A stretch of DNA of 64,000 bases. Source: an uncultured Pseudodesulfovibrio sp. (GTDB lineage: Bacteria > Desulfobacterota > Desulfovibrionia > Desulfovibrionales > Desulfovibrionaceae). The stretch is taken from NCBI RefSeq assembly GCF_963664965.1, contig NZ_OY761823.1, positions 444,001-508,000 of the forward strand, read 5' to 3'. Position numbers and translations under genes: made by a program. This document shows positions 1 through 64,000 of this stretch, in pieces (positions within the stretch are counted from its first letter, which is position 1; the number at the start of each line of letters is the position of its first letter). Under the pieces are notes generated by a model that had not been told where the DNA came from, did not search any database, and saw nothing but the letters and a program-made list of their open reading frames with translations.

Positions 1-342
1 GAAAAAAGCAAGAAGCTGCACATACCGCCTCGACCGGAAATTTCCGGCGGCGAAATATGGGGCCGCGACTACCGCGAAGTTGAAGCGATCGTCTTCGGCC
101 TGCTCAAGGTGCGGGCCATGGTCGCCCATCACGCCGAAGAGCACGACAAGACCTTTGACCATTTTTGCGTCGAAGCCCTTGATGCGGCCTACCACATCCT
201 CGATGTCGGGCACGCCCGCCTCAAGGCCTCCATCAAACCGCTCAAGGAATGGATTCTCGACGCCATGACCGAGGACAACAAGCGCGACATGTCCTGGTGT
301 CTGGTCATCCTCGACCTTATCGAAAAATCTCCCGTCAAATAA
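1..342 (+). CDS. 3' part of an unrecognised protein gene
   Basis: The reading frame is open from the first base and ends with TAA, giving the last 113 residues of a protein whose start lies outside the window. The visible part is soluble, rich in charged residues and probably helical; I see a run HHAEEHDKTF and a C-terminal end EKSPVK but no motif that identifies a family. A strong intrinsic terminator follows about 65 bases downstream, so this is the last gene of its transcript. An internal ATG at 109 exists, but the upstream codons continue in frame with similar composition, so I treat it as internal. Confidence 0.7.
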   Translation, partial: EKSKKLHIPPRPEISGGEIWGRDYREVEAIVFGLLKVRAMVAHHAEEHDKTFDHFCVEALDAAYHILDVGHARLKASIKPLKEWILDAMTEDNKRDMSWCLVILDLIEKSPVK

Positions 343-408
343 GTATCGATAAGCGTCAATTTTATTTTTACATATATTAACAAGCTATTAAAGACTGACG
401 ATAGCCGA

Positions 409-437
409 CGACCCGGGATGAATCCGGGTCGTTTTTT
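409..437 (+). terminator. Rho-independent terminator
   Basis: An 8-bp perfect stem (CGACCCGG / CCGGGTCG) with a 7-base loop is followed by six T residues. It closes the transcript of the partial gene at the left edge. Confidence 0.85.
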
Positions 438-592
438 CGTTTTTCAGGCTGAATCGTACCCTGAATCAGCTGCCTCCGCAGCCCCTGCCGGACTTTCGGC
501 GCACTCTCCGCTCCCTGCCGCTCACCCGGCCAATTCCCCCCTTCCCCGAAATTCTCATTGCTCCCGGCGCACACTCCCGTATTAATAAGGAC

Positions 593-1411
593 ATGAGTGC
601 GGACCCCACGGCCCAAAGCGGCCCCCTGATCCTGCTCTCGGCAGGCAGCCTGTTCCACCTTCCCCTGAAGCTCATTGCGCGCATCGGACGGGACGCTGGC
701 TTTGCGGGCATGGAACTCATCATGAATTCCCCCAAGCTCACGCCGGAATCCGGCCTGCAAGCCATCGACGACGTATTGCCCATTCGAAGCCTGCATGCGC
801 CGTTTCGCGACTGGGCGGACTGGGGCGGACATCTCGCCTCATGGAAAGCCACCACCGCACTTGCCAACGCCCTGCCTCAGGCGGATCACATCACCATGCA
901 CCCGCCCGGATCACGCCTTGCCAACATGATCCAGAACCGCTGGTTCGAGAAAGCCTGCGACCTCCCCCTGCTCCTCGACGCCAAGGGCCGCATCCAGTTC
1001 TCGCTGGAGAACATGCCGTGGGCCGAGCACTCGCCCTTTGGCAAGGACCCGCTGGACCGGCTCATGGCGCAATGCCGCGACAAGAACGTGGGCCTCACGT
1101 ACGATGTCTGCCACATGGGCGTATCGGGCCGCGACGTCATGGAGGCCATACGCAAGGTTCCCACCGACCTGCTCTACAACATCCACTACTCTGACGCCAA
1201 AGGGTACACCGAGCACCTCACGCCGGGAAACGGCGACCTGCCGCTGGATGCATTCCTCCGCCACCTCGGTTCGATCGGCTATGACCGTTATGTCACGCTG
1301 GAGCTTGAGCCGGCGGCCTTCCCGGACGACCTTGACGGAACCGTGGCGATCCTTTCCACCATCCGGCAGGACATGCAAAAACATCTGGAAGCCGGACGCC
1401 TCGCGGCATGA
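593..1411 (+). CDS. Sugar phosphate isomerase/epimerase-like TIM-barrel protein
   Basis: A 272-residue protein of the xylose-isomerase-like TIM-barrel superfamily (AP endonuclease 2 fold), normally metal-dependent enzymes. Typical strand-end motifs are seen in order: SLHAPF, ITMHPP, FSLENMPW (Glu ligand), LTYDVCHM (Asp and His), NIHYSDAKG (His, Asp), the GNGDLPLDAF loop and a final LELEP (Glu). The usual length of the family is matched. ATG at 593 is preceded by AAGGA. The gene stands alone between a terminator and the BON lipoprotein gene. The substrate cannot be read from the sequence; sugar isomerisation and DNA-repair-like roles are both represented in the superfamily. Confidence 0.8.
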   Translation: MSADPTAQSGPLILLSAGSLFHLPLKLIARIGRDAGFAGMELIMNSPKLTPESGLQAIDDVLPIRSLHAPFRDWADWGGHLASWKATTALANALPQADHITMHPPGSRLANMIQNRWFEKACDLPLLLDAKGRIQFSLENMPWAEHSPFGKDPLDRLMAQCRDKNVGLTYDVCHMGVSGRDVMEAIRKVPTDLLYNIHYSDAKGYTEHLTPGNGDLPLDAFLRHLGSIGYDRYVTLELEPAAFPDDLDGTVAILSTIRQDMQKHLEAGRLAA

Positions 1412-1570
1412 TTTCCGGGCAGACCGAGCATTATAAATAAATATCAATTCACCTTTTTGGCAAAAAAAGACTTGCCTCATTTCGACTATATGTATAGACC
1501 GCATTCTCCCGCGACATATGCGCCGCAAGGCTTTTATCGCGGTACCCGCTCTCGGGAAACATGAGGAACC

Positions 1571-2683
1571 ATGAAGAAACTTCTCGTAATAATTACTCTT
1601 ATTCTCGCGGCCAGCATGTCCGGCGGCTGTGCCGTGATTCCGGCCATCGTGACCACAGGTGCGTCCATGGCCGTACCGCAGAGCGCATCCCTCGCCATCA
1701 CTGCCGTGGGCACTGCACACAAGACCGTTCTTGTGGCCGCAGACGAACGGCACATGGACGACATGCTCTCCGACAAGATCACCACAATCACGGCGCAGGC
1801 TGTCATCATGGCCGAAACCGGAACCGACATGGAAGCCACCTGCCTCAACGGCGATCTCTATGTCGTCGGCGAATACGCCACCCCGGCTGACCGCGACAGC
1901 GTCATCGACGAACTCCAGCGCATCAAGGGCGTCAAATCCGTCAAGGGCGTGCTCAAGCAGATGCCCACCTCCCTTGTGGCGCTTGTCGAGCCGACCATCA
2001 ACGACCGCCATGCCGAAACCGTCATCGAGTCGGGCCTCATTGCCAATCTGCACATCAAATCCGCCAACGTGGATGTCGAGGTGGTGCAAGGTGAGGCCGT
2101 CATTGTCGGCGTTGTCGAGAACACCGAAGAAGCACAGGCCGTCACCCGGCTGGTGGAAAAACTCCGCCCGCAGACCGCACATCCGGTCAAGGTCACTTCC
2201 CTTCTCGCGGTACAGGACGCCTTTGACACGGGCGCACCACAGCCCAATGAAATGTTCGCCCTGATGACCAGCAGCCAGATGCTCGCGGCAAACACGCCCG
2301 AGGCAGGCAAACCGGCGGTAACATCCGCAGCGTCCACCGGACGCACCCCAGACGTCGAACCCGTCATCAGTGAAAAGCCGTCCATGGAGAGCCTGCTCGC
2401 CATATATGAACCGCACAGCCGTTCAACGTGGCAGAAAGCCCGGTTGAACATGAAGCGCCGCATTCTGGACATCGCAAAGGCCGAGTCCGACCCGGCTGCC
2501 AAAAAGGAACTTATCACGCTGTCCACCCGCGTGCTCAAGGACAAGCAGATATCCATCGAACGCCGTCTGGTGCGGACCCTGAACCGAACCGGCAATCTGG
2601 CGGTCAAGGTGCATGTGGACAACATCCTTCAGGATATCGCGCCCAAACGGACGCATCGCATCCGCACTCTGGCCATGAACTGA
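1571..2683 (+). CDS. BON-domain outer-membrane lipoprotein
   Basis: A 370-residue lipoprotein. The N-terminus has a Lys-Lys start, a hydrophobic stretch and a lipobox ending SGGC (Cys around residue 20), so it should be lipidated and exported. Two BON-like repeats follow (roughly residues 75-135 and 140-205), recognisable by the pattern LNGDLYVVGEY...IKGVKSVKGVL and VVQGEAVIVGVVE. BON domains bind phospholipid in OsmY and DolP. Residues from about 235 on are unlike OsmY/DolP and end in a basic helical region (LNMKRRILDIAKAESD). A GAGGAACC leader precedes the ATG, and a hairpin terminator follows. The likely role is envelope maintenance, by analogy with the family. Confidence 0.8.
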   Translation: MKKLLVIITLILAASMSGGCAVIPAIVTTGASMAVPQSASLAITAVGTAHKTVLVAADERHMDDMLSDKITTITAQAVIMAETGTDMEATCLNGDLYVVGEYATPADRDSVIDELQRIKGVKSVKGVLKQMPTSLVALVEPTINDRHAETVIESGLIANLHIKSANVDVEVVQGEAVIVGVVENTEEAQAVTRLVEKLRPQTAHPVKVTSLLAVQDAFDTGAPQPNEMFALMTSSQMLAANTPEAGKPAVTSAASTGRTPDVEPVISEKPSMESLLAIYEPHSRSTWQKARLNMKRRILDIAKAESDPAAKKELITLSTRVLKDKQISIERRLVRTLNRTGNLAVKVHVDNILQDIAPKRTHRIRTLAMN

Positions 2684-2708
2684 TCTCGATCATTTCCAAC
2701 GCTTCGTA

Positions 2709-2745
2709 AAAAGCCCCGAAAGCTCATGCTTCCGGGGCTTTTCGA
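2709..2745. terminator. Bidirectional terminator between convergent genes
   Basis: A 15-bp stem with one mismatch (AAAAGCCCCGAAAGC / GCTTCCGGGGCTTTT) and a 4-base loop. A-rich and T-rich flanks on either side let it serve both the BON lipoprotein gene and the convergent DGC-protein gene. Confidence 0.8.
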
Positions 2746-2771
2746 TTTCACGCACAACGGTCTGACAACGA

Positions 2772-3131
2772 CTATGCCACGACCGCCTTGCAGACTTCCA
2801 CGGCCCTGTCGATGTTTTCAGGAGTGGACGGGGTCGCGCCCTTTTCAAATCCTTCATCCGTCAGGCGCACGTTCGCGGTCCAGTCGATGCCCGCCGCAGC
2901 AAGCGTCTTGCTCGCACAGTCCAGGGGACACGCATTGATGACAAGCACCATGTCCGCGTCCTTTGCCATCTGCACCTTCTTCTCGATGCCCGCCGCCATG
3001 GACGCGAGACAGAAAACCTTGCCCACACCGTCCCGCGTCAACTGACGCGCAGTGCGGTCTGCCAGTTCACCGACGTCCGAACCGCCGGAACAGGAAAAAA
3101 TGAGTTTTTTCGGAGCCTCTTTCTTCGACAT
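2772..3131 (-). CDS. DGC-domain putative zinc-binding protein
   Basis: A 119-residue cytoplasmic protein of the DGC family (named for conserved Asp-Gly-Cys residues; putative zinc-binding). Cysteines visible are in FSCSGGSDVGELADRT near the N-terminus, in FCLASMAAG, and in VINACPLDCASK, matching the family layout. The family is common in anaerobes and often sits near redox or metal genes; its biochemical role is not established. AGGATA precedes the ATG. It is convergent with the lipoprotein gene and divergent from the thioredoxin gene about 170 bases away. Confidence 0.8.
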   Translation of the reverse strand: MSKKEAPKKLIFSCSGGSDVGELADRTARQLTRDGVGKVFCLASMAAGIEKKVQMAKDADMVLVINACPLDCASKTLAAAGIDWTANVRLTDEGFEKGATPSTPENIDRAVEVCKAVVA

Positions 3132-3299
3132 ATCAATATCCTACCTACAGTTAACAATTGAATACTTATTCACCTGTACACACCATGTCCGCCATCGTCC
3201 AGAATCAGACTTTCACGGTTGGGTTCCGTCCCGGTATTCCACACCTTGCCCATGCCAATCAAATGCTTATGGTTTGAGAACACCCAAAGGAGATTCATC

Positions 3300-3734
3300 A
3301 TGACCGCTGAAAACCGACTCATCGTCTGCTCGAACTGCCGCGCCATCAACCGTGTCCAGCAGGGCCGCGAGGCCGAAGCCACTTGCGGCAAATGCAAATC
3401 AAAAATATTCGAACCGACTCCCACGGAACTGGTCGGCGCGACCTTTGACCGCCACATCACCAAGGGCGATCTGCCCATCCTCGTGGATTTCTACTCGCCC
3501 AGTTGCGGCCCCTGCCTCATGATGGGTCCCCAGTTCGCGGAAGCTGCCAAGCAGCTCTATCCCGCCATGCGGCTTGCGAAAATCGACACCACAGCCGAGA
3601 CCGCCATCTCCGCACGCTTCAACATCCAAGCCGTGCCCACCCTCGTCATCTTCAAGAACGGACAGGAAATAGCCCGACAACCCGGTGCCATGAGCGCCCC
3701 CGACATCGTCAAATGGGCCAAGCAGTTCGCTTAA
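3300..3734 (+). CDS. trxC: Thioredoxin 2 (zinc-ribbon thioredoxin)
   Basis: A 144-residue thioredoxin of the TrxC type: an N-terminal zinc ribbon with two CxxC pairs (CSNC and CGKC, about residues 11-31) followed by a thioredoxin fold whose active site is CGPC (residues about 68-71) in the context VDFYSPSCGPCLMM. The cis-proline loop AVPTLVIF is present. It reduces protein disulphides and in other bacteria is linked to oxidative stress defence. The start at 3300 is set by AAAGGAG eight bases upstream; a longer frame from 3219 has no supporting ribosome site. Repeat element A begins seven bases after the stop. Confidence 0.92.
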   Translation: MTAENRLIVCSNCRAINRVQQGREAEATCGKCKSKIFEPTPTELVGATFDRHITKGDLPILVDFYSPSCGPCLMMGPQFAEAAKQLYPAMRLAKIDTTAETAISARFNIQAVPTLVIFKNGQEIARQPGAMSAPDIVKWAKQFA

Positions 3735-3741
3735 GCGAAGT

Positions 3742-4202
3742 GCCTCCGGCGGCCAGAGGGAAGGGGAGAGGGAAACCCTTCGGGAAGGGTTTCCCTCTCC
3801 CCTTCCCTCTGGACTCCCATCCCCTCTCCTTTCCGAAGCTTTTTGTATGCGCTAAGCGCGCGTTGGGTGGAAAAATGAAAGCTTGTGTCTCTTAGTGTTA
3901 TTACTTGCGCCCCTGCTAAATCGACAAAGAAAAGAACAAATCTGTTTTTTATGTACGAAACGCCGCCAAGGCGTTTTTCCAAGCTATCCCCGCAACGCAC
4001 ACGCGGCGTGGGCACTGTTCGGAGAGAATCGCGCCGGACAGCTTGATCGCGCGCCGAAGATGTCCGGTGCGATTCTCTCCGAACGCCAGTCTCCCGGCCC
4101 CACACGTCACACCATCCAACCAACGCACCCGCCGAAGGCGCTATAAAAAGCTTTGGAGATCCCTAAGAACCTTTCTCGAAAGGTTCTTAGGCCGCCGGAG
4201 GC
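3742..4202. repeat. Composite hairpin-rich repeat element, copy A
   Basis: A 461-bp element bounded by perfect 12-bp inverted ends (GCCTCCGGCGGC at 3742-3753 and its complement at 4191-4202). It holds three palindromes: a 28-bp-arm hairpin at 3753-3812 (CCAGAGGGAAGGGG...), a palindrome at 4017-4084 with arms GTTCGGAGAGAATCGC, and CCTAAGAACCTTTC/GAAAGGTTCTTAGG at 4162-4191. It is inverted relative to the other three copies at 14872, 60352 and 62424. It separates the convergent trxC gene and split-SbcC operon and may act as a terminator. Open frames inside it are composition artefacts. Confidence 0.85.
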
Positions 4203-4207
4203 ATCCC

Positions 4208-4861
4208 CTACTTCACCCGCTTGACTGCCGCACCGCTCTCCCTGTCGGGCCGCAGCTCGAATATGCGATCCGCGGCCTCGGCAAAGAGATCGAGGGGATG
4301 ATGGCTGATGACGAGCAACTGCAACCCGAGCCGCTGTGCTATCTCGTTGATAAGCTGCATGAATTTGGGGATAAGCGCGGGCTTGAGCCAGCAATCCTGC
4401 TCATCGAGAACCAGAAACGGACGATGATGTTCCTCGGGCAACTGGGACAATGCGATCAACCGCAACCCGACAGAAAGGATGTTACAGACCGACCCGCCTT
4501 GACCAGTAAGAATGTCCTCGATTTCCTTTTCATTGCCGCGATTCTGGATCTGGAAATCAATATGCAGACGATTGTTCTTGATCTCGCGGCAGGTGGAGAC
4601 AACGCGGTCCTGCCCAAGCACTTCTCGAATGGCGTGGGTAAGATTCGCTTCCACCTGATCGAGCACCTTGCCGAACAGCGCGGTGGACAATTCCTCAAGG
4701 GTATCGCGGGCTTTGGGCGCGAGAACGAGAAAATCCCGAACTTCGGCAAGCTGTCCGAGCAACCTTTCATGCTCGCCATGCCGAGCCTCGGCAAGCGCGG
4801 AAAGACGGTCCAGACGCCGCTCTACGGCGCGCATGTCAGGCAAAGGGCGATCAGCGTCCAC
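4208..4861 (-). CDS. C-terminal half-ATPase of a split Rad50/SbcC-like protein
   Basis: A 217-residue protein that is only the C-terminal lobe of an SMC/Rad50-type ATPase. A helical, probably coiled-coil N-terminus (residues 1-70) leads into a degenerate ABC signature (GGSVCNILSVGLRLIAL, about 122-138), a Walker B strand FLVLDEQ (149-155) and a switch-type histidine in VISHHP (184-189). There is no Walker A: that lies in the separate protein encoded at 6129-7499. The start is GTG and overlaps the stop of the upstream gene by one base (TAGTG), implying translational coupling. It is the last gene of the four-gene operon; repeat A follows. The lobe should need the N-terminal protein to form a composite ATP site. 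Confidence 0.75.
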   Translation of the reverse strand: MDADRPLPDMRAVERRLDRLSALAEARHGEHERLLGQLAEVRDFLVLAPKARDTLEELSTALFGKVLDQVEANLTHAIREVLGQDRVVSTCREIKNNRLHIDFQIQNRGNEKEIEDILTGQGGSVCNILSVGLRLIALSQLPEEHHRPFLVLDEQDCWLKPALIPKFMQLINEIAQRLGLQLLVISHHPLDLFAEAADRIFELRPDRESGAAVKRVK

Positions 4862-5184
4862 TATCTGTCTCCGTCAACAGCGGTTTCCACAGCCGCGAGA
4901 TCGGCCTGTATCTTTTGGACATGTTCGCGGTACTCTGACACAACACGCTCGTTTTCCTGACGTTTTTGATTCAGAAGCGCTTGGAGTTCTTCGGGGTTGT
5001 CCGTGCCGTACTCGGCTTTGGCCTGCGCCTTGAGTCCTTCCAGCTGACTGGAAAGATTGGCTATGTCCTGCTCAGTACGGACCTTTTGGTCGCGGAGTTG
5101 TTCATACTGGCGACGAAGCCCGTTAAGCTCCTGTTCCAATTGGGAATCTTGTGTTGTCGCTGTTCCGTTGTGGTTATTCATCAC
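4861..5184 (-). CDS. Short coiled-coil protein of the split SbcC/SbcD operon
   Basis: A 107-residue protein predicted from heptad-like spacing to be almost entirely coiled coil (residues about 15-100: LEQELNGLRRQYEQLRDQ..., then LNQKRQENERVVSEYREH). It has no cysteine, so no zinc hook. In a normal SbcC/Rad50 the equivalent region would be part of the descending coil between hook and C-terminal ATPase lobe. The start is GTG at 5184 or ATG at 5181, downstream of GAGGAGG; the gene overlaps the end of the SbcD-like gene by about ten bases and the start of the C-terminal lobe gene by one. I recognise no named family. Confidence 0.7.
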   Translation of the reverse strand: MMNNHNGTATTQDSQLEQELNGLRRQYEQLRDQKVRTEQDIANLSSQLEGLKAQAKAEYGTDNPEELQALLNQKRQENERVVSEYREHVQKIQADLAAVETAVDGDR

Positions 5185-6139
5185 CGTGGATGACCTCCTC
5201 GTATAATTCCCAGATAAGTCCGCCTTCGGGCGTCTCTCTGGTCAGATTGTCTTCAAGAAATTGTTTCAATCCGGTGCCTTCGTGCGTCCGCTGCCATGCG
5301 AGCCGTTCCAGTCCCGTGATGAATTCCGACTCGCTGTCAACTTCCATTTCTTCTTCGACAGGCAATTCCTGATCCGGAAAAACGACGTCAAAGGATTCGA
5401 ACGGCACCACCCATTTTTCCAATTCCTCACAACCGGGCGTCCAGATGGCGGCAGCGGGTTCCCGCTCCTTGGACCGATGGGTAAAGGTCAGCCGGGTCAG
5501 GTTGCCGGGGTTGGCCCATGTGGTCTGGCCCTTGGTTATGGTGGGCTGCGGACGGTGAATGTGCCCGTTCACCAGCCAGTCAATGCCGGGAAGTTCCTTT
5601 ATGGAATAAGCCCGGTCGATGAATTCGGGGAATTGAATGTTGTGATGGGTGAGCCAGATGACGGTTTCCGGATCACCGTCCTGTCTGTCGTACGATTTGG
5701 GCAGCGGCGTGCCGTCCGGACTGGCGCAGACCAGAACGCGGCCTTCATCAGTCTCCAGAATGAACTGCGGGCCGTCTTCTTTCATCAGATTGAGCACTCC
5801 GGCGATCTCCAATACCGCAATGGAGATGTCCTCGGAAAAGCGGGACTGGTATTTATCGTGGTTGCCCACAAGCGCCCACACTTTCCGGTTTCCGGTGCGG
5901 GAACCGAAGAGCCGGATGAGTTCCACAAGCATCTTGTTGGAGTTGTCACGCGGCCAGTGAAAGAGGTCACCAAGGAAGACCGGCACCATGCCGAGTTCGT
6001 CCGCACGGTCAAGACACGCCTCTATCTTGGTCATGATCTGATCGAGATAACCATCAAGACGCTGACCGGGCGGAGTGTCCGCCAGATGGGGATCAGCCAT
6101 GAAAAACAGGCCGTTTGCTCGCAGGGTATCAAGCGTCAT
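5174..6139 (-). CDS. SbcD/Mre11-like metallophosphoesterase (nuclease subunit)
   Basis: A 321-residue calcineurin-like phosphoesterase with the five metal motifs of Mre11/SbcD: D16-x-H18 (ADPHL), GD (57-58, FLGDLFHW), GNHD (92-95), LTHHN and NGHIHRP. The C-terminal tail is acidic (LPVEEEMEVDSE) and may be the capping or partner-binding region. Start ATG at 6139 is chosen because GGGAG lies seven bases upstream; a longer frame to 6226 lies inside the preceding gene. The gene overlaps the end of the N-terminal SbcC-like gene by eleven bases. By analogy with SbcCD/Mre11-Rad50 it would process DNA ends with the neighbouring ATPase. Confidence 0.8.
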   Translation of the reverse strand: MTLDTLRANGLFFMADPHLADTPPGQRLDGYLDQIMTKIEACLDRADELGMVPVFLGDLFHWPRDNSNKMLVELIRLFGSRTGNRKVWALVGNHDKYQSRFSEDISIAVLEIAGVLNLMKEDGPQFILETDEGRVLVCASPDGTPLPKSYDRQDGDPETVIWLTHHNIQFPEFIDRAYSIKELPGIDWLVNGHIHRPQPTITKGQTTWANPGNLTRLTFTHRSKEREPAAAIWTPGCEELEKWVVPFESFDVVFPDQELPVEEEMEVDSESEFITGLERLAWQRTHEGTGLKQFLEDNLTRETPEGGLIWELYEEVIHGDE

Positions 6140-7499
6140 GGACATGCTCCCGATCAAGGAATTCATCTGCATTGAAGTTACCGCCGCAGGTCGGGCACCT
6201 GCCGATCTCGCGCACACGCTCCTCAATGGAGTCTTTCAAGGACTGCAACTCGTTCTCCAATCCGTTCAGACGATGCTGGGCATCCTGCATGGCAGCGGAC
6301 AGTCGGACCATATCTCCAAGAAACGCGCCCAGCCGGACATCAGAAACCACTTCCGGCGGTTCAGCAACGTCCTGCAACGCGTCATCCCATCGGGCCATCC
6401 GGTCATATCGTTGTCTGGCAACACTCATTTCCTGAATAAGACCGGACAAATGGGTTGTGTTTTCCAGTTCTGGAGGAGCTGCTATCCCGGCAGTCGCTCG
6501 TCCCTTGTGCTGTGCTGTCTCCAGCACCTGCCCGAGATATTGCAGTTGTCCGCAGATGGTTGCCATGCGGCCAGTATCAAAGATAACGGGCGGAGGTGCT
6601 GCTGGGACCAAAGTGGCATCGGTTTTCCGGGCTTTTCCAAGCGCCTTTTCAATCCAGCTTACCTGACGGACGATTTCTGCCAGACCGCTGACATCCTTCA
6701 ATTTTAGAGGCTCAAGCACCCCATTGAGGATGGTTGCGGTTTCCGTTCGAACCGCGAGTTTCGATTCAAACCCGCCACGCAGTTCAAGCAGCTTTTCAAG
6801 GACAGGGATTTCCCCTTGCAGTTTTTTTGCGGACTGCTCAAGTTCCCGGCCTGTTTCAACAGCAAGTGCAATGTCCGGCAACGGGGCAAGCACGTCCATT
6901 TCGTCCCGGACCACGCCCAGACGCCCTTCGAGATCGCGTTCACGCCGCTTGGCATCCTGCGTCCGGCGCTTGAGCACATTCTGCATGGCGAGCAGGTGGG
7001 CCGACTCGGTAGACGCGGCAAAAAAGGCCGCCGCATTGGAACCGGGCTGATTGAGCAGAAAGACAGGCTCGCGCTGATTGCCCACATGCACGTCAACAGC
7101 GTCCCCGGTCTCCAGATCGACCGTATCGAGCCGCAACGCCTTGCGTATGTCTTCCGGTGGTTTACGCCCGAATTTCCAGTATTCTTCTGGTTCTTCCGCG
7201 CCGGGATGCCACAGCTCATAGCCGGATGAACGCTTCTTGCGGATCCAGACGACGCGTGTGCCGTCTTCAAGCTCCACCGACACCCGCGCTTCCTTGGCAC
7301 CGTGGCGGATGTAGTGCTTGGGCACCGGATTGGTGGCCAGACAGCGAAGCCCCTCGACAATGGCGGATTTGCCCGTATTGTTGGGTCCGGTCAGGGCATT
7401 CACGCCCGGTCCGAGTTCCAGCTCGGTCCGCTCGTGCGCCATGAAATTTTCAAGAACTATCTTCGCAATCATATTGCTATCGGCACCCATATTTTCCAT
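6129..7499 (-). CDS. N-terminal half-ATPase with coiled coil and zinc-hook motif, split Rad50/SbcC-like
   Basis: A 456-residue protein carrying only the N-terminal part of a Rad50/SbcC ATPase: MIAKIVLENFMAHE, Walker A GPNNTGKS (38-45), a Q-loop-like stretch LLNQPGS (about 149), then a long helical region (about 175-430) and a CPTCGG motif about 20 residues from the end. CxxC at the tip of the coil is the Rad50 zinc hook, so the polypeptide stops right after the hook. The complementary lobe is encoded three genes downstream. ATG at 7499 has no clear ribosome site; Met-10 (7472) matches the usual family N-terminus and is the alternative start. It is the first gene of the operon. Confidence 0.78.
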   Translation of the reverse strand: MENMGADSNMIAKIVLENFMAHERTELELGPGVNALTGPNNTGKSAIVEGLRCLATNPVPKHYIRHGAKEARVSVELEDGTRVVWIRKKRSSGYELWHPGAEEPEEYWKFGRKPPEDIRKALRLDTVDLETGDAVDVHVGNQREPVFLLNQPGSNAAAFFAASTESAHLLAMQNVLKRRTQDAKRRERDLEGRLGVVRDEMDVLAPLPDIALAVETGRELEQSAKKLQGEIPVLEKLLELRGGFESKLAVRTETATILNGVLEPLKLKDVSGLAEIVRQVSWIEKALGKARKTDATLVPAAPPPVIFDTGRMATICGQLQYLGQVLETAQHKGRATAGIAAPPELENTTHLSGLIQEMSVARQRYDRMARWDDALQDVAEPPEVVSDVRLGAFLGDMVRLSAAMQDAQHRLNGLENELQSLKDSIEERVREIGRCPTCGGNFNADEFLDREHVHDA

Positions 7500-7542
7500 C
7501 TAATATCAAACCAATACAGTTTACCGTAAACTTATCGCAACC

Positions 7543-8445
7543 CTAAGAATACCGGGGCTTTTCCCTGCATCCGTCAAACCATGCGTCCACACCGATATCA
7601 CGCATTTTCTCGTTGTTCACCAGCCACCGCGGGGCCAGCCCATCAGGCATTCCGTGCCGGTCACAAGGGAACTCCCCGCACTGATGGCAATAGTCCACAC
7701 CGTTCTCCCGCACACAGGACGGTACTTTGCAGTCCTTGAACAGACAACCCGTTTCCCTGCATCCCGTGCAGGTCCCCTGAGAAAGATAATCGAGCAGCTT
7801 GCGGAAAGAAGCATATTCCCTGAAGACCGGATTCATGCCTGCAAACCGCTGGGCATACACTCCGAAATTGTCGCCAAGCTCACTGGCCAGTCCAGCGCTC
7901 AGTTGCCGGATCGATCCATCCGCATACGCAAGGCACTTGCCGCACGACAGGCCGCAAGGGGCCAACCGCGACTTGATGAAGTCCTCATGCGAAGGCACAT
8001 ACCCGTTTTCCCGCAGCAATTCGAGAGACATTTCAACGGCAAACGTCGAGTATTCATGACACTTGCGACGGAGGTTTTCCTTTTTGAAACGGACCTTGCC
8101 TTCGTGCGTAGCAAAATCACACCCGATCAGCTCAAAGCAGTTAAGCGAGTCGAACCTCTCCGCAAACCGCGTGATGAATTCCTGTGTCAGCGCATATGCC
8201 GCTTCATAGTCTCCGTCGATACGGGAACGCCCCGCGAACAAGCCGATCCCCATTATGGCACCGGAAACCGCGCCGCATTGCCCCTTGGTCCGGGCCGCGC
8301 CGCTGCAAAATCCTGTTGCCATTCGAATGAAGTCGTCCGAGTCCTTGCCGCCAGCCTCGGAAATGACCTTGAGAACGGACTCCGCGCACAGGAATTTTCC
8401 CTCGGCAAACAGGTCGGTTATCCGTTTTTTCACGTAATCGCTCAT
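7543..8445 (-). CDS. C-GCAxxG-C-C family protein fused to a DUF3795-like Cys-rich domain
   Basis: A protein of 300 residues. The N-terminal part (to about 135) fits the C-GCAxxG-C-C family, with CAESVL, TGFCSGAARTKGQCGAVSGAIMG and a later Cys pair (NCFELIGCDF), usually thought to bind a redox cofactor or metal. The C-terminal part has a dense Cys pattern (APCGLSCGKCLAY, GTCTGCRETGCLFKDCKVPSC, YCHQCGEFPCD) typical of DUF3795. The start at 8445 is favoured because GAGGTGG lies eight bases upstream; an ATG at 8466 overlaps the trmN stop. It probably belongs to the trmN-murJ transcript. Function is not established. Confidence 0.75.
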   Translation of the reverse strand: MSDYVKKRITDLFAEGKFLCAESVLKVISEAGGKDSDDFIRMATGFCSGAARTKGQCGAVSGAIMGIGLFAGRSRIDGDYEAAYALTQEFITRFAERFDSLNCFELIGCDFATHEGKVRFKKENLRRKCHEYSTFAVEMSLELLRENGYVPSHEDFIKSRLAPCGLSCGKCLAYADGSIRQLSAGLASELGDNFGVYAQRFAGMNPVFREYASFRKLLDYLSQGTCTGCRETGCLFKDCKVPSCVRENGVDYCHQCGEFPCDRHGMPDGLAPRWLVNNEKMRDIGVDAWFDGCREKPRYS

Positions 8446-8458
8446 GACAGATTCCACC

Positions 8459-9217
8459 TCACTCATCCCCGGCGTTGCACCCCAGAAAAGGACAGTACTC
8501 CAGAGTCTGTTCCGTCAGTTTCGTCTCGCGCCCCTGCCCTTCGTGCAGTATGAGCGGCGGCTCGACCTTCATGCCCGCCCCGGCAGCCTTGACCGCCTCG
8601 ATCATGACCATGCGGGCGGTCTCGTCGGCTCGGCCATGCACCATGCGAAGCCGCTTCGGCTCCAGTTTCGCCTTGTGCAACCCGTCCATCAGTTCAGCCA
8701 ACCGTTCCGGCAGATGCACGAAAATGAATTTGCCTCGCGTCTTGAGCGACAGGGCGGCACACCTGGCAAAATGAGCAAACTCGGCCTTTGATTCGAAACG
8801 CGCGGTAGCACGCTCTTCCCCCTGACTGACCCGACCTTTGCCCAGTCTTCGGTACGGCGGGTTGGAAACCACGAAATCAACCACCTTCTCCGGCCGCCAC
8901 TCCGTGACATCGCCGCACACCGCGCCAAACTGGTTGGCATAATGCAGATTGACCGCGTTTTCATTGGCAACGCGCACGCTCTCCGGCTCGACATCCACGC
9001 CCGTCAGCGTCAGACCGGGCTGCCGCAGCAGCAGGGCCAGCGAGATCACGCCGCAACCGCACCCGAGATCGATGCCGACGTGCCGCCTGCCCGGATTGGC
9101 AAAACAGGCAAGCAGCAGCGAATCGAGTGAGAACCGATACCCGCCTTCAGGCTGAATCAGGCCACGCGGGAAAAAATCACGCCGTTTCAGGATTGTTTCA
9201 GTATCCACGCCGGTCAT
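8459..9217 (-). CDS. trmN: tRNA1(Val) (adenine(37)-N6)-methyltransferase-like protein
   Basis: A 252-residue class I SAM-dependent methyltransferase of the TrmN6/YfiC type. The N-terminus has the family-like RRDFFPRGLIQPEGGYRFSLDSLLLA, followed by the SAM loop GIDLGCGCGVISL, GVDVEPESV, and the catalytic NPPY (VVSNPPYRRLGKG) used by N6-adenine methylases. ATG at 9217 overlaps the TGA of murJ (TGATG), so both are cotranslated; the longer frame upstream is the shadow of murJ. It would methylate A37 of a tRNA anticodon loop. Confidence 0.82.
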   Translation of the reverse strand: MTGVDTETILKRRDFFPRGLIQPEGGYRFSLDSLLLACFANPGRRHVGIDLGCGCGVISLALLLRQPGLTLTGVDVEPESVRVANENAVNLHYANQFGAVCGDVTEWRPEKVVDFVVSNPPYRRLGKGRVSQGEERATARFESKAEFAHFARCAALSLKTRGKFIFVHLPERLAELMDGLHKAKLEPKRLRMVHGRADETARMVMIEAVKAAGAGMKVEPPLILHEGQGRETKLTEQTLEYCPFLGCNAGDE

Positions 9218-10761
9218 CAGCCCTGCCCCGCCTTTTTCCGCCGAACGCGGGATTGAATCAGCTCCACGACCATCCGCGCCTCGTCCATACGCAGCACAAA
9301 GGCCATGCCGACATATGCGACCACCCACACCGGGATGAGGAGCAGCCACCATGGATGCCATGAAGCCGTCACATAGGCCCCGCCCCCGACGCACAGACTG
9401 AGCAGCAGCGTCTTTGCGGCGGAAACCATGGACACGGGGGAAGTCCCGCGCCGCCGCGCCAGAAGCACATGCAGGCAAACGAAATTCAGGGCCGAGGACA
9501 CGCTCACCGCCAGCGCCAGACCGACATGCGCCATGGACTGCATCAGCCACAGACCAAGGCCGATATTGACCGCAAGGCAGACCACCGCGATCTTGACCGG
9601 GGTCTTCGTGTCCTCAAGGGCATAGAATCCCGCCACCAATGGACGCGACAACGCAATGAACGGCAGACCGACCGAATAGGCCACAAGCGCCCGCGCCGTG
9701 GCATCAACCGCTTCCGGGGTAAACGCCCCGCGCTCGAACAGCAGGGAAATGACCGGCTCGCTCAGGCCGATCAGTCCCGCAGCGGCTGGCAGCGCGATGA
9801 ACAGGGTCAAACCAAGCGCGGCGGACAACGCCTTGTCATATTCCTGCATTTCACCCTTGGCAGCGAGACGCGCCAGACTCGGCAGGGCCGCAGTGCTCAC
9901 GGCAATGCCGAACACACCGAGCGGGAACTGGACCAAGCGGTCCGCATAATACAGATAGGAAACTGATCCGACCGGCAGGTAGGAGGCAAGCAGCGTCCCG
10001 AGCAGGATATTCAACTGATACACCGCAGCCCCGAACACCGTGGGCAACATGAGCAGCCCCATCCGCGCCACGCCACGGTTTTTCCACGACCACGCGCCAC
10101 GCCATGAAAATCCCACGGAGGCCAGAAACGGCTGTTGCAGCAACCACTGCCCCGCGCCGCCGATCAGCACGCCGTAAGCCATTGAATACGCGACATTCAG
10201 TCCGAAAAAATGTCCGACAAGCGCCGAGCCTATCAGGGCGACATTCAAAACCGTGGGAGCCAGTGCCGGAGCGAGAAAATGGTCGCGGGCATTGAGGATT
10301 CCCATGCACAGGGCCACGCCGCAAATAAAGATGACATAGGGGAAACAGATGCGGACAAGATCGACCGTCACATTGAACTGCTCGATATTCTTGGTAAAAC
10401 CGGGAGCAATCGCCATGGTAAACGGTCCGGCGAGCAATTCGGCAAGCACGGTGATGCCGACCAGAATGACGCCGAGCCAAACCATGGCGGAACGAGCCAT
10501 GGTCTGTGCCGCCTCCTCGCCTTCTTCCTCCATAACACGCGAATATACCGGGATAAACGCCATGGTCAGCGACCCTTCGCCAAACAGGCGGCGCAGGAGA
10601 TTCGGGATGCGGAAAGCCACGAAAAACGCATCGGCAAACATACCGGCGCCCAGCGCAAAGGCCACAATGACGTCTCTAACAAACCCCAACACGCGGGAAA
10701 GGAGTGTCGCGCCCGCCACCACGGCAGCGTTTTTCACTATGCTTTTTCCATGCTCACTCAC
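9217..10761 (-). CDS. murJ: Lipid II flippase MurJ (MviN)
   Basis: A 514-residue polytopic membrane protein of the MOP superfamily, the right length for MurJ and with about 14 hydrophobic segments. Recognisable family stretches are SIVKNAAVVAGATLLSRVLGFVRDV, FRIPNLLRRLFGEGSLTMAFIPVYS and LARLAAKGE. It flips lipid-linked peptidoglycan precursor across the inner membrane. The start is GTG, seven bases after AAGGA. It is the first gene of a minus-strand operon with trmN and the Cys-rich protein. Confidence 0.93.
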   Translation of the reverse strand: MSEHGKSIVKNAAVVAGATLLSRVLGFVRDVIVAFALGAGMFADAFFVAFRIPNLLRRLFGEGSLTMAFIPVYSRVMEEEGEEAAQTMARSAMVWLGVILVGITVLAELLAGPFTMAIAPGFTKNIEQFNVTVDLVRICFPYVIFICGVALCMGILNARDHFLAPALAPTVLNVALIGSALVGHFFGLNVAYSMAYGVLIGGAGQWLLQQPFLASVGFSWRGAWSWKNRGVARMGLLMLPTVFGAAVYQLNILLGTLLASYLPVGSVSYLYYADRLVQFPLGVFGIAVSTAALPSLARLAAKGEMQEYDKALSAALGLTLFIALPAAAGLIGLSEPVISLLFERGAFTPEAVDATARALVAYSVGLPFIALSRPLVAGFYALEDTKTPVKIAVVCLAVNIGLGLWLMQSMAHVGLALAVSVSSALNFVCLHVLLARRRGTSPVSMVSAAKTLLLSLCVGGGAYVTASWHPWWLLLIPVWVVAYVGMAFVLRMDEARMVVELIQSRVRRKKAGQG

Positions 10762-11102
10762 TGAAAAGTCCTTTTTTGCGCCTTTTCTCCAACTATCTGA
10801 AATTCCACAGCACCAATTCTCTAGTATTTTGTTAGACTTTTTCTAATATTTTGATTTGCATCGATAAAACAAAATTCTCTTCACAAAAGGAACAGCGCAT
10901 GTTCGTTTCTTTCCACGGCCTGTTCAAAAATAACAAAACAGACTGATTTAATAGTAAATTTATCGCAAATACCGTTTTCCAGCATCATTCCAATACCATC
11001 AAAGTATAAAACAGTCTCTTCCCGTCAAAAAAAATCACTTCCGCACTTGTTTTTTACGTACATTTCCACAACCGACATTCGCAGACAGTTGCGGACACGC
11101 CG
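10762..11102. other. AT-rich gene-free stretch upstream of murJ
   Basis: About 340 bases without a credible gene, clearly more AT-rich than its flanks. It must hold the murJ promoter and the 3' end of the mutM transcript. On the + strand a 15-codon frame at 10899-10946 (MFVSFHGL...) has AAAAGGA seven bases upstream; it is too short to accept without comparative support. I see no strong terminator hairpin. Confidence 0.4.
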
Positions 11103-11924
11103 TCAACACCCCTTGGGCTGGCACTTTGAACAGAATGTAGACGTCCTGCCAGCCACTTTCTCGGCCTTGAGCACGGTTTTACACACTGTGCACAACTCGC
11201 CTTTCTTGCCGTAAACATTGAAACTATTTTGGAAAGCACCCGCATCGCCATCCGCGTTGACATAATCTCGGATGGAACTGCCGTTTTCGGCAATGGCCTG
11301 TTTCAGAACATCCTGCAATTCGACAAAAAGCCTTATCCGCCGAGGACGACTGATTTGGTGCGCCCGCGTCGCCGGATGAATGCCCGCACGGAACAGCGAT
11401 TCGTCCGCGTAGATGTTTCCCACGCCCGCGACAACAGACTGGTCGAGCAACAACGCCTTGATGCGCGCCTTTCGCCCCCCGATCCGATCGGCAAGCGCGG
11501 CGGCCTCGGTCTCCAGCGGCTCGGGACCACACCTTTTCAGGAAGTCCCACTGCGCCAATTCGTCAGGCGTAAACGACCGCACATAGCCGAATCGGCGCAT
11601 GTCCGAAAAGCAGAGCAGCGATCCGTCGTCAAGCGCGAAAAGAATCCTGTCGTGCCGTTCGCGAGGTCGCGCCGGCCCATGAACCACCCGTCCTGTCATC
11701 TTCAGATGGAAAGCCATCGTCAGGCCATTATCAAGCTGGATAAAAAGAACTTTCGCCCGTCGATACACTCTGCTGATCGTCCTTCCCTCGATCTTGGGAA
11801 CGAGCGACTCAGCGGACTCGCTCAGACGCGTCATGTCCACAGGATCAACCGACTTGACAGTGCGTCCGGCAAGGGTCGAATGCAGGCCGCGGGCAATGAC
11901 TTCCACTTCAGGCAGTTCAGGCAT
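11103..11924 (-). CDS. mutM: Formamidopyrimidine-DNA glycosylase (Fpg/MutM)
   Basis: A 273-residue base-excision repair glycosylase/AP lyase. It begins MPELPEVEVIARGL, giving the catalytic Pro-2 and Glu-3 after methionine removal, contains the helix-two-turn-helix segment with KALLLDQSVVAGVGNIYADE, and ends in a four-Cys zinc finger (CTVC ... CSKC). It removes 8-oxoguanine and ring-opened purines. The start at 11924 is fixed by the required MPELPE terminus; the frame extends 16 codons upstream without meaning. A small membrane-protein gene lies 71 bases upstream on the same strand. Confidence 0.95.
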   Translation of the reverse strand: MPELPEVEVIARGLHSTLAGRTVKSVDPVDMTRLSESAESLVPKIEGRTISRVYRRAKVLFIQLDNGLTMAFHLKMTGRVVHGPARPRERHDRILFALDDGSLLCFSDMRRFGYVRSFTPDELAQWDFLKRCGPEPLETEAAALADRIGGRKARIKALLLDQSVVAGVGNIYADESLFRAGIHPATRAHQISRPRRIRLFVELQDVLKQAIAENGSSIRDYVNADGDAGAFQNSFNVYGKKGELCTVCKTVLKAEKVAGRTSTFCSKCQPKGC

Positions 11925-11995
11925 GCCATCCTGAGTACCTGAATTCCGGTGCAGTGAAAAGGACGACAGCAAGAGGCTGCCAGTTATTCACGGAA

Positions 11996-12127
11996 TCAGA
12001 CAAGAGAGCCGATCGCGGCTAGCAGGAGCGGGATGCCGAAAAAACCCAGCAACCAGAAGATTCCGCCGAAAATGGCAATTCTTATCACGAATTTCAATAT
12101 TTCGTAAAACTCGGCAAAGAATCCCAT
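11996..12127 (-). CDS. 43-residue predicted membrane protein
   Basis: A short gene with an excellent ribosome site (GGAGGGG four bases before ATG at 12127). The peptide starts MGFFAEFYEILKF and has a hydrophobic core from about residue 12 to 41 (IAIFGGIFWLLGFFGIPLLLAAIG), enough for one long or two short membrane segments, ending SLV. It sits just upstream of mutM on the same strand and may share its transcript. I do not recognise a family. The sharp hydrophobic profile and strong ribosome site argue that it is real. Confidence 0.55.
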   Translation of the reverse strand: MGFFAEFYEILKFVIRIAIFGGIFWLLGFFGIPLLLAAIGSLV

Positions 12128-12314
12128 ACGCCCCTCCCGGCTCAACCGAAACAGAATGCCCTTCTACCCAAGAAAAGGACTCAAACCGCACGCCCATACC
12201 GGGACGAGAAACCAGACAGTTCATTAAATTCTAGGGAACAAAGAGCACTTCACCGTTGCTGTCCGCACCGGCTAGATCTTCCGCCTTCTGCCATACAGTG
12301 AACTTGTCGCTCGC

Positions 12315-12806
12315 CTACTTGCAAAAAGCCTGCAACATGGCCGCCTCGTCATCAGGGTTCACGCTGATCCAAAACGCGAGATCGTCCTTGAACCAGATGA
12401 GATGCGCCTGCCCCATGCCCTCGAATCGGTACACCGGCCGACCGGCATGCTCGATCCGGCGTGGGTTGCGAAACGGCGATTTCGGATTTTCGTACATCAT
12501 GTGGACCATGAGTCCGGTCTGGCGGCGAGCTTCCTTGGCCGATTCCACCCGCGACACCCACACTTCAGCGGGACGCTTTTTTGCCACATCCTTCGGGTAG
12601 GCATACCGCGCCACGGCACTGGCCTCGGCTGGCAGCGGCTTGCCATGCAACCTGTCCACCGCGTCCTGCGCCTCATCGCCGACAAGCAACTGAATACGTG
12701 CCATGTCACCCACGTGCTCGGGCATGTACTCAGACAAATCCCCAGCCCAAGCCGGAACCGTTACCAGCAAAGACAAAACAAGGAATGCAGTAAGTTTGCG
12801 ATACAT
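12315..12806 (-). CDS. Secreted protein of unknown function
   Basis: A 163-residue protein with a clear signal peptide (MYRKLTAFLVLSLLVTVPAWA, cleavage after AWA) and no further membrane segment, so periplasmic. The mature part has no motif I recognise. The start codon overlaps the stop of the ChaN-PDZ gene (TAATG), so the two are translationally coupled and probably work together. The frame ends at TAG (12315-12317), but the same frame continues for 27 sense codons with protein-like composition to a second TAG at 12231-12233, so the C-terminus may be recently shortened. Confidence 0.7.
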   Translation of the reverse strand: MYRKLTAFLVLSLLVTVPAWAGDLSEYMPEHVGDMARIQLLVGDEAQDAVDRLHGKPLPAEASAVARYAYPKDVAKKRPAEVWVSRVESAKEARRQTGLMVHMMYENPKSPFRNPRRIEHAGRPVYRFEGMGQAHLIWFKDDLAFWISVNPDDEAAMLQAFCK

Positions 12807-14077
12807 TATCGATCTTCTCCATTTTCAGATATACTTCCTGCCTCTGGCCCGGATTTTTCAACATCCTTTTGCGCTTCGGGATCGACTTCCTTTTTCGGCT
12901 TTCTCGCCCCGAGCTTTCCGACATTGGCGCTAAAAGTCTCCCCGCCTCGGCGGACCGTGAATACAAGTTCTTCATTCGCCTTGTACACCTTGCTTCCGGC
13001 CATATGCAGACTAAATAGATAGTCGAGTTGTATGCCCGATGCCTCAAGAAGCATGTCGCCGGGACGAAGCCCCGCCTTTGCCGCACGAGACTCCCGCTCC
13101 ACACTTTCCACCAGCAAACCGCCGGAACCGGTCGCGGTCAGCAGCGCCCCCATCTTCGACATGTAGCTGTCAGGACTGTAGAAAAAGGCGTCCGCGAGAT
13201 CTCCGTCAAACTCCCCGCCGCGCCACGGCATGAGGGTGAGGATTTTTGCCGCGGGGTCGAACCGCCTGATTCTTCTGGCAATTCCCCAGCCGCTTTCCAC
13301 ATGCCCGCTTCCGGCAACGATGAAGACCGGCCAATCATACTTCTTCCGAAGCCGGACAGCCTCCTCGGCCATCTTAGAATCCCAGATGGACTGGACCAGA
13401 TGAAACCGTTCACGCTGCGTAGCGTCATCCGCGTCTTTTGCCTCATGCTGTTCAAAAATCAGATCCAGCAACGGCACCTGCGCGTTGGAAGGCGGCACGA
13501 TCTCCATAGGCAGAAACTCCCGCTCATCCTCACTGAGAGCGTCAAGCCCTTCCTTGGAAATTTTCTTGGTGATACGCGTGGGCACATTCAGTCCGGCCAC
13601 CGGCAGGCTGTTGCGGTTGGCGATCTCAAAAAGCCTTTCAAAGAAGGAAAAGGAGTATCCCCATTTCGTGTTCCATTGCAGTTCTTCTTCCAGTTCCGCG
13701 ACTTCCACCAGCCCTTTTCCGAAATCATCGAGCACGGGCTGCATGTCCACGGCCACCATCTCAAGGCCGACAGCAGGCGGTTTTTCCGCCTTGGAAAACA
13801 CGTCGAGCAGCCGTTGCTGAACATTGTGGTCAACAGCATTCTTGTGCCCTTCGCCTACAAGTATATAGTCCTTACCCTTCGACATCCTTATGATCTCGGA
13901 AAACGGTAGGCGATCACCATACTTGGAGATGAAGTCACCTTTCTGCGGAAGGAACGTCACATCAAGCTGCGGGTGTACCGTCTTTTTCACACACGCCCCC
14001 ATACTCGTCGCCACGCACAGAAGCAGCAGGACCGCCCACCGGCGCACGGGAAACAGATAGTTATTGCAGTTCTTCAT
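12806..14077 (-). CDS. ChaN-family lipoprotein with C-terminal PDZ domain
   Basis: A 423-residue exported lipoprotein: signal sequence with lipobox ending MGAC (about residue 29), then a ChaN/haem-binding-uptake domain (about 50-300) with YILVGEGHKNAVDHNVQQRLL, GLEMVAVDMQPVLDDF and VAGSGHVESGWGIARR, followed by a PDZ domain (about 315-390; GLLVESVERESRAAKAGLRPGDML). The tail is charged and low complexity. ChaN of Campylobacter binds haem; the fold is related to TIKI/erythromycin-esterase metalloproteins. The PDZ suggests binding of unfolded or C-terminal peptide segments. It is coupled to the secreted protein downstream. Confidence 0.82.
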   Translation of the reverse strand: MKNCNNYLFPVRRWAVLLLLCVATSMGACVKKTVHPQLDVTFLPQKGDFISKYGDRLPFSEIIRMSKGKDYILVGEGHKNAVDHNVQQRLLDVFSKAEKPPAVGLEMVAVDMQPVLDDFGKGLVEVAELEEELQWNTKWGYSFSFFERLFEIANRNSLPVAGLNVPTRITKKISKEGLDALSEDEREFLPMEIVPPSNAQVPLLDLIFEQHEAKDADDATQRERFHLVQSIWDSKMAEEAVRLRKKYDWPVFIVAGSGHVESGWGIARRIRRFDPAAKILTLMPWRGGEFDGDLADAFFYSPDSYMSKMGALLTATGSGGLLVESVERESRAAKAGLRPGDMLLEASGIQLDYLFSLHMAGSKVYKANEELVFTVRRGGETFSANVGKLGARKPKKEVDPEAQKDVEKSGPEAGSISENGEDR

Positions 14078-14083
14078 AGACCC

Positions 14084-14815
14084 TCAAACTTCACTCGAAA
14101 TGTCGTAATACCAGACCGCCATCCGCAAGCCTCTTCCATCAATCTCCGGCGGGTCCGGCATCGGCGTCAACCGCCCTTGCCCCTTCCAAGCCGTGACAGC
14201 CAGAATGAACGCGTCCAGCATGTCATCCGCCTCTACAGCCGACCGAGGGTACAATGCCCGACTTCCGGCCAGCATACCCTCTACCTCAGGAACAAAATTT
14301 CTTATTATTCTGAGCCGTTCCAGTCCACCAAGAAAATCCTTCTTGGCATATTCCATGGGACTCCCGGCCATCTTGGCAAAACACAATTCAGGATGCGACT
14401 CAAGCACGATTTCCCGCGCGCCTTCCGTTTCCAAAAGAAACGAATCGACTTCCTTCATCTTCTTCACAATACCAAGAGATTGTTCAGACAAAGACTTGCC
14501 GATAAGCCTCTGATTTATCGATCTCGCTTCTGCCTTTGACGAGGCATACACAGCACGCCTGACCGGCGCATTGAAGACGCTGCTCTTCCGGTTGCCAAGA
14601 ACAGGCCGCATCTGCCTGTCCGCCGCCCGATCCGCATCTTCAGCCAATCCCACAGGGATGTCCACCAAGATACACCGTGCATCCGAATGGGCCGCCCACA
14701 GCGTCCGAAAATCGGCATACCGCAAACAACTCCAATGTCCGTCCTCAATCCAGACCGCGAACCAGCCGCCCCTGCATCCGTCCACGCCTACATATTTCAT
14801 CATGGCACCATACAA
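14084..14815 (-). CDS. DUF429 family protein
   Basis: A 243-residue protein of the DUF429 family, an RNase-H-like fold group with no settled function. Diagnostic stretches are YVGVDGCRGGWFAVWI, ILVDIPVGL, RKSSVFNAPVR, ESHPELCF and the acidic EADDMLDAFILAVTA near the C-terminus. No signal peptide, so cytoplasmic. The start is uncertain: the ATGATG at 14803/14800 immediately before KYVGVDG is equally likely. The gene lies upstream of the ChaN operon with a six-base gap and probably heads that transcript. Confidence 0.78.
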   Translation of the reverse strand: MYGAMMKYVGVDGCRGGWFAVWIEDGHWSCLRYADFRTLWAAHSDARCILVDIPVGLAEDADRAADRQMRPVLGNRKSSVFNAPVRRAVYASSKAEARSINQRLIGKSLSEQSLGIVKKMKEVDSFLLETEGAREIVLESHPELCFAKMAGSPMEYAKKDFLGGLERLRIIRNFVPEVEGMLAGSRALYPRSAVEADDMLDAFILAVTAWKGQGRLTPMPDPPEIDGRGLRMAVWYYDISSEV

Positions 14816-14871
14816 CCCGCCCTACCCCGATGCAATCAACTTCCACTTTTTGCACAGACGGCGGCGGGGGT

Positions 14872-15411
14872 GCCTCCGGCGGCTTAAGACCCTTGGACTC
14901 GCCCCGTCCTGGGGCTCGGGCCTTCGGCCCGTTGCGGAAGCCGCAACGCCCAAATCTGCTGTCGTGCAGATTTGGCGTGAAGGGTTCTTAAGAATCTCCG
15001 AAGCTTTTTGGTGCGCCTCCGGCGGGTGCGTTGGTTGAAAGGCTTTGTGTCTGAGACCGGGAGACTGCGTTCGGAGAGAATCGCACCGGACATCTTCGGC
15101 GTGCAATCAAGCTGACCGGCGCGATTCTCTCCGAACAGTGCCCACGCCGCGTGTTCTTTACGGGAGTAGCTTGGGAAAAAGCCCTTGCGGCGTTTCAAGA
15201 GTTGAACAAACCACATTCTTTTCTTTCTCCGCCTGACCATAACCGAAATCAGTCAGGCACAATGCACTCCCCTGTCTTTTCCCGCCACACGCGCGCTGAA
15301 CGCATACAAAAAGCTTCGGAAAGGAGAGGGGATGGGAGTCCAGAGGGAAGGGGAGAGGGAGAACCCTTCACGAAGGGTTTCCCTCTCCCCTTCCCTCTGG
15401 CCGCCGGAGGC
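14872..15411. repeat. Composite hairpin-rich repeat element, copy B
   Basis: A 540-bp copy with the same 12-bp inverted ends (14872-14883 and 15400-15411). It carries the CTTAAG hairpin (here enlarged by an extra GC-rich palindromic segment, about 14889-14990), the GTTCGGAGAGAATCGC palindrome at 15068-15136 and the CCAGAGGGAAGGGG hairpin at 15340-15400. Orientation is opposite to copy A and the same as copies C and D. It separates the DUF429 gene from the end of the PaaK-like ligase gene. Confidence 0.85.
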
Positions 15412-15412
15412 C

Positions 15413-15448
15413 CAAAAAAAACCCCCCGTACGCACCGCGCACGGGGGA
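15413..15448 (-). terminator. Terminator of the PaaK-like ligase gene
   Basis: On the minus strand a GC stem (CCCCCGT / ACGGGGGG) with an 11-base loop is followed by at least eight T residues. It begins about 25 bases after the ligase stop codon and abuts repeat B. Confidence 0.8.
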
Positions 15449-15473
15449 TTTACATATATCTAGAACGACGCGC

Positions 15474-16739
15474 CTAGTCCCAGGTGCGTTTGTCTTCGAT
15501 GGGTCGGATCTGCGGCGGCAGGGTTCCGGGTGCGAGGATCTTGAGGATCGGACGCAGCTTGATCTTCTCACGGAAGAGATGGAGCAGCTCATCTTCCTGA
15601 GTAAACTGACCGGCCTCGATGGAGAGGATCATTTCGTCGATGCCGCCCGGGTTGGTGACTTCGATCTGCCAACGCTTGACGTCTTCGAAGCGGGCCATGA
15701 CCTGCTCTACCTGATGCGGATAGACGAACATGCCCTTGATGCGCGCGGTGGTGTCCACACGGCCGACAATGCCGCCGAGACGCGGGCTGGTACGGCCGCA
15801 GGCGCAAGGCGAACGGTCGAGATAGCCGAGATCGCCGGTAGCGAGACGGATGAGCGGATATGTCTTGTTGAAAGCAGTAACAACGATTTCGCCGACTTCG
15901 CCGTCCTTGAGCGGGATACCGGTGTCGGGATGGCAGATTTCGACGAAAGCACGGTTGGAGAGATGCAGCCCGTTCTTGTGGAAGCACTCGTAACCGATGC
16001 AACCGACGTCGGCAGTGCCGTAGCCCTGACGCATGATGCAGTCGAATTTCTTTTCGAGCGTGGAACGCATCTTCTCGGAGAACTTTTCGCCGGTGACGAA
16101 AGCGACTTCGAGGAAGAGGTCCTTACGCAGGGAAAGGCCCATTTCCTCGGCCTTCTGAGCGAGATGCATGAGGTAGCTGGGGGTGCCGACATAGCCGGTC
16201 ACGCGCAGCTTCTGCATGATTTCGATCTGAGAGTTCGTGTTGCCGGGACCGGCGGGAACCACTGCACAGGCGAGATTACGCAGCGGCTCTTCAAACATGA
16301 GACCGGCAGGCGCGAGATGGTAGTTAAAGGTGATCTGGGAAAGATCGCCGGAACGGAAACCTGCGGCGTAGAAGCCTTCAGTCCAGCCCCAGTAGTCTTC
16401 AGAGCGGTCTTCGGGATCGAAGATCGGGCCGGGAGACAGGAACACGCGCTGGAGTTCGCCCAAGTCCTTGGTGAGCAGACCGCCGAGTCGGGGGCCCATG
16501 GACTGGAGGAAGATGAGTTCCTTCTTCTTGATGATAGGGATATGCTTGAGGTCGTTCAGCGAGCGGAACTTCTCCACATTGAACTGAGCGCGGTCAAAAC
16601 GTTTTTTGACATCCTCGGAATAGCGGTAGGCATAGGAGAGCAGCTCCTTGAGCTGGAGCTGACAATACTGCCTGCGCTCGGACTCGTCGAGAACCTCGCG
16701 GCGGGAATAAATCCCCTCGGTGCGGTCTTTTCTGGTCAT
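15474..16739 (-). CDS. Phenylacetate-CoA ligase (PaaK)-like adenylate-forming protein
   Basis: A 421-residue member of the PaaK branch of adenylate-forming enzymes. Family features include the N-terminal LKELLSYAYRYSEDVKKRF, RQGYGTADVGCIGYE, IRLATGDLGYL, a Cys pair CACGR, and GRVDTTARIKGMFVYPHQVE. The usual Ser/Thr/Gly-rich phosphate loop (SSGTTG in PaaK) is replaced by LSPGPIFDPEDR, so the acyl substrate or activity may be unusual. The start at 16739 has AGGAG nine bases upstream; the frame to 16814 is not supported. It is monocistronic and divergent from the tRNA genes. Confidence 0.8.
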   Translation of the reverse strand: MTRKDRTEGIYSRREVLDESERRQYCQLQLKELLSYAYRYSEDVKKRFDRAQFNVEKFRSLNDLKHIPIIKKKELIFLQSMGPRLGGLLTKDLGELQRVFLSPGPIFDPEDRSEDYWGWTEGFYAAGFRSGDLSQITFNYHLAPAGLMFEEPLRNLACAVVPAGPGNTNSQIEIMQKLRVTGYVGTPSYLMHLAQKAEEMGLSLRKDLFLEVAFVTGEKFSEKMRSTLEKKFDCIMRQGYGTADVGCIGYECFHKNGLHLSNRAFVEICHPDTGIPLKDGEVGEIVVTAFNKTYPLIRLATGDLGYLDRSPCACGRTSPRLGGIVGRVDTTARIKGMFVYPHQVEQVMARFEDVKRWQIEVTNPGGIDEMILSIEAGQFTQEDELLHLFREKIKLRPILKILAPGTLPPQIRPIEDKRTWD

Positions 16740-16850
16740 ATGTATACTCCTGTATGGATTTTTTGCCGTATTCGACAGGGAGCGGAAACATACCACAATG
16801 AACCATTTTTGCAAGAAAAAAATGAAATCTATAACGATTCTAGCGTGTTA

Positions 16851-16872
16851 CAATAAACATTTTTGTTTATTG
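16851..16872. promoter_or_regulatory. AT-rich palindrome between ligase gene and tRNA genes
   Basis: CAATAAAC and GTTTATTG form a perfect 8-bp inverted repeat around an AT loop. It lies upstream of the PaaK-like gene start (16739) and 18 bases before the tRNA promoter, so it is a candidate operator; the binding protein is unknown. Confidence 0.4.
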
Positions 16873-16889
16873 CGATGTAAAATTTACGC

Positions 16890-16918
16890 TTGACAGCATC
16901 CGGGCAAATGGATAGACA
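16890..16918 (+). promoter_or_regulatory. Sigma-70 promoter of the tRNA pair
   Basis: TTGACA (16890-16895) and TAGACA (16913-16918) are separated by 17 bases. The expected start near 16925 is about 12 bases before the tRNA-Lys 5' end. Confidence 0.7.
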
Positions 16919-16936
16919 TACCTTCCTTGAACGGAT

Positions 16937-17012
16937 GGGTCGTTAACTCAGTTGGTAGAGTATCTGCCTTTTAAGCAGAGAGTCACTGGTTCGAGCCCAG
17001 TACGACCCACCA
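16937..17012 (+). tRNA. tRNA-Lys (anticodon TTT)
   Basis: Full cloverleaf of 76 bases including encoded CCA: acceptor GGGTCGT/ACGACCC, D-loop with AGTTGGTAGAG, anticodon loop CTTTTAA with TTT, and T-loop GGTTCGAGCC. It is cotranscribed with the tRNA-Glu gene that starts four bases after its CCA. Confidence 0.97.
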
Positions 17013-17016
17013 ATCC

Positions 17017-17092
17017 GTCCCCATCGTCTAGTGGCCTAGGACTCCGGCCTCTCACGCCGGCAACAGGGGTTCAAACCCCCTTGGGGACGCCA
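17017..17092 (+). tRNA. tRNA-Glu (anticodon CTC)
   Basis: Full cloverleaf of 76 bases including encoded CCA: acceptor GTCCCCA/TGGGGAC, anticodon stem CCGGC/GCCGG with loop CTCTCAC (anticodon CTC), and T-loop GGTTCAAACC. It is followed immediately by an intrinsic terminator. Confidence 0.97.
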
Positions 17093-17101
17093 TGAGAATG
17101 T

Positions 17102-17135
17102 AAGGCACTTACGAAAATGATCGTAAGTGCCTTTT
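17102..17135 (+). terminator. Terminator of the tRNA operon
   Basis: A 13-bp perfect stem (AAGGCACTTACGA / TCGTAAGTGCCTT) is followed by TTTTCTTAT, ten bases after the tRNA-Glu CCA. Confidence 0.9.
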
Positions 17136-17349
17136 CTTATGTGATTTTATTTTTCGACCGTATTTCCTGCCACAGAGACAAATGAAGCCGTTGGTTCAAC
17201 AGGACTTGGGAAAACAATGGGTTTTAAAGGAACCTATTTGTTTTTTACATGGTATTCAAAGTGCGGGCTAAGCTTTGCCTTTTCATGCGATTATGGACAA
17301 CCAATAGTTTCCTTTGAACTTTTTGAGCGATAGTATTATCCCCTTTGAC

Positions 17350-17832
17350 ATGGATTCCACCACCATTTCGCCCCGCGGTAGAAAATTCTATGTCGAAAGC
17401 TTTTTTTATGCTGCCCTGCTTCCTGCGTGCTTTGGTTGGTTGCTTCCCTGCCATGAGGCCATACCCCTCTGGCGAATACTGCTTCTGGCCTTTGCGGAAG
17501 AAGCCCTCTTCCGTGCGGGCATTCAAGACTGGGTTGAAAACAGAGGACAGATGAGATGTTCTCAAATGATGGCCCACGCCTTTTACCGTATGGGTATCAG
17601 CAGGCTGGTTGATCGGGAAACACCAAAATTCATTTCTTTTGGGAACGTATGCACATCCGTCCTATTCGCCTTGGTCCATTTGGTTGATCACCGGCCTCTG
17701 TGGGCCTTGGGAACATTTTTTCCGTCCCTGATTTTTGGAGCGCTTTTCACACGTTACAAACGGCTTTTGCCTTGTTTCACCGCCCACGCTGTCTACAATC
17801 TGGCTTATTTCGGACTGGAATTGGGAATTTGA
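17350..17832 (+). CDS. Small CPBP/CAAX-type intramembrane protease, probably for C-terminal sorting signals
   Basis: A 160-residue membrane protein with the core of CPBP (Abi/CAAX) glutamic-type intramembrane proteases: AEEALFR (EE at 50-51, Arg 55) in a hydrophobic segment, a second motif FALVHL with His, and a final HAVYNL. It is shorter than standard CPBP proteases, like the dedicated Mrt proteases that process C-terminal sorting signals. Its stop lies 53 bases from the end of the convergent subtilase, which carries such a signal. The start is uncertain: ATG at 17350 has no strong ribosome site and a TTG at 17314 would add 12 residues. GC looks lower than in flanking genes. Confidence 0.72.
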   Translation: MDSTTISPRGRKFYVESFFYAALLPACFGWLLPCHEAIPLWRILLLAFAEEALFRAGIQDWVENRGQMRCSQMMAHAFYRMGISRLVDRETPKFISFGNVCTSVLFALVHLVDHRPLWALGTFFPSLIFGALFTRYKRLLPCFTAHAVYNLAYFGLELGI

Positions 17833-17885
17833 TGGGATTGGCGCTGTCTGGACTCTAAAAGAGAGAACGCGAGAGATTCAGGGTT

Positions 17886-20800
17886 TCAGCTTTTATTGCG
17901 ACGCGAAAGCAAGCGCCTTGATAGCAAAGAAAGAGCGGCCAGCAGTACAACCGCGACGAGTCCATAGTCATTGGTAGCTCCGATTGTGCAGCCTCCGGAG
18001 GAAAAGGAAGCAACACCAAAAACCTGGGGATCATCTATTCGGCCAGGATCGGTGTTTTCGTCATAGTCTCCGCCGTCCTGAACAACGGATTCGACGTAAT
18101 AGGTGGCATTGGGATTCACAATTTGTACAGGATCGACATAGCCGCCCGCAACGTCGGTCAACCACCATTTCCCATCGACGTATTCTTTAAACGACGCATA
18201 GGTAAACCCACGGTGTGTCCCGTTGGTGAGCAATTTGTTCAATGAGAATTGATTCGCTGCCATGGCAGGCAGGCCGCTGACCGGGAACCGCATACTGATC
18301 ACGCCGTCTGGGGGGACCAAGACACTGAAGGATTGCTGTTTGCCATACACTGCCTCCAATTGGGTGCCATACACTGCGTTGACGTCAGCGGCTGTCCGGG
18401 AGAGAGCTGCTTGGTTCAACATGGTCGCTGTAGACGCATTCGGTTGATCCGGATTGATTTCCACCACGTCGCCAGAGGTCGGTTCTTCCGTCATACCGCT
18501 CATTACAAGCGCATACGGCTGTGGCCCAACCGGGATATTATGGGCAAGCACCTCCGCCGTATACGTTCCGCTTTGGGGGGCACTTATGGTGACGGAAACG
18601 GTATTATTCAGACGGTCGAAATCGGTGGAGGCAGCCTGTGTTCGAAAACATGCTATGAGCGCTGGGGTAATCGCAGCCGTTTCCCATGCGCTCCCATTCC
18701 ACACGGCTCCACGTCCGGTGGCATTGCCCATTTTGCAGTAAACTCCGGCGCTGGATGCCGCCTTCTCCACCGCAATAAACACTTCCCCTTCCGAAAGAGT
18801 CAGGCCAACGGGAAGCCCTATCTCCCCTGAGGGTATATATGCGAAAGTCTTTCTGAAAAGCTCGTTACGGACACCGCTATCGTATTGATAGACGACGATT
18901 GATACGTCCTCGAAGCGACTTTGTGGATTCGCATACGCGATGACCACCGATTCCAACGTACTCGGAGAGGACGGGAGGGTCACTCTGAGGCCGATTGCTG
19001 CCTCCCGGTAAAAACCGTCAACACTCGTGACATATTGTTCACAGACCAGGGGACTGGCATCCATGGCGTTGTCCGGGTAAACCCAAGTCCCATCCGGCTG
19101 TTGCACACGCAAGTCGAGATCATTCACAAGCCCACCCTGGGCTACTTCTGAGCCGGGATAGTCGGTCCAACTCAATGTTGTCTTAAACGGCTTTCCATCG
19201 TTTGCCACGTCAAAAGAAAACGTCCGCCTATAGCTGTTGTCTGAGACTGGATCTTCATTAATATCAAAATACTCAACCGTGTAGTGGCTGTCGGAGTTGA
19301 TAGAGGCTTTGAAATTGAGCCGTCCCCATCCCTGTACGAAGTCTGGAGAGGACTGCACTTCCCGCGCTAAGCCCCAACCATATTGTCCGGGAACTAACGA
19401 GTCAGCACCATTCAAGAGGCTTGCCTTGATCAATGCAGCGCTGGGATCGACGAAATCTTCTTCCTTGATCAGGTACTCACGCATCACAGCAGCCGTTCCC
19501 GCAACCAAAGGTGTTGCCATACTCGTGCCCCCAGACCAATAGTAGCTATCGTCGAATGCTCCCCAACCGTTTCCGACCTGATAGGAAGAGCGGGTGGATA
19601 GAATATTGGTTCCAGGAGCGAGAATGTCGGGCTTGTATCGGCCATCCAGCGTCGGACCGCGTGAAGAAAACGCCGCAACGCCATAGGGGGCATTTGAAGT
19701 CACATCTGTCTTAATAGGTTCGCCATACGTCCTGAAGTTCCCCCAGGATTGAGCAGCAAACCCCTCTTGATCACCCATCCGGTAGGATTCAGATGCACCG
19801 ACGGCAATGGAATTTTTGGCTGTGGCAGGCGAGTCGATACAGTAAGGATCGGTTACTCCGTCCAAATCCTTGTCATACCCGGCGTTTCCAGCAGCAGCCA
19901 CTATCAGGAAATCCTTATGGGTCCACATGAACTGGTCAATAGCAACGGATTCGCTGCTGTAACTGCCTGCCCCCGAAGTCCCCCAGCTGTCAGAATGAAT
20001 TCGAGCGCCTGCATCGTAAGCAGGTTGGAAAAGCTCCTCCAAATTCACTGGAATACCCGGCAAACGGGAATCACCGGAAGTGGATCCTACGGATTGAAAA
20101 TACAGATGCGCCTTAGGAGCGACACCTGCGTAGCAGGTTGATGGGAAAAAATCTGTCGTCGGAGACGCCCCTGAAAGGATGCCGTTTCCGGCAATAATGC
20201 CGGCAACATGTGTACCGTGCCCGCTATAGTCATAAAGACTCCCTCCAGGTAAAACGGTGTTTTCAACCCTGCTTCCATGGAGACCGTCGCTGAAATCCTC
20301 AAGGAGGGTTGCCGGAGTTCCTGTGTCGATGCCGGAATCACAAATGGCTACCGTCTGCCCTTCGCCGAAGAGGTGACCAGACGAATGCGGCCATATTTTT
20401 TCCTGCTCGGCCCGGGCCTGAACAATGCCAAGTGCAATATTGTTTTGGGTACGGTGATCTGGAGTCTGTTCAACCCATTTTACTCCAGAAATGTTTTTCA
20501 ATTGCTCCACATTTCGTAAAGGGATTGTCACGTTGAACATAAGGCTCCAGTCCGTTGCGCTACTGGAAAGAACCGTTCCGCCGACTTTGGCTATGGAGTC
20601 GCCAATGTCAGAAATCTTTTCATCGGGAAAAGCCAATACGCGAACCTTGATGGTGTAATTTTCCTCCTCCGCCTTTTGAGGAGAGACATCGTAGAGTTTC
20701 TGAGAAAATTTCAGTGTGGGGACGTACTTGCCGATCCAGCGGACAAAACCAAGCTCCTCGACTGCCGCCACCGTTGTATCGCTCAATCCGATGATGAAAG

Positions 20801-21173
20801 CATACTGCGGGATATAGTCATAAAACGTGGCCCCCAAATCCTTAAGTGTGGACTTCCAGGAAGTCTGAACGGGACCGTTGAACTGTACGATGTAATACCC
20901 ATATGTCGACGCCATCCGTGCCGACTGTGCAACGGAAAACAAGCGGGTAGCCCCGCTTGCAGCTTCGGACTCAATCGCTGTTTCGCTCTCTTGAACGCCT
21001 AGCAGTCCCGAGTCTAATGAATGTCGTAATGGATCGACCTGTATCCTCTCAAAATAAAGCCGAGGAGTGTCTACTCCCGCATCGCCCCATGCAACGTTGG
21101 GATATCCCCCCAATATAAAGGCCAGGAGGAGAAAAACAAACTTTCTTGAAAGTGGCAGGTAATGGCGCATCAA
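17886..21173 (-). CDS. Secreted subtilisin-family (S8) serine protease with C-terminal sorting signal
   Basis: A 1095-residue exported protease. Signal peptide (FVFLLLAFILGGYPNVAWG), a prodomain-like region to about 270, then the S8 catalytic set: Asp-279 (AICDSGIDTG), His-319 (GHGTHVAG), oxyanion Asn-430 (AAAGNAG) and Ser-551 (GGTSMATP). A beta-rich region follows (DYPGSEVAQGGLVNDLDLRV), as in Kp43-like subtilases, then further beta-rich domains. The end is a tripartite signal: GGC (Cys-1062), a hydrophobic stretch (LVAVVLLAALSLL) and a basic tail RRLLSRRNKS. That suggests cleavage and anchoring near the Cys by the neighbouring protease. The gene is monocistronic and less GC-rich than its surroundings, possibly acquired. 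Confidence 0.9.
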   Translation of the reverse strand: MMRHYLPLSRKFVFLLLAFILGGYPNVAWGDAGVDTPRLYFERIQVDPLRHSLDSGLLGVQESETAIESEAASGATRLFSVAQSARMASTYGYYIVQFNGPVQTSWKSTLKDLGATFYDYIPQYAFIIGLSDTTVAAVEELGFVRWIGKYVPTLKFSQKLYDVSPQKAEEENYTIKVRVLAFPDEKISDIGDSIAKVGGTVLSSSATDWSLMFNVTIPLRNVEQLKNISGVKWVEQTPDHRTQNNIALGIVQARAEQEKIWPHSSGHLFGEGQTVAICDSGIDTGTPATLLEDFSDGLHGSRVENTVLPGGSLYDYSGHGTHVAGIIAGNGILSGASPTTDFFPSTCYAGVAPKAHLYFQSVGSTSGDSRLPGIPVNLEELFQPAYDAGARIHSDSWGTSGAGSYSSESVAIDQFMWTHKDFLIVAAAGNAGYDKDLDGVTDPYCIDSPATAKNSIAVGASESYRMGDQEGFAAQSWGNFRTYGEPIKTDVTSNAPYGVAAFSSRGPTLDGRYKPDILAPGTNILSTRSSYQVGNGWGAFDDSYYWSGGTSMATPLVAGTAAVMREYLIKEEDFVDPSAALIKASLLNGADSLVPGQYGWGLAREVQSSPDFVQGWGRLNFKASINSDSHYTVEYFDINEDPVSDNSYRRTFSFDVANDGKPFKTTLSWTDYPGSEVAQGGLVNDLDLRVQQPDGTWVYPDNAMDASPLVCEQYVTSVDGFYREAAIGLRVTLPSSPSTLESVVIAYANPQSRFEDVSIVVYQYDSGVRNELFRKTFAYIPSGEIGLPVGLTLSEGEVFIAVEKAASSAGVYCKMGNATGRGAVWNGSAWETAAITPALIACFRTQAASTDFDRLNNTVSVTISAPQSGTYTAEVLAHNIPVGPQPYALVMSGMTEEPTSGDVVEINPDQPNASTATMLNQAALSRTAADVNAVYGTQLEAVYGKQQSFSVLVPPDGVISMRFPVSGLPAMAANQFSLNKLLTNGTHRGFTYASFKEYVDGKWWLTDVAGGYVDPVQIVNPNATYYVESVVQDGGDYDENTDPGRIDDPQVFGVASFSSGGCTIGATNDYGLVAVVLLAALSLLSRRLLSRRNKS

Positions 21174-21570
21174 GTGTGGGATTTAAATTGCAAAAGACAA
21201 ATCTTTGGCAAGCAATCACTCGAAAAGTCAATGTTTATTTAAAAGAAGAGGCAGTTTTAAGTAGCCGTTGCAGATACAAATGAAAACAAGGCAAAGGATA
21301 TTCAGTATGCCCCGTTCGGCGGCATCATCACGGACAGCGCCCCCGGCCTTCGAATCCTCATCGGCTTTCCCGGAGGCCTGCATGACCATGACCTCGGCTT
21401 CCTGCCGTCTCCCCCCCCTGCCAAAAAAACCGCAGCAAATCCGTGTGAAACGCATTGTTTTGCCATTTCATTGGACAAAATGATAAGACCCTCCATCCAG
21501 AACGTTTGGAAACCGACTCTGCCAGTGGAAAACGACACAACACTACCCTGAATCCATAAGCGACACCGAC
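21174..21570. other. Gene-free stretch between divergent genes
   Basis: About 400 bases holding the 5' regions of the subtilase gene (minus) and the TAP-like hydrolase gene (plus). The half next to the subtilase is AT-rich; the other half is GC-rich with short overlapping frames on both strands, none with a ribosome site or recognisable product. I find no repeat or RNA gene. Confidence 0.4.
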
Positions 21571-23130
21571 ATGAAACATCTTATTGCGATCATGGTTCTC
21601 TGCCTCCTTGCTCCTTCCTGTTTCGCAGGCCAGAAGGATATCAGCTTGTCATCATCGGCCTCATCGGCAGGGCACAGCTCGTTACAATGGGCGCTCTGCC
21701 CTTCACATGTCGGGGCGGACGGCGACCAACGGTGCGCGATCATCCGGGAGCCGCTGGATCACGGCAAGCCTGACGGCAGGCGGATCGACATCCTGCTGAT
21801 GCGCGCTCTGGGGAAATCCGAGAAAAAACGCGGGCAGATATGGTTTCTCAACGGCGGTCCGGGGGACTCTCTGGATACGTTCAGCTTTCTGATGGACAAG
21901 TGGTCAAAGACCCATCCGGAGTATGACTACTACGCCATGGAACACCGCGGCACAGGCGTTTCCGCGTACCTGTCATGCGACAATGAACCGTCTTCCGCGC
22001 TCTGTCTGGAGGAGTTGAAGCGGGAATGGGGAGACGGGCTTGGGCTGTTCAACACCACGCAGGCGGCTCACGATCTGGCTGATGCCATGCACCGTGTCGG
22101 CAGTGATTCCCGAAGATTCCTGTACGGGGTTTCATATGGGACATATCTCGTTCAGCGGTTTATCACGATTCACGGCTCCATGATTCAGGGGGCCATACTC
22201 GACGGCGTGGTGCCCGCGGCGGCAGATGAAAACGGGCTGCTTGCCATCGACAAATACGACCATGATTTCAACGAGCTGGCGTTCAACATTGCGACCCAGT
22301 GCGATAACGACCCGATATGCAGTTCCCGGCTCACGACCTTCGGTGCCGACACACAGGCCGTGATGCGGAAAACGTTCGAGGATATCGATGCCGGAAACAT
22401 CTGCAAACCTCTCAAGGGAATCATCACGCGACAGTCACTTCGCAACAAGTCGGCGGAATTGATCGGCGATTATTGGGGACGCCAGCTCTACCCCGCCCTG
22501 CTGTACAGGATCAACCGTTGCTCACCCAAGGATATCGAAATTCTGTCCAACCTGTTTCAGGAAGACGATGAGCCGGAAACAGAGGATGAAATCCTGAGTT
22601 TTTCCCAGAATCTCAATACCAATATCATCGTCAATGAACTCATCGGCGGCAAATCCCTTGCACAGGCAGAGGCCGAGGCAAAGAGCTATTTCGCATCACC
22701 GGACGAAACCCTTGAGCAATACCAAAGCCGTGACAAAATCAAGTGGCCGCTCTACCCCGCAGACCGGTACACGCATGAATGGGCTGCAACCGACACCCCG
22801 CTCCTGATCATAAACGGCGACATGGACCCGGCCACACCGCTCGCGTTTGCACGGCAACTGAAGCGTCACTTCAACGGACCGAACCAGTACCTGATCCCCC
22901 TGCCGGGAACACCCCACGGCGCCTTGTTCCTTTCCCTGATGAAGGATGTCCCGATGGAGGATGCGGATACCTGCGGTTCACGGCTCCTGTTCAGCTTCAT
23001 GGACGACGTGACAAAACAGCCGGACGCCCTGTGCACCGGCAGCATGCTGCCCCCTGATTTTTCAGGCTCCTCACAAGAGGCGCAAACCGCTGCGAAACGT
23101 TTTTTCAACAATGACAACGTGTGGGACTGA
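21571..23130 (+). CDS. Exported alpha/beta hydrolase, tripeptidyl aminopeptidase-like
   Basis: A 519-residue protein with a signal peptide (MKHLIAIMVLCLLAPSCFA). The fold is of the TAP/proline-iminopeptidase-like alpha/beta hydrolases: oxyanion region FLNGGPGDS, MEHRGTGVS, nucleophile elbow GVSYG with Ser-188, Asp in INGDMDPATP and His in PGTPHG. Several cysteines suggest disulphides in the periplasm. It would release N-terminal peptides from substrates, by analogy with Streptomyces TAP. The gene is not in an obvious operon; the downstream NAT gene is convergent, 15 bases away. Confidence 0.82.
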   Translation: MKHLIAIMVLCLLAPSCFAGQKDISLSSSASSAGHSSLQWALCPSHVGADGDQRCAIIREPLDHGKPDGRRIDILLMRALGKSEKKRGQIWFLNGGPGDSLDTFSFLMDKWSKTHPEYDYYAMEHRGTGVSAYLSCDNEPSSALCLEELKREWGDGLGLFNTTQAAHDLADAMHRVGSDSRRFLYGVSYGTYLVQRFITIHGSMIQGAILDGVVPAAADENGLLAIDKYDHDFNELAFNIATQCDNDPICSSRLTTFGADTQAVMRKTFEDIDAGNICKPLKGIITRQSLRNKSAELIGDYWGRQLYPALLYRINRCSPKDIEILSNLFQEDDEPETEDEILSFSQNLNTNIIVNELIGGKSLAQAEAEAKSYFASPDETLEQYQSRDKIKWPLYPADRYTHEWAATDTPLLIINGDMDPATPLAFARQLKRHFNGPNQYLIPLPGTPHGALFLSLMKDVPMEDADTCGSRLLFSFMDDVTKQPDALCTGSMLPPDFSGSSQEAQTAAKRFFNNDNVWD

Positions 23131-23145
23131 TCGGCCTGCCTGCCA

Positions 23146-23943
23146 TTATTCGACAGGGCGCAAGGCTTCGTAAGGCGCATCCAACTCGATGCCGAAGTAC
23201 GTGTTGAGGGCGTCCAGATAGCCCTGTCCTTCGGGGAGGTGCACTTCCGTCTTTTCCCCGGCCCGGGACAGGGTGAGCCTGCTGTTGCACAGGGTGATCA
23301 TGCCGTCCTCCATGTGTTTCATGGCGACCCGGGCTTTGGTGAAAAGGGTTTTTGAACTGGTTGAGGTGTAGTGAACGCCGTAATTGATGTCGCCTTGGCA
23401 GACATGCTCCATATCGAGACTGTAGAGATCCTGCCATCCGTCATCGGTACGCACCTGAAGCATGTTTCCGAAAACGCCTCCGTCGACCAGACGAAATGAC
23501 TTCCCGCGGATATCCTGAACCGTGTCCCGTTCAAGCAGATATGGCCCTGCGGGGTTGTCCTTTCCGAACCCCACATCCGCCAGCCACTGACGGCCCTCGA
23601 CATTGACAAGGGAAAGCTGGTGCCCCCGGCCGGAGGGCTGTCCCGACACATGCACCCGAGACAGAAGCGGACGGGCGTCGAACCCGAAAGCGCGCAGGGC
23701 CAGAAGAAACAAACCGTTCAGTTCGAAACAGTAGCCGCCACGGGGACGGCGCACGAGCTTATCAAAGAGGTTTGCCGGGTCGAGATCAACCCCCCGGCCA
23801 AGCTGGATGTCAAAATTCTCGAATGGGATGTTGTACAATTGCGCCCGTTGCAGGGAGCGAAGTCCTTCCGTCGTCGGCGACACGTCTTCTGGCAAATGCA
23901 ATCGCTGAAGGTACGCGATCGAATCGAATTCGAAGGGGCTCAT
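23146..23943 (-). CDS. Arylamine N-acetyltransferase
   Basis: A 265-residue NAT with the full Cys-His-Asp triad: Cys-72 in RGGYCFELN, His-108 in GRGHQLSLV and Asp-123 in LADVGFG. It transfers acetyl (or another acyl) from CoA to aromatic amines or hydrazines; the natural substrate in bacteria is often unknown. Length is normal for the family. It is divergent from the solute-binding protein gene, whose start lies about 205 bases beyond. Confidence 0.93.
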   Translation of the reverse strand: MSPFEFDSIAYLQRLHLPEDVSPTTEGLRSLQRAQLYNIPFENFDIQLGRGVDLDPANLFDKLVRRPRGGYCFELNGLFLLALRAFGFDARPLLSRVHVSGQPSGRGHQLSLVNVEGRQWLADVGFGKDNPAGPYLLERDTVQDIRGKSFRLVDGGVFGNMLQVRTDDGWQDLYSLDMEHVCQGDINYGVHYTSTSSKTLFTKARVAMKHMEDGMITLCNSRLTLSRAGEKTEVHLPEGQGYLDALNTYFGIELDAPYEALRPVE

Positions 23944-24148
23944 GCGCTACTCCTTCTCTACGGTGAGTAAATTTGCTTCTGAGACTACATTTTCCTGCCG
24001 ACTGGTTCAAGACGAAAGGACCGGCATACCGATTGAACTGATTACGCAGAATAGGCATGAGGCAGCATTCTGTTTTTATTCAAGTGAGGATAGTATTTTT
24101 TCTCATATAGGTGTATTGAGGCACAAACACTTGAGGAATCTCTCATTC

Positions 24149-24919
24149 ATGAAGAACGTAAAACACCATATATCCCATGCTGCCTTCCTGACTGCTCTTG
24201 TCGGTCTGCTCCTGATTCCTGCTGCTGTACAGGCAACAGAGATCAAAGAAATCATCACCGCCAGTCCGTCATGGAAAACCTATACCAACCGGGACGGCAC
24301 CGGGATTTACCACGAAATTCTCCAAAAGGTTTTCACACTCTACGGAATACCTGTCAGACACATCTATTCCAAGTCGGGACGCGCCGAGCAGCTTGTCCTC
24401 AAGGGTGAAGCCGACATGATGACATGCAAGGACACGCCAAGGCCTTCACCGCTCGTACTGGCACGCTATCCCCTGTACGAGAACGACTTCTACGTTTTCT
24501 TCAAGAAAGACAGGATCGGGGAATGGAAAAACATCGAGTCCCTGAGAGGCAAGGAAATTCTCTGCCAGCCCAGCTACTACAACCAAAAGAATTTCACTGT
24601 TCCAGTCGTCATCAAGGAAATCCAAACCGGCGCGCAGGCCGTGGAAATGATCCGGCTTGAGCGCTCCGATTTCTATGTAGACGACATGTCTTTGATCAAA
24701 CAGTCATTGAAGGAAGCCGACACCCCCTATAACCGTGAGCAATTCGACATCCGCAAAGTGGGCAGGCGGTCATACCACCCCTTGGTCAAGCCGACCAAAA
24801 AGGGACTCAAGATCATCGAGATGTACAACGAAGGGCTGATGCAACTGCACAAAGCCGGTGAATTGAAACCGATTTACGATAAGTGGGGCCATCAATACCC
24901 GGATTTCGACAAGTATTAG
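24149..24919 (+). CDS. Periplasmic solute-binding protein, family 3 type
   Basis: A 256-residue protein starting with a signal peptide (HAAFLTALVGLLLIPAAVQA). The mature part looks like an amino-acid-type binding protein (SBP family 3): ITASPSWKTYTNRDGTGIYHEIL, VLKGEADMM, LRGKEILCQPSYY and a C-terminal YDKWGHQYPD. No permease or ATPase gene is adjacent, so it may be an orphan sensor-like binder, as is common in this group. The start at 24149 is chosen because a signal peptide begins there and GAGGA lies upstream; the frame is open back to 23942. Confidence 0.78.
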   Translation: MKNVKHHISHAAFLTALVGLLLIPAAVQATEIKEIITASPSWKTYTNRDGTGIYHEILQKVFTLYGIPVRHIYSKSGRAEQLVLKGEADMMTCKDTPRPSPLVLARYPLYENDFYVFFKKDRIGEWKNIESLRGKEILCQPSYYNQKNFTVPVVIKEIQTGAQAVEMIRLERSDFYVDDMSLIKQSLKEADTPYNREQFDIRKVGRRSYHPLVKPTKKGLKIIEMYNEGLMQLHKAGELKPIYDKWGHQYPDFDKY

Positions 24920-25313
24920 AATCAGTGAAAAGCGCCATGCCTGTTCATGGCCTCCCTTCCTGATTCCGACATCCTGCCCGCCACCCATTTCCAGAAAGCC
25001 CCGACCACGCCACAGCGAACGCAAGCCTCAGCTCAAATCATGGGATTTGGGCGCAGGGATATCCTTTCCACATCGATTGCATTTTACGGTCTTGCCTCTC
25101 GAATTCAGCTTGATGAGCTGGCTATGCTTGCAGTGACGGCATGTACGCTTGAGATCAAATACCGCCTTTACGGCTGAATAGAACATCCACATAAAAGGTC
25201 ACCTCTTCGCACGACCGGACCTCATGCGTCCGGAATTGAAGCGTTGTTTTCAAAACCATTGTCGAAACGGGACAGCGGCAGGCTCCCCCTGCCCCGCACC
25301 TTGCCGGAAAGGG
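24920..25313. other. Gene-free stretch between convergent transcription units
   Basis: Nearly 400 bases downstream of the solute-binding protein gene and downstream of the PII-like gene on the other strand. A 76-codon frame at 24947-25177 has no ribosome site or recognisable product. Only weak hairpins are visible (for example GGCAGG/CCTGCC near 25280). I see nothing else. Confidence 0.35.
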
Positions 25314-25661
25314 CTAAAGGCTCTGATTCCTGATTCTTTCCCTGAATTCTTCCATCTGGCTTTCCAGACCGATGATGTCGTCAACGGGCAGCACGAAAGC
25401 GATGCCCGTACCCGGCTTGTGGAATTCCCCGGCGGTCTCGATGGCCTTCAGGACCGGTTTCACGAGGTGTTCTTCCAGAAGAAGCATGACGATATCCGTC
25501 TGGTCTTCCAGCGTCAGGCCGAAAAAGGTCTTGGCCTCATGCATGCCGGTTCCGCGAGCGGGAATGATGGTCGCCCCGGTGGCACCGGCCTCCTTGGCCG
25601 CATCCACGACAGGATCGGTCTTATGCGTCTTGACGGGCGCGAGCACGAGTTTGAACTTCAT
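25314..25661 (-). CDS. PII-like (nitrogen-regulatory-protein fold) regulator of the DUF1538 pair
   Basis: A 115-residue protein with a PII-like ferredoxin fold: MKFKLVLAPVKTHKTDPVVDAAKEAGATGATIIPARG then a T-loop-like segment (TGMHEAKTFFGLTLED) and a second beta-alpha-beta unit ending in PVDDIIGLESQ. It lacks the uridylylated Tyr context of GlnB/GlnK. AGGAG precedes ATG 25661. It is the last gene of a three-gene operon, 10 bases after the second DUF1538 gene, and very likely regulates that membrane complex in response to a small molecule. Confidence 0.8.
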   Translation of the reverse strand: MKFKLVLAPVKTHKTDPVVDAAKEAGATGATIIPARGTGMHEAKTFFGLTLEDQTDIVMLLLEEHLVKPVLKAIETAGEFHKPGTGIAFVLPVDDIIGLESQMEEFRERIRNQSL

Positions 25662-25671
25662 TTTCTGTCTC

Positions 25672-26457
25672 CTAGCCGGTCTTGACCGGTTGTTTTCTCT
25701 TGGCGGCCCAGTGGGTAAACTGAGCATAACCCATGACAGTTATAATGGGAAAGAGGCTGGCAAACGCGATGAGGCCGAATCCGTCCAGAGCGGGATTGCG
25801 GCCCGGAACGGCCTCGGACAGCCCCAGCCCGAGGGCCGCCACCAGCGGAACGGTCACGGTGGAGGTTGTCACTCCACCGGAATCGTAGGCCAGGGCGATA
25901 ATCTTTTTCGGTGCGACAAACGTCTGCAAGACCACGATAACGTACCCAATCATGATGTACACGTACAGCGGCGTTCCCGTGACAATGCGAAACGCTCCGA
26001 GGGAAATGCCGACGGCAACCCCCAGCGCAACCGTGATACGCAGCCCCCACTGGCTGATGACGCCGCCTGACACTTCCTTGGCCTTGAGCGCCACCGCGAG
26101 CAGGGACGGCTCCGCAATGGTCGTGGAAAACCCGATCATGGCGGCAAAAAGGTAGACCCAGCCATACGCGGTCCAGTCCGTCGGAGCAGTGGACGACGTT
26201 CCCCCGGAGAGAAACTCCGGATGCGAAAGCTGGGCTGCCATGATCTTCCCGATGGGGAAAAGCGCCTTGTCCAGACCGACGAGAAAGAGCGCCAGACCGA
26301 GAACCACATACACGCCGCCGACAATCAGCCGCCGCAGGTGCGGAATGGGCTGACGAAGGACGAACAGCTGAAAGCAGACAATCAGGATGAGGATGGGCAG
26401 AATATCCCGAACCGTTGCGATCAGGACGGTGCCGAATTCCAGCAGAAAATGTGTCAT
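25672..26457 (-). CDS. DUF1538 membrane protein, second subunit of a UmpAB-like cation antiporter
   Basis: A 261-residue polytopic membrane protein of the DUF1538 family, with ILPILILIVCFQLFVLRQPIPHL, a conserved FSTTIAEPSLLAVALKA and [20 protein letters not shown]. Its paralogue is encoded 18 bases upstream. A two-component DUF1538 pair called UmpAB from Halomonas was reported to act as a Na+(Li+,K+)/H+ antiporter; I infer the same kind of activity here. A ribosome site GGAGGA precedes the ATG. The nearby nhaB gene supports a role in sodium or proton balance. Confidence 0.8.
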   Translation of the reverse strand: MTHFLLEFGTVLIATVRDILPILILIVCFQLFVLRQPIPHLRRLIVGGVYVVLGLALFLVGLDKALFPIGKIMAAQLSHPEFLSGGTSSTAPTDWTAYGWVYLFAAMIGFSTTIAEPSLLAVALKAKEVSGGVISQWGLRITVALGVAVGISLGAFRIVTGTPLYVYIMIGYVIVVLQTFVAPKKIIALAYDSGGVTTSTVTVPLVAALGLGLSEAVPGRNPALDGFGLIAFASLFPIITVMGYAQFTHWAAKRKQPVKTG

Positions 26458-26475
26458 GTCCGTGAATCCTCCGAC

Positions 26476-27243
26476 TCAGCCGAAAACTATCAATCCGTAT
26501 CCCATGACGAAAATCATGGGTAGCAACGATGCAAAGGCAATCAGGCCGAATCCGTCCAGAAGCGGACTGCGTCCCTTGATGATCGTGGCAAGCCCAACTC
26601 CCAGCGCCGCCACCAGCGGCACGGTGACCGTGGACGTCGTCACCCCGCCCGCGTCATAGGCGATGCCGACAATCTCCTTGGGTGCCACCAGCGTCATCAG
26701 CATGACCACGACATAGCCGCCGATGATCAGGTAATGGACCGGCCATCCCTTCAGAATCCGCAGCACCCCGACAAGGATGGCCACCCCCACGGAAAAGGCC
26801 ACTGACAGCCGGAGCCCGAGGGCGTAGCTGCTGAGCGACTCTTCACCCGGAGCAATCAGGTTGCCCTGAGCCGCAATACCGGCCGCCTCGGCCGACACGG
26901 CGATCAGCGCAGGCTCCGCCACCGTAGTGGAAAAGCCGAGGAAAAAGGCGAATGTCAGCAACCAGAACAGGCTCCCCTTCCGGGCCAGCGCATGGGCCAT
27001 GTTCTCACCGATGGGGAACAGCCCCATTTCCAGCCCCTGGATGAAAAGCGTCAGCCCGAGCACCACCAGCAGTCCGCCGAAAACCACTTCACCCATGTTC
27101 GGAAGCGGCTGCCGCAAAACAACAACCTGAAAGAACGCTATGACCAGTATGATCGGCAACAGGTCCTTGAAAGCGCTCCACAATTTGCGTGCTATGGCCG
27201 TCAGTATGTTCGGAACCCGAAAACGGGCCTTTTTTCCATCCAT
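26476..27243 (-). CDS. DUF1538 membrane protein, first subunit of a UmpAB-like cation antiporter
   Basis: A 255-residue polytopic membrane protein, paralogous to the next gene. Shared stretches are [38 protein letters not shown] and [23 protein letters not shown]; the last is nearly identical in both, suggesting pseudo-symmetric subunits of one transporter. It differs in a longer N-terminus and a loop [16 protein letters not shown]. It is the first gene of the operon and divergent from nhaB, about 625 bases away. Confidence 0.8.
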
Positions 27244-27868
27244 GGTTATCTATCTCGTCTTTATCGTTCCCGTCAGCCATATGGATGAAGGGGAAGTCGG
27301 CCCTTGAAAGGCTGCGGAAACCTTTCCTTTTACAATGGTCATGCCAAAAGCGACTCAAGGCCACGGCAATATTCCTGAAATCAATGGATAGTGGGCTGTA
27401 TTATAATAATGTTATTATGTTTTACGGAACTCTAAAATAAGCGCATTGTCAGTATATGGGGCAAGAGACGTGCTGTTTTTGGAACAAACCGGGGCAAAAT
27501 GAACCGTTTTTCGGATTGAAACGAGGCATAATTTCCCACTTCATCAGGAAACAAAAAGAACAATACCAACAAAAACAAGCAAATAAAACCTCAAGCAAGG
27601 CGAGTGGGAGTTTTCGCCCCACCGGGGCATTTCGCCCCAACCCAGCCGAATATCGGCCGATTCAAAGCCTGTCGAGTATGAGAATGAACGGTCAGATAAT
27701 GTTTTTCAAAAATCATTTGTTTTAAAAAGGACAGTATTTCAATGCGTTGATTTATTCGCTCCGTTTGACGTGCGTCACGAGGAGATGCGGTGTGTGGCAC
27801 GGCCCTTGCTCAAGAGGGCGTTCATCAATCCGTCCGATAATGGACATCACTGAAGGAGACCTCCTACT
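27244..27868. other. Divergent intergenic region between DUF1538 operon and nhaB
   Basis: About 625 bases without a supported gene. The middle (27400-27740) is AT-rich; it contains a short GC hairpin-prone stretch near 27616-27634 (CGCCCC/GGGGC). A consensus sigma-54 promoter reads toward nhaB at 27794. On the minus strand, toward the DUF1538 operon, a weaker look-alike (TGGCAT-N5-TTGT) is centred near 27340. A long leader and possible upstream activator sites would fit this arrangement. Confidence 0.45.
27794..27809 (+). promoter_or_regulatory. Sigma-54 (RpoN) promoter of nhaB
   Basis: TGGCACGGCCCTTGCT matches the -24/-12 consensus TGGCACG-N4-TTGCW at every defined position, with the correct five bases between TGGCAC and TTGC. 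Transcription should start near 27820, about 49 bases before the nhaB ATG. Sigma-54 promoters need an enhancer-binding activator; none is encoded nearby. Confidence 0.75.
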
Positions 27869-29491
27869 ATGGCTCAGAATCTGACGCAGGCCCTGGGAAG
27901 AAATTTTCTCGGCAGCGCACCGAATTGGTATAAATTGACCATCCTTGCTTTTCTGGTTCTCAACCCCATCCTCATCCATACCGTCGGTCCTTTCGTGACC
28001 GGTTGGGTGCTGATCGGCGAATTCATCTTCACTCTGGCCATGGCGCTCAAATGCTATCCACTGCCCGCCGGCGGCCTGCTTGCCATACAGGCCGTGGTAA
28101 TCGGCCTGACCAGCACCGAAACAGTTTATAAGGAAAGTCTGGCGAATTTCGAAGTCATCCTGCTCCTGATCTTCATGGTGGCAGGCATTTACTTCATGAA
28201 GGATTTTCTCCAGTTCGCCTTTACCCGCATCCTCACGAAAGTCCGATCGAAAATCGTGATTTCACTGCTGTTCAGCTTTGCCGGAGCATTTCTCTCCGCC
28301 TTTCTCGACGCCCTGACCGTCACGGCCGTCATCATCGCCGTGGCCTACGGATTCTATAATGTCTACCACCGGTTCGCTTCGGGCAAGACCATGCACTGCG
28401 ATCACGATCTGTGCAGCGACAAGATCGTCAAGGATACGCAACGGGAGGAACTGCAACAGTTCCGCGGCTTCCTGCGTAACCTGATGATGCATGGTGCCGT
28501 GGGTACGGCCCTCGGCGGAGTGTGCACCATCGTGGGCGAACCGCAGAACCTCCTGATCGGCGCCGAGATGGGCTGGCACTTCATGCCGTTTTTCTTCAAG
28601 GTGGTCCCTGTCTCCATGCCGGTTCTGGCTGTGGGGCTGCTCACCTGCCTGACTGTCGAAAAGTTCAAACTGTTCGGATACGGCGTGGAAATGCCCGGTA
28701 ACATCCGTTCACACCTGCTGGAAACCGCCAACAAGATGGAAAAGGAACGCGGCGTACGCGGCAGGGCCAAGCTCGTGATACAGGCGGCAATCGGCATCTG
28801 GCTGATCATCGCACTGGCTTTTCACTTGGCGGCTGTCGGCGTCATCGGCCTGTCCGTCATCGTTCTGGCCACCGCGCTCAACGGTTTCATCGACGAACAC
28901 CAGATCGGCCCCGCCTTTGAAGAGGCACTGCCGTTTACCGCATTGCTCGTGGTCTTTTTCGCCATTGTCGGCGTGATCCACGACCAGCACCTCTTCGCCC
29001 CGGTCATGGATTTCGTTCTGGCAATGGAAGGCCATGCACAGCTTGCCGCATACTACATAGCCAACGGCGTGCTTTCCATGATCTCGGATAACGTGTTCGT
29101 GGCCACGGTCTACATCTCGGAAACCAAGATGCACTTCGAGGAAATGCTGCACGCCCTACCGGGAATCGGCATGACAGGCGAAGCCCTGATGGCGAAGCTC
29201 ACCGACCCGGACGTCCCCCGCGCCGATGTCCTCGCCACATTGCCGCAAGCCGTTGCCGTGCAGGCGGAAACGCTCATGCAGCAATTCGAAAAGCTCGCGG
29301 TCTCCATCAACACCGGAACCAACATCCCGTCCATCGCCACTCCCAACGGACAGGCCGCATTCCTGTTCCTGCTGACGTCGACACTGGCCCCGGTCATCCG
29401 GCTCTCGTACGGACGCATGGTCATGCTGGCCCTGCCCTATACGGTAACCATGTCCCTCACGGGTCTGGCTGCGACATACTACTTCCTGTAA
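27869..29491 (+). CDS. nhaB: Na+/H+ antiporter NhaB
   Basis: A 540-residue polytopic membrane protein of the NhaB family. Diagnostic regions are [81 protein letters not shown] and the C-terminal [25 protein letters not shown]. It exports sodium in exchange for protons at the inner membrane. GAAGGAG precedes the ATG. A sigma-54 promoter lies upstream, and the divergent operon encodes another probable cation antiporter, so this is a sodium/pH homeostasis locus. Confidence 0.95.
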
Positions 29492-29504
29492 AAAGCAACC
29501 AACG

Positions 29505-29537
29505 AAAAGGCCCCGGCATCATTGCCGGGGCCTCAAA
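29505..29537. terminator. Terminator hairpin after nhaB
   Basis: A perfect 10-bp stem (GGCCCCGGCA / TGCCGGGGCC) with a 4-base loop. The T-run lies on the minus-strand side (CCTTTTCG), so it best terminates minus-strand transcription from trmO, but it should also slow the nhaB transcript. Confidence 0.65.
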
Positions 29538-29558
29538 GTGTTAATACCCCCTCTCTGG

Positions 29559-29682
29559 CAGGCTGTTGAGAAAGGTTCGAGTGGTAGGCGCGAAAAAAAG
29601 GCAAGACCGACGCGTACTTCCTGTACGCGAGGGTTTGCCTTTTTTGAAGCAACGACGCAATCGGGCCTTTATCAGCAGCCTG
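29559..29682. repeat. 124-bp palindromic repeat overlapping the trmO stop
   Basis: An imperfect palindrome with ends CAGGCTGTTGAGAAAGG and CCTTTATCAGCAGCCTG and an internal hairpin AAAAAGGCAA...TTGCCTTTTT enclosing CGCGTAC/GTACGCG. It has the look of a short non-autonomous palindromic element. Its right end supplies the last codons and the TGA stop of trmO. Confidence 0.6.
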
Positions 29683-30247
29683 AGTCCCCGGCACCGATAT
29701 CCCGTTGCAGTTCTTCCATCCAGTCCGGCATTTCCGCATCACTCACGCTGTAGTAATGAGGATTGTAGGGTTTGATGTCCAGAATCGGAGAACCGTCGAC
29801 AGCCTCCAGTCCCTGAACGCGCAGGCAGGAACCTTCCCGTTCCAGCAACCGAACCGCGGTAACCAGCACCGAATTTGGACGGGCCGGACTGCATGTGGCG
29901 AAAACGCCCTTTTTCGGCATGTCCTTGCGCCCCATGGGGTGTATTTTTTTCAACTCCCGACCTTCCGGCTTGACCAGATGGGGCCAGTACAGCACGAGAA
30001 CATGGGAGAAGTCCTCTATGCCGTCCAGAAGCGGCGCATACTCATCCTCGAAAACCAGCTCGCTGACCATGGACATGATCATTTGGTGCTGTTCGCTGGC
30101 CAGCTGTGTGCGCTCCTCCAGAGTCAGTCCGTCCTTTGAAGCCTGAAGCATGGGTTTCTTGAGCTTGCAGTGAACAGCGCCCACGGGACACATGTGGATG
30201 GAATCATTCCCTAATATTCCCTGCTCTTGAACATTCCTGTCTTGCAT
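29672..30247 (-). CDS. trmO: TrmO-like tRNA t6A37 methyltransferase
   Basis: A 191-residue protein of the TrmO/TsaA (YaeB) family, which methylates N6-threonylcarbamoyladenosine in tRNA using SAM. Recognised stretches are MCPVGAVH, GIEDFSHVLVLYWPH, HPMGRKDMPKKGVFATCSPARPNSVLVTAVRLL and VDGSPILDIKPYNP, the last two being the family hallmark. An insert of about 25 residues follows the first strand. GGGAAG precedes the ATG. The C-terminal SGC and the stop codon come from the palindromic repeat, so the original end was probably altered by its insertion. Confidence 0.85.
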   Translation of the reverse strand: MQDRNVQEQGILGNDSIHMCPVGAVHCKLKKPMLQASKDGLTLEERTQLASEQHQMIMSMVSELVFEDEYAPLLDGIEDFSHVLVLYWPHLVKPEGRELKKIHPMGRKDMPKKGVFATCSPARPNSVLVTAVRLLEREGSCLRVQGLEAVDGSPILDIKPYNPHYYSVSDAEMPDWMEELQRDIGAGDSGC

Positions 30248-30287
30248 AATGCACTTCCCGTTTCTGAAATGAATTCATTCAATAAAG

Positions 30288-30314
30288 GCGGAGAACCTTG
30301 CGGTCCCCGCCTCT
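30288..30314 (-). terminator. Terminator of the FmdE-domain gene
   Basis: On the minus strand GGCGGGGACC-GCAA-GGTTCTCCGCC forms a stem with one bulged or mismatched position, followed by TTTATT. It lies about ten bases after the stop codon at 30325. Confidence 0.6.
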
Positions 30315-30324
30315 TGCCACAGCG

Positions 30325-31398
30325 CTATTTCGGAAGCACGGCATACGGGTCGGCACCCGCATCGGTGATCGTGGCTACCAGACTTGCTGGACCGCTGAAC
30401 CGACGCTGGTCCGCAATGCAGGCCATCTTGTCCTTCATGGACATCCGGACAAGGCTCCGGGACATCTTGGCCCGGGCGATGTAGAACAAGGGATTGCTCT
30501 TGCCGCCTTCAGGCGACAGATCACCCTTGCTCACACCTGTAGCGGAGCCGAGTTTGCTCCAGTCAAGTCCGATGACCACTCCGTCGCAGACGTTCATCTT
30601 CGCGTTCACCCGCATGGCGATGATTATGGGGGCCACGCCGTCCTTTGCTGCTCTCTTCGCGGCCTTGGGAATCATCATGCTGAACGCGCTTCGCTTGCCC
30701 ACGGTGCAGCCGTAAACCGACTGCAAGGCGTCCATGGAACAATTCGGGGCAGCCCCCACAAAAACGTACCGGTCACCGGCTCCCAAGGGAAGCTCCTTAT
30801 CCAGAAACGCCTTCACAATGAACCCAGAGTTTAGGCCCGGACAAAAATGATCGTGCAGTTCCGCACCCTTGAGCATCGACCAGCTGGCACCTTCGGCCCA
30901 TGACAGGGAAATGGACACCACAGAAAACATGCGCTTGCCCACCAGTCCGCTTGCAGCGGCGGCCCAAGCCTCGGGCTGAAAAATCTGTTTCGGCGCGATG
31001 TTGAACGCCTGACGGTTGAATCCCTCGGGTCCTGACTTGATAAAGACAAGGTCCTTGGTGTCGGCCCTGAACAGAGCGAACCAGAGCGGTTCGTAACAGG
31101 GCGTGTTCACCGCAAGAAGCGTCCTGGTTCCGGGCGTGCGGCCCGTGGTTTTGGCCACCAGATCGAGGTAGGCTTCTGTGCTTTTGCCGTCCACCTGTCC
31201 ATACCCGGCGTTTGTGAGGACCATGAATCCGGGCTGATCCGGTGTTGTCCCCAGCTTTTCCATGGCGCTCCCAAGGGCCTCGGCGGCCTTGGTCATGGAC
31301 GGGGAACTCTCACCCGCAAGGCTTGCGGCAAACCCTGTAGATGCCATTACGAGAAACATCGCCACCACACAGCATGTGAACCTAAATTTCAATTTCAT
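30325..31398 (-). CDS. Exported FmdE-domain protein
   Basis: A 357-residue protein with a signal peptide (CCVVAMFLVMASTGFAA), so periplasmic. The C-terminal half has the FmdE signature: HDHFCPGLNSGFIV (metal-binding His and Cys) followed by GAAPNCSMDALQSVYGCTVGKRS. FmdE was named from formylmethanofuran dehydrogenase operons but is widespread in sulfate reducers without methanofuran; several members bind zinc or other metals. Residues 60-180 form an additional N-terminal domain (FMVLTNAGYGQVDGKSTEAYLDL). It is monocistronic. The function is unknown; a periplasmic metal-dependent role is a reasonable inference. Confidence 0.75.
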   Translation of the reverse strand: MKLKFRFTCCVVAMFLVMASTGFAASLAGESSPSMTKAAEALGSAMEKLGTTPDQPGFMVLTNAGYGQVDGKSTEAYLDLVAKTTGRTPGTRTLLAVNTPCYEPLWFALFRADTKDLVFIKSGPEGFNRQAFNIAPKQIFQPEAWAAAASGLVGKRMFSVVSISLSWAEGASWSMLKGAELHDHFCPGLNSGFIVKAFLDKELPLGAGDRYVFVGAAPNCSMDALQSVYGCTVGKRSAFSMMIPKAAKRAAKDGVAPIIIAMRVNAKMNVCDGVVIGLDWSKLGSATGVSKGDLSPEGGKSNPLFYIARAKMSRSLVRMSMKDKMACIADQRRFSGPASLVATITDAGADPYAVLPK

Positions 31399-31767
31399 AC
31401 TCTATTCCTTTTACTATTTTATATTTAAGAGGCCTAAGCCGTATAATATTTATAAATTCGTAGCAACATTAAGAACAAATAAAATCAGTTCAGTACAAGA
31501 TCGACAGTCATGGGTTTTCGCTGGAACCGCGTCCCTCAAGAATTTCCGCAAACCTTCCTTCTTTGGAAAAACAGTTGAATGGACAGGGAAGGACTCCCCT
31601 CTTGGGCTACACGATTTTTTTCACCTTCAGACATCAGAAACGGGTTCGGGGCACGGATATCAGATTTCATTTATGCATCTAATGCTTTTCAATCGCCGCT
31701 CTTTTTGTAAACATCACCCCGTTTCGACGGGCACAGGCCCGCCTAATATATATTCAGGAGACCACTG
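31399..31767. other. Gene-free stretch between FmdE-domain gene and map
   Basis: About 370 bases containing the divergent promoters. The part nearest the FmdE gene is AT-rich (TATTTAAG, TATAATATTTATAAATT). A 168-codon frame over 31262-31768 starts inside the FmdE gene and has no recognisable product. I see no repeat or structured RNA. Confidence 0.4.
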
Positions 31768-32646
<879 letters not shown>

Positions 32647-32688
32647 GAACAGGCATTCCTGAAAAGGGCCTGTCAGACACGTCACAAA

Positions 32689-32724
32689 AAAGGGTTACAG
32701 CACCGGCTGTAACCCTTTATTTTT
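32689..32724. terminator. Bidirectional terminator between map and the decarboxylase gene
   Basis: A perfect 12-bp stem (AAAGGGTTACAG / CTGTAACCCTTT), 6-base loop, with an A-run before it and ATTTTT after it, serving both convergent genes. Confidence 0.9.
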
Positions 32725-32749
32725 AATACTCGGTGACGGCTGATGGCAG

Positions 32750-34408
32750 TTACGCCTTCCACCCGCCTCCCTTGAACACAATGCGGTTGAGCGCAAGGGC
32801 CATGTCTGATGCGGCCATGGTGTCCGTAACGATTTCGATGTAGACCCCGCTGTCCGCCTGACCGGCCTGAATAAGCGCCGCATCCAGCTCGCCGTTGGTG
32901 GCGACCCGGGCACAATACCAGTCCTCCATACCAAAGGCTTCGGGCAGCTTGCTGTAGTTCCACTGGGCAAGGTCGTTGTAATAGATATACGGGTCTTCGC
33001 AGAGCAGCCGTTCGATGAGGTACCCGTTGTTGTTGAGGCACAGGATGACCGGCTTCAGGCCGAACCGTCCGAACTGGCTGATCTCCTGAACCGTGAGCTG
33101 ATGCGAGCCTTCGCCGGTGACGAGAACGGTCCTGCGCCCCGGCACGGCCATAGCGGCTCCGAACGAAGCCGGGGTGGCCCATCCTATGGAACCCCACAGG
33201 GTCTGATTGAAGAAGACGGCATCTTCCGGGAGTCGGGCCGTGACCAGCCCCATGGAAACAGTGCCTGTCTCGGCCATGATGATGTCTCCGGCCTCGAAGA
33301 ATCCTTCAAGGCGCGGGTACAGATAGCCGGGAGCAATCCCGTCACCCGGTCCCCCTTGCGGTTCCCCCAGCCCGTAATCATGGACGGGAATATCATCCCG
33401 GCTCTGCACAGCCAGAACGGCAGCCAGCCCTTCAAGCACGTCTTCGATGTAGACGTTGTGGTAGGTAGCGCGCCCGACCATGACCCGGTCCGGCTGCACC
33501 CGGATCTCACGCGACGGATCGATGTTGGTGGTAAACGCGCCGGTGTTGATATCCGACATGACCGTGCCGAGGCTGAGCACGAGATCGCTCTCCTCCACGA
33601 ATTCCCGCACATTCTCGGACAGGATATGTCCATTATACACGCCGATAAAACTGGGGTGGGTCTCAGACAGCGTTCCCTTGCCCATGAACAGGGAGGTAAA
33701 GGGAAGTCCGGCCTTTTCGATAAGCAGTTGCGCCAAATCCTGCAATTCATACCGGCCCACAAGGGCACCGACAATCGCCACGGGCGAGCGGGCCTCGTTC
33801 ACGCGGGCCGCCACAAGCCGGACAACGGTTTCCAGCGTTTCCCTGTCGCTGACAGGTCCGGGCACGGCAGGCGGAGAGGAACAGCCTATTTCCATGTCAG
33901 CGAAATCCGCGGGGACGCCGATGTACACCGGCTGCTTGTGCGTCAGGGCCGCATTGATGACGCGATCGACCTCGGCTGCCGCATTCTCGGGAGTCAGTAT
34001 CGTTCTGGCGCAGACCACGGGCTGGGTCATCTTGAAGAAGAGATCGAACTCCCCGTTGCCCAGCGTATGGTGCATGGTGCTATGTTTTTGCTGAATACTG
34101 TTCTTGGGCATTCCCACTATGTGGAATACCGGCAGGTGTTCCGCGTAGGAGCCTGCCACACCGTTGATGGCGCTCAGCTCCCCCACTCCGTACGTGGTGC
34201 ACACGGCCGCGACTCCCTTGATGCGGGCATACCCGTCGGCGGCGTAGGCGGCATTGAGTTCATTGCAGCACCCGATCCAGCGCATCTCCCCGTCATTGCA
34301 GATGGCATCGTTGACAGGAAAGGCATAATCACCCGGAACCCCGAACACATCCGTTATGCCTATCTCCTTGAGCCGCTCAAGCAGGTGCAGGATAACTGTT
34401 TTCGCCAT
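32750..34408 (-). CDS. ThDP-dependent 2-oxo-acid decarboxylase (pyruvate/indolepyruvate decarboxylase type)
   Basis: A 552-residue enzyme aligned by eye with pyruvate decarboxylase: Asp-27 (GVPGDYAF), Glu-50 (CCNELNAAYAADGYAR), the His-113/His-114 pair (MHHTLG) and NNNGYLIE near the cofactor, all at the numbering of the Zymomonas enzyme. It should release CO2 from a 2-oxo acid to give an aldehyde. The cofactor motif GDGS is here GEGS (VTGEGSHQLTVQE), an Asp-to-Glu change at the magnesium ligand. GGAGG precedes the ATG. It is 21 bases after the isocitrate-lyase-like gene and cotranscribed; the pair could form a small 2-oxo-acid pathway. Confidence 0.85.
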   Translation of the reverse strand: MAKTVILHLLERLKEIGITDVFGVPGDYAFPVNDAICNDGEMRWIGCCNELNAAYAADGYARIKGVAAVCTTYGVGELSAINGVAGSYAEHLPVFHIVGMPKNSIQQKHSTMHHTLGNGEFDLFFKMTQPVVCARTILTPENAAAEVDRVINAALTHKQPVYIGVPADFADMEIGCSSPPAVPGPVSDRETLETVVRLVAARVNEARSPVAIVGALVGRYELQDLAQLLIEKAGLPFTSLFMGKGTLSETHPSFIGVYNGHILSENVREFVEESDLVLSLGTVMSDINTGAFTTNIDPSREIRVQPDRVMVGRATYHNVYIEDVLEGLAAVLAVQSRDDIPVHDYGLGEPQGGPGDGIAPGYLYPRLEGFFEAGDIIMAETGTVSMGLVTARLPEDAVFFNQTLWGSIGWATPASFGAAMAVPGRRTVLVTGEGSHQLTVQEISQFGRFGLKPVILCLNNNGYLIERLLCEDPYIYYNDLAQWNYSKLPEAFGMEDWYCARVATNGELDAALIQAGQADSGVYIEIVTDTMAASDMALALNRIVFKGGGWKA

Positions 34409-34429
34409 GTTGTCCTCCAGAAGCGCGGG

Positions 34430-35302
34430 TTATTTGTCGTAAAACTGCTTTTCCCTTTCCCGAATGTCCTCGGCTCCGATGAAACGGAAATATTCCTCGA
34501 AGGTCATCATGGTTTCCGGCGAGGCAAATCCCTTGGTGGTGCGATGTTCCTTGAGGTAGCCGGCCCAGTTCTGCAAGGCTTTGGCGGCTGTGAAGACCGA
34601 CCCGCAGGGATAGCAGGCGACCGCGTAGCCCGCATCCTGCAATTCGTCAGCCGTGAGGAAAGGCGTCCTGCCGCCCTCAATCATGTTGGCTGCGCTGGGC
34701 ACCGAGACTTCGGCATTGACCCGGCGCATCTCCTCGACCGAGGTAACCGCCTCCACGAACACCATGTCCGCCCCGGTCTCGGCATAAAGTTTGGCGCGGC
34801 GTATGGCCTCGTCCAGCCCATAGACGGCCAGCGCGTCCGTGCGGGCCATGATGACGAAATCAGGGTCCTTGCGCGCCCACAGGGCTGCCCGCAGTTTGGG
34901 CAGGTACTCTTCCACATCGACCACGGACTTGCCGCTCATGTGACCGCACCGCTTCGGGTAGGTCTGATCTTCAATGAACAGTGCGGCTGCGCCCATCTGC
35001 TCGACCTGGCGCACCGTGCGGATGACGTTGTTCACATCCCCGAACCCCGTGTCGATATCGACCATGACAGGCAGGTCGACCCGGGCGATCAGGTTCGCAT
35101 AATGGGTGAGCATTTCCGTGGAACTGATCAAGCCGATGTCAGGCTGGCCCAGCACACTCCCTGCCGAGCCATAGCCCGCTATACTGGTGGCCTTGAAACC
35201 GGCCTGAGCCACGGCCATCATGGAAAGGCCGTCGTGAACCACAGGCAACATGAGGATTTCCGGAGCATTGATGAGCTGACGAAACCGGGTCGTTTTCTTC
35301 AC
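34430..35302 (-). CDS. Isocitrate lyase/PEP mutase superfamily enzyme
   Basis: A 290-residue TIM-barrel enzyme of the ICL/PEPM superfamily. Seen are LPVVHDGLSMMAVAQAGFKATSIAGYG, PVMVDIDTGFG and IEDQTYPKRCGHMSGK. KRCGH with the catalytic Cys points to the methylisocitrate-lyase/2,3-dimethylmalate-lyase or oxaloacetate-hydrolase side rather than to PEP mutase, whose motif EDKxxxxxNS is absent. Start GTG at 35302 (VKKTTRF) is chosen for AAGG six bases upstream; the frame runs to 35398 without support. It is the first gene of a two-gene operon with the ThDP decarboxylase. Confidence 0.8.
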   Translation of the reverse strand: MKKTTRFRQLINAPEILMLPVVHDGLSMMAVAQAGFKATSIAGYGSAGSVLGQPDIGLISSTEMLTHYANLIARVDLPVMVDIDTGFGDVNNVIRTVRQVEQMGAAALFIEDQTYPKRCGHMSGKSVVDVEEYLPKLRAALWARKDPDFVIMARTDALAVYGLDEAIRRAKLYAETGADMVFVEAVTSVEEMRRVNAEVSVPSAANMIEGGRTPFLTADELQDAGYAVACYPCGSVFTAAKALQNWAGYLKEHRTTKGFASPETMMTFEEYFRFIGAEDIREREKQFYDK

Positions 35303-35710
35303 GGGTACCTTCCCTTGGCTAGACAGTGAATATCGACGTGGCACGAACGTGTCCCACAGAAAATTGACAGAGTGCCAAGACATACCATCCTGTCGCATTT
35401 TATGCCACCCAAGCCGGGAGCGGGCAGGCCGCAGCAGGAAAACACCCCCTCAATTCCCCCGTGACCATAAAAAAGAGATTGGGAAACAGATGCTTCCAAA
35501 CCTCCTGTCTATTCTGCTACCGGGACTGCCCATGAGCATCCCCAGCAGCATGTGGAAAAATTCCCGCACCATGGTGTGTGGAGTGTCCCTTGCCGACGCT
35601 GAAACCGCCCATCTGGTGGGGCCAGAGAGAATCGGTTTGCCAAGCAGGCTCGATCAGCGTTATTGACAAGTATTATCACCGCGAACATTGCAGCCTACAG
35701 AAGGAATAGA
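35303..35710. other. Divergent intergenic region upstream of the PAS protein gene
   Basis: About 400 bases between the ICL-like gene (minus) and the PAS gene (plus). It holds one candidate GntR operator at 35613. A 105-codon frame at 35349-35666 has no ribosome site or familiar product. Nothing else is recognised. Confidence 0.4.
35613..35625. promoter_or_regulatory. Candidate operator of the first GntR regulator
   Basis: CTGGTGGGGCCAG is a palindrome differing at two positions from CTGGTTGGACCAG near the GntR gene. It lies 86 bases upstream of the PAS gene start, so the PAS gene may belong to the same regulon. Confidence 0.4.
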
Positions 35711-36991
35711 ATGCCGAAGCATCCAGAGGACACTCCGGTCCCCCATGAGAACATGGAAAAACATCTTGCCAGCTATCTGGACCTGATCCCCGCCATTGTC
35801 TGGCGCATCGATATCGTCGGGAACGAAATCTCGTTTCTCAACTCATATGAAATCCCGTCCCATGGCGAAAAAGTCCGGGCCATCCTGCAAAACCCGCAGC
35901 TTGCGAAAAAGATGGTCCTTGCCGAAGACCGAGAGCGCTTTCAGGTTAGTTATGAACAAATCCGCAACCGCGTGAGAACGGCGTGTTCCTTTCGCCTGCG
36001 CCTCGACAAGGGTGAAACCAAGTGGTTCAAGCTCATGGCCATGCCGGACCCGCAGCACCCGACCTGCTCCATCGGCCTGCTCATCGACATCACCGCACAG
36101 GTCAACACGATTCTCGTGGCCGAAGGCAGGCCCACGCTGTCCACGAAAATAGACCTCATCGACGATCCCGTCCTGCTCGTCCGCTTCTCGGACCGCTCCA
36201 TCTGTGCAGCCAACACCGCTGCTGAACAGTTCCTGCAATACGACAGGAAGCAACTGACCTCGCTCTCTTTTCAGGAACTGCTGCAAAACAATACGGACAC
36301 GGACCTGCACAAGATTTATGAAAGCCTCATCTTCTCGGACCGCTGGAGCGGAAAAATCCACGTAACCGACAGCAGCGGCAGGAACCATCAGTGCTCGGCC
36401 CAGTTCAGGGCCGTGGCCCGCGACGAGGAGAACCTGCTCTGGGTAACCCTGAGCCACCGCAACGACTGCCATGCCTGCAAGGGCGTTCCGGTCAAGGGGA
36501 ATGAAACGATTCCCGCCAAGGATATCGGCAAGGCCATGCGGAAATGCACGACCATCAAGGCGCTTCTGGAGACCATGCTCAAGGGCCTGCCCGAGAATTC
36601 GCCCACGGACGCCATCATGCTTTCGCGCATCTTCATCGACAGGAATACCGTCGCCGTCACCGGCGCGGGCGAACCGTTCGAGACCGTGCCGGAGAACCGC
36701 ACCCATCCGTATCAGGGGTCCATCGCCGAAAATATCGTGCGCTTCGATCTCGGGAACCATGTGGTCATGGAAACATCCAAGAGCATCAAACCCATCGACT
36801 GGGCGCTCTTCATCCCGCGCGGTATCCAGTCCTACTATGCCCAGCCGTTTTACGAAGACGGCATCCTGACCAACGTGCTCATTTTCTGCTCGGAAAAGAG
36901 CCACAGCTACGACCCGGACGCGGAAGCACCACTCTTTGCGCTGCATGAGGATTTCCTCAGCAATCTGGCCCGGTGCATCAAGAACACGTAG
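35711..36991 (+). CDS. PAS-type sensor protein without a recognisable output domain (copy 1)
   Basis: A 426-residue soluble protein. The N-terminal third looks like a PAS domain (YLDLIPAIVWRIDIVGNEISFLN ... KWFKLMAMPD ... GLLIDITAQV), a second PAS-like segment follows (DPVLLVRFSDRSICAANTAAEQFL), and a C-terminal domain contains IAENIVRFDLGNHVVME and SIKPIDWALFIPRG. There is no kinase, GGDEF, EAL or helix-turn-helix output. A paralogue of 431 residues is at 44330-45625. Start 35711 is preceded by AAGGA. It lies just upstream of the regulator and duplicated cassette, so it is probably a ligand or redox sensor for that system. Confidence 0.7.
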   Translation: MPKHPEDTPVPHENMEKHLASYLDLIPAIVWRIDIVGNEISFLNSYEIPSHGEKVRAILQNPQLAKKMVLAEDRERFQVSYEQIRNRVRTACSFRLRLDKGETKWFKLMAMPDPQHPTCSIGLLIDITAQVNTILVAEGRPTLSTKIDLIDDPVLLVRFSDRSICAANTAAEQFLQYDRKQLTSLSFQELLQNNTDTDLHKIYESLIFSDRWSGKIHVTDSSGRNHQCSAQFRAVARDEENLLWVTLSHRNDCHACKGVPVKGNETIPAKDIGKAMRKCTTIKALLETMLKGLPENSPTDAIMLSRIFIDRNTVAVTGAGEPFETVPENRTHPYQGSIAENIVRFDLGNHVVMETSKSIKPIDWALFIPRGIQSYYAQPFYEDGILTNVLIFCSEKSHSYDPDAEAPLFALHEDFLSNLARCIKNT

Positions 36992-36995
36992 CGAT

Positions 36996-37008
36996 CTGGT
37001 CCAACCAA
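36996..37008. promoter_or_regulatory. Candidate GntR operator downstream of the PAS gene
   Basis: CTGGTCCAACCAA matches 12 of 13 bases of the reverse complement of CTGGTTGGACCAG. It lies between the PAS stop codon and a terminator. Confidence 0.4.
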
Positions 37009-37027
37009 CCCCACCCGAAAAACAGAT

Positions 37028-37061
37028 GTCGCGGCAAAAGAGCTTTTGCCGCGACTTTTTT
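37028..37061 (+). terminator. Terminator of the PAS gene
   Basis: A perfect 13-bp stem (GTCGCGGCAAAAG / CTTTTGCCGCGAC) with a 2-base apparent loop is followed by six T residues. Confidence 0.88.
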
Positions 37062-37160
37062 CATCCCACGCCACGCTCTGCCATTCATCCTGTTTTTTTC
37101 ACAATGAATTCAGAGCAATAAAGTCGAAATAGTAGCAAAAGCCCAGTCAAACCGCGCCAA

Positions 37161-37173
37161 CTGGCTGGACCAG
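37161..37173. promoter_or_regulatory. GntR operator, distal
   Basis: CTGGCTGGACCAG, one base different from the proximal site, fits the FadR-type pattern TGGTnnnACCA. It lies about 120 bases upstream of the GntR gene. Confidence 0.6.
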
Positions 37174-37266
37174 TTTGTTCGCTTTTTTTCGACAAAAGCT
37201 TGCCCGCATCTTCCCAGAGCCATAAAACCGCAGGAAAGCACACTTGAAAAACGAATAACCCACTAA

Positions 37267-37279
37267 CTGGTTGGACCAG
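37267..37279. promoter_or_regulatory. GntR operator, proximal, overlapping the ribosome-binding region
   Basis: CTGGTTGGACCAG ends two bases before the GntR start codon, where a ribosome site would normally be. Binding of the regulator here would block its own gene. Confidence 0.65.
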
Positions 37280-37281
37280 AT

Positions 37282-37959
37282 ATGGCTTCTGCACAACGCC
37301 CGATTCTTTGTCAAAAAGTGACGACCATGCTTCAAGGCAACTCCTTCTCCATCGGAGACCGGCTGCCCGGAGAACGCCGTCTTGCGGAAATGTTCAACAC
37401 GAGCCGCAACACCATCCGCGAGGTGCTCTGCAACCTCGAGACCATGGGGTATCTCGAAATCAGGGAAAAAAGCGGCTGCTACCTGAAGAGCAAGGACGGC
37501 CGCATGAGCTGGGAGATGCTACGCAGGCGCAAGAGCCTTGCCGCCAACCGCCAGCTTATCGAGACCCTCATGTTCGTGGCCCCACGGCTCGCCAAGGCCG
37601 AGGCATCACGCCTTTCCCCGAAAGACATCAAGAAACTCGAAGCCGCCACCGCAAAGCTGGGCGATGCAATCATCAACTTCGACCTGCCCACGGTCAGCCG
37701 CGAATACATCGCCTTCTTCCTGACGCTGGCCAAGGTCTCGGGCAACGACTACCTCATCCTGCTCATGAAGGAACTGGCCGTTGCGTCCCAGAACCTGACA
37801 CACGCGGGGACCGGCCTTTCCGAAGTGCAAATCGACTCGCTGTTCGCCTATCACGTGGAACTGTTCAACGCCCTCAAGAACGGCCAGCCCGAGCAGGCCG
37901 ACAAGCTTGCCGAGCGCTGCATGGAAACGTTCTACCAGCTCGTCCTCCCGGAAGACTAG
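37282..37959 (+). CDS. FadR-type GntR transcriptional regulator (cassette copy 1)
   Basis: A 225-residue regulator: winged helix (residues 8-72) with GDRLPGERRLAEMFNTSRNTIREVLCNLETMGYLEIREKSGCYL, then an all-helical FCD-like effector domain (80-220). Family members bind TGGTnnnACCA palindromes and respond to carboxylates. Two such sites (CTGGyTGGACCAG) lie upstream, one touching the start codon, indicating autoregulation. The start lacks a Shine-Dalgarno sequence. A 251-residue paralogue heads the second cassette at 47892. The small RR-motif protein gene follows after 15 bases. Confidence 0.88.
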   Translation: MASAQRPILCQKVTTMLQGNSFSIGDRLPGERRLAEMFNTSRNTIREVLCNLETMGYLEIREKSGCYLKSKDGRMSWEMLRRRKSLAANRQLIETLMFVAPRLAKAEASRLSPKDIKKLEAATAKLGDAIINFDLPTVSREYIAFFLTLAKVSGNDYLILLMKELAVASQNLTHAGTGLSEVQIDSLFAYHVELFNALKNGQPEQADKLAERCMETFYQLVLPED

Positions 37960-37974
37960 CCAAAGCCGCCCACC

Positions 37975-38172
37975 ATGAAACGAAGAGAATTTTTCAGCCG
38001 CTTCCTTCCCGGAACAGGCCATACGGAGAAAAAACCGGAAACGGATTCGAGTCATAAGGAACCGCCCAAGTCCCCCATGACTGAAAAGGAACTGTTTCTG
38101 CGCGCCATGGCCCTCGGGATCGACCCGGCTACTGTCACGCCCGGGCAATTGGAAAAACTGGTTTCCGAGTAG
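37975..38172 (+). CDS. Small RR-motif protein (cassette copy 1)
   Basis: A 65-residue protein starting MKRREFFSRFLPG, followed by a hydrophilic linker and a C-terminal helix with ALGIDPATVTPGQLEKLV. The second cassette has a counterpart in the same position (48635-48913) starting with TRRQLF and containing LGLDPDS, so both ends are conserved although the middle is not. The Arg-Arg start resembles Tat signals, but no hydrophobic core follows, so export is doubtful. The conserved position suggests an adaptor or small subunit. No family recognised. Confidence 0.65.
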   Translation: MKRREFFSRFLPGTGHTEKKPETDSSHKEPPKSPMTEKELFLRAMALGIDPATVTPGQLEKLVSE

Positions 38173-38254
38173 AAACCGCCAACAAGACCGTAGAGAGCAA
38201 AGTTGGAACACGGGGATTGATCACCCTCCCGGCGAGCTCGCAAAGGAGAGTAAG

Positions 38255-39658
38255 ATGGACAACAATAGCGTCAGCTATCTGGAGAGTCGGAAGCTGGTCA
38301 AACGCTGGAGCGGGCCGATCCCGGCTTTGATCAACACAATATTAATTTTTGCCTTTTTCTATGCGACGTGGTGGATTTTTCAGGACCCACGCGGCCTCAT
38401 GCGTATGTACACCCCCTACGTGGGCTACATGGTCTGCCGCTGGCTCCTGATCCTGTTCATCTGGGTCGCGTACATTTTCGATTTCTGGCCTTTCAAGCGG
38501 TCGTGGCTGAAAAAAGCGCATCCGCTTGTCAAGGGCTCGGTGCTGACGCTCGTCAGCGTGGTCGCCATGATCATCCTGATCAAGGGCTTCTTCGTCGATA
38601 TCCTCGGCAACTTCGGTATCGCCTACTTCGACCCCGCACGCCTCGAAGCGATGGGAATCACGGATTTCTATTCCATCGAGTACGCGGCTGAGGCCATCAT
38701 GATGTTCGCGGCCATCGCCTCCTGGCTCTCCCCGAGCTGGGTCGTGGCCTGTGAAAACGCCCCGTGGCAGAAGCTGGGACAGCCCGCACGCGGCATCACC
38801 ATCGTGCTGGTGACCTTCCTCTTCAGCATGATCGTCTACTTTCTGACCATGCACTCGCACATGGCGATCCTCTTCTACCCCTGGCAGAAATTCACGGCCA
38901 TCTGTCCGCCCTACTGGGAAGAATTCGCCAACACGGTTTCCGGCAACTTCCACATCGCGTGGATCATGTGCTGCACCGTGGTCGTCTGGCTGTTCGAGAC
39001 CATCTGGGAACGCTATCCCTTCAACCTGATCAAGCACGACGGACTGCGCCGCACCGCCTCCTTCTTCGGCATCATCGGCATCGCCCTCGCACTGTGCTTC
39101 TTCCTGTTCTACGCACAGGACATCGTCTGGGGCGAGACCATCCGCGGCACCCGCCGTCTCATGGCTCCTGACTGGCGCTGGCTGCATGTCGGTGAAATGG
39201 CCATCTTCTGGCTTGTCCCGACCCTGTACCTGACCTTCTACTGCAACAACTGGCCGACCAAATTCAGCCGTCCCGTCAACGTGTGCATCCGCACCCTGCT
39301 GACCGCCCTGATGGCCGTGTTCGTCTACGTTATCTACTACAAGACCTCCCACCTGTTCCTGGGAACCCAGAAGGGCTTCTCCCATCCGCAGCAGTTCCCC
39401 ATGATCCCCATGATCTGGCTGATCAACATCTTCCTGATCAACTACTGGTTCATGGACGGCTGGCCGGGTTGGAAGGCTGTTCCCAAGACCGCTGAAGAAC
39501 TGGAAGAGGTCAAGGAAGAGGTTGTTGCAAGCGATGTGAAGTGGACTCCGGGCATTGCCAAGGGCCTTGCCGTGGGTCTGGCTGCCGGTCTGGCGCTGTA
39601 CTTCGCCATCATCAACATCCTGCCGTGGATCAGCGCGAACTTCTCCATCATCAAGTAA
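38255..39658 (+). CDS. Polytopic membrane protein of unknown family (cassette copy 1)
   Basis: A 467-residue protein with about ten or eleven hydrophobic segments, starting YLESRKLVKRWSGPIPALI. Copy 2 (48976) is the same length within five residues and mostly identical by eye. Fully shared motifs include WWIFQDPRG, MRMYTPYVGYM, TMHxHMxIL in a membrane segment (paired His), VSGNFH, IMCCTVVVWL, APDWRWLHVGEMAIF and GTQKGFSHPQQFPMIPMIW. Conserved His, Met and Cys in or near membrane segments could bind metal or a prosthetic group. A good GGAG site precedes the ATG. The hydrolase gene follows after 22 bases. I do not recognise the family. Confidence 0.75.
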   Translation: MDNNSVSYLESRKLVKRWSGPIPALINTILIFAFFYATWWIFQDPRGLMRMYTPYVGYMVCRWLLILFIWVAYIFDFWPFKRSWLKKAHPLVKGSVLTLVSVVAMIILIKGFFVDILGNFGIAYFDPARLEAMGITDFYSIEYAAEAIMMFAAIASWLSPSWVVACENAPWQKLGQPARGITIVLVTFLFSMIVYFLTMHSHMAILFYPWQKFTAICPPYWEEFANTVSGNFHIAWIMCCTVVVWLFETIWERYPFNLIKHDGLRRTASFFGIIGIALALCFFLFYAQDIVWGETIRGTRRLMAPDWRWLHVGEMAIFWLVPTLYLTFYCNNWPTKFSRPVNVCIRTLLTALMAVFVYVIYYKTSHLFLGTQKGFSHPQQFPMIPMIWLINIFLINYWFMDGWPGWKAVPKTAEELEEVKEEVVASDVKWTPGIAKGLAVGLAAGLALYFAIINILPWISANFSIIK

Positions 39659-39680
39659 GCGCAGGAACAAGGAGCTAATT

Positions 39681-40850
39681 ATGAATAACGATAAAAAAGA
39701 CTTCAGCAGGCGCGATTTCATGAAGGGCGCAGCCACCGGCCTTGTCGCCGGAGCTTTCGCCGGAATGGGATTCTATTCCTACAGCCCTTCGGCCTATGAC
39801 CGCCTCCCCAAGGTAGAACGCAAACAGGAGGATTTCGGTGCATGCCGCAGCGTCCGCATCACCAACATCTCCGAGACAAGCTGGTTCAACAACGCGCACC
39901 TCATCGGCGACATCCACGAAGCCGGTGGCCTGCTCGTCAACCAGTACACCCTGAACTGGGCACCGTTTGCCAACGGCAAGGGCTCTGCCAAGGGTTCGTA
40001 TCAGGAAGGCATCGACTCCATTAAGGGATACCTGCCCAACGACCTGAAAAAGGCATGGGAAATCCAGAAGAAGCTGGCCCTGCACCCGGACAATCCGGGC
40101 GGCTATTCCTGCCTCATCGAGGTGGAATCGCTGGACGGCACCATGCACAAATACCTGCTGGACACCGGCTGGTCCTACGAGTGGATGGAAGACAGCTTCA
40201 AGCGCGAAGGCATCGACAAGATGTTGCAGGAACAGGAAATCGAAGCCCTGTTCATCTCGCACGAGCACTGGGACCACTTCTGGGGCCTGCCCGTCACCAC
40301 GAAATACGACAACCGCATTCCGCTGTACGTCCACGACGGCTTCTATGAGGAAGGCCTCCAGTACATCAAGGACTGCGGCTACAAGGGCGACCTGACCATC
40401 GTGGATCAGCCCGTGACGAAGATCATCCCGGGCATGGCGTTGCTCAAGTTTGACGTACCCATCATCAACCGCGTATTCGGAGAGACCTCCCTTGCCTTCA
40501 ACATCAAGGACAAGGGACTGGTGCTCATCTCAGGCTGCTGCCATCAGGGCATCCTGAAATTCGCGGACTTCGCCTTTGCCAACCTGAAGTACGACAAGGA
40601 CAAGTTCTACGGCATCTACGGCGGGCTTCACATCTCGCCCTTCGAGGACTGGGATCCCAAGTACGATGATCTCGTGATCTCGCTGGGCCAATGGGGCTTT
40701 GAGCGCATCGGCTGCAACCACTGCACCGGCCACCTCACCGCCAAGAAATTCATCGAAGCCGGATATCCGGTGGTGCGCGGCACGGCACGTTTCCGCTCCG
40801 CATCCAAGGATTATCTCGGCAACGGAGATAAAATCAACTTCGGTTGCTAA
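39681..40850 (+). CDS. Tat-exported metallo-beta-lactamase-fold hydrolase (cassette copy 1)
   Basis: A 389-residue protein with a canonical Tat signal (SRRDFMKGAATGLVAGAFAGMG), so exported folded. The MBL fold carries the metal motif HEHWDH (ISHEHWDHFWGLP), then SGCCHQG, YGGLHIS and CNHCTG, an arrangement like the COG1237 group that includes the dihydropterin-linked RFAP synthases. An insertion between the Tat signal and the first metal motif (about 90-150) is shared only with copy 2. The cofactor-loaded export route fits the downstream CobW-type GTPase, a candidate metal chaperone. The substrate is unknown. GGAG precedes the ATG. Confidence 0.82.
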   Translation: MNNDKKDFSRRDFMKGAATGLVAGAFAGMGFYSYSPSAYDRLPKVERKQEDFGACRSVRITNISETSWFNNAHLIGDIHEAGGLLVNQYTLNWAPFANGKGSAKGSYQEGIDSIKGYLPNDLKKAWEIQKKLALHPDNPGGYSCLIEVESLDGTMHKYLLDTGWSYEWMEDSFKREGIDKMLQEQEIEALFISHEHWDHFWGLPVTTKYDNRIPLYVHDGFYEEGLQYIKDCGYKGDLTIVDQPVTKIIPGMALLKFDVPIINRVFGETSLAFNIKDKGLVLISGCCHQGILKFADFAFANLKYDKDKFYGIYGGLHISPFEDWDPKYDDLVISLGQWGFERIGCNHCTGHLTAKKFIEAGYPVVRGTARFRSASKDYLGNGDKINFGC

Positions 40851-40865
40851 CCGTCACCATCAACA

Positions 40866-40900
40866 GGAGTCCGGTTTCTCTTCAGGAGAGACCGGGCTCC
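40866..40900 (+). other. Intercistronic RNA hairpin between hydrolase and GTPase genes (copy 1)
   Basis: GGAGTCCGGTTTCTC and GAGAGACCGGGCTCC pair over 15 bp with two G-T wobbles and a 5-base loop. There is no T-run, so it is not a normal terminator. A hairpin with different sequence occupies the same place in copy 2 (51590-51624). Confidence 0.6.
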
Positions 40901-40917
40901 ATACAACGAAAAACATC

Positions 40918-42744
40918 ATGAATCTTTCCGCCATCCTTCCTCCGCAGCGAAACAGGGACCGACAGGTCGACCTTTCCGAAATGCTCGTCAACTGCCTGCT
41001 GGCCGCCTGCCAGCATGACGAATTCAAACGGCTTGTGGGCTGGAAAGGCATGGCGGTCTGCCCTCGGGGCAAACAGGCATGGACCATGAAAGTCCGCTCC
41101 CGCCCCGGCGTGTTCGGGCTGTGCACCGCAGAATCCGACACGGACGAGCACGGCCAGCACGCGACCGTGGACCTGTTCTATTTCCCGGACCCGGACGAAC
41201 CGCTGCTGGAGACCATGTCCCTTGCTGCCAACCATGCCGCGGCGCACCCGGACTACACCGACACCCTGCGCCAGTTCTCCACCGACGATTTCTGGGCCAT
41301 GCCCTTCTACATCGGCATGCTCTCGGTTTCCCTCGGGGCGGACGAAGACGCGCTTTCCCTGCGGCTTCAGTCGGTCAGCCAAAAACTCTGCATCGCGCAG
41401 GACGGCGTGGCCATATCCGACGGCCAGTGGCTCATCAAACCGGGCGAAGCCGAGGAAGACATCCCGGCCCACGCCATTGCATCGGATTTCGTGCTTGTGC
41501 TCGCCGCCGCCGTGTCCAACAGCCTCGGCACAGCTCCCGCCCTGTTCAGCCGCGACGAAAATCCCGCCGCCGCCATGGGATATGACGCGGAAGGCAACCA
41601 CTTTTCCATTGACCGGGACATCTTCACCGTCACCGATGTCTTCGGCTGGGGAGAACGCGACACGCTTGAATCCCTCGCGTTCTCCGACCTTTCCCAAGAC
41701 GCCTGCTCAGGATCGCCCGAGGCCCGGGATGCGCTGCCCGACGCCATAAGGGACGCCCTGTTCTGGGAAACCCACGATCTCGCTGCCATCGCGCAAAAAG
41801 GCGAACATCCTCACGCCTTTGACAAGCGGCCGAGCCTGATCATACTCAGCGGATTTCTCGGCGCGGGCAAGACCACCTTCCTGAACCAGTTGCTGGAATA
41901 CCACGCGGCCCGCGACGAACTGGTCGCCATCATCCAGAATGAGATCGGCAAGACCGGCGTGGACGGCAAGCTCCTCGAAGGCGACGACTCCATCGTGGAA
42001 TTGGACGAAGGGTGCGTCTGCTGCACGCTGGCGGGCAACCTGTCCCGTGGCATGGAACAGCTCACCGCCCGGTTCAACCCGAAGGTCATCGTGCTGGAGA
42101 CCACCGGACTGGCGAATCCTTTCAACATTCTCAACGAGATCGAGAAGCTGCGGCCATTGGCCCGACTCGATTCCATCACCACGCTCGTGGACGCACAGAA
42201 CGGACCGGACCTGCTGGAAGAAAGCGACATCGCACGCAACCAGATCAAGGCCGCAGACACCATTCTCCTGAACAAGTGCGATCTGGTTTCCGAAACCGAG
42301 CTGGACGCCCTGACCGAGACCGTCCGCACCCTCAACAAGCGCGCCCAGCTTGTCAGGACCGAACACGGAACCATCAATCCGGGCACGATCTACGACACCG
42401 ACCTCCTCACGCAAAACAGCACGGGAATCCTTCCTGCCCCCATAAATGCATCCCATCACACCCATGCCATGGAAGGGTTCACGTCCCGACGTTTTGCTTT
42501 CAATATTCCCTTGAGCCGCAAGGACCTTGTGGAGGTGATCGAATCCCTCCCGGCCGAGGTCTTTCGGCTCAAGGGGATTGTAAAACTGGAAGACAGCGAG
42601 GAACCGGCAGTGGTGCAGTATGTCGCCGGAAGATACGAACTCTCCAGCCTCGGCAGCCCGTTCGACGATGAATCCTTCCTCGTCGCTATCGGCCGGGACA
42701 TGGACCTGTCCATCCTCGAAAACCTTGAAAGGAGTTGTGCATGA
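40918..42744 (+). CDS. CobW/G3E-family GTPase with novel N-terminal domain (cassette copy 1)
   Basis: A 608-residue protein. The C-terminal half is a G3E GTPase: P-loop GFLGAGKTT (about 312-320), EIGKTGVDGKLLEGDD, the metal motif CVCC (366-369) after ELDEG, ETTGLANP, NKCD (about 452) and a CobW C-terminal domain. Such GTPases deliver zinc, cobalt or iron to client enzymes. The first 300 residues form an extra domain, shared only with copy 2, that I do not recognise. The ATG at 40918 lacks a clear ribosome site and lies 17 bases after an RNA hairpin. The stop overlaps the ExbB gene (ATGA). Confidence 0.85.
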   Translation: MNLSAILPPQRNRDRQVDLSEMLVNCLLAACQHDEFKRLVGWKGMAVCPRGKQAWTMKVRSRPGVFGLCTAESDTDEHGQHATVDLFYFPDPDEPLLETMSLAANHAAAHPDYTDTLRQFSTDDFWAMPFYIGMLSVSLGADEDALSLRLQSVSQKLCIAQDGVAISDGQWLIKPGEAEEDIPAHAIASDFVLVLAAAVSNSLGTAPALFSRDENPAAAMGYDAEGNHFSIDRDIFTVTDVFGWGERDTLESLAFSDLSQDACSGSPEARDALPDAIRDALFWETHDLAAIAQKGEHPHAFDKRPSLIILSGFLGAGKTTFLNQLLEYHAARDELVAIIQNEIGKTGVDGKLLEGDDSIVELDEGCVCCTLAGNLSRGMEQLTARFNPKVIVLETTGLANPFNILNEIEKLRPLARLDSITTLVDAQNGPDLLEESDIARNQIKAADTILLNKCDLVSETELDALTETVRTLNKRAQLVRTEHGTINPGTIYDTDLLTQNSTGILPAPINASHHTHAMEGFTSRRFAFNIPLSRKDLVEVIESLPAEVFRLKGIVKLEDSEEPAVVQYVAGRYELSSLGSPFDDESFLVAIGRDMDLSILENLERSCA

Positions 42745-43343
42745 ACATCCTTCAGCAGGGCGGTTTCATGATGTGGCCGCTGCTCATCCTTTCCATCGCG
42801 GCCCTCGCGGTCATTGGAGAGCGTTTCATCATATTCACCACGCGGCCCTTCCCCTCTGCTGAAAAATGTGCGCGCATCTTCAATGAATTCAGACAGAGCG
42901 GCAAACAGGCCGCCCTTGAGCAGGTTGAGAAGATCACTCCGGCCTATCGCCGCATCTTCGAAATCCTGTTCACTGACCAGCCCCTGCCGCAAAAGGAACA
43001 GACCATCCATCTTGCCGGGGAAGAGGCACTCCATGCGCTCAACCACCGCCTCGACTTTCTGTCCACGGTTGCGACCACGGCACCGCTCATGGGCCTTCTG
43101 GGAACCGTGCTCGGCATGATCAACGCCTTTTCCCGACTGTCCGCCGCCGGGGATGTGGACATCTCCATGCTCGCGGGCGGCATCTGGCAGGCGCTGCTCA
43201 CCACGGCGGCAGGGCTGTCCATCGCCATCCCGACCCTGCTCGCACACCGCTGGTTCTGCCGCCAGCAGGACAAGACGGCCTACGCCATGCAGCATGCGGC
43301 CAACACCTTTCTCGAACAGCAGGAGCGTACGGAGCGAGACTGA
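42741..43343 (+). CDS. ExbB/TolQ-type proton channel subunit
   Basis: A 200-residue MotA/TolQ/ExbB family membrane protein with a first membrane helix (MMWPLLILSIAALAVIGERFIIF) and the conserved pair of helices with VATTAPLMGLLGTVLGMINAFSRL and GGIWQALLTTAAGLSIAIPTLLAH. With ExbD it converts proton flow into motion that TonB passes to outer-membrane transporters. GAAAGGAG precedes the ATG, which overlaps the GTPase stop by four bases, tying it to the cassette. Confidence 0.9.
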   Translation: MNILQQGGFMMWPLLILSIAALAVIGERFIIFTTRPFPSAEKCARIFNEFRQSGKQAALEQVEKITPAYRRIFEILFTDQPLPQKEQTIHLAGEEALHALNHRLDFLSTVATTAPLMGLLGTVLGMINAFSRLSAAGDVDISMLAGGIWQALLTTAAGLSIAIPTLLAHRWFCRQQDKTAYAMQHAANTFLEQQERTERD

Positions 43344-43777
43344 TGATTTCCTTCACACGCAAGCAATCCCGTCCGGCCTCGCCGGACATCACCCCGCTGT
43401 TGGATGTGGTCTTCATCCTGCTGATCTTCTTCGTCATCTCGGCCGTGTTTACGGCAAAAGGCATGGACATGGAACTGCCGCCCGCCGAGTCGGCACAAGC
43501 CGTTTCCGGCAAATCCATGGAAATCGAGCTGCACGCCAACGGCGACCTGTTCTGCGACACCGCCCCGATCACCCTGCTCGACCTCTCCCATATTCTGGAA
43601 AACACCGCTGAAAAACCGCTCGCCATGCAGCCGCAGCACATCCTGCTCAAGGCCGCGCCCGAGGCAAAGGTGGAGTCGTTCCTGCGGGTCGTGGACCTTG
43701 TCCGCACGCACGCCTTCAGCAACCTGATAATCGCCACCGGCAGCAAGAAAGCCGAATTGGCCGAGTCCTCCCGATGA
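43343..43777 (+). CDS. ExbD/TolR-type energy-transducing protein
   Basis: A 144-residue protein with one N-terminal membrane helix carrying the key aspartate (SPDITPLLDVVFILLIFFVISAVF), followed by a periplasmic domain ending in ILLKAAPEAKVESFLRVVDLVRTHAFSNLIIAT. It partners with ExbB at 42741. Start and stop overlap neighbouring genes (stop/start with ExbB; ATGA with the TonB-like gene). Confidence 0.9.
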   Translation: MISFTRKQSRPASPDITPLLDVVFILLIFFVISAVFTAKGMDMELPPAESAQAVSGKSMEIELHANGDLFCDTAPITLLDLSHILENTAEKPLAMQPQHILLKAAPEAKVESFLRVVDLVRTHAFSNLIIATGSKKAELAESSR

Positions 43778-44301
43778 CATCCCGTCAGCTTTTCGGTCTC
43801 TGCATTGCGATTTCAATCTGTATACACTTCCTGCTGGTGCAGCAGAACTGGGCACCGGAACCGGTCATGGGATCGGATCAGATAGTGATTCCCGCGGACT
43901 TTGACATCGCGGTGAGCACTCCGGGCAACGCCCTCGCCCTTGAACAGGGAATGGAAGAGAATAACGATGGGGAAAACGCGGAAGAAACGGCGCGGCGACT
44001 GAAACGGCTGGCGATAAAGCACTACCTCAAACAGGTCAATGAGGCCATCGAACGGCGCAAATTCCTGCCCGGAAACGGGGACCTGTCCGACCTGATCGGC
44101 AACGTGCTCTACACCTTCCGCATCCGGCCCGACGACAGTTTTTCCGGCATCCGCCTCGTGCGTTCTTCCGGGAACGCCCGCCTCGATCAGGCAGCCGGAC
44201 GCGCCATTGCCGCAGCCAGCGGCGTGACCAAACGGCCCAAAATCCTCCGGGGGCAGGCTTTCTCCCTCAAAATCACCGTCAAATACCAGTACAGCATGTG
44301 A
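43774..44301 (+). CDS. TonB-like protein
   Basis: A 175-residue protein: N-terminal membrane helix (LFGLCIAISICIHFLLV), a short acidic periplasmic linker with no proline-rich spacer, and a TonB C-terminal domain (about 90-175: VNEAIERRKFLPGNGDLSDLIGNVLYTFRIRPDDSFSGIRLVRSSGNARLDQAAGRAI). It would contact an outer-membrane receptor, but no TonB-dependent receptor gene is in the window, so the partner is encoded elsewhere. The missing Pro-rich spacer makes it short for TonB. It ends the cassette-1 transcript and is convergent with the second PAS gene. Confidence 0.82.
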   Translation: MTSRQLFGLCIAISICIHFLLVQQNWAPEPVMGSDQIVIPADFDIAVSTPGNALALEQGMEENNDGENAEETARRLKRLAIKHYLKQVNEAIERRKFLPGNGDLSDLIGNVLYTFRIRPDDSFSGIRLVRSSGNARLDQAAGRAIAAASGVTKRPKILRGQAFSLKITVKYQYSM

Positions 44302-44329
44302 CCGGGCATCCGGGCCTCGGACGAAACTG

Positions 44330-45625
44330 TCAGCCCTGCCGCCTGCGGCGCGTTCGGATGGCTTCGTACAGCGGGACGAGAACGGAATCAAACGTGTCGG
44401 GCGCAAGGTCCACGAAGCGGTCCGGCTCAGTGGAACAGAGAATCAACACCACCTGCAACTCGCCGTTTTCATAGAACGGCTTGGCAAAATAGGACCGCAG
44501 ACCGCGCGGAATGAACAAGGCCCAGTCAATGGGCTTGATGCTGTCCATTGTGTCGTCCACGACCAGATGGTCGAGATTGAAACGGGCGATATCCTCGGCA
44601 ATGGTGCCCCGGTAGGAGAACTCCTCTCCCGGAGGCATGTCCGCCAGCGGAGCGCCCGCACCGGTGACGAACACCTTGTTGCTGTGCGTCAGGATATCCG
44701 AAAGCATGACCGCATTGCACCGTCTGGCAATGTCGGGCTGCTCCAGCACCCTGGCGAGCATGGCCGCAATGTCGGGAGCGCCGCTGAATATCTCCCGGAG
44801 CCTGCCGGACACATCGCGGTCAGCCTGCTGATGCACTTCGGAAACAGCCGATCTGTCCACCTCGGAATGCGGGTTCACGGAAACCCGGATCAGGGCATTC
44901 TGCCGCCAGCGCACCCATTGCAGGGTGGCATCGGCCTCGAACGGCTCTCCCTGAGTGGTGCAGAACTCCAGATTGCCGGTCCACTTACGCTCCAACGGCA
45001 GGTCTTCGAGAATGGCGCTCAGGGGATCTTCTCCTGCTGCCGGACAAAGCTCGACGAATTCAGGACGGTTCACGCTCAAGGGACGGGGCAGGCCGAAAAG
45101 ATCGCGCGCAGCAGCATTGGCCTGTTTCAGGTGATGGGTTTCGTGGTCCATGAGCATGACCGGGGTGGGGACGTTGCCGATACGCATGCGGGCCGCGGCA
45201 TCGGTCTCCTGAATTTCGCGGATGACTTCCACGGTGTCCCCGATATCGAGGAGATACCCGTAATAATACTGCGGGTCGGATGAATTGACCGCGCCGGTCA
45301 GCTTGAGCCACATGATACTGTCCGCCGGGGTATGCACCCGGAACACGGTCGCCATGGTCCGCCCTTCCCGGACGGCATCCAGAAACGCGTCCAGCAGGTG
45401 GGCGTCCTCGGGCAGGAGCATCTGCTTGCGGAACGCCTTGTTCTTCAGGAACAGCCGCGCGCTGTCCCCCAGCGGATGCAGGGAATGATCGTTGAGAAAT
45501 TCGATCCGAGAACGGGCGATCTCAATACGCCAGAGCAATGCGGGAAAATCATCCACAAAACTCCTGAGATCCTCCATGGGAATGGTGCGCCTTTTCTGTG
45601 CGCCGGTATCGTCTTCACCTGTCAT
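44330..45625 (-). CDS. PAS-type sensor protein without a recognisable output domain (copy 2)
   Basis: A 431-residue paralogue of the PAS protein at 35711. Shared features are the N-terminal PAS (FPALLWRIEIARSRIEFLNDHSL), a second PAS (VMLMDHETHHLKQANAAARDLFGLPR) and the C-terminal block IAEDIARFNLDHLVVDDTMDSIKPIDWALFIPRG. Again there is no enzymatic or DNA-binding output. It is on the opposite strand, divergent from the SLC13 transporter gene. The two PAS proteins flank cassette 1 and probably report on the same kind of signal. Confidence 0.7.
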   Translation of the reverse strand: MTGEDDTGAQKRRTIPMEDLRSFVDDFPALLWRIEIARSRIEFLNDHSLHPLGDSARLFLKNKAFRKQMLLPEDAHLLDAFLDAVREGRTMATVFRVHTPADSIMWLKLTGAVNSSDPQYYYGYLLDIGDTVEVIREIQETDAAARMRIGNVPTPVMLMDHETHHLKQANAAARDLFGLPRPLSVNRPEFVELCPAAGEDPLSAILEDLPLERKWTGNLEFCTTQGEPFEADATLQWVRWRQNALIRVSVNPHSEVDRSAVSEVHQQADRDVSGRLREIFSGAPDIAAMLARVLEQPDIARRCNAVMLSDILTHSNKVFVTGAGAPLADMPPGEEFSYRGTIAEDIARFNLDHLVVDDTMDSIKPIDWALFIPRGLRSYFAKPFYENGELQVVLILCSTEPDRFVDLAPDTFDSVLVPLYEAIRTRRRRQG

Positions 45626-46023
45626 AAGTGACTCCTCTTGACGATGTGAGAACTACTGCAATTGCCAAGGACGGTCAATGTGTATCTCCGCAGAAACAGG
45701 AGTCCGGAAGTCTGGAATCCCTGCTCCTTACGGTGACAAAATCCATAAAAGTACATTCCTTATGGATGGTCGTGGCAGTTTATGTTAGACCACCTGATCG
45801 ACGGACCAGTCAATGCGTCCGTCACCCGTTTTCCCGTTTGCAGCGGGAAGCGTATCGCACCTCTTTTTTTCATGTGCGGAACACGTTGGAAAACGTGTTT
45901 GCGTTGCGGCAAAAAGCACATGGAAAATTCTGCGGACAGTATGTTGCGGTCCTGTCCGGAGACTCTTTTCGAGGGGGCGCGTGCAACGGGACGTCTGACA
46001 CATCATATTGAAGAGAGTGAAAA
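45626..46023. other. Divergent intergenic region between PAS gene 2 and the SLC13 gene
   Basis: About 400 bases with no supported gene; overlapping short frames exist on both strands but lack ribosome sites. An AACACGTT-GGAA-AACGTGTT palindrome lies at 45880-45899, a candidate operator or RNA hairpin. GAAGAGAG precedes the SLC13 start. Confidence 0.4.
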
Positions 46024-47562
46024 ATGAGCACACACGCTGAGGACAGCGGAAAAGGCAGGAGGATTGGCTTTTTCCTTGGACCGGTTGTATTTGCACTGAT
46101 GCTTCTGCTGCCTGCACCGGAGGGCATGAAAGTGGAAGCATGGCGCGTGGCGGCAGTCACGGTATTCATGGCAATCTGGTGGATCACCGAAGCCATTCCC
46201 ATTCCGGCGACATCCCTGTTGCCCATCGCGCTTTTCCCGCTGCTGGGAATCATGAAATCCAAAGCGGCGACAGCCCCTTATGCAAACCATCTCATCTACC
46301 TGTTCATGGGTGGATTCTTTCTCGCAGTAACCATGGAACGATGGAACCTGCACAAACGTGTGGCAGTCCACACCATCCGGCTGGTCGGCACCAGCCCGGG
46401 CAGGATGATCCTCGGATTCATGATCGCCACGGCGCTTTTGTCCATGTGGGTCTCCAACACCGCCACCACCATGATGATGGTGCCCATCGGGCTCGCGGTC
46501 ATCCAGCAGGCCACAGGATTCGATTCCGAAGCCCTGCGCGCCTGCGGCACGACCGGGCCGGAGTCGAACTTCGGCAAATGCCTGATGCTCGGCATCGCCT
46601 ATGCCGCGTCCATCGGCGGTGTGGCGACCATCATCGGCACCCCGCCCAACACCGTCATGGTCGGCATGGTGGACAAGATGTTCGGCGTGGAAATCGGGTT
46701 CGGCCAGTGGATGCTGTTCGGCGTTCCGCTCGCCGTCATCATGCTCGGCATCTCATGGGTATTGCTGACCCGCTTCCTGTTTCCCATGGGAGACATGCAG
46801 CTGCCCGGTGGCCGGAAAATCATCGATGAAGAACTCCGCAAACTCGGCCCCATGGCCATTGAAGAAAAGAAAATCGTGGTCGTGGGCTGTTTCGTGGCCT
46901 CCTTCTGGCTGGCCCGCGGCTTCATGAAGAAGATGCCCTTTGTCCTCGATCTGATGCCGAACTTCGGCTACATCCACGACGCGACCATCGGCATTCTCGG
47001 TTCCCTGATCCTGTTTGCCATTCCCACCAACTTCCAGAAAGGCGAATTCCTGCTCGACTGGAAAACCGCGGTCAAGATTCCGTGGGACGTCATCCTGCTG
47101 TTCGGCGGCGGTCTCGCCATTGCCAACGGTTTCGCGAGAACCGGGCTGGCGAGCTACATCGCCTCGCAACTCAGCGGGCTTGAAGGTGCCAGCATTCTCA
47201 TCTTCGTGGGAGCCGTGGTCCTGATCACCATCTTCCTGACGGAGATCACGTCCAACACGGCAACGGCGACCCTGCTCGTGCCGATCATGGGCAGCGCGGC
47301 CATCGCCATGGGCGTCCACCCATACGCGACCATTGTCGCGGCCTGCGTGGCGGCATCCTTTGCCTTCATGCTCCCCGTGGCCACACCGCCCAACGCGGTC
47401 GTCTTCGGCAGCGGATGCATGTCCATCAAGCAGATGGCAAGGGCCGGCCTCTGGCTGAACATCGTGGGAACGATGCTCATTACCGGATTCGTGGTATACC
47501 TGCTTCCGGCCCTGTGGGGCATCGACCTGCACAGCGTGCCGCAGTGGGCCGTCATGCCCTAG
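46024..47562 (+). CDS. DASS/SLC13-family sodium:carboxylate symporter
   Basis: A 512-residue membrane protein with about 12 hydrophobic segments and the two SNT motifs that bind Na+ and carboxylate: SNTATTMMMVPIG and SNTATATLLVPIMG. WITEAIPIPATSLLPIALFPLLGIM and IGGVATIIGTPPNTV are typical of the family. It would import di- or tricarboxylates, or related anions, with sodium. It lies directly upstream of the second GntR regulator and cassette; a carboxylate could be the inducer. An intrinsic terminator follows. Confidence 0.9.
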   Translation: MSTHAEDSGKGRRIGFFLGPVVFALMLLLPAPEGMKVEAWRVAAVTVFMAIWWITEAIPIPATSLLPIALFPLLGIMKSKAATAPYANHLIYLFMGGFFLAVTMERWNLHKRVAVHTIRLVGTSPGRMILGFMIATALLSMWVSNTATTMMMVPIGLAVIQQATGFDSEALRACGTTGPESNFGKCLMLGIAYAASIGGVATIIGTPPNTVMVGMVDKMFGVEIGFGQWMLFGVPLAVIMLGISWVLLTRFLFPMGDMQLPGGRKIIDEELRKLGPMAIEEKKIVVVGCFVASFWLARGFMKKMPFVLDLMPNFGYIHDATIGILGSLILFAIPTNFQKGEFLLDWKTAVKIPWDVILLFGGGLAIANGFARTGLASYIASQLSGLEGASILIFVGAVVLITIFLTEITSNTATATLLVPIMGSAAIAMGVHPYATIVAACVAASFAFMLPVATPPNAVVFGSGCMSIKQMARAGLWLNIVGTMLITGFVVYLLPALWGIDLHSVPQWAVMP

Positions 47563-47587
47563 TCGGCAAAGAAACTCGAAAATCGAA

Positions 47588-47616
47588 GGGAGCACGGACA
47601 GTTACCGTGCTCCCTT
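47588..47616 (+). terminator. Terminator of the SLC13 gene
   Basis: A perfect 10-bp stem (GGGAGCACGG / CCGTGCTCCC), 7-base loop, followed by six T residues. Confidence 0.9.
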
Positions 47617-47704
47617 TTTTATTTCAACGCGCAATCCGCCCCGCCCCGTCGCCTTCTCCTCCTAAACGCCTTTTATCGATACTTCCACCACGCCCTGTAT
47701 AAAA

Positions 47705-47717
47705 CCGGTTCTACCAG
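47705..47717. promoter_or_regulatory. Candidate operator of the second GntR regulator, distal
   Basis: CCGGTTCTACCAG fits the pattern with GGTnnnACC at the core and one arm mismatch. Confidence 0.45.
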
Positions 47718-47737
47718 TTTATACTGCGATATTTCTC

Positions 47738-47754
47738 AATTGGTGCTACCAATT
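47738..47754. promoter_or_regulatory. Operator of the second GntR regulator
   Basis: AATTGGTGCTACCAATT is a perfect 7-3-7 palindrome matching the FadR-family site AATTGGTnnnACCAATT. It lies about 140 bases upstream of the GntR gene and differs in outer bases from the sites of the first regulator. Confidence 0.75.
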
Positions 47755-47839
47755 CTAATATTGGCTCAAGAATGGACAATAATCGGTTCATTTTTACAAT
47801 TTTTTCATTTTTTTTTGCTTCCCCGATTCAGCAAACGCT

Positions 47840-47856
47840 AATTGGTAACTCCAATG
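47840..47856. promoter_or_regulatory. Candidate operator of the second GntR regulator, proximal
   Basis: AATTGGTAACTCCAATG is an imperfect copy of the central palindrome, 36 bases before the start codon, where binding should repress. Confidence 0.5.
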
Positions 47857-47891
47857 GAACCTGCAAACGGTTCAAGTGAGGCGGATTGATC

Positions 47892-48647
47892 ATGACGAAA
47901 AAGGCCAAAGCGCTCGAAAAACTCGGACAGGTCATTCAGGACATGGGACTCAAGGCCGGAGACCGGTTGCCGCCGGAACGCCGACTTGTGGACATGCTCG
48001 ACATAAGCCGCAACACCCTTCGCAGCATCCTCCACTCCCTTGAAGCACGGGGGCTGGTCTCCATCCGTCCGGGCAGCGGCTGCTATCTGCGCGTAGGCAT
48101 CTCCGCGGCGCACGACAACCCGCTCGACCTCAACCTGAGCCCGGAAAAGGCCATGGCCGACCAGCTCGAAGCCGCTTACATGCTGCTGCCCATGGTCGCC
48201 GAACACGCGGCGGAGCGCATCGGGGAACGCCACCTCGAAGACCTCAAGAAATGCAGCGTGAACATATCCCGTTCCATTTTCCAGAAATCAGCGGACCGCG
48301 TCTGGAGCGAAAGCCTGACATTCTTCCGGCTCGTGGCCGTGGGCACGGGCAACGACTTTCTGGTGCGTACCGTGGAGCAGGTCTGCTCCGCGGACATGGC
48401 GGCATACGACTTCTTTTTCACCCTGCGGCGGGAAGAGCGCGAAGCCATCTTTGCCGACCACATCAAGCTGCTGCACGCACTACGGGCGCGGGACGGGGAA
48501 TGGGCACGGGCCATCACGTCCAACTATTTCCTTCGCATGTGCAACATTCTGGAAGAACGCGAACAGGTTCCCATGACCGATCTGGTCTACCGGTCCCTGC
48601 GGGAAAAGGCGGAGCAGGAACAAAAGGACGGGCCATGGCGAACATGA
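47892..48647 (+). CDS. FadR-type GntR transcriptional regulator (cassette copy 2)
   Basis: A 251-residue paralogue of the regulator at 37282: winged helix with AGDRLPPERRLVDMLDISRNTLRSILHSLEARGLVSIRPGSGCYLRVG and a helical effector domain with IFADHIKLLHALRARDGEWARAI. Three TGGTnnnACCA-like sites lie upstream, indicating autoregulation. Because its sites differ from those of copy 1 in the outer bases, the two cassettes are probably controlled separately. The start at 47892 is preceded by GAGG; a TTG six bases upstream is less likely. The stop overlaps the next gene. Confidence 0.88.
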   Translation: MTKKAKALEKLGQVIQDMGLKAGDRLPPERRLVDMLDISRNTLRSILHSLEARGLVSIRPGSGCYLRVGISAAHDNPLDLNLSPEKAMADQLEAAYMLLPMVAEHAAERIGERHLEDLKKCSVNISRSIFQKSADRVWSESLTFFRLVAVGTGNDFLVRTVEQVCSADMAAYDFFFTLRREEREAIFADHIKLLHALRARDGEWARAITSNYFLRMCNILEEREQVPMTDLVYRSLREKAEQEQKDGPWRT

Positions 48648-48913
48648 CGCGAAGACAACTTTTCAGGGGGAGTTTCAAGGCTGGGCGGCACGTTGCCGCC
48701 GTGGCCGCAGGCGAAAGGGAACCCAGACCGCCGGAGCGGGCACCGCTCGACCGGGCCGATCTGGAAGCCATCGCCGGGGACTTCCCCCCGGAATTGCTTT
48801 CTATGGAAGCAGAACGACTGGGGCTGGACCCGGATTCCCCGGACCGCGACGCCCTGCTGACAGCGGTGTACGAAGCCATGGCAGGAAGCGGTCCGGAGAA
48901 AACCGGGGAATAA
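48635..48913 (+). CDS. Small RR-motif protein (cassette copy 2)
   Basis: A 92-residue protein overlapping the end of the GntR gene. It begins MANMTRRQLFRGSFKAG, has a Pro/Arg-rich linker and an acidic C-terminal helical region with ERLGLDPDSPDRDALLTAVYEAM. The position, Arg-Arg start and LGLDP element match the 65-residue protein of cassette 1. AAGGA lies six bases before the first ATG; a second ATG at 48644 is possible. No family recognised and no hydrophobic segment present. Confidence 0.65.
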   Translation: MANMTRRQLFRGSFKAGRHVAAVAAGEREPRPPERAPLDRADLEAIAGDFPPELLSMEAERLGLDPDSPDRDALLTAVYEAMAGSGPEKTGE

Positions 48914-48975
48914 CCGAAAACCGGATAAACGGGGTGGGGCCCGTGATCCGGCAACCCCCTTGAGAGGAGGTTCTC

Positions 48976-50394
48976 ATGGAACGGTTTGGCGAAGGCTACT
49001 TGGAAGAGCGGAAACTCGTCAAGCGCTGGTCAGGGCCTATCCCTGCACTGGTAAGCTTGGTTGTGACGCTCGCCGTATTCTATCTGACCTGGTGGATTTT
49101 TCAGGACCCGCGCGGCATCATGCGTATGTACACCCCGTACGTGGGCTACATGTACTGCCGCTGGTGGCTCATCATGATGATCTGGATGGTCTACATCTTC
49201 AACTTCTGGCCCTTCAAGAGGAAGTGGCTGGAAACAACACATCCGCTGGTGAAAGGCGCAATTCTGACCACCGTTTCCGTGGTCATTCTGGTCGCGCTCA
49301 TCAAGGGATTCTTCGAATACCTGCTGGGCAACTTCGGACTGGCTTACTTCAACCCGGAACAGCTGGAAAAACTCCCCGGCGTGACGAGCTTCTTCGCCAT
49401 CGAGTACTCGGCGCTGGCCATCCTGATGTTCGCGGCCATTGCGAGCTGGCTCTCGCCCGCATGGGTCGTGGCCTTCGAGGAAGCGCCGTGGCAGAAGCTC
49501 ACGCAGCCTGCCAAGGGTTTCTCCATTCTCATCATGACCTTCTTCCTGTCCACGGTGGTCTACTTCGTGACCATGCACCCGCACATGGGCATTCTCTACC
49601 ACCCGTGGCAGTACTTCACCTCCATCGCCCCGCCGTACTGGGAACAGTTCGCGGACACCGTGTCCGGCAACTTCCACGTCTCGTGGATCATGTGCTGCAC
49701 GGTCGTGGTCTGGCTGGTGGAAACCATCTGGGAACGCTATCCCTTCAGCCTCATCAAGAACGACTGGGCGCGCCGGTTCGCATGCTTCTTCGGCATCATC
49801 GCCATCGCCCTTGCCATGCACTTCTTCCTCTACTTCGCTCAGGAACTCACCTGGGGCGAGGCCATCCGGGGAACCCGCCGCGCATTCGCGCCTGACTGGC
49901 GCTGGCTGCATGTCGGTGAAATGGCGATCTTCTTCCTTGTCCCGGCCCTGTTCGTGACCTTCTACTGCGACAACTGGCCCAAGAAGTACTCCCTGCCCGT
50001 GAACGTGCTCATCCGCACCGTGGTCACACTGATCGGCGCCATTGCGCTGTACATTGTGTACTACAAGACGTCGCACCTGTTCCTCGGCACGCAGAAAGGG
50101 TTCTCCCATCCGCAGCAGTTCCCCATGATCCCGATGATCTGGCTGGTCAATATCTGGCTGGTCCACCACTGGTTCATGGACAACTGGCCTGCATGGAAGA
50201 TGGTTCCCAAGACCGCCGAAGAGATCGAAGCCGATCACGCCGCCCACAAGGCCGCCATTGAAGATGTCCGCTGGACACCGCGTTTCGGTGCCGGTCTGGG
50301 CGCAGGCGTCGCCATGGGCGTGGCCTTCTACTTCATCACTGTCTGGGCGCTGCCCGCAGTGTATGCATCCATCAACATCATCCCCGGCAAGTAG
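48976..50394 (+). CDS. Polytopic membrane protein of unknown family (cassette copy 2)
   Basis: A 472-residue paralogue of the protein at 38255, with the same predicted membrane layout and long identical stretches such as LVKRWSGPIPAL, DPRGIMRMYTPYVGYM (one substitution), VSGNFHVSWIMCCTVVVWL and GTQKGFSHPQQFPMIPMIW. The paired histidines are present as TMHPHMGILYHPW, with an extra His. The C-terminus (EIEADHAAHKAAIEDVRW, then a last membrane segment) diverges most. GAGGAGG precedes the ATG. The hydrolase gene follows after 18 bases, so the two products likely act together. Confidence 0.75.
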   Translation: MERFGEGYLEERKLVKRWSGPIPALVSLVVTLAVFYLTWWIFQDPRGIMRMYTPYVGYMYCRWWLIMMIWMVYIFNFWPFKRKWLETTHPLVKGAILTTVSVVILVALIKGFFEYLLGNFGLAYFNPEQLEKLPGVTSFFAIEYSALAILMFAAIASWLSPAWVVAFEEAPWQKLTQPAKGFSILIMTFFLSTVVYFVTMHPHMGILYHPWQYFTSIAPPYWEQFADTVSGNFHVSWIMCCTVVVWLVETIWERYPFSLIKNDWARRFACFFGIIAIALAMHFFLYFAQELTWGEAIRGTRRAFAPDWRWLHVGEMAIFFLVPALFVTFYCDNWPKKYSLPVNVLIRTVVTLIGAIALYIVYYKTSHLFLGTQKGFSHPQQFPMIPMIWLVNIWLVHHWFMDNWPAWKMVPKTAEEIEADHAAHKAAIEDVRWTPRFGAGLGAGVAMGVAFYFITVWALPAVYASINIIPGK

Positions 50395-50412
50395 CCCGGA
50401 AAGGAGATTCGC

Positions 50413-51570
50413 ATGTCAGACAACATGAAGAGACGCGACTTTCTGAAGGGAGCCGCCACCGGCGTCGGCGTCGGCCTGCTGGGAGCCATGGGGCTGTATT
50501 CCTACTCCCCGGCGCGCAAGAGCAACTTCACACAGGCCGAAAGGAAGATGACCGACATCGGCGTGTGCAGAAGCGTCAAGGTCACCAACATCACGGAAAC
50601 CAGTTGGTTCGAAAACGGCGTGCTCATGGGCGACATCAAGGGCGCGGGCGGCCTGCTCGTGAACCAGTACGACTTCAACTGGCCCCCGTTCGGCAACGGC
50701 AAGGGCTTGGGCAAAGGCTCGTATCAGGAAGGCATCGCCCCGATCAAACACCTGCTGCCCGCCAAGCTGGACGAGGCATGGGAGATCATTGAAGGCAATT
50801 CCGTGCACCCTGAAAACGCAGGCGGTTACGCCGCGCTGGTGGAAGTCGAGGAAATGAGCGGCAACAAGCGCAAATTCCTCCTCGACGTGGGCTGGTCCTA
50901 CAAATGGTGCGACGAGTGCTTCAAGCGTGAGGGCATCGACAAGATGCTGGAGAACAAGGAAATCGAAGCCCTGTTCTTCTCCCACGAGCACTTCGACCAC
51001 TTCTGGGGACTTCCTGTCGCACTGAAATACGACCCGGAAATCACCATCTACATCCCCGAGGGCTTCTACCCGGAAGGATTGCAGTACATCAAGGACTGCG
51101 GCCACAAGGGCAAGCTCATCACGGTCAAACCCGGCCTGAACAAGGTCATCCCCGGCATGGCGAGCTACGTCTTCGCCATCCCCATCATCTGCCGCGTCTA
51201 CGGGGAGCAGTCCCTGTACTTCAACGTGGCGGACAAGGGCCTCGTCAGCGTCACGGGCTGCTGCCATCAGGGCATCATCCGCTTTGCCGAGACCGCGTAT
51301 AACGAGATCAAGTACGAAAACGACAAGTGCCACGGCATCTACGGAGGCCTGCACATCTCGCCGTTTGACGACTGGGACCCCAAGTACGACGACCTCGTCA
51401 TCTCGCTGGGCGACTACGGCTTCGAGCGCATCGGCTGCAACCACTGCACCGGCGTGCTCTGCGCCAAGAAGTTCATCGCCGCCGGATATCCGGTGATCGA
51501 GGGAACCGCGCGCTACCGTTCCAAGGACAAGGCATACCTTGGCAACGGTGACGTCATAACCTTTGGATAA
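50413..51570 (+). CDS. Tat-exported metallo-beta-lactamase-fold hydrolase (cassette copy 2)
   Basis: A 385-residue paralogue of the hydrolase at 39681. Tat signal KRRDFLKGAATGVGVGLLGAMG; metal motif HEHFDH (FSHEHFDHFWGLP), then TGCCHQG, YGGLHIS and CNHCTG. The region between signal and metal site (ITETSWFENGVLMGDIKGAGGLLVNQYDFNWPPFGNGKG) is highly conserved with copy 1 and may form the substrate pocket. GGAG precedes the ATG. An RNA hairpin separates it from the GTPase gene. Confidence 0.82.
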   Translation: MSDNMKRRDFLKGAATGVGVGLLGAMGLYSYSPARKSNFTQAERKMTDIGVCRSVKVTNITETSWFENGVLMGDIKGAGGLLVNQYDFNWPPFGNGKGLGKGSYQEGIAPIKHLLPAKLDEAWEIIEGNSVHPENAGGYAALVEVEEMSGNKRKFLLDVGWSYKWCDECFKREGIDKMLENKEIEALFFSHEHFDHFWGLPVALKYDPEITIYIPEGFYPEGLQYIKDCGHKGKLITVKPGLNKVIPGMASYVFAIPIICRVYGEQSLYFNVADKGLVSVTGCCHQGIIRFAETAYNEIKYENDKCHGIYGGLHISPFDDWDPKYDDLVISLGDYGFERIGCNHCTGVLCAKKFIAAGYPVIEGTARYRSKDKAYLGNGDVITFG

Positions 51571-51589
51571 CCAACCCATCCTCAGACCT

Positions 51590-51624
51590 GTCGGTCGCCC
51601 CTTCCCCCGAGAGGGGCGGCCGAC
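51590..51624 (+). other. Intercistronic RNA hairpin between hydrolase and GTPase genes (copy 2)
   Basis: GTCGGTCGCCCCT and AGGGGCGGCCGAC pair over 13 bp with one G-T wobble. The sequence is unrelated to the copy-1 hairpin, but place and size match, 16-17 bases before the GTPase start in both. Confidence 0.6.
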
Positions 51625-51640
51625 ACACCGGAGACGCACC

Positions 51641-53464
51641 ATGTCCATAGCCCTCAAAACCCTGCTGCCCCCGGCTCTGACGCACGACCCCGCACTGGTC
51701 GCAACCGAGCTGCCCCGCGCCCTGATGACGCGAGCCAACTTCATCCCCGGCGTCCGCCACCGCCTCGGCTGGCGCGGCGTGCGCGACTGCGCCAAGGGCA
51801 AGGGCGGGCTGACCGTGAAAATCACGGGCATGGCAGGCGTGTACGGACTGGAATTCCTGACCAACAATCAGAACGGCGGCACAGGACGGGCCTCGTTCTA
51901 TATTTCCTATTTCCCGGCTCCCGACGAGGAGCTGGTCGAATCCTTCAGCGTACAGGCGGGCATTGCGGCACAGGCCGACGACTATCTGGACCGGGTGCGG
52001 GAATTCACCCTGCACCACGACCTGCGCGCCCTGTTCTCCATTGCCGTGCTCGACGCGTATTTCATGCCCGAATCGCAGGGTATCGCCCTTTCGCTGTCGG
52101 CCCCGGAACTGGACACCATCATGGCCATGGACGGCGTGACCGTGGAAACCCCCAACGGCCCGGTACAGGCCGTGGCTCCGGGCAATGCGGACCAGAATCT
52201 CCCGGCATGGGACACGGCCCTTCCCCTGTTCAACGCACTGGCTGCCTCGGCATCCTACTGCCTCGGCATGCCCCCGCAGTCCCTAACCCGGCACACGGAA
52301 CCGGGCTCGCGCCGCTTCTACGGCGATATGGTTGAACTCCACGCCAGACTCGCCCCGGACCTGCGAAGCACCCGCCTCGGGCTGAGCTGGGACACAACGG
52401 TCCCGGACGACCCGAATTTCACTACACCGGACATTTCATGGGCCGCTCCGAACCCGCTGCCAGCCGAATATGCAGACGCCCCGTGGACCACGGCAGACCT
52501 TCCGGGCGCGGCAAACAGCCTCGACAAACGCACCATGGGCATCACGGACCGCCCGCGGCTCATCGTTCTCACGGGGTTTCTCGGCTCGGGCAAGACCACC
52601 TTCCTTGCCCGATTCATCGAGGAACAGGCCGCCAAAAACGGCTTTGTGGCCGTTGTCCAGAACGAGATCGGACAAAAGGGCCTCGACGGGAAGCTGCTCG
52701 GCCAGAGCTACGCCGTGACCGAGGTGGACGAGGGATGCGTGTGCTGCACCCTCGCGGGCAGCCTGCGCTCGGCGCTTTCCGGCATCATGTCGGAATTCCA
52801 GCCAGATTTCGTGGTCCTGGAAACCACAGGGCTTGCCAATCCCGCCAACCTGCTCACGGAAATAGCGGACCTCGACGACCTGCTCGACTTCGCCTCGGTG
52901 ACCACCCTCTTGGATGCCTCCTGCGCCCCCCGCGCCCTTGTCGACTATGAGGTCGCCCGCAGTCAGGTGCGCCTTGCCGACATCCTCCTGCTCAACAAGA
53001 CCGACCTTGCCGATGAAAAGGAACTTCACGACCTCGAAGCCCGCATCCGGGAACTCAATCCCACGGCGGACCTGCACCGTGTGGTCAATGGCGATATCCC
53101 GGCAGCCACGCTCTACGGCGTGAACTTCCGCAAATCCCTCAACCGTCCGGCCCCGCATCTGGCCCCCATGGGCATGCACGCCACCCATGGAGATGACGAC
53201 ATCCAGAGCGCGCTTATCACGCTGGATACCCCGCTTGACCGCGAGACGTTCCGGCGCGGCGTGGCAGGACTGCCGGATCAGGTGCTCCGCGCCAAGGGTG
53301 TGGTTCAGTTCAGCGACACCAGCGAACCCGAAATATTCCAATACGTACCGGGGTCACACGCACTGACTCCCGCCGATGAACACACCGAGGAACGCTTTCT
53401 CGTCATCATTGGCCGGGAAGCCCCGAGTGTTGCGCGGGATTTCCGTTCGGCCATCGGCATTTAA
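51641..53464 (+). CDS. CobW/G3E-family GTPase with novel N-terminal domain (cassette copy 2)
   Basis: A 607-residue paralogue of the GTPase at 40918. The P-loop GFLGSGKTT begins near residue 312, the metal motif CVCC is at 366-369 exactly as in copy 1, ETTGLANP and NKTD follow, and a CobW C-terminal domain closes the protein. The N-terminal 300 residues again form the unrecognised extra domain (LGWRGVRDCAKGKGGLTVKITGMAGVYGLEF). GGAG precedes the ATG. No Exb/TonB genes follow this copy; a terminator does, so the two cassettes may share one TonB system. Confidence 0.85.
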   Translation: MSIALKTLLPPALTHDPALVATELPRALMTRANFIPGVRHRLGWRGVRDCAKGKGGLTVKITGMAGVYGLEFLTNNQNGGTGRASFYISYFPAPDEELVESFSVQAGIAAQADDYLDRVREFTLHHDLRALFSIAVLDAYFMPESQGIALSLSAPELDTIMAMDGVTVETPNGPVQAVAPGNADQNLPAWDTALPLFNALAASASYCLGMPPQSLTRHTEPGSRRFYGDMVELHARLAPDLRSTRLGLSWDTTVPDDPNFTTPDISWAAPNPLPAEYADAPWTTADLPGAANSLDKRTMGITDRPRLIVLTGFLGSGKTTFLARFIEEQAAKNGFVAVVQNEIGQKGLDGKLLGQSYAVTEVDEGCVCCTLAGSLRSALSGIMSEFQPDFVVLETTGLANPANLLTEIADLDDLLDFASVTTLLDASCAPRALVDYEVARSQVRLADILLLNKTDLADEKELHDLEARIRELNPTADLHRVVNGDIPAATLYGVNFRKSLNRPAPHLAPMGMHATHGDDDIQSALITLDTPLDRETFRRGVAGLPDQVLRAKGVVQFSDTSEPEIFQYVPGSHALTPADEHTEERFLVIIGREAPSVARDFRSAIGI

Positions 53465-53509
53465 CCTATCTCTTACCCTCACCCAATTCCGGTTCTTGAC
53501 CGGAGTATG

Positions 53510-53541
53510 CGGGACAGGTCCCCCGGCCTGTCCCGTTTTAT
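53510..53541 (+). terminator. Terminator of cassette copy 2
   Basis: A perfect 9-bp stem (CGGGACAGG / CCTGTCCCG), 8-base loop, then TTTTATTT. Confidence 0.88.
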
Positions 53542-53644
53542 TTGGCTACACGACAGGCACATTGCAAGTCCGCTTTCCTTTCCCCGGTTTTTTTGGCACG
53601 GTCTTTCACAAACGGATATCGAATAGCCAACTGGGGAGTCATGC

Positions 53645-55378
53645 ATGAATTTCATCATCATTATCTCAATCACCCTGCAACTGACCGCCGCCCTTCTTGC
53701 CCTTCGCCTCATCCCTGAAACTGGCCACCGCATTTCGTGGAGCCTCATCTCCCTCAGTCTGGCCGGAATGGTCTATCGGCGTATCCACACCCTGACACAG
53801 GCCATAAACGGCACGACACAGCCGGACATGGCGTTTGAGCTGATCGGCCTCGCGGTCTCCGCCATCGTCCTGGTGGGCATCATCCTGATTCGTCCCATAT
53901 TCCGGCAGCTCAGAGAGGCCAATGAGGAACTGGTCGCCAGCGAAAAGCGGTTCCGAACCGTGGCCGACTTCACGCACGACTGGGAATACTGGCGCGGGCA
54001 GGACGGCAGATTTCTGTACATGTCCCCCTCATGCGAGCGCATCACCGGATATAGCCGTGACCAATTTTTCAATGATCCCGAACTCATGGAACGGATCATA
54101 CACCAGGAAGACAGGGACACCGTCACCGCGCACCTGGCCCTTGAGCGGCGCAAAGGTGAAACGGCCACTCTCGATTTTCGCATCATCGCAAAAGACGGCT
54201 CCACGCACTGGATCGCGCATCGGTGCATGCCGGTGGTGGATGAAAACGGCGATTTCGCCGGAACCCGCGCCAACAACCGGAACATCGACTGCCGCAAGAA
54301 CGCCGAAGCCATGCTCAGGCAAAGCCGCAGGCTCTACCGCAATCTGGTGGAACAGTCCCATTCCATCATCCTCGAACTGAACATGTCCGGGGAGATCCTG
54401 TTCATCAACCGTTTCGGACAGGACTTTTACGGCTACAGCGAACAGGAACTCGCAGGCAGACAGGCCGTAGGCCTCCTGCTCCCGGAAGAGGACAGCGAAG
54501 GCCGGGATATGCGTACCAAACTGTCCGAACTCGACAGGGACGAAACGGGCTGTTTCCTCTGCGAGGCCGAAGTGCTTCGCAAGAACGGCAGCAAGGCATA
54601 CCAGTCGCTGGCCACATCCCTTGTCAGGAACCGCGAAGGCTTTCCAGAAGGCATCCTCTGCGCCGGGGTGGATATCACGGCGCGAAAGGCTGCGGAAAAG
54701 CTGCGTGAGGACGTGGAACGCATCGTCCGGCACGACCTGAAATCCCCGCTCATGGGCATCATCGGCCTGCCGCGCCTGCTGCGAAAAGATGAGAACCTGA
54801 CCGAAAAACAGCGGGAAATGCTCTCGGTCATGGAAGGGGCGGGAATGCAGATGATGGACCTCATCAACCAATCCCTCACCCTGTACAAACTGGAATCCGG
54901 CACCTACCGCTACCGCCCTGCCGACACCGACTGGCTGGAAATCATCCAGCGGGCAACCAGAGACCTCCTGTCACAACGGTCAGGCGACCAGTCCGTTGAA
55001 ATAACATTGGACGGCTCGCCTGCCGACGATGATACACAACTCGTCATACCGGGAGACCCGACCCTGCTCTACGGCATGGTCGCCAACCTCCTGAAAAACG
55101 CGCTGGAATCTTCGGACAACAAGCCGATACGGGTGGACCTGACCGGCGACGATCCCTGCACCATGGAAATCCGCAACGCCCTTGCCGTGCCCGAAGAAAT
55201 CCGCAACACGTTCTTTGAAAAGTACACAACCAGCGGCAAGGGCAACGGAACCGGGCTTGGCACCTACAGCGCACGCCTCGCGGTCAAGGCCCACGGTGGT
55301 GAAATAACCATGCGGACCAATACGGACACGGGTACGGTCATCCGGGTCGAACTGCCGAAAACGTTCGCCACGGCCTGA
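53645..55378 (+). CDS. Membrane-anchored PAS histidine kinase
   Basis: A 577-residue sensor kinase: two N-terminal membrane helices (about 3-22 and 65-85), a PAS/PAC pair (FRTVADFTHDWEYWRGQDGRFLYMSPSCERITGYS), a second PAS (YRNLVEQSHSIILELNMSGEILFINRFGQDFYGYSEQEL), then a HisKA domain with His-363 (VRHDLKSPL) and an HATPase domain with N-box NLLKNALESS (about 482-489) and GNGTGLGTYSA. No response regulator is adjacent. GGGAG precedes the ATG. It follows cassette 2 after a terminator and may sense signals for the region. Confidence 0.88.
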   Translation: MNFIIIISITLQLTAALLALRLIPETGHRISWSLISLSLAGMVYRRIHTLTQAINGTTQPDMAFELIGLAVSAIVLVGIILIRPIFRQLREANEELVASEKRFRTVADFTHDWEYWRGQDGRFLYMSPSCERITGYSRDQFFNDPELMERIIHQEDRDTVTAHLALERRKGETATLDFRIIAKDGSTHWIAHRCMPVVDENGDFAGTRANNRNIDCRKNAEAMLRQSRRLYRNLVEQSHSIILELNMSGEILFINRFGQDFYGYSEQELAGRQAVGLLLPEEDSEGRDMRTKLSELDRDETGCFLCEAEVLRKNGSKAYQSLATSLVRNREGFPEGILCAGVDITARKAAEKLREDVERIVRHDLKSPLMGIIGLPRLLRKDENLTEKQREMLSVMEGAGMQMMDLINQSLTLYKLESGTYRYRPADTDWLEIIQRATRDLLSQRSGDQSVEITLDGSPADDDTQLVIPGDPTLLYGMVANLLKNALESSDNKPIRVDLTGDDPCTMEIRNALAVPEEIRNTFFEKYTTSGKGNGTGLGTYSARLAVKAHGGEITMRTNTDTGTVIRVELPKTFATA

Positions 55379-55402
55379 TCTCCTTCTCCAGAAGCCTCCC
55401 GG

Positions 55403-56077
55403 CTAAAGTCGTCCGTCCCGTACTTCCTCCAGCCGTCCGCTGTCGACGATGCGGACCTCGCTCCTGTCCACGCGGATCAACCCGTCCTCCCCCATCTTTT
55501 TCAAGGCGCGGGAAAGGGCTTCGGGCGTGATGCCGATGATCTTGGACAGTTCGCGATAAGAAAGGTCCAGCAGAACCATGCCGTCCCGTTCCCGACTGAG
55601 GAAATACGCTGCCAGCCGCGAGGGCACCTGTTTGAGGGACAGGGAATCGATCATGTCCATGGCTTCCTTGAGCCGCCGAGACATGACCCGCATCATGTTC
55701 AGCAGGATCGCCGGGTCCTCGCGCACCATGCTCTCATACTCGGCAGGGCTGATGAACAGCACTTCGCTGTCCTCAAGGGCGGCCAGACTGGCGGGCAGCC
55801 TGCCGTCGGAAAAGACCGAACACAGGCAGAAAGGCTCTCCCGGACCGAACACGAAAATGGTCTGCTCCTTGCCGTCGTCCGACACCTTGAACAACTTCAC
55901 CTGACCTGAAAGCAGTACGTGCAGTCCCTGACGCGACGACGACTCGCTGAAGAAAAGCGCCCGCTTGGGCAGGCGCGATACCGTCGCATGCTTCACAAGG
56001 CGGTCAAGCTGATCTTTCCCAAGCCGGGAAAAAAGCGAAAAATCCGACACAATTTCAAGCAGTTCTGTTTTTTCCAT
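55403..56077 (-). CDS. Crp/Fnr-family transcriptional regulator
   Basis: A 224-residue regulator with an N-terminal cyclic-nucleotide-binding fold (LHVLLSGQVKLFKVSDDGKEQTIFVFGPGEPFCLCSVFSDG) and a C-terminal winged helix (DLSYRELSKIIGITPEALSRALKKMGEDGLIRV). The cysteines of E. coli Fnr that bind an iron-sulfur cluster are not present in the N-terminus, so the signal is something else (haem, NO or redox, as in the DNR/HcpR-like groups). A perfect Fnr-type palindrome lies 29 bases upstream, between it and the divergent zinc-ribbon/transporter genes. Confidence 0.88.
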   Translation of the reverse strand: MEKTELLEIVSDFSLFSRLGKDQLDRLVKHATVSRLPKRALFFSESSSRQGLHVLLSGQVKLFKVSDDGKEQTIFVFGPGEPFCLCSVFSDGRLPASLAALEDSEVLFISPAEYESMVREDPAILLNMMRVMSRRLKEAMDMIDSLSLKQVPSRLAAYFLSRERDGMVLLDLSYRELSKIIGITPEALSRALKKMGEDGLIRVDRSEVRIVDSGRLEEVRDGRL

Positions 56078-56105
56078 CCGATACTCTCAAAAAAAACGGC
56101 ATGTG

Positions 56106-56119
56106 TTGATCGAGATCAA
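56106..56119. promoter_or_regulatory. Fnr/DNR-type operator
   Basis: TTGATCGAGATCAA is a perfect TTGAT-N4-ATCAA palindrome. It sits between the divergent Crp/Fnr gene and the zinc-ribbon gene, 57 bases from the latter's start, so it probably controls both. Confidence 0.8.
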
Positions 56120-56175
56120 TGCCCGCAACGCGGTTTTGCGAAATACTGACACCATACAACAGCAAGGAGGCAGCC

Positions 56176-56397
56176 ATGTCTACAGCGAACATCAATTGCC
56201 CGTATTGTTCCACGAATCAGGACATCACCACTCCCGGTGATTATCGGCCTTTTTACGTCACTTGCAGTGGATGCTCCAGACGGTTCATTGCCGAGCCGGT
56301 GGAAAACGGCACCATCGTCTACCGCGACGGCGAGGCGCCCTGCTGCTCCGACCCGGAATGCAGGGAGACCGAAATGGGCGGCTCCGGCGAAGACTAA
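56176..56397 (+). CDS. Small zinc-ribbon-like protein
   Basis: A 73-residue protein with two CxxC pairs (CPYC and CSGC, residues 8-37) and further cysteines CCSDPEC near the C-terminus, likely binding zinc. No catalytic domain. AAGGAGG precedes the ATG at 56176. It is divergent from the Crp/Fnr regulator across the Fnr box and 24 bases upstream of the transporter gene, so the two are probably one operon induced under the condition sensed by the regulator. Function unknown. Confidence 0.7.
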   Translation: MSTANINCPYCSTNQDITTPGDYRPFYVTCSGCSRRFIAEPVENGTIVYRDGEAPCCSDPECRETEMGGSGED

Positions 56398-56421
56398 CCA
56401 GAATCCCAAGGGAGGTAGCCT

Positions 56422-57420
56422 ATGTGGAGATATCTTCAGCAAATCACGAAAAACCTGACCATTGCCATCCCCGTGATGATGGCCGCAGGATTCATCTACG
56501 GGGTGTCGAGCGATACCGCCATGCTCAAAAGCCTGATCGTGCCGTTCACCTTTCTCATGGTTTATCCCATGATGGTCACGCTCAAAGTCAAAAAAATCTT
56601 CGAGGGAGGTGACGGCAAGGCACAGATACTGACCCAGCTCATCAACTTCGGAATCATTCCCTTTCTGGCCTTCGGGTTCGGCACGTTCTTCTTTCACGAC
56701 AAGCCGTACATGGCCCTCGGCCTGCTGCTGGCAGGATTGGTTCCCACCAGCGGCATGACCATCTCATGGACCGGATTCGCCAAGGGCAACATGTCCGCCG
56801 CCATCAAGATGACGGTCATCGGCCTGATCTGCGGCTCACTGGCGACCCCGTTCTTCATCAAGGCGCTCATGGGGACCACCATCGAGATCAGCCTCACCGC
56901 CGTGCTCAAGCAAATATTCTTCATCGTGTTCCTGCCCATGACCCTCGGCTACACAACGCAACGGTTCCTGATCAAACGATACGGACAGAACGACTTCCAG
57001 AAGCTCATCGCACCGAAATTTCCCATGCTCTCGACCCTTGGCGTTCTCGGCATCGTGTTCGTGGCGCTGGCACTCAAGGCGAAGACCATAGCCGCCACGC
57101 CGGAGGTGCTGCTCAACATCCTGATTCCGCTCATCATCCTGTACGGAATCAACTTCACCCTGAGCACCATGGTGGGCCGATGCCTCCTGCCGCGAGGCGA
57201 CGCCATCGCCCTTGTTTACGGCTCTGTCATGCGAAACCTGTCCATCGCCCTTGCCATCGCCATCAACGCCTTCGGACCGCAGGGTTCGGACGCGGCGCTG
57301 GTCATTGCCATGGCCTACATCATTCAGGTTCAGTCGGCGGCGTGGTACGTCAAATTCACCTCGAAAATATTCGGTGTTCCCAAGGATATCCTCGGACAAC
57401 CTCTTCAGGGGAAAGCCTGA
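56422..57420 (+). CDS. BASS-type (bile acid:sodium symporter / ACR3-like) transporter
   Basis: A 332-residue membrane protein with about ten hydrophobic segments. LLLAGLVPTSGMTISWTGFAKGNMSAAIKMTVIG and GSVMRNLSIALAIAI resemble the BASS superfamily, which includes arsenite exporters of the ACR3 type; the ACR3 Cys motif is not seen. The substrate may be an organic anion. It follows the zinc-ribbon gene and is presumably controlled by the Fnr-type box. A terminator lies at 57485. Confidence 0.75.
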   Translation: MWRYLQQITKNLTIAIPVMMAAGFIYGVSSDTAMLKSLIVPFTFLMVYPMMVTLKVKKIFEGGDGKAQILTQLINFGIIPFLAFGFGTFFFHDKPYMALGLLLAGLVPTSGMTISWTGFAKGNMSAAIKMTVIGLICGSLATPFFIKALMGTTIEISLTAVLKQIFFIVFLPMTLGYTTQRFLIKRYGQNDFQKLIAPKFPMLSTLGVLGIVFVALALKAKTIAATPEVLLNILIPLIILYGINFTLSTMVGRCLLPRGDAIALVYGSVMRNLSIALAIAINAFGPQGSDAALVIAMAYIIQVQSAAWYVKFTSKIFGVPKDILGQPLQGKA

Positions 57421-57484
57421 CGGCGGCTGACACACCGCCCGGGAGTAACCGTATCCATTTCCGCCTTGCGGATTCCCGACCTCG

Positions 57485-57522
57485 GCAGGCAGTCGCCCCA
57501 TGCGGCTGCCTGCTTCCTTTTT
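57485..57522 (+). terminator. Terminator of the BASS transporter gene
   Basis: A 12-bp stem (GCAGGCAGTCGC / GCGGCTGCCTGC) with one G-T wobble and a 5-base loop, followed by TTCCTTTTT. Confidence 0.75.
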
Positions 57523-57580
57523 CCCGATTGATCAGCTACCCTGTGCCATCCCTGAATTCCGTAAAAAAGGAAGGCACCCC

Positions 57581-58279
57581 ATGATATCCAGAAACAGCTT
57601 CCATCTGCCGGTTTCCCTGCTCGTCATCGCAATCCTGCTGCTCGCACCCGCGTATTCCGCTGCCGAAAAACTGCCCGACGGCTTTGCCTATGTCAGCGAA
57701 ACCGTTCCCGGTGCGGTGCTTGAGGTACGCTACTACGGAGACAACAACTTCGTGGGACAACGGGTGGACGGCTATCTCGCCCCGCGCGTCATCCTGACCA
57801 CCGAGGCTGCCACCGCACTGGCCCAGGTAGAGTCACAGCTTGCGGTCTTCGGACTCGGCATCAAGGTGTTTGACGGGTACCGCCCGCAGCAGGCCGTGGA
57901 CCACTTCGTTCGCTGGGGAAAGGCGCTGAATGACACCAAGATGAAGGCGCAGTTCTACCCGGACGTGGACAAGAAGAACCTGTTCAGGGACGGGTACATA
58001 GCCGAGAAATCCGGCCATTCACGCGGCTCCACCGTGGACCTGACCATCATTGACCTCACCACGGGGGCCGAGCTGGACATGGGCACGCCGTTCGACTTTT
58101 TCGGCCCGAAATCATGGCCCTCCAACAAGGACATGCCCGCACACGTCCGCGCCAACCGCGCCTTGCTGCAAAACGCCATGCTCCGCAATGGATTCAAGCC
58201 GCTGACCGAAGAGTGGTGGCACTTCACACTGCGCGACGAGCCGTACCCGGACACCTATTTCAATTTCCCGGTCCGGTAG
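57581..58279 (+). CDS. D-alanyl-D-alanine dipeptidase (VanX/DdpX type), exported
   Basis: A 232-residue zinc peptidase with a signal peptide (LPVSLLVIAILLLAPAYSAAE). Metal and catalytic motifs are SGHSRGSTVDLT (His and Asp ligands) and EEWWHF (catalytic Glu, His ligand); FDGYRPQQAVDHF carries the conserved Arg. It cleaves D-Ala-D-Ala, most likely for peptidoglycan recycling in the periplasm; no vancomycin-resistance genes are nearby. The start at 57581 is supported by AAGGAAGG; the frame to 57500 overlaps the preceding terminator. Confidence 0.9.
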   Translation: MISRNSFHLPVSLLVIAILLLAPAYSAAEKLPDGFAYVSETVPGAVLEVRYYGDNNFVGQRVDGYLAPRVILTTEAATALAQVESQLAVFGLGIKVFDGYRPQQAVDHFVRWGKALNDTKMKAQFYPDVDKKNLFRDGYIAEKSGHSRGSTVDLTIIDLTTGAELDMGTPFDFFGPKSWPSNKDMPAHVRANRALLQNAMLRNGFKPLTEEWWHFTLRDEPYPDTYFNFPVR

Positions 58280-58291
58280 GGGGAGACTCCC

Positions 58292-58885
58292 TTACACGAA
58301 CAGCGCATACATGGTCGCGCCCACCATGACCGTCACGAGCACGCCGTTGACTGTGGTCAGCGCGGCCCGTGATTTCATGGCGCGCATGATCGCCGCTCCG
58401 CCAAGGCCCCAGAGGGAATGGAACGTCATCTGGAACACCATGAATGTGGGGATGAAAATGGTGGCCTGCTCCACCAGCGACATGGACGGTGACGATATCT
58501 GGCTGAAGCCCACCACGGACATGGCCCAGCTTTTCGGGTTGGCCGGATGCAGGAAAACACCCTCCAGAAACGAGAACCGCCGGTCCGTGCGTCTCTCGGA
58601 CAACTGCATGACCATGATCTTCCACGCCAGATACAGAATATAGCCCATCCCGCCGATCTTCATGGCCCACGCCGTTTTCGGGGAGGCCATGAACACCCCG
58701 CCCAGCCCGAAGCTCACCAGCGTGTTCAGGCAGATCATGCCCACGGTGGTGCCGAGCAGAAACGGCACCGAGGACCGGAACCCGGAGGTCTGCCCGATAG
58801 CCAGCATGGTCAGGTTGCCCACTCCGGGCGTGCCGGTCATCACCATCGCGAACAGCACGAATGCCGTATATGTCTCAAGCGTCAT
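58292..58885 (-). CDS. LysE/RhtB-family amino acid exporter
   Basis: A 197-residue membrane protein with about six hydrophobic segments and the family start PGVGNLTMLAIGQTSGFRSSVPFLLGTTVGM, then FLEGVFLHPANPKSWAMSVVGF (the conserved NPK). It should export an amino acid such as threonine or homoserine. AAAGGAGAG precedes ATG 58885. A MocR-type regulator is divergent 97 bases away and is the likely activator. Confidence 0.88.
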   Translation of the reverse strand: MTLETYTAFVLFAMVMTGTPGVGNLTMLAIGQTSGFRSSVPFLLGTTVGMICLNTLVSFGLGGVFMASPKTAWAMKIGGMGYILYLAWKIMVMQLSERRTDRRFSFLEGVFLHPANPKSWAMSVVGFSQISSPSMSLVEQATIFIPTFMVFQMTFHSLWGLGGAAIMRAMKSRAALTTVNGVLVTVMVGATMYALFV

Positions 58886-58946
58886 TTCCTCTCTCCTTTC
58901 ATTGAACCGCATGTACGGGGCACATTTCCATGCTCACCGTGTATTG

Positions 58947-58966
58947 TTGACATTGTATGGTGTCAA
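58947..58966. promoter_or_regulatory. Candidate operator between lysE-type gene and MocR gene
   Basis: TTGACA and TGTCAA form an inverted repeat with an 8-base spacer in the middle of the 97-base divergent region. The motif GTATTGT also occurs twice (58941 and 58972). These are plausible MocR sites; TTGACA could equally be a -35 element. Confidence 0.4.
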
Positions 58967-58982
58967 TGAAAGTATTGTCTGC

Positions 58983-60344
58983 ATGACAATATGGACAACG
59001 CGCCTGACAGGGGAATCCGGCCCGCTCTACAAGGAGCTGGCTGATGCCATCGAACGGGACATCGCTGACGGAAAGCTGCTGCCCGGAGAACGGCTGCCCA
59101 CGCACCGGGAACTGGCCGACGAACTCGGCATGAACGTGTCCACCGTGACGCGCGGATACCGCGAAGCGGAAAAACGGGGACTGCTCTCAGGCACGGTGGG
59201 GCGCGGCACGTTCGTGGCTGCGGATGCCGCCACTTCGACCGCGCTCGTGTCATTCGAACCCTGCCGCCCGGGACTCATCGAAATGGGGCTGGTCTCGCCG
59301 CTGCACCACATGGACCCGGACGTGGCAGACGGATTCCGGCGCATTGCCCGACGCAGGGACCCGGGCGCGTTCATGCGCTACACCGACCCGCGGGGGCTGC
59401 CGGAACATCGGCAAGCGGGCGCGCAGTGGGCGGCGCGATACGGTCTGGAAACCACCCCGGAAGACGTCATTGTCTGTGCAGGAGCACAGCACGCCCTCAC
59501 CTGCGCCCTGAGCGGCCTGCTTCGCTCGGGAGACCGCATCGCCACGGACGCGCTCACCTATCCCGGCATGAAAACACTGGCCGCCATGCTCGGCATCCGG
59601 CTGGTGCCCATAGCCATGGACGAACACGGAATGACCCCGGACAGCCTTGACGCGGCCTGTCGCCGAGACAAAATCAAGGCCGTCTATCTCATGCCCGGAG
59701 TCCACAATCCCACCACCGTGACCATGAACACCACACGGCGCCGCGATATCGCCCATCTCGCACAGAAACACGATCTCATCATCATTGAGGACGACGCCTA
59801 TGACCTCACCGTTCCGGGCACGGAACCGCCGGTCAGCAGTTTCGCACCGGAGCGCGCGGTCTATGTAGCAGGAATGTCCAAATCCATTGCAGCCGGGTTG
59901 CGCGTTGCCTTTATCGCCGCCCCACGCCACATGCAAAAGGATCTGGCGCAGGCAGTGCTCAACACCATCTGGATGGCACCGACCCTCAACGCGGAACTCG
60001 CCGCCATATGGATCAATGACGGCACTGCCGACCGTACTGTGGAAAAGAAACGTATCGAAGCGGCCCGCCGCTACATGATAGCCTGTGACATCTTCGAGGA
60101 GTTCCGGTTCCGGGGCAAGCAGAGCGGCTTCTATTTCTGGCTCGACCTGCCCAAGCCATGGACCGGGAAAACCTTCGAAGCCGCCGCACTCAAGGCGGGC
60201 GTCAACGTCTTTGGCGCGGAAAAATTCGTCGTGGGAGAAACACCGGTCCCTGCCGCAGCCCGAGTGTCACTCACCGGCACGGACAGCCGCAAGGAACTGC
60301 GTAAGGGCTTGATGATTTTGCGCGAGATTTTGGAAGAAGAATGA
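58983..60344 (+). CDS. MocR-type regulator (GntR helix-turn-helix fused to PLP aminotransferase fold)
   Basis: A 453-residue protein: winged helix (1-75, PGERLPTHRELADELGMNVSTVTRGYREAEKRGLL) and a fold-type I aminotransferase domain (90-450) with the PLP lysine Lys-300 in VAGMSKSIAAGLRVAF and the aspartate region EDDAYD. MocR proteins sense PLP or an amino acid and usually regulate a neighbouring gene, here the divergent LysE-type exporter. ATG 58983 is chosen because the winged helix begins there; the frame upstream runs through the exporter gene. Repeat C follows directly. Confidence 0.9.
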   Translation: MTIWTTRLTGESGPLYKELADAIERDIADGKLLPGERLPTHRELADELGMNVSTVTRGYREAEKRGLLSGTVGRGTFVAADAATSTALVSFEPCRPGLIEMGLVSPLHHMDPDVADGFRRIARRRDPGAFMRYTDPRGLPEHRQAGAQWAARYGLETTPEDVIVCAGAQHALTCALSGLLRSGDRIATDALTYPGMKTLAAMLGIRLVPIAMDEHGMTPDSLDAACRRDKIKAVYLMPGVHNPTTVTMNTTRRRDIAHLAQKHDLIIIEDDAYDLTVPGTEPPVSSFAPERAVYVAGMSKSIAAGLRVAFIAAPRHMQKDLAQAVLNTIWMAPTLNAELAAIWINDGTADRTVEKKRIEAARRYMIACDIFEEFRFRGKQSGFYFWLDLPKPWTGKTFEAAALKAGVNVFGAEKFVVGETPVPAAARVSLTGTDSRKELRKGLMILREILEEE

Positions 60345-60351
60345 AGAGATG

Positions 60352-60675
60352 CCTCCGGCGGCCTAAGAACCCTTCGTGACAAATCCGCAGGACAGCGGAT
60401 TTGGACGTCGGTTCCTACCGACGCCGCGAAGCGGTGAGCCACAGGACGTGGCGAATCAAAGGTTCTTAGGGATCTCCAAAGCTTTTTGGTGCGCCTTCGG
60501 CGGGTGCGTTGCGTGGGAGGATTGGTGTGTTGGGCCGGGGGTGTGGCGTTCGGAAAGAATCGCCCCTGACGGCTTCGGCACGCGAACAAGCAGTCAGGGG
60601 CGATTCATTCCGAACAGGTCCCACGCCGCGTGAGCGTTGCGGGAGTAATTTGAAATAACGGCCTTGCGGCGTTTG
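60352..60675. repeat. Composite hairpin-rich repeat element, copy C (truncated)
   Basis: Begins eight bases after the MocR stop with the 12-bp end GCCTCCGGCGGC (60352-60363). It has the CCTAAGAA/TTCTTAGG hairpin with an insert of about 65 bases holding AAATCCGC/GCGGATTT, and the GTTCGGAAAGAATCGCCCC palindrome (60549-60615). The third hairpin and the far 12-bp end are missing. Confidence 0.8.
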
Positions 60676-60720
60676 GTGCATTGCAAAAGGCAGAAAAGCC
60701 TCTTCGCGCGGCACTCCCTT

Positions 60721-61362
60721 TTATTTCAACGTCTTAATGAAGGCGTCGGCCTCGGCGATGGAGCGTTCCATCTCCTTGATGAGGGTACTAACGTCCGAAC
60801 GGATGGTGGTCAGTTCGCCTTCAAGGGAAGCAATGGCCTTAGCGTTGAGGTTGTGCTTGAGATAGAGCACCTGATCCTTGAATGCGGCAAGGACCGGGTC
60901 CATCTTGGCGCTGGCCTTTTTCATGGCCCGGATCAGCTTGTTGTAACGGCCCTTGGTGGCGGTCAGCTTATTCTGGCTGTCCCTACGCAGCTTGGAGCTG
61001 GAGTACTGCGTAATCTCCTCGGCCCATTCGTCGAACAGCGCCTCGGCCACATCTTCCACGGATTCGATGCGGTCACGAACCTCTTCGGCCCGCGATTCGC
61101 TGGTTTCATATTCATCATTGAGAATATTGTACTTTTCCTCAAGCTCGCCGCCGTCAAAACTCACCACGCTCTTGTAGCGTTCCAAAGCGTTGGCAAACTG
61201 CTCCTTGGCCTCTTCCTGCGATTCGCGGGCGTTTTCCACCCGGTCAGCCAGAATTTCGCGTTTGTCGTAACCCATTTTCTCCATGGTCGAATAGTACGCC
61301 TTCTGACAACCCATGGTGAAGACAAGGCTCAACAGCGTGACGGCAAGGACAAGACGTTTCAT
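60721..61362 (-). CDS. DUF2959 lipoprotein, coiled coil
   Basis: A 213-residue lipoprotein with lipobox FTMGC (Cys about 19) and the DUF2959 signature CQKAYYSTMEKMGYDKREILADRVENARESQEEAKEQFANALERY. The rest is helical with heptad character up to the C-terminus. The family is found in Gram-negative envelopes and has no assigned function. AAGGAG precedes ATG 61362. It lies 74 bases downstream of the argP stop on the same strand. Confidence 0.85.
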   Translation of the reverse strand: MKRLVLAVTLLSLVFTMGCQKAYYSTMEKMGYDKREILADRVENARESQEEAKEQFANALERYKSVVSFDGGELEEKYNILNDEYETSESRAEEVRDRIESVEDVAEALFDEWAEEITQYSSSKLRRDSQNKLTATKGRYNKLIRAMKKASAKMDPVLAAFKDQVLYLKHNLNAKAIASLEGELTTIRSDVSTLIKEMERSIAEADAFIKTLK

Positions 61363-61436
61363 GAACAGCTCCTTCAAAATTGCTTTCGTTCCAGACATCC
61401 GGACAGATACAACAAACACGCACTCCGGGCAAATGG

Positions 61437-62330
61437 TTACGCCCGCTGTACAAGCTCCCGCCGCGCCCCCTTCACCATAGCCTCGGTGAGTTCCACAAGA
61501 CGCGCAGAAGCCAGATTCCAGCAGTGCCAGTACAGCCGGACCCGAACCGTATGCCCGGGCAGCAGATCAACGACCTCTCCCCGCTCCACATACTCCGCCG
61601 CCTGCTGTTCCGGCACCATCCCGGCCCCGCGCCCGGATGCGATGACCGGCGCGAACTGCTCGGACGACGGCATGTAAAACGCATTCAGCCGGGACGGCTG
61701 CTCTCCGAACGTCTCCGCGAAAATCAGCTCATGCATCTCGTCCTTGCGGTTGAAAATCAGCATGGGAGCCTCTTCCAACATCTCCAACGTAGCGCCATGT
61801 TTACACCATTTCGTTTTGTATGACGGACTGCCATACAAATGGTAATCCATATCGCCCAAATACTCGACACGACAGCCCTGCATGGCCTCGGCACGGGCGC
61901 TCACGCAGCCCAGCACTTCGCCGTCGCGCAGCAGGCCATGCGTCTGTTCCTGATCGTCCACCCGGATATCAAGCAGCACCGGTTCGGCATCCAGATATCC
62001 ATTCACCGCCGGGAAAAACCATGTGGCCAGCGAATCCGCGTTCACCCCGACCGGCAGTGTGGTGAAGCCATCAGTCTCGCGCCCCAGACCGCCGCCGAGA
62101 TCATCCTCCAGACGCTTCACCTGCCTGTAATGCCTCAGCATATTCCGACCAGCAGTCGTCGGCTTCGGCGGACTCGACCGCACCAGCAGCACGCACCCGG
62201 CCTGCTCTTCCAGCAGTTTTACCCGCTGGGACACCGCAGATTGCGTCAAATGCAGCAGTGCCGCGCCCTTTTCAAAGCCGCCCGCCTCTACCACCGCGGC
62301 AAACGCCTCAATCAATTTGTAGTCAAGCAT
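61437..62330 (-). CDS. argP: LysR-family regulator, ArgP (IciA) type
   Basis: A 297-residue LysR regulator: N-terminal helix-turn-helix (FEKGAALLHLTQSAVSQRVKLLEEQAG) and an effector domain with VNADSLATWFFPAV, GEVLGCVSARAEAMQGCRVEYLGDMDYHL and YWHCWNLAS that match the ArgP subgroup. ArgP activates the arginine/lysine exporter gene argO. Such a gene lies divergent at 62894, separated from argP by repeat D rather than by a short regulatory region. Confidence 0.88.
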   Translation of the reverse strand: MLDYKLIEAFAAVVEAGGFEKGAALLHLTQSAVSQRVKLLEEQAGCVLLVRSSPPKPTTAGRNMLRHYRQVKRLEDDLGGGLGRETDGFTTLPVGVNADSLATWFFPAVNGYLDAEPVLLDIRVDDQEQTHGLLRDGEVLGCVSARAEAMQGCRVEYLGDMDYHLYGSPSYKTKWCKHGATLEMLEEAPMLIFNRKDEMHELIFAETFGEQPSRLNAFYMPSSEQFAPVIASGRGAGMVPEQQAAEYVERGEVVDLLPGHTVRVRLYWHCWNLASARLVELTEAMVKGARRELVQRA

Positions 62331-62423
62331 GGCCCCATTATTAGCAATTCTTATGCATCATGAAAACAATTAGTTTCACAGATTGATGAGGAGCGAGTAG
62401 GTGAAAGGAAGGCGTGGGGGGAT

Positions 62424-62886
62424 GCCTCCGGCGGCTTAAGAACCCTTCGTGAAGGGTTCTTAAGAATCTCCGAAGCTTTTTATAGCGCCTTCGGCGGGTG
62501 CGTTGGGCGGGAGGATTGGCGTGTGGGACCGAGGGGTGGCGTTCGGAGAGAATCGCACCGGACATCTTTGGCGCGCGATCAAGCTGCCCGGTGCGATTCT
62601 CTCCGAACAGGTCCCACGCCGCGTGAGCGTTGCGGGAGTAATTTGAAAAAACAACCTTGCGGCGTTTCGAGCATTACTGAAATATTGTTCTTTTAACAAC
62701 TTAACATAAACGCAAAGCATAACAACAAAAGGCACAAACCCTCATTACCTACCCCTCGCGCGCCTAGCGCATACAAAAAGTTACGGGGAGAGGGATAGGG
62801 GGATGGAGTCCAGAGGAAGGGGGAAAGGGAGTACCCCGCTTTCAAGGGGGGTGCTCCCTTTCCCCCTTCCTCTGGCCGCCGGAGGC
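62424..62886. repeat. Composite hairpin-rich repeat element, copy D
   Basis: A 463-bp complete copy with 12-bp inverted ends (62424-62435, 62875-62886). Hairpins: CTTAAGAACCCTTC/GAAGGGTTCTTAAG at 62434-62463; GTTCGGAGAGAATCGC palindrome at 62541-62609; and CCAGAGGAAGGGGGAAAGGGA with its complement at 62809-62875. The last one differs from copies A and B in both arms, with the changes compensating. It lies between argP and argO. Confidence 0.85.
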
Positions 62887-62893
62887 ATTCTTC

Positions 62894-63505
62894 ATGACGA
62901 CTTTCATACAGGGTTTTGGGATGGGTGGTGGATTGATTTTGGCGATCGGCGCGCAGAACGCATTTGTGCTGACGCAGAGTGTCCGGCGCAACCATCATCT
63001 GGCGGTGGCGGCACTGTGTATTTTGTGTGACGGGATACTTATCAGTCTGGGCGTCACGGGCACGGGCACCATGGTCGCATCGAACCCGACACTGGGCATG
63101 ATCGCGGCATGGGGCGGCGCGGCATTCCTGATCTGGTACGGCCTGACGGCACTGATGTCGGCGATTCGGGGCGGTTCTCTCCAGACGGGCGATGAAACGG
63201 AAAAGACGCTCCGGCATACGCTGATGCTGACCTTGGCGGTGACGCTGCTGAACCCGCATGTCTATCTGGATACGATCGTGCTGATGGGCTCCATAAGCGG
63301 CCAGTTCCCGACCCCGGATCGGTACATGTTCGGGCTGGGCGCATTCGCCGCATCGTTTACGTGGTTCACTGTGCTGAGTCTGGGCGGCCAGATGCTCGCC
63401 CCGGTCTTCCGGCGCGAAATAACATGGCGCATTCTGGACGTTCTGGTCTGCCTGACCATGTGGGCCATCGCGGGTAAACTCATACGTAGCGAGCTCGGCA
63501 TATAG
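62894..63505 (+). CDS. argO: LysE/ArgO-family basic amino acid exporter
   Basis: A 203-residue membrane protein with six hydrophobic segments: FGMGGGLILAIGAQNAFVLTQSVRRNH (ArgO/LysE start), VTLLNPHVYLDTIVLMGS and ASFTWFTVLSLGGQML are typical. It exports arginine or lysine. The divergent ArgP-type regulator supports this. The ribosome site GGAGG, eight bases before the ATG, is formed by the last bases of repeat D, so the native leader has been replaced. Confidence 0.87.
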   Translation: MTTFIQGFGMGGGLILAIGAQNAFVLTQSVRRNHHLAVAALCILCDGILISLGVTGTGTMVASNPTLGMIAAWGGAAFLIWYGLTALMSAIRGGSLQTGDETEKTLRHTLMLTLAVTLLNPHVYLDTIVLMGSISGQFPTPDRYMFGLGAFAASFTWFTVLSLGGQMLAPVFRREITWRILDVLVCLTMWAIAGKLIRSELGI

Positions 63506-63534
63506 CCCGCTATATATCAAGCTGAAACATAAAG

Positions 63535-63569
63535 ACAGCAAGCTATGTATTTATGGCTTGCTGTTGTTT
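63535..63569 (+). terminator. Terminator between argO and the Cys-rich gene
   Basis: A 9-bp stem (ACAGCAAGC / GCTTGCTGT) with a 12-base loop, followed by TGTTTTTAT. Confidence 0.7.
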
Positions 63570-63604
63570 TTATTTGAGATAGATAAAAATGAGAGGGAAA
63601 CAGG

Positions 63605-63895
63605 CTACTCGTCGTCAGGTTCCTTCTCGCGACTGAGCTGAAAGAGCTTTTCCCAGTTGATCGGCATGAGGCTCTGCCGGTTTTTCCACTGGAGATACTC
63701 CCAGCCGTCGTCAGGAATGACCCGCACGGGTATGCGGTTGACAAACTGCTTGCCGTCGTCGCCGCAGCACTTGCAGGCCCAGCCGCAGATGTCGCAGGTA
63801 CACCCTCCGGTCTTGACCATTTCCTTGGCCGTGCCGGAGTTGTCACAACAGCCGTCGCAGAGCATGAGATATCCGGGATCGCGTTTTTCAGTCAT
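63605..63895 (-). CDS. Small cysteine-rich protein of unknown function
   Basis: A 96-residue soluble protein with nine cysteines in the first half: CDGCC, then CTCDICGWACKCC (about residues 32-44). Such spacing suits binding of zinc or an iron-sulfur cluster. The second half is acidic (DDGWEYLQWKNRQ, ending EPDDE). There is no clear ribosome site before ATG 63895; Met-11 is an alternative start. It is convergent with argO. No family recognised. Confidence 0.65.
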   Translation of the reverse strand: MTEKRDPGYLMLCDGCCDNSGTAKEMVKTGGCTCDICGWACKCCGDDGKQFVNRIPVRVIPDDGWEYLQWKNRQSLMPINWEKLFQLSREKEPDDE

Positions 63896-64000
63896 ACACA
63901 GAAAGTAGGGTCGGCACGGGAGAGGGTCAAGACACGGATCAGCTTCATTTTCTCCACCAGATGGAGTACGGTGATCATGGAGAAAAACCCATGCAGCGCG
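63896..64000. other. Right edge, possible start of a plus-strand gene
   Basis: The last 105 bases hold no complete gene. An ATG at 63977 (MEKNPCSA...) has GGAG about ten bases upstream and stays open to the end of the window, so it could be the start of a gene that continues outside. Eight codons are too few to judge. Confidence 0.25.

Follow-up and report, generated by a model that had tools for sequence, protein, structure and literature searches.

ComEC, a membrane channel with a periplasmic metallo-beta-lactamase (MBL) domain, shares with the locus described here the concept of pairing a membrane protein with an outer-face MBL hydrolase. In contrast to ComEC, the two partners—a polytopic membrane protein, termed MEM, and a Tat-signal MBL hydrolase, termed MBL—are separate polypeptides, and no Pfam, NCBIfam or PDB family match was found for MEM, the sole trace being DUF2070 at E 1 (MEM2). 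The hydrolase itself resembles the PDB entries 7dck, 2p4z and 3h3e, which we take to be COG1237-type metallo-beta-lactamase-fold hydrolases; the HxHxDH motif and the C-terminal HCTG/HCSG region align. It differs from them by a Tat signal and about 140 residues preceding the fold (fewer in a distant form of the cassette) and by its position directly downstream of MEM in all 76 named loci with enough flanking sequence, the named loci being the 80 best MEM matches. The third partner is a GTPase of the COG0523/CobW metallochaperone group (ZigA, CobW). Walker A, GCxCC and CobW_C are common to both, and the ZigA and CobW models match at scores below their equivalog cut-offs of 600 and 332.1 bits (116.3 and 111.4 for copy 1, 82.5 and 98.6 for copy 2), whereas the cassette GTPase carries at its N terminus a domain, DomX, for which no Pfam, NCBIfam or PDB family match was found (best PDB E 1). 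Finally, cassette 1 is followed by genes of the same three families as the ExbB-ExbD-TonB energiser, here in a genome without a TonB-dependent receptor match.

Two cassettes in the 64-kb window

The window, a 64,000-nucleotide stretch from an uncultured Pseudodesulfovibrio sp., contains cassette 1 at 37282-42744 and cassette 2 at 47892-53464. Both encode, on the plus strand and in intact reading frames, a GntR/FCD regulator, a small RR protein, MEM, MBL and DomX-CobW. A sequence-only reading had described a five-gene cassette present twice in the same order with similar protein lengths, and both loci bear this out (copy 1/copy 2: MEM 467/472, MBL 389/385, CobW-type protein 608/607 aa). The features are as follows.

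35711..36991, plus: cassette 1 PAS protein (the longer ORF 35663-36991 matches PAS)
37028..37055, plus: terminator-like hairpin in the PAS 1/GntR1 gap (pattern match, not proof)
37160-37173 and 37266-37279, plus: two operator-like sites, ACTGGNTGGACCAG, 0 mismatches each
37282..37959, plus: GntR/FCD regulator 1 (PF00392, PF07729)
37975..38172, plus: small RR protein 1, 65 aa (by eye, twin-arginine-like start and no clear hydrophobic stretch)
38255..39658, plus: MEM1, 467 aa, polytopic (12 hydrophobic segments, taken as about 11 transmembrane)
39681..40850, plus: MBL1, Tat-signal metallo-beta-lactamase-fold hydrolase
40918..42744, plus: DomX-CobW1, DomX of about 300 aa and CobW GTPase with GCxCC (Pfam, sequence)
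42741..43343, plus: ExbB/TolQ-type protein (PF01618)
43343..43777, plus: ExbD-type protein (PF02472)
43774..44301, plus: TonB-type protein (PF13103, PF03544)
44330..45625, minus: PAS protein of cassette 2 (PF13426)
47585-47617: terminator-like hairpin 5′ of cassette 2 (pattern match only)
47740..47854, plus: operator-like sites TTGGTGCTACCAA (47740) and its one-mismatch copy TTGGTAACTCCAA (47842)
47892..48647, plus: GntR/FCD regulator 2 (PF00392, PF07729)
48644..48913, plus: small RR protein 2 (from sequence; upstream start at 48635 possible)
48976..50394, plus: MEM2, 472 aa
50413..51570, plus: MBL2, Tat-signal hydrolase
51641..53464, plus: DomX-CobW2 (PF02492, PF07683)
53509..53536, plus: terminator-like hairpin 3′ of cassette 2 (pattern match, not proof)

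Gene order and distribution across genomes

The claim of a conserved multi-gene unit is confirmed by fixed order and co-inheritance. A gene-neighbourhood search, suggested along with that claim, found the MEM–MBL order to be widespread rather than confined to one genome, and DomX-CobW comes next in 68/68 named loci with enough flank; an RR-type ORF lies upstream of MEM in 52/78 loci. Among 149 sampled genomes of the family, 35 bear MEM, and MEM, MBL and DomX are all present in each of these 35. Four exceptions to co-occurrence were encountered: a GntR gene with a piece of DomX but neither MEM nor MBL (L143 in G057), an orphan DomX-CobW (L144 in G126), an orphan MBL on a 3.6-kb contig (L146 in G030) and a second MBL (L145 in G122). 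MEM had no match in the plasmid collection. No other gene cluster was found to recur in many cassette loci. The cassettes apparently represent self-contained envelope systems that have spread between lineages with their own PAS and GntR/FCD control genes. Literature searches covering titles and the beginnings of abstracts returned neither a description of this cassette nor a characterised pair of MEM and hydrolase, which to that extent agrees with the proposal of an undescribed system.

Divergence and origin of the two copies

The two copies have diverged, as had been noted, to 67% identity in MEM, 64% in MBL and 35% in DomX-CobW; GntR1 and GntR2 are 29% identical over 201 positions. A search of the genome returned two MEM matches, two close MBL matches and one weak MBL match of 29%. 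A phylogeny of both copies had likewise been called for: in both the MEM and the MBL tree, copies 1 and 2 fall into separate cross-phylum parts and therefore do not constitute a recent tandem duplicate. The MBL tree recovers MEM clades A, B, D and G, and the DomX and GTPase trees nearly do so. The view that the two cassettes are old, separately controlled versions is supported.

Regulators and neighbouring genes

Both regulators carry GntR and FCD domains scoring above cut-off; FCD regulators often bind carboxylates. Distinct operator-like sites precede the two genes, in line with the separate operators noted earlier: the GntR1 pattern occurs twice upstream of its gene, against a chance expectation of 0.02 with up to one mismatch. 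The GntR2 pattern is not rare: when one mismatch is allowed, 1.64 matches are expected and three, including one at 36996, were found.

The neighbours are assigned differently from the sequence-only reading, in which both PAS proteins and Exb-TonB were specific to copy 1, and SLC13 and a histidine kinase to copy 2. One PAS protein belongs to each cassette, the first having up to 67% identity to PAS genes of copy-1-clade loci (L032) and the second up to 68% identity to their counterparts in the copy-2 clade (L077). The C-terminal domain of PAS 1 is possibly GAF-like, with GAF_2 scoring below cut-off in three of four scanned relatives and giving no match in the C-terminal piece of the window's own protein. 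SLC13 was found as a cassette neighbour in 0/54 loci and a histidine kinase in 0/59 (threshold 150 bits or more); both are rejected as cassette parts and are incidental. The terminator-like hairpins at either side, pattern matches only, set these two genes apart from cassette 2.

ExbB, ExbD and TonB have family matches for all three proteins and accompany the cassette in 20/51 loci, being not found in 31/51. They recur in 10/13 loci of the copy-1 clade and 7/8 of the gut clade (B, 2/11; D, 0/12; E, 0/4 cassettes), hence are a recurrent unit member in some clades and not a novelty of this copy. Searches for TonB-dependent receptors with PF00593 and PF07715 gave 0 matches in this genome, while positive controls were detected. 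The idea that MEM-carrying genomes generally lack such receptors was rejected: a Plug match occurs in 87/149 family genomes, many MEM carriers among them.

The hydrolase and the DomX-CobW protein

PF00753 scores 23.9 bits for MBL1 and 22.3 for MBL2 against a cut-off of 22.7, and a profile built from MBL relatives matches the MBL-fold chain 7dck at E 2e-18. H194, H196, D198, H199, H288 and H347—presumably the six metal ligands, as judged from the MBL fold—are invariant in 74 sequences. The Tat-signal model TIGR01409 scores 22.5 and 21.7 bits in the two MBLs (cut-off 16.7), and the Pfam TAT model 18.4 and 20 bits, under its cut-off of 22.7. The earlier assignment as an exported metallohydrolase is in line with these matches, and a metallohydrolase of the exported (Tat) type is supported at the level of prediction.

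Both GTPases exceed the Pfam cut-offs for CobW and CobW_C. In the 80 loci, 69 CobW-type ORFs reach at least 560 aa; GCxCC is present in all 69 and Walker A in 68, as counted on rows not selected by the Walker A pattern. In the distant form of the cassette, DomX occurs without a fused GTPase in 10/10 loci. The GTPase therefore looks like a part added to DomX by fusion in the main lineage, rather than a core component, and CobW metallation would not be a general need. LarB/LarC and a LarA-type gene are found close to two distant-form loci (L122, L129), and a small CxxCH protein just precedes MBL in two others (L136, L138), that of L138 with a weak cytochrome match.

MEM and its sister family

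According to a simple, crude topology estimate in which the weak segment 203-221 was set aside, four of the five MEM loops placed in the periplasm show higher conservation than every loop placed in the cytoplasm. At odds with this estimate, many K/R residues occur in the predicted periplasmic loop 286-311; conservation of the predicted periplasmic C-terminal tail is low (0.47). E142, H202, Q211, R308 and H311 are among the residues that do not vary in 76 sequences; we place these five on the predicted periplasmic side, Q211 falling in the weak segment, read as a loop.

MEM is homologous to a sister family (hhalign 99.6% over 387 columns, only 24% identity) for which no family record was found. 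The two are alike in an H-x-x-E motif and, by eye, in repeated WPF-type loops. They differ in context: CoA ligases, CoA transferases or mutases adjoin the sister family, and no cassette MBL or DomX adjoins it in the listed loci; G415 has a cassette and a sister-family gene about 14 kb apart. Genes for acyl-CoA synthetase, CoA-transferase, acyl-CoA dehydrogenase or acyl-CoA mutase were found within 1.5 kb in 12/15 sister loci; near cassette MEM, acyl-CoA genes of the kinds sought were found in 0/80 loci within 3.5 kb and in 1/80 within 6.5 kb, a contrast that is biased because the query genes came from sister loci, although the annotation of those genes is independent. Moreover, the 15 sister genomes share family codes (f7, f38 and f91 three each, f15 two), and the 12 loci are therefore not all independent. 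This context points to carboxylic acids, not metal handling, as the purpose of the system. Since cassette loci themselves lack adjoining acyl-CoA genes, the substrate guess rests on a family of 24% identity.

Possible functions

The best explanation, to which we tentatively assign a probability of about 0.38, is that a hydrolase exported by Tat releases an organic acid, which is handled by MEM, and that DomX-CobW metallates the hydrolase before export. The core would consist of MEM, a di-metal MBL, DomX and the small RR protein. DomX-CobW would help to load MBL with metal in the cytoplasm, the compartment in which Tat substrates acquire their fold. The enzyme would then reach the periplasm already folded, dock on or beside MEM and cleave a masked organic acid such as an ester or lactone, and MEM, being carboxylate-permease-like, would handle the freed acid. 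Anatomy, gene order, co-inheritance, the intact metal ligands, the conserved predicted periplasmic loops of MEM and the acyl-CoA context of its sister family have been shown, and metallation, docking, substrate class and transport are inferred. The Lar-type genes near two distant-form loci and the frequent binding of carboxylates by FCD regulators also favour this reading; that SLC13 beside copy 2 is not a conserved neighbour counts against it, as do the lack of acyl-CoA genes near the cassettes and the unfused DomX of the distant form.

Alternatively, MEM might itself act as an enzyme embedded in the membrane or as a scaffold that binds metal, MEM and MBL together modifying an envelope component with nothing transported. 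The five invariant residues on the predicted periplasmic side, the H-x-x-E motif shared with the sister family and the CxxCH protein preceding MBL would fit this idea. However, the sister family lies by acyl-CoA genes, where a permease is expected, and the CxxCH protein occurs in only 2/10 distant loci, so that we regard it as unlikely.

A role in defence or detoxification, in which PAS and GntR would sense a toxic substance or a foreign signal and the exported MBL would destroy it, seems rather improbable. Patchy presence in the family, the interleaving of phyla in the tree, the cassette's own regulators and the lack of another recurrent cluster are in its favour, but MEM identity of 61% or more across phyla within the 80 best-match loci suggests a constant substrate, and the sister context is metabolic.

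Metal acquisition or homeostasis, in which supplying metal would be the task of the GTPase, the TonB system and the exported metalloprotein, is quite improbable in our estimate. The universal GCxCC of the long CobW-type ORFs and the ExbB-ExbD-TonB genes at 20 loci agree with it; against it stand the adjoining conserved regulators (GntR/FCD and PAS), the unfused DomX of the distant form, the 31 loci in which ExbB-ExbD-TonB was not found and the missing receptor match in this genome. The same evidence divides the earlier proposal of a metal-dependent periplasmic pathway: the six predicted ligands of MBL uphold metal dependence, whereas unfused DomX and a sister context suggestive of organic acids speak against metal handling.

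It is highly improbable that MEM founds a new membrane superfamily coupling a periplasmic hydrolase to organic-acid handling, and that ExbB-ExbD-TonB of the copy-1 type drives MEM or MBL directly instead of a receptor. Chance or a purely local arrangement—tandem duplication of genes without functional link, as the mere 11 kb between the copies might suggest—is already contradicted by their separate tree positions and the fixed gene order.

Implications

What is new is the composition: MEM and DomX have no known family, and no description was found in the titles and abstract openings searched. Should a hydrolase-permease pair prove true, its logic would be of a known kind and its parts new. The cassette could supply a defined client for a CobW-type metallochaperone, and its study could reveal the function of the unnamed sister membrane family beside acyl-CoA genes. 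If the direct-drive idea were true, a TonB motor would serve something other than a receptor, and would do so in a genome where no TonB-dependent receptor is recognisable. With its fixed order of three to nine genes and its occurrence across phyla, from sulfate reducers and gut Desulfovibrionaceae to alphaproteobacteria (for example Rhodobium and Rhodoplanes) and further groups, the cassette marks an unrecognised envelope process, and the two-copy genome with its operator-like sites makes the cassette directly testable by deletion.

Two copies of one cassette

The window holds two versions of the same five-gene set (cassettes 1 and 2), both on the + strand and 11 kb apart. As the sequence-only reading had described, each runs in the order GntR regulator, small protein with a twin-arginine-like start (RR), polytopic membrane protein (MEM), Tat-signal hydrolase of the metallo-beta-lactamase fold (MBL), and CobW GTPase fused to an N-terminal domain of ~300 aa (DomX).

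Genes of the two cassettes and of the adjoining TonB system
37282-37959, +, GntR, cassette 1
37975-38172, +, small RR protein, cassette 1
38255-39658, +, MEM1
39681-40850, +, MBL1
40918-42744, +, DomX-CobW1
42741-43343, +, ExbB, after DomX-CobW1
43343-43777, +, ExbD, after ExbB
43774-44301, +, TonB, after ExbD
47892-48647, +, GntR, cassette 2
48644-48913, +, RR, cassette 2
48976-50394, +, MEM2
50413-51570, +, MBL2
51641-53464, +, DomX-CobW2

The divergence claimed for the copies is borne out: MEM, MBL, DomX-CobW, and GntR are 67%, 64%, 35%, and 29% identical between them. Their operator-like sites are unlike. A search of the window's genome found no third MEM. Terminator-like hairpins number 25 versus 16.9 in shuffles; the three longest on the + strand (37028-37055, 47585-47617, 53509-53536) all lie outside both cassettes, and shorter ones occur also within them.

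Elsewhere in the window, a PEP-mutase/methylisocitrate-lyase family gene (34430-35302, -) adjoins an indolepyruvate-decarboxylase-like TPP enzyme (32750-34408, -), each below its equivalog cut-off, and the two (32750-35302) may form a pair of the phosphonate or keto-acid type. Two adjoining DUF1538 genes (25672-27243, -), an FmdE-domain protein (30325-31296, -), and a subtilase-domain protein of about 1000 aa (17886-20915, -) are also present.

Conservation of gene order and neighbours

A single scan of named genomes with a MEM alignment, entered through two peptide patterns, yielded 155 confirmed relatives; locus counts refer to the best 80 of these, the weaker 75 lying outside them. The gene order is upheld in other genomes: among loci with enough flank, MBL directly follows MEM on the same strand in 76/76 and DomX-CobW lies downstream in 68/68. 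GntR is found upstream in 49/72; of the 23 loci lacking it, 16 belong to clade D of the MEM tree (mostly Desulfobacteria) and four to clade E (Campylobacterota, Deferribacteres). In 52/78 loci MEM is preceded by a short ORF whose start is of the RR type, and 42 of these 52 also carry a loose C-terminal motif, a motif derived from those same proteins, while 6/400 random positions pass both tests. Clade-D loci (L055, L073, L076, L078, L080, L083, and others) encode, mostly between MBL and DomX-CobW, a small family of proteins, presumably exported, of about 100-130 or 220-240 aa, the one member scanned having no Pfam match above cut-off.

Among the same best 80, a PAS gene lies within 5.2 kb in 45/62 loci with enough flank, and ExbB, ExbD, and TonB are all present in 20/51 (by clade: 10/13 in A, the copy-1 clade; 7/8 in the gut clade; 2/11 in B; 0/12 in D). 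The SLC13 gene recurs in 0/54 and the histidine kinase gene in 0/59 of these loci, and their reading as copy-2-specific neighbours is not supported. Nor do both PAS genes of the window belong to copy 1, as had been supposed: the one at 35711-36991 is nearest, at up to 67% identity, to PAS genes from loci of the copy-1 clade, and the one at 44330-45625 (-) is nearest, at up to 68%, to those from loci of the copy-2 clade.

PF00593 and PF07715 have no match in the window's genome, E. coli, Caulobacter, and Bacteroides controls being positive; its ExbB-ExbD-TonB genes (42741-44301) thus stand in a genome without a TonB-dependent receptor match. Receptor absence as a property of the cassette system is ruled out: Plug domains occur in 87/149 family genomes, many MEM carriers among them, and the absence is therefore a feature of this genome.

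Phylogeny and co-inheritance

In the MEM tree, many of whose rows are binned genomes, the two copies sit in different supported groups: one of 24 rows, nine of them alphaproteobacterial, for copy 1, and one of 23 rows, five of them alphaproteobacterial, for copy 2. A second tree of 91 rows recovers clade A as a single group (100/99) and clade B in 12% of bootstrap trees only. The MBL tree recovers groups A, B (at 94), D, and G, with E split; the DomX and GTPase trees nearly recover the MEM groups, the exceptions being D, which neither keeps whole, and A, which the GTPase tree also breaks up. Phyla are interleaved in the MEM tree, with 17 changes for Thermodesulfobacteriota, a pattern that fits transfer and paralogy and proves neither. 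One further contig among the best 80 relatives, JADGEX010000002.1, holds both types (L032, L054).

The genes are co-inherited: among 149 sampled family genomes, MEM occurs in 35, DomX in 37, and MBL (threshold E 1e-30) in 36, and 35/35 MEM genomes also hold MBL and DomX. The exceptions are G057 and G126 (DomX without MEM) and G030 (MBL without MEM). The G057 locus (L143) retains no more than pieces of GntR and DomX and resembles a decayed cassette; that of G126 (L144) is an orphan DomX-CobW gene. A diverged MBL paralogue without MEM (L145, 7137-8150, -) lies near genes that resemble formate dehydrogenase genes by eye. The MEM match of G158:C7 (L127) contains three in-frame stops, apparently a decaying gene or a binning or assembly fault.

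Ten loci from ten genomes (L122-L125, L129, L134-L138) represent a distant form, with a shorter MEM (409-414 aa, 26-29% identical to MEM1 in the five measured). In 10/10, MBL adjoins MEM, a small RR-type protein is present (only its C-terminal part called in L123), and DomX is adjacent without a fused GTPase. The core therefore consists of MBL, MEM, RR, and DomX, the GTPase being a main-lineage fusion. Neighbours here include LarB and LarC (L122, 422-2405, -), a LarAH14/15/16-like LarA-type gene below cut-off (L129, 5367-6758, -), a small CxxCH protein ahead of MBL (L136, L138), and NifS/NifU-type genes adjoining the unit (L124, L135).

Protein features and the sister family

MEM has no match in Pfam, NCBIfam, or the PDB. 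Hydropathy over 76 sequences gives 12 hydrophobic segments, crudely read as ~11 predicted TM segments with the N terminus inside, the weakest (203-221) being set aside by the positive-inside rule; loop 286-311, predicted periplasmic, is K/R-rich, contrary to that rule. Mean conservation is 0.88, 0.70, about 0.83, 0.81, and 0.86 in the predicted periplasmic loops (C-terminal tail 0.47) and 0.68, 0.73, 0.70, 0.79, 0.75, and 0.58 in the predicted cytoplasmic parts. The MBL profile (74 members) matches PDB 7dck (2e-18), 2p4z, and 3h3e, and six residues that we take, from the fold, to be metal ligands are invariant. The motifs of CobW-type ORFs of at least 560 aa in the 80 loci are intact, with GCxCC in 69/69, Walker A in 68/69, and an NKxD-type motif in 61/69. 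DomX has no PDB relative below E 1 and none in Pfam.

Four proteins from a phylum search align with MEM (387 columns, 99.6%), and a search of 395 genomes brought this sister family to 15 members (L118, L119, L121, L126, L172-L182). Acyl-CoA metabolism genes (AMP-binding acyl-CoA synthetases, CoA transferases, acyl-CoA dehydrogenases, thiolase, methylmalonyl-/isobutyryl-CoA mutase) lie within 1.5 kb in 12/15 loci versus 0/80 cassette loci within 3.5 kb (one within 6.5 kb), a contrast biased by query genes drawn from the sister loci, the annotations being independent. The three others are L126, L174, and L176 (a 3.3 kb contig), and in some of the 12 the sole acyl-CoA genes are mutase genes in divergent orientation. 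The acyl-CoA setting of the sister loci suggests that carboxylic acids are what the MEM superfamily handles at the membrane.

A possible periplasmic pathway

The MBL, CobW, GntR, and TonB parts are of known kinds; MEM, the sister family, and DomX are without a name in the libraries searched. The literature searched, which took in only a minority of subscription papers and no bioRxiv preprints, contained no description of the cassette, in keeping with the view that it has not been described as a system.

The best reading as a whole, to which we give a probability of roughly 0.38, is that a metallated MBL, exported by Tat, releases an organic acid, which is then handled by MEM. That the proteins form an integral-membrane enzyme complex is unlikely; a role in detoxification is improbable, and one in metal supply a shade more so. 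If an exported MBL does release an organic acid, it would fold and take up metal in the cytoplasm with the assistance of DomX-CobW, leave via Tat, and act in the periplasm; metallation, docking, substrate, and transport are what we infer here. The PAS and GntR proteins would control the unit, and MEM would handle the acid that MBL releases.
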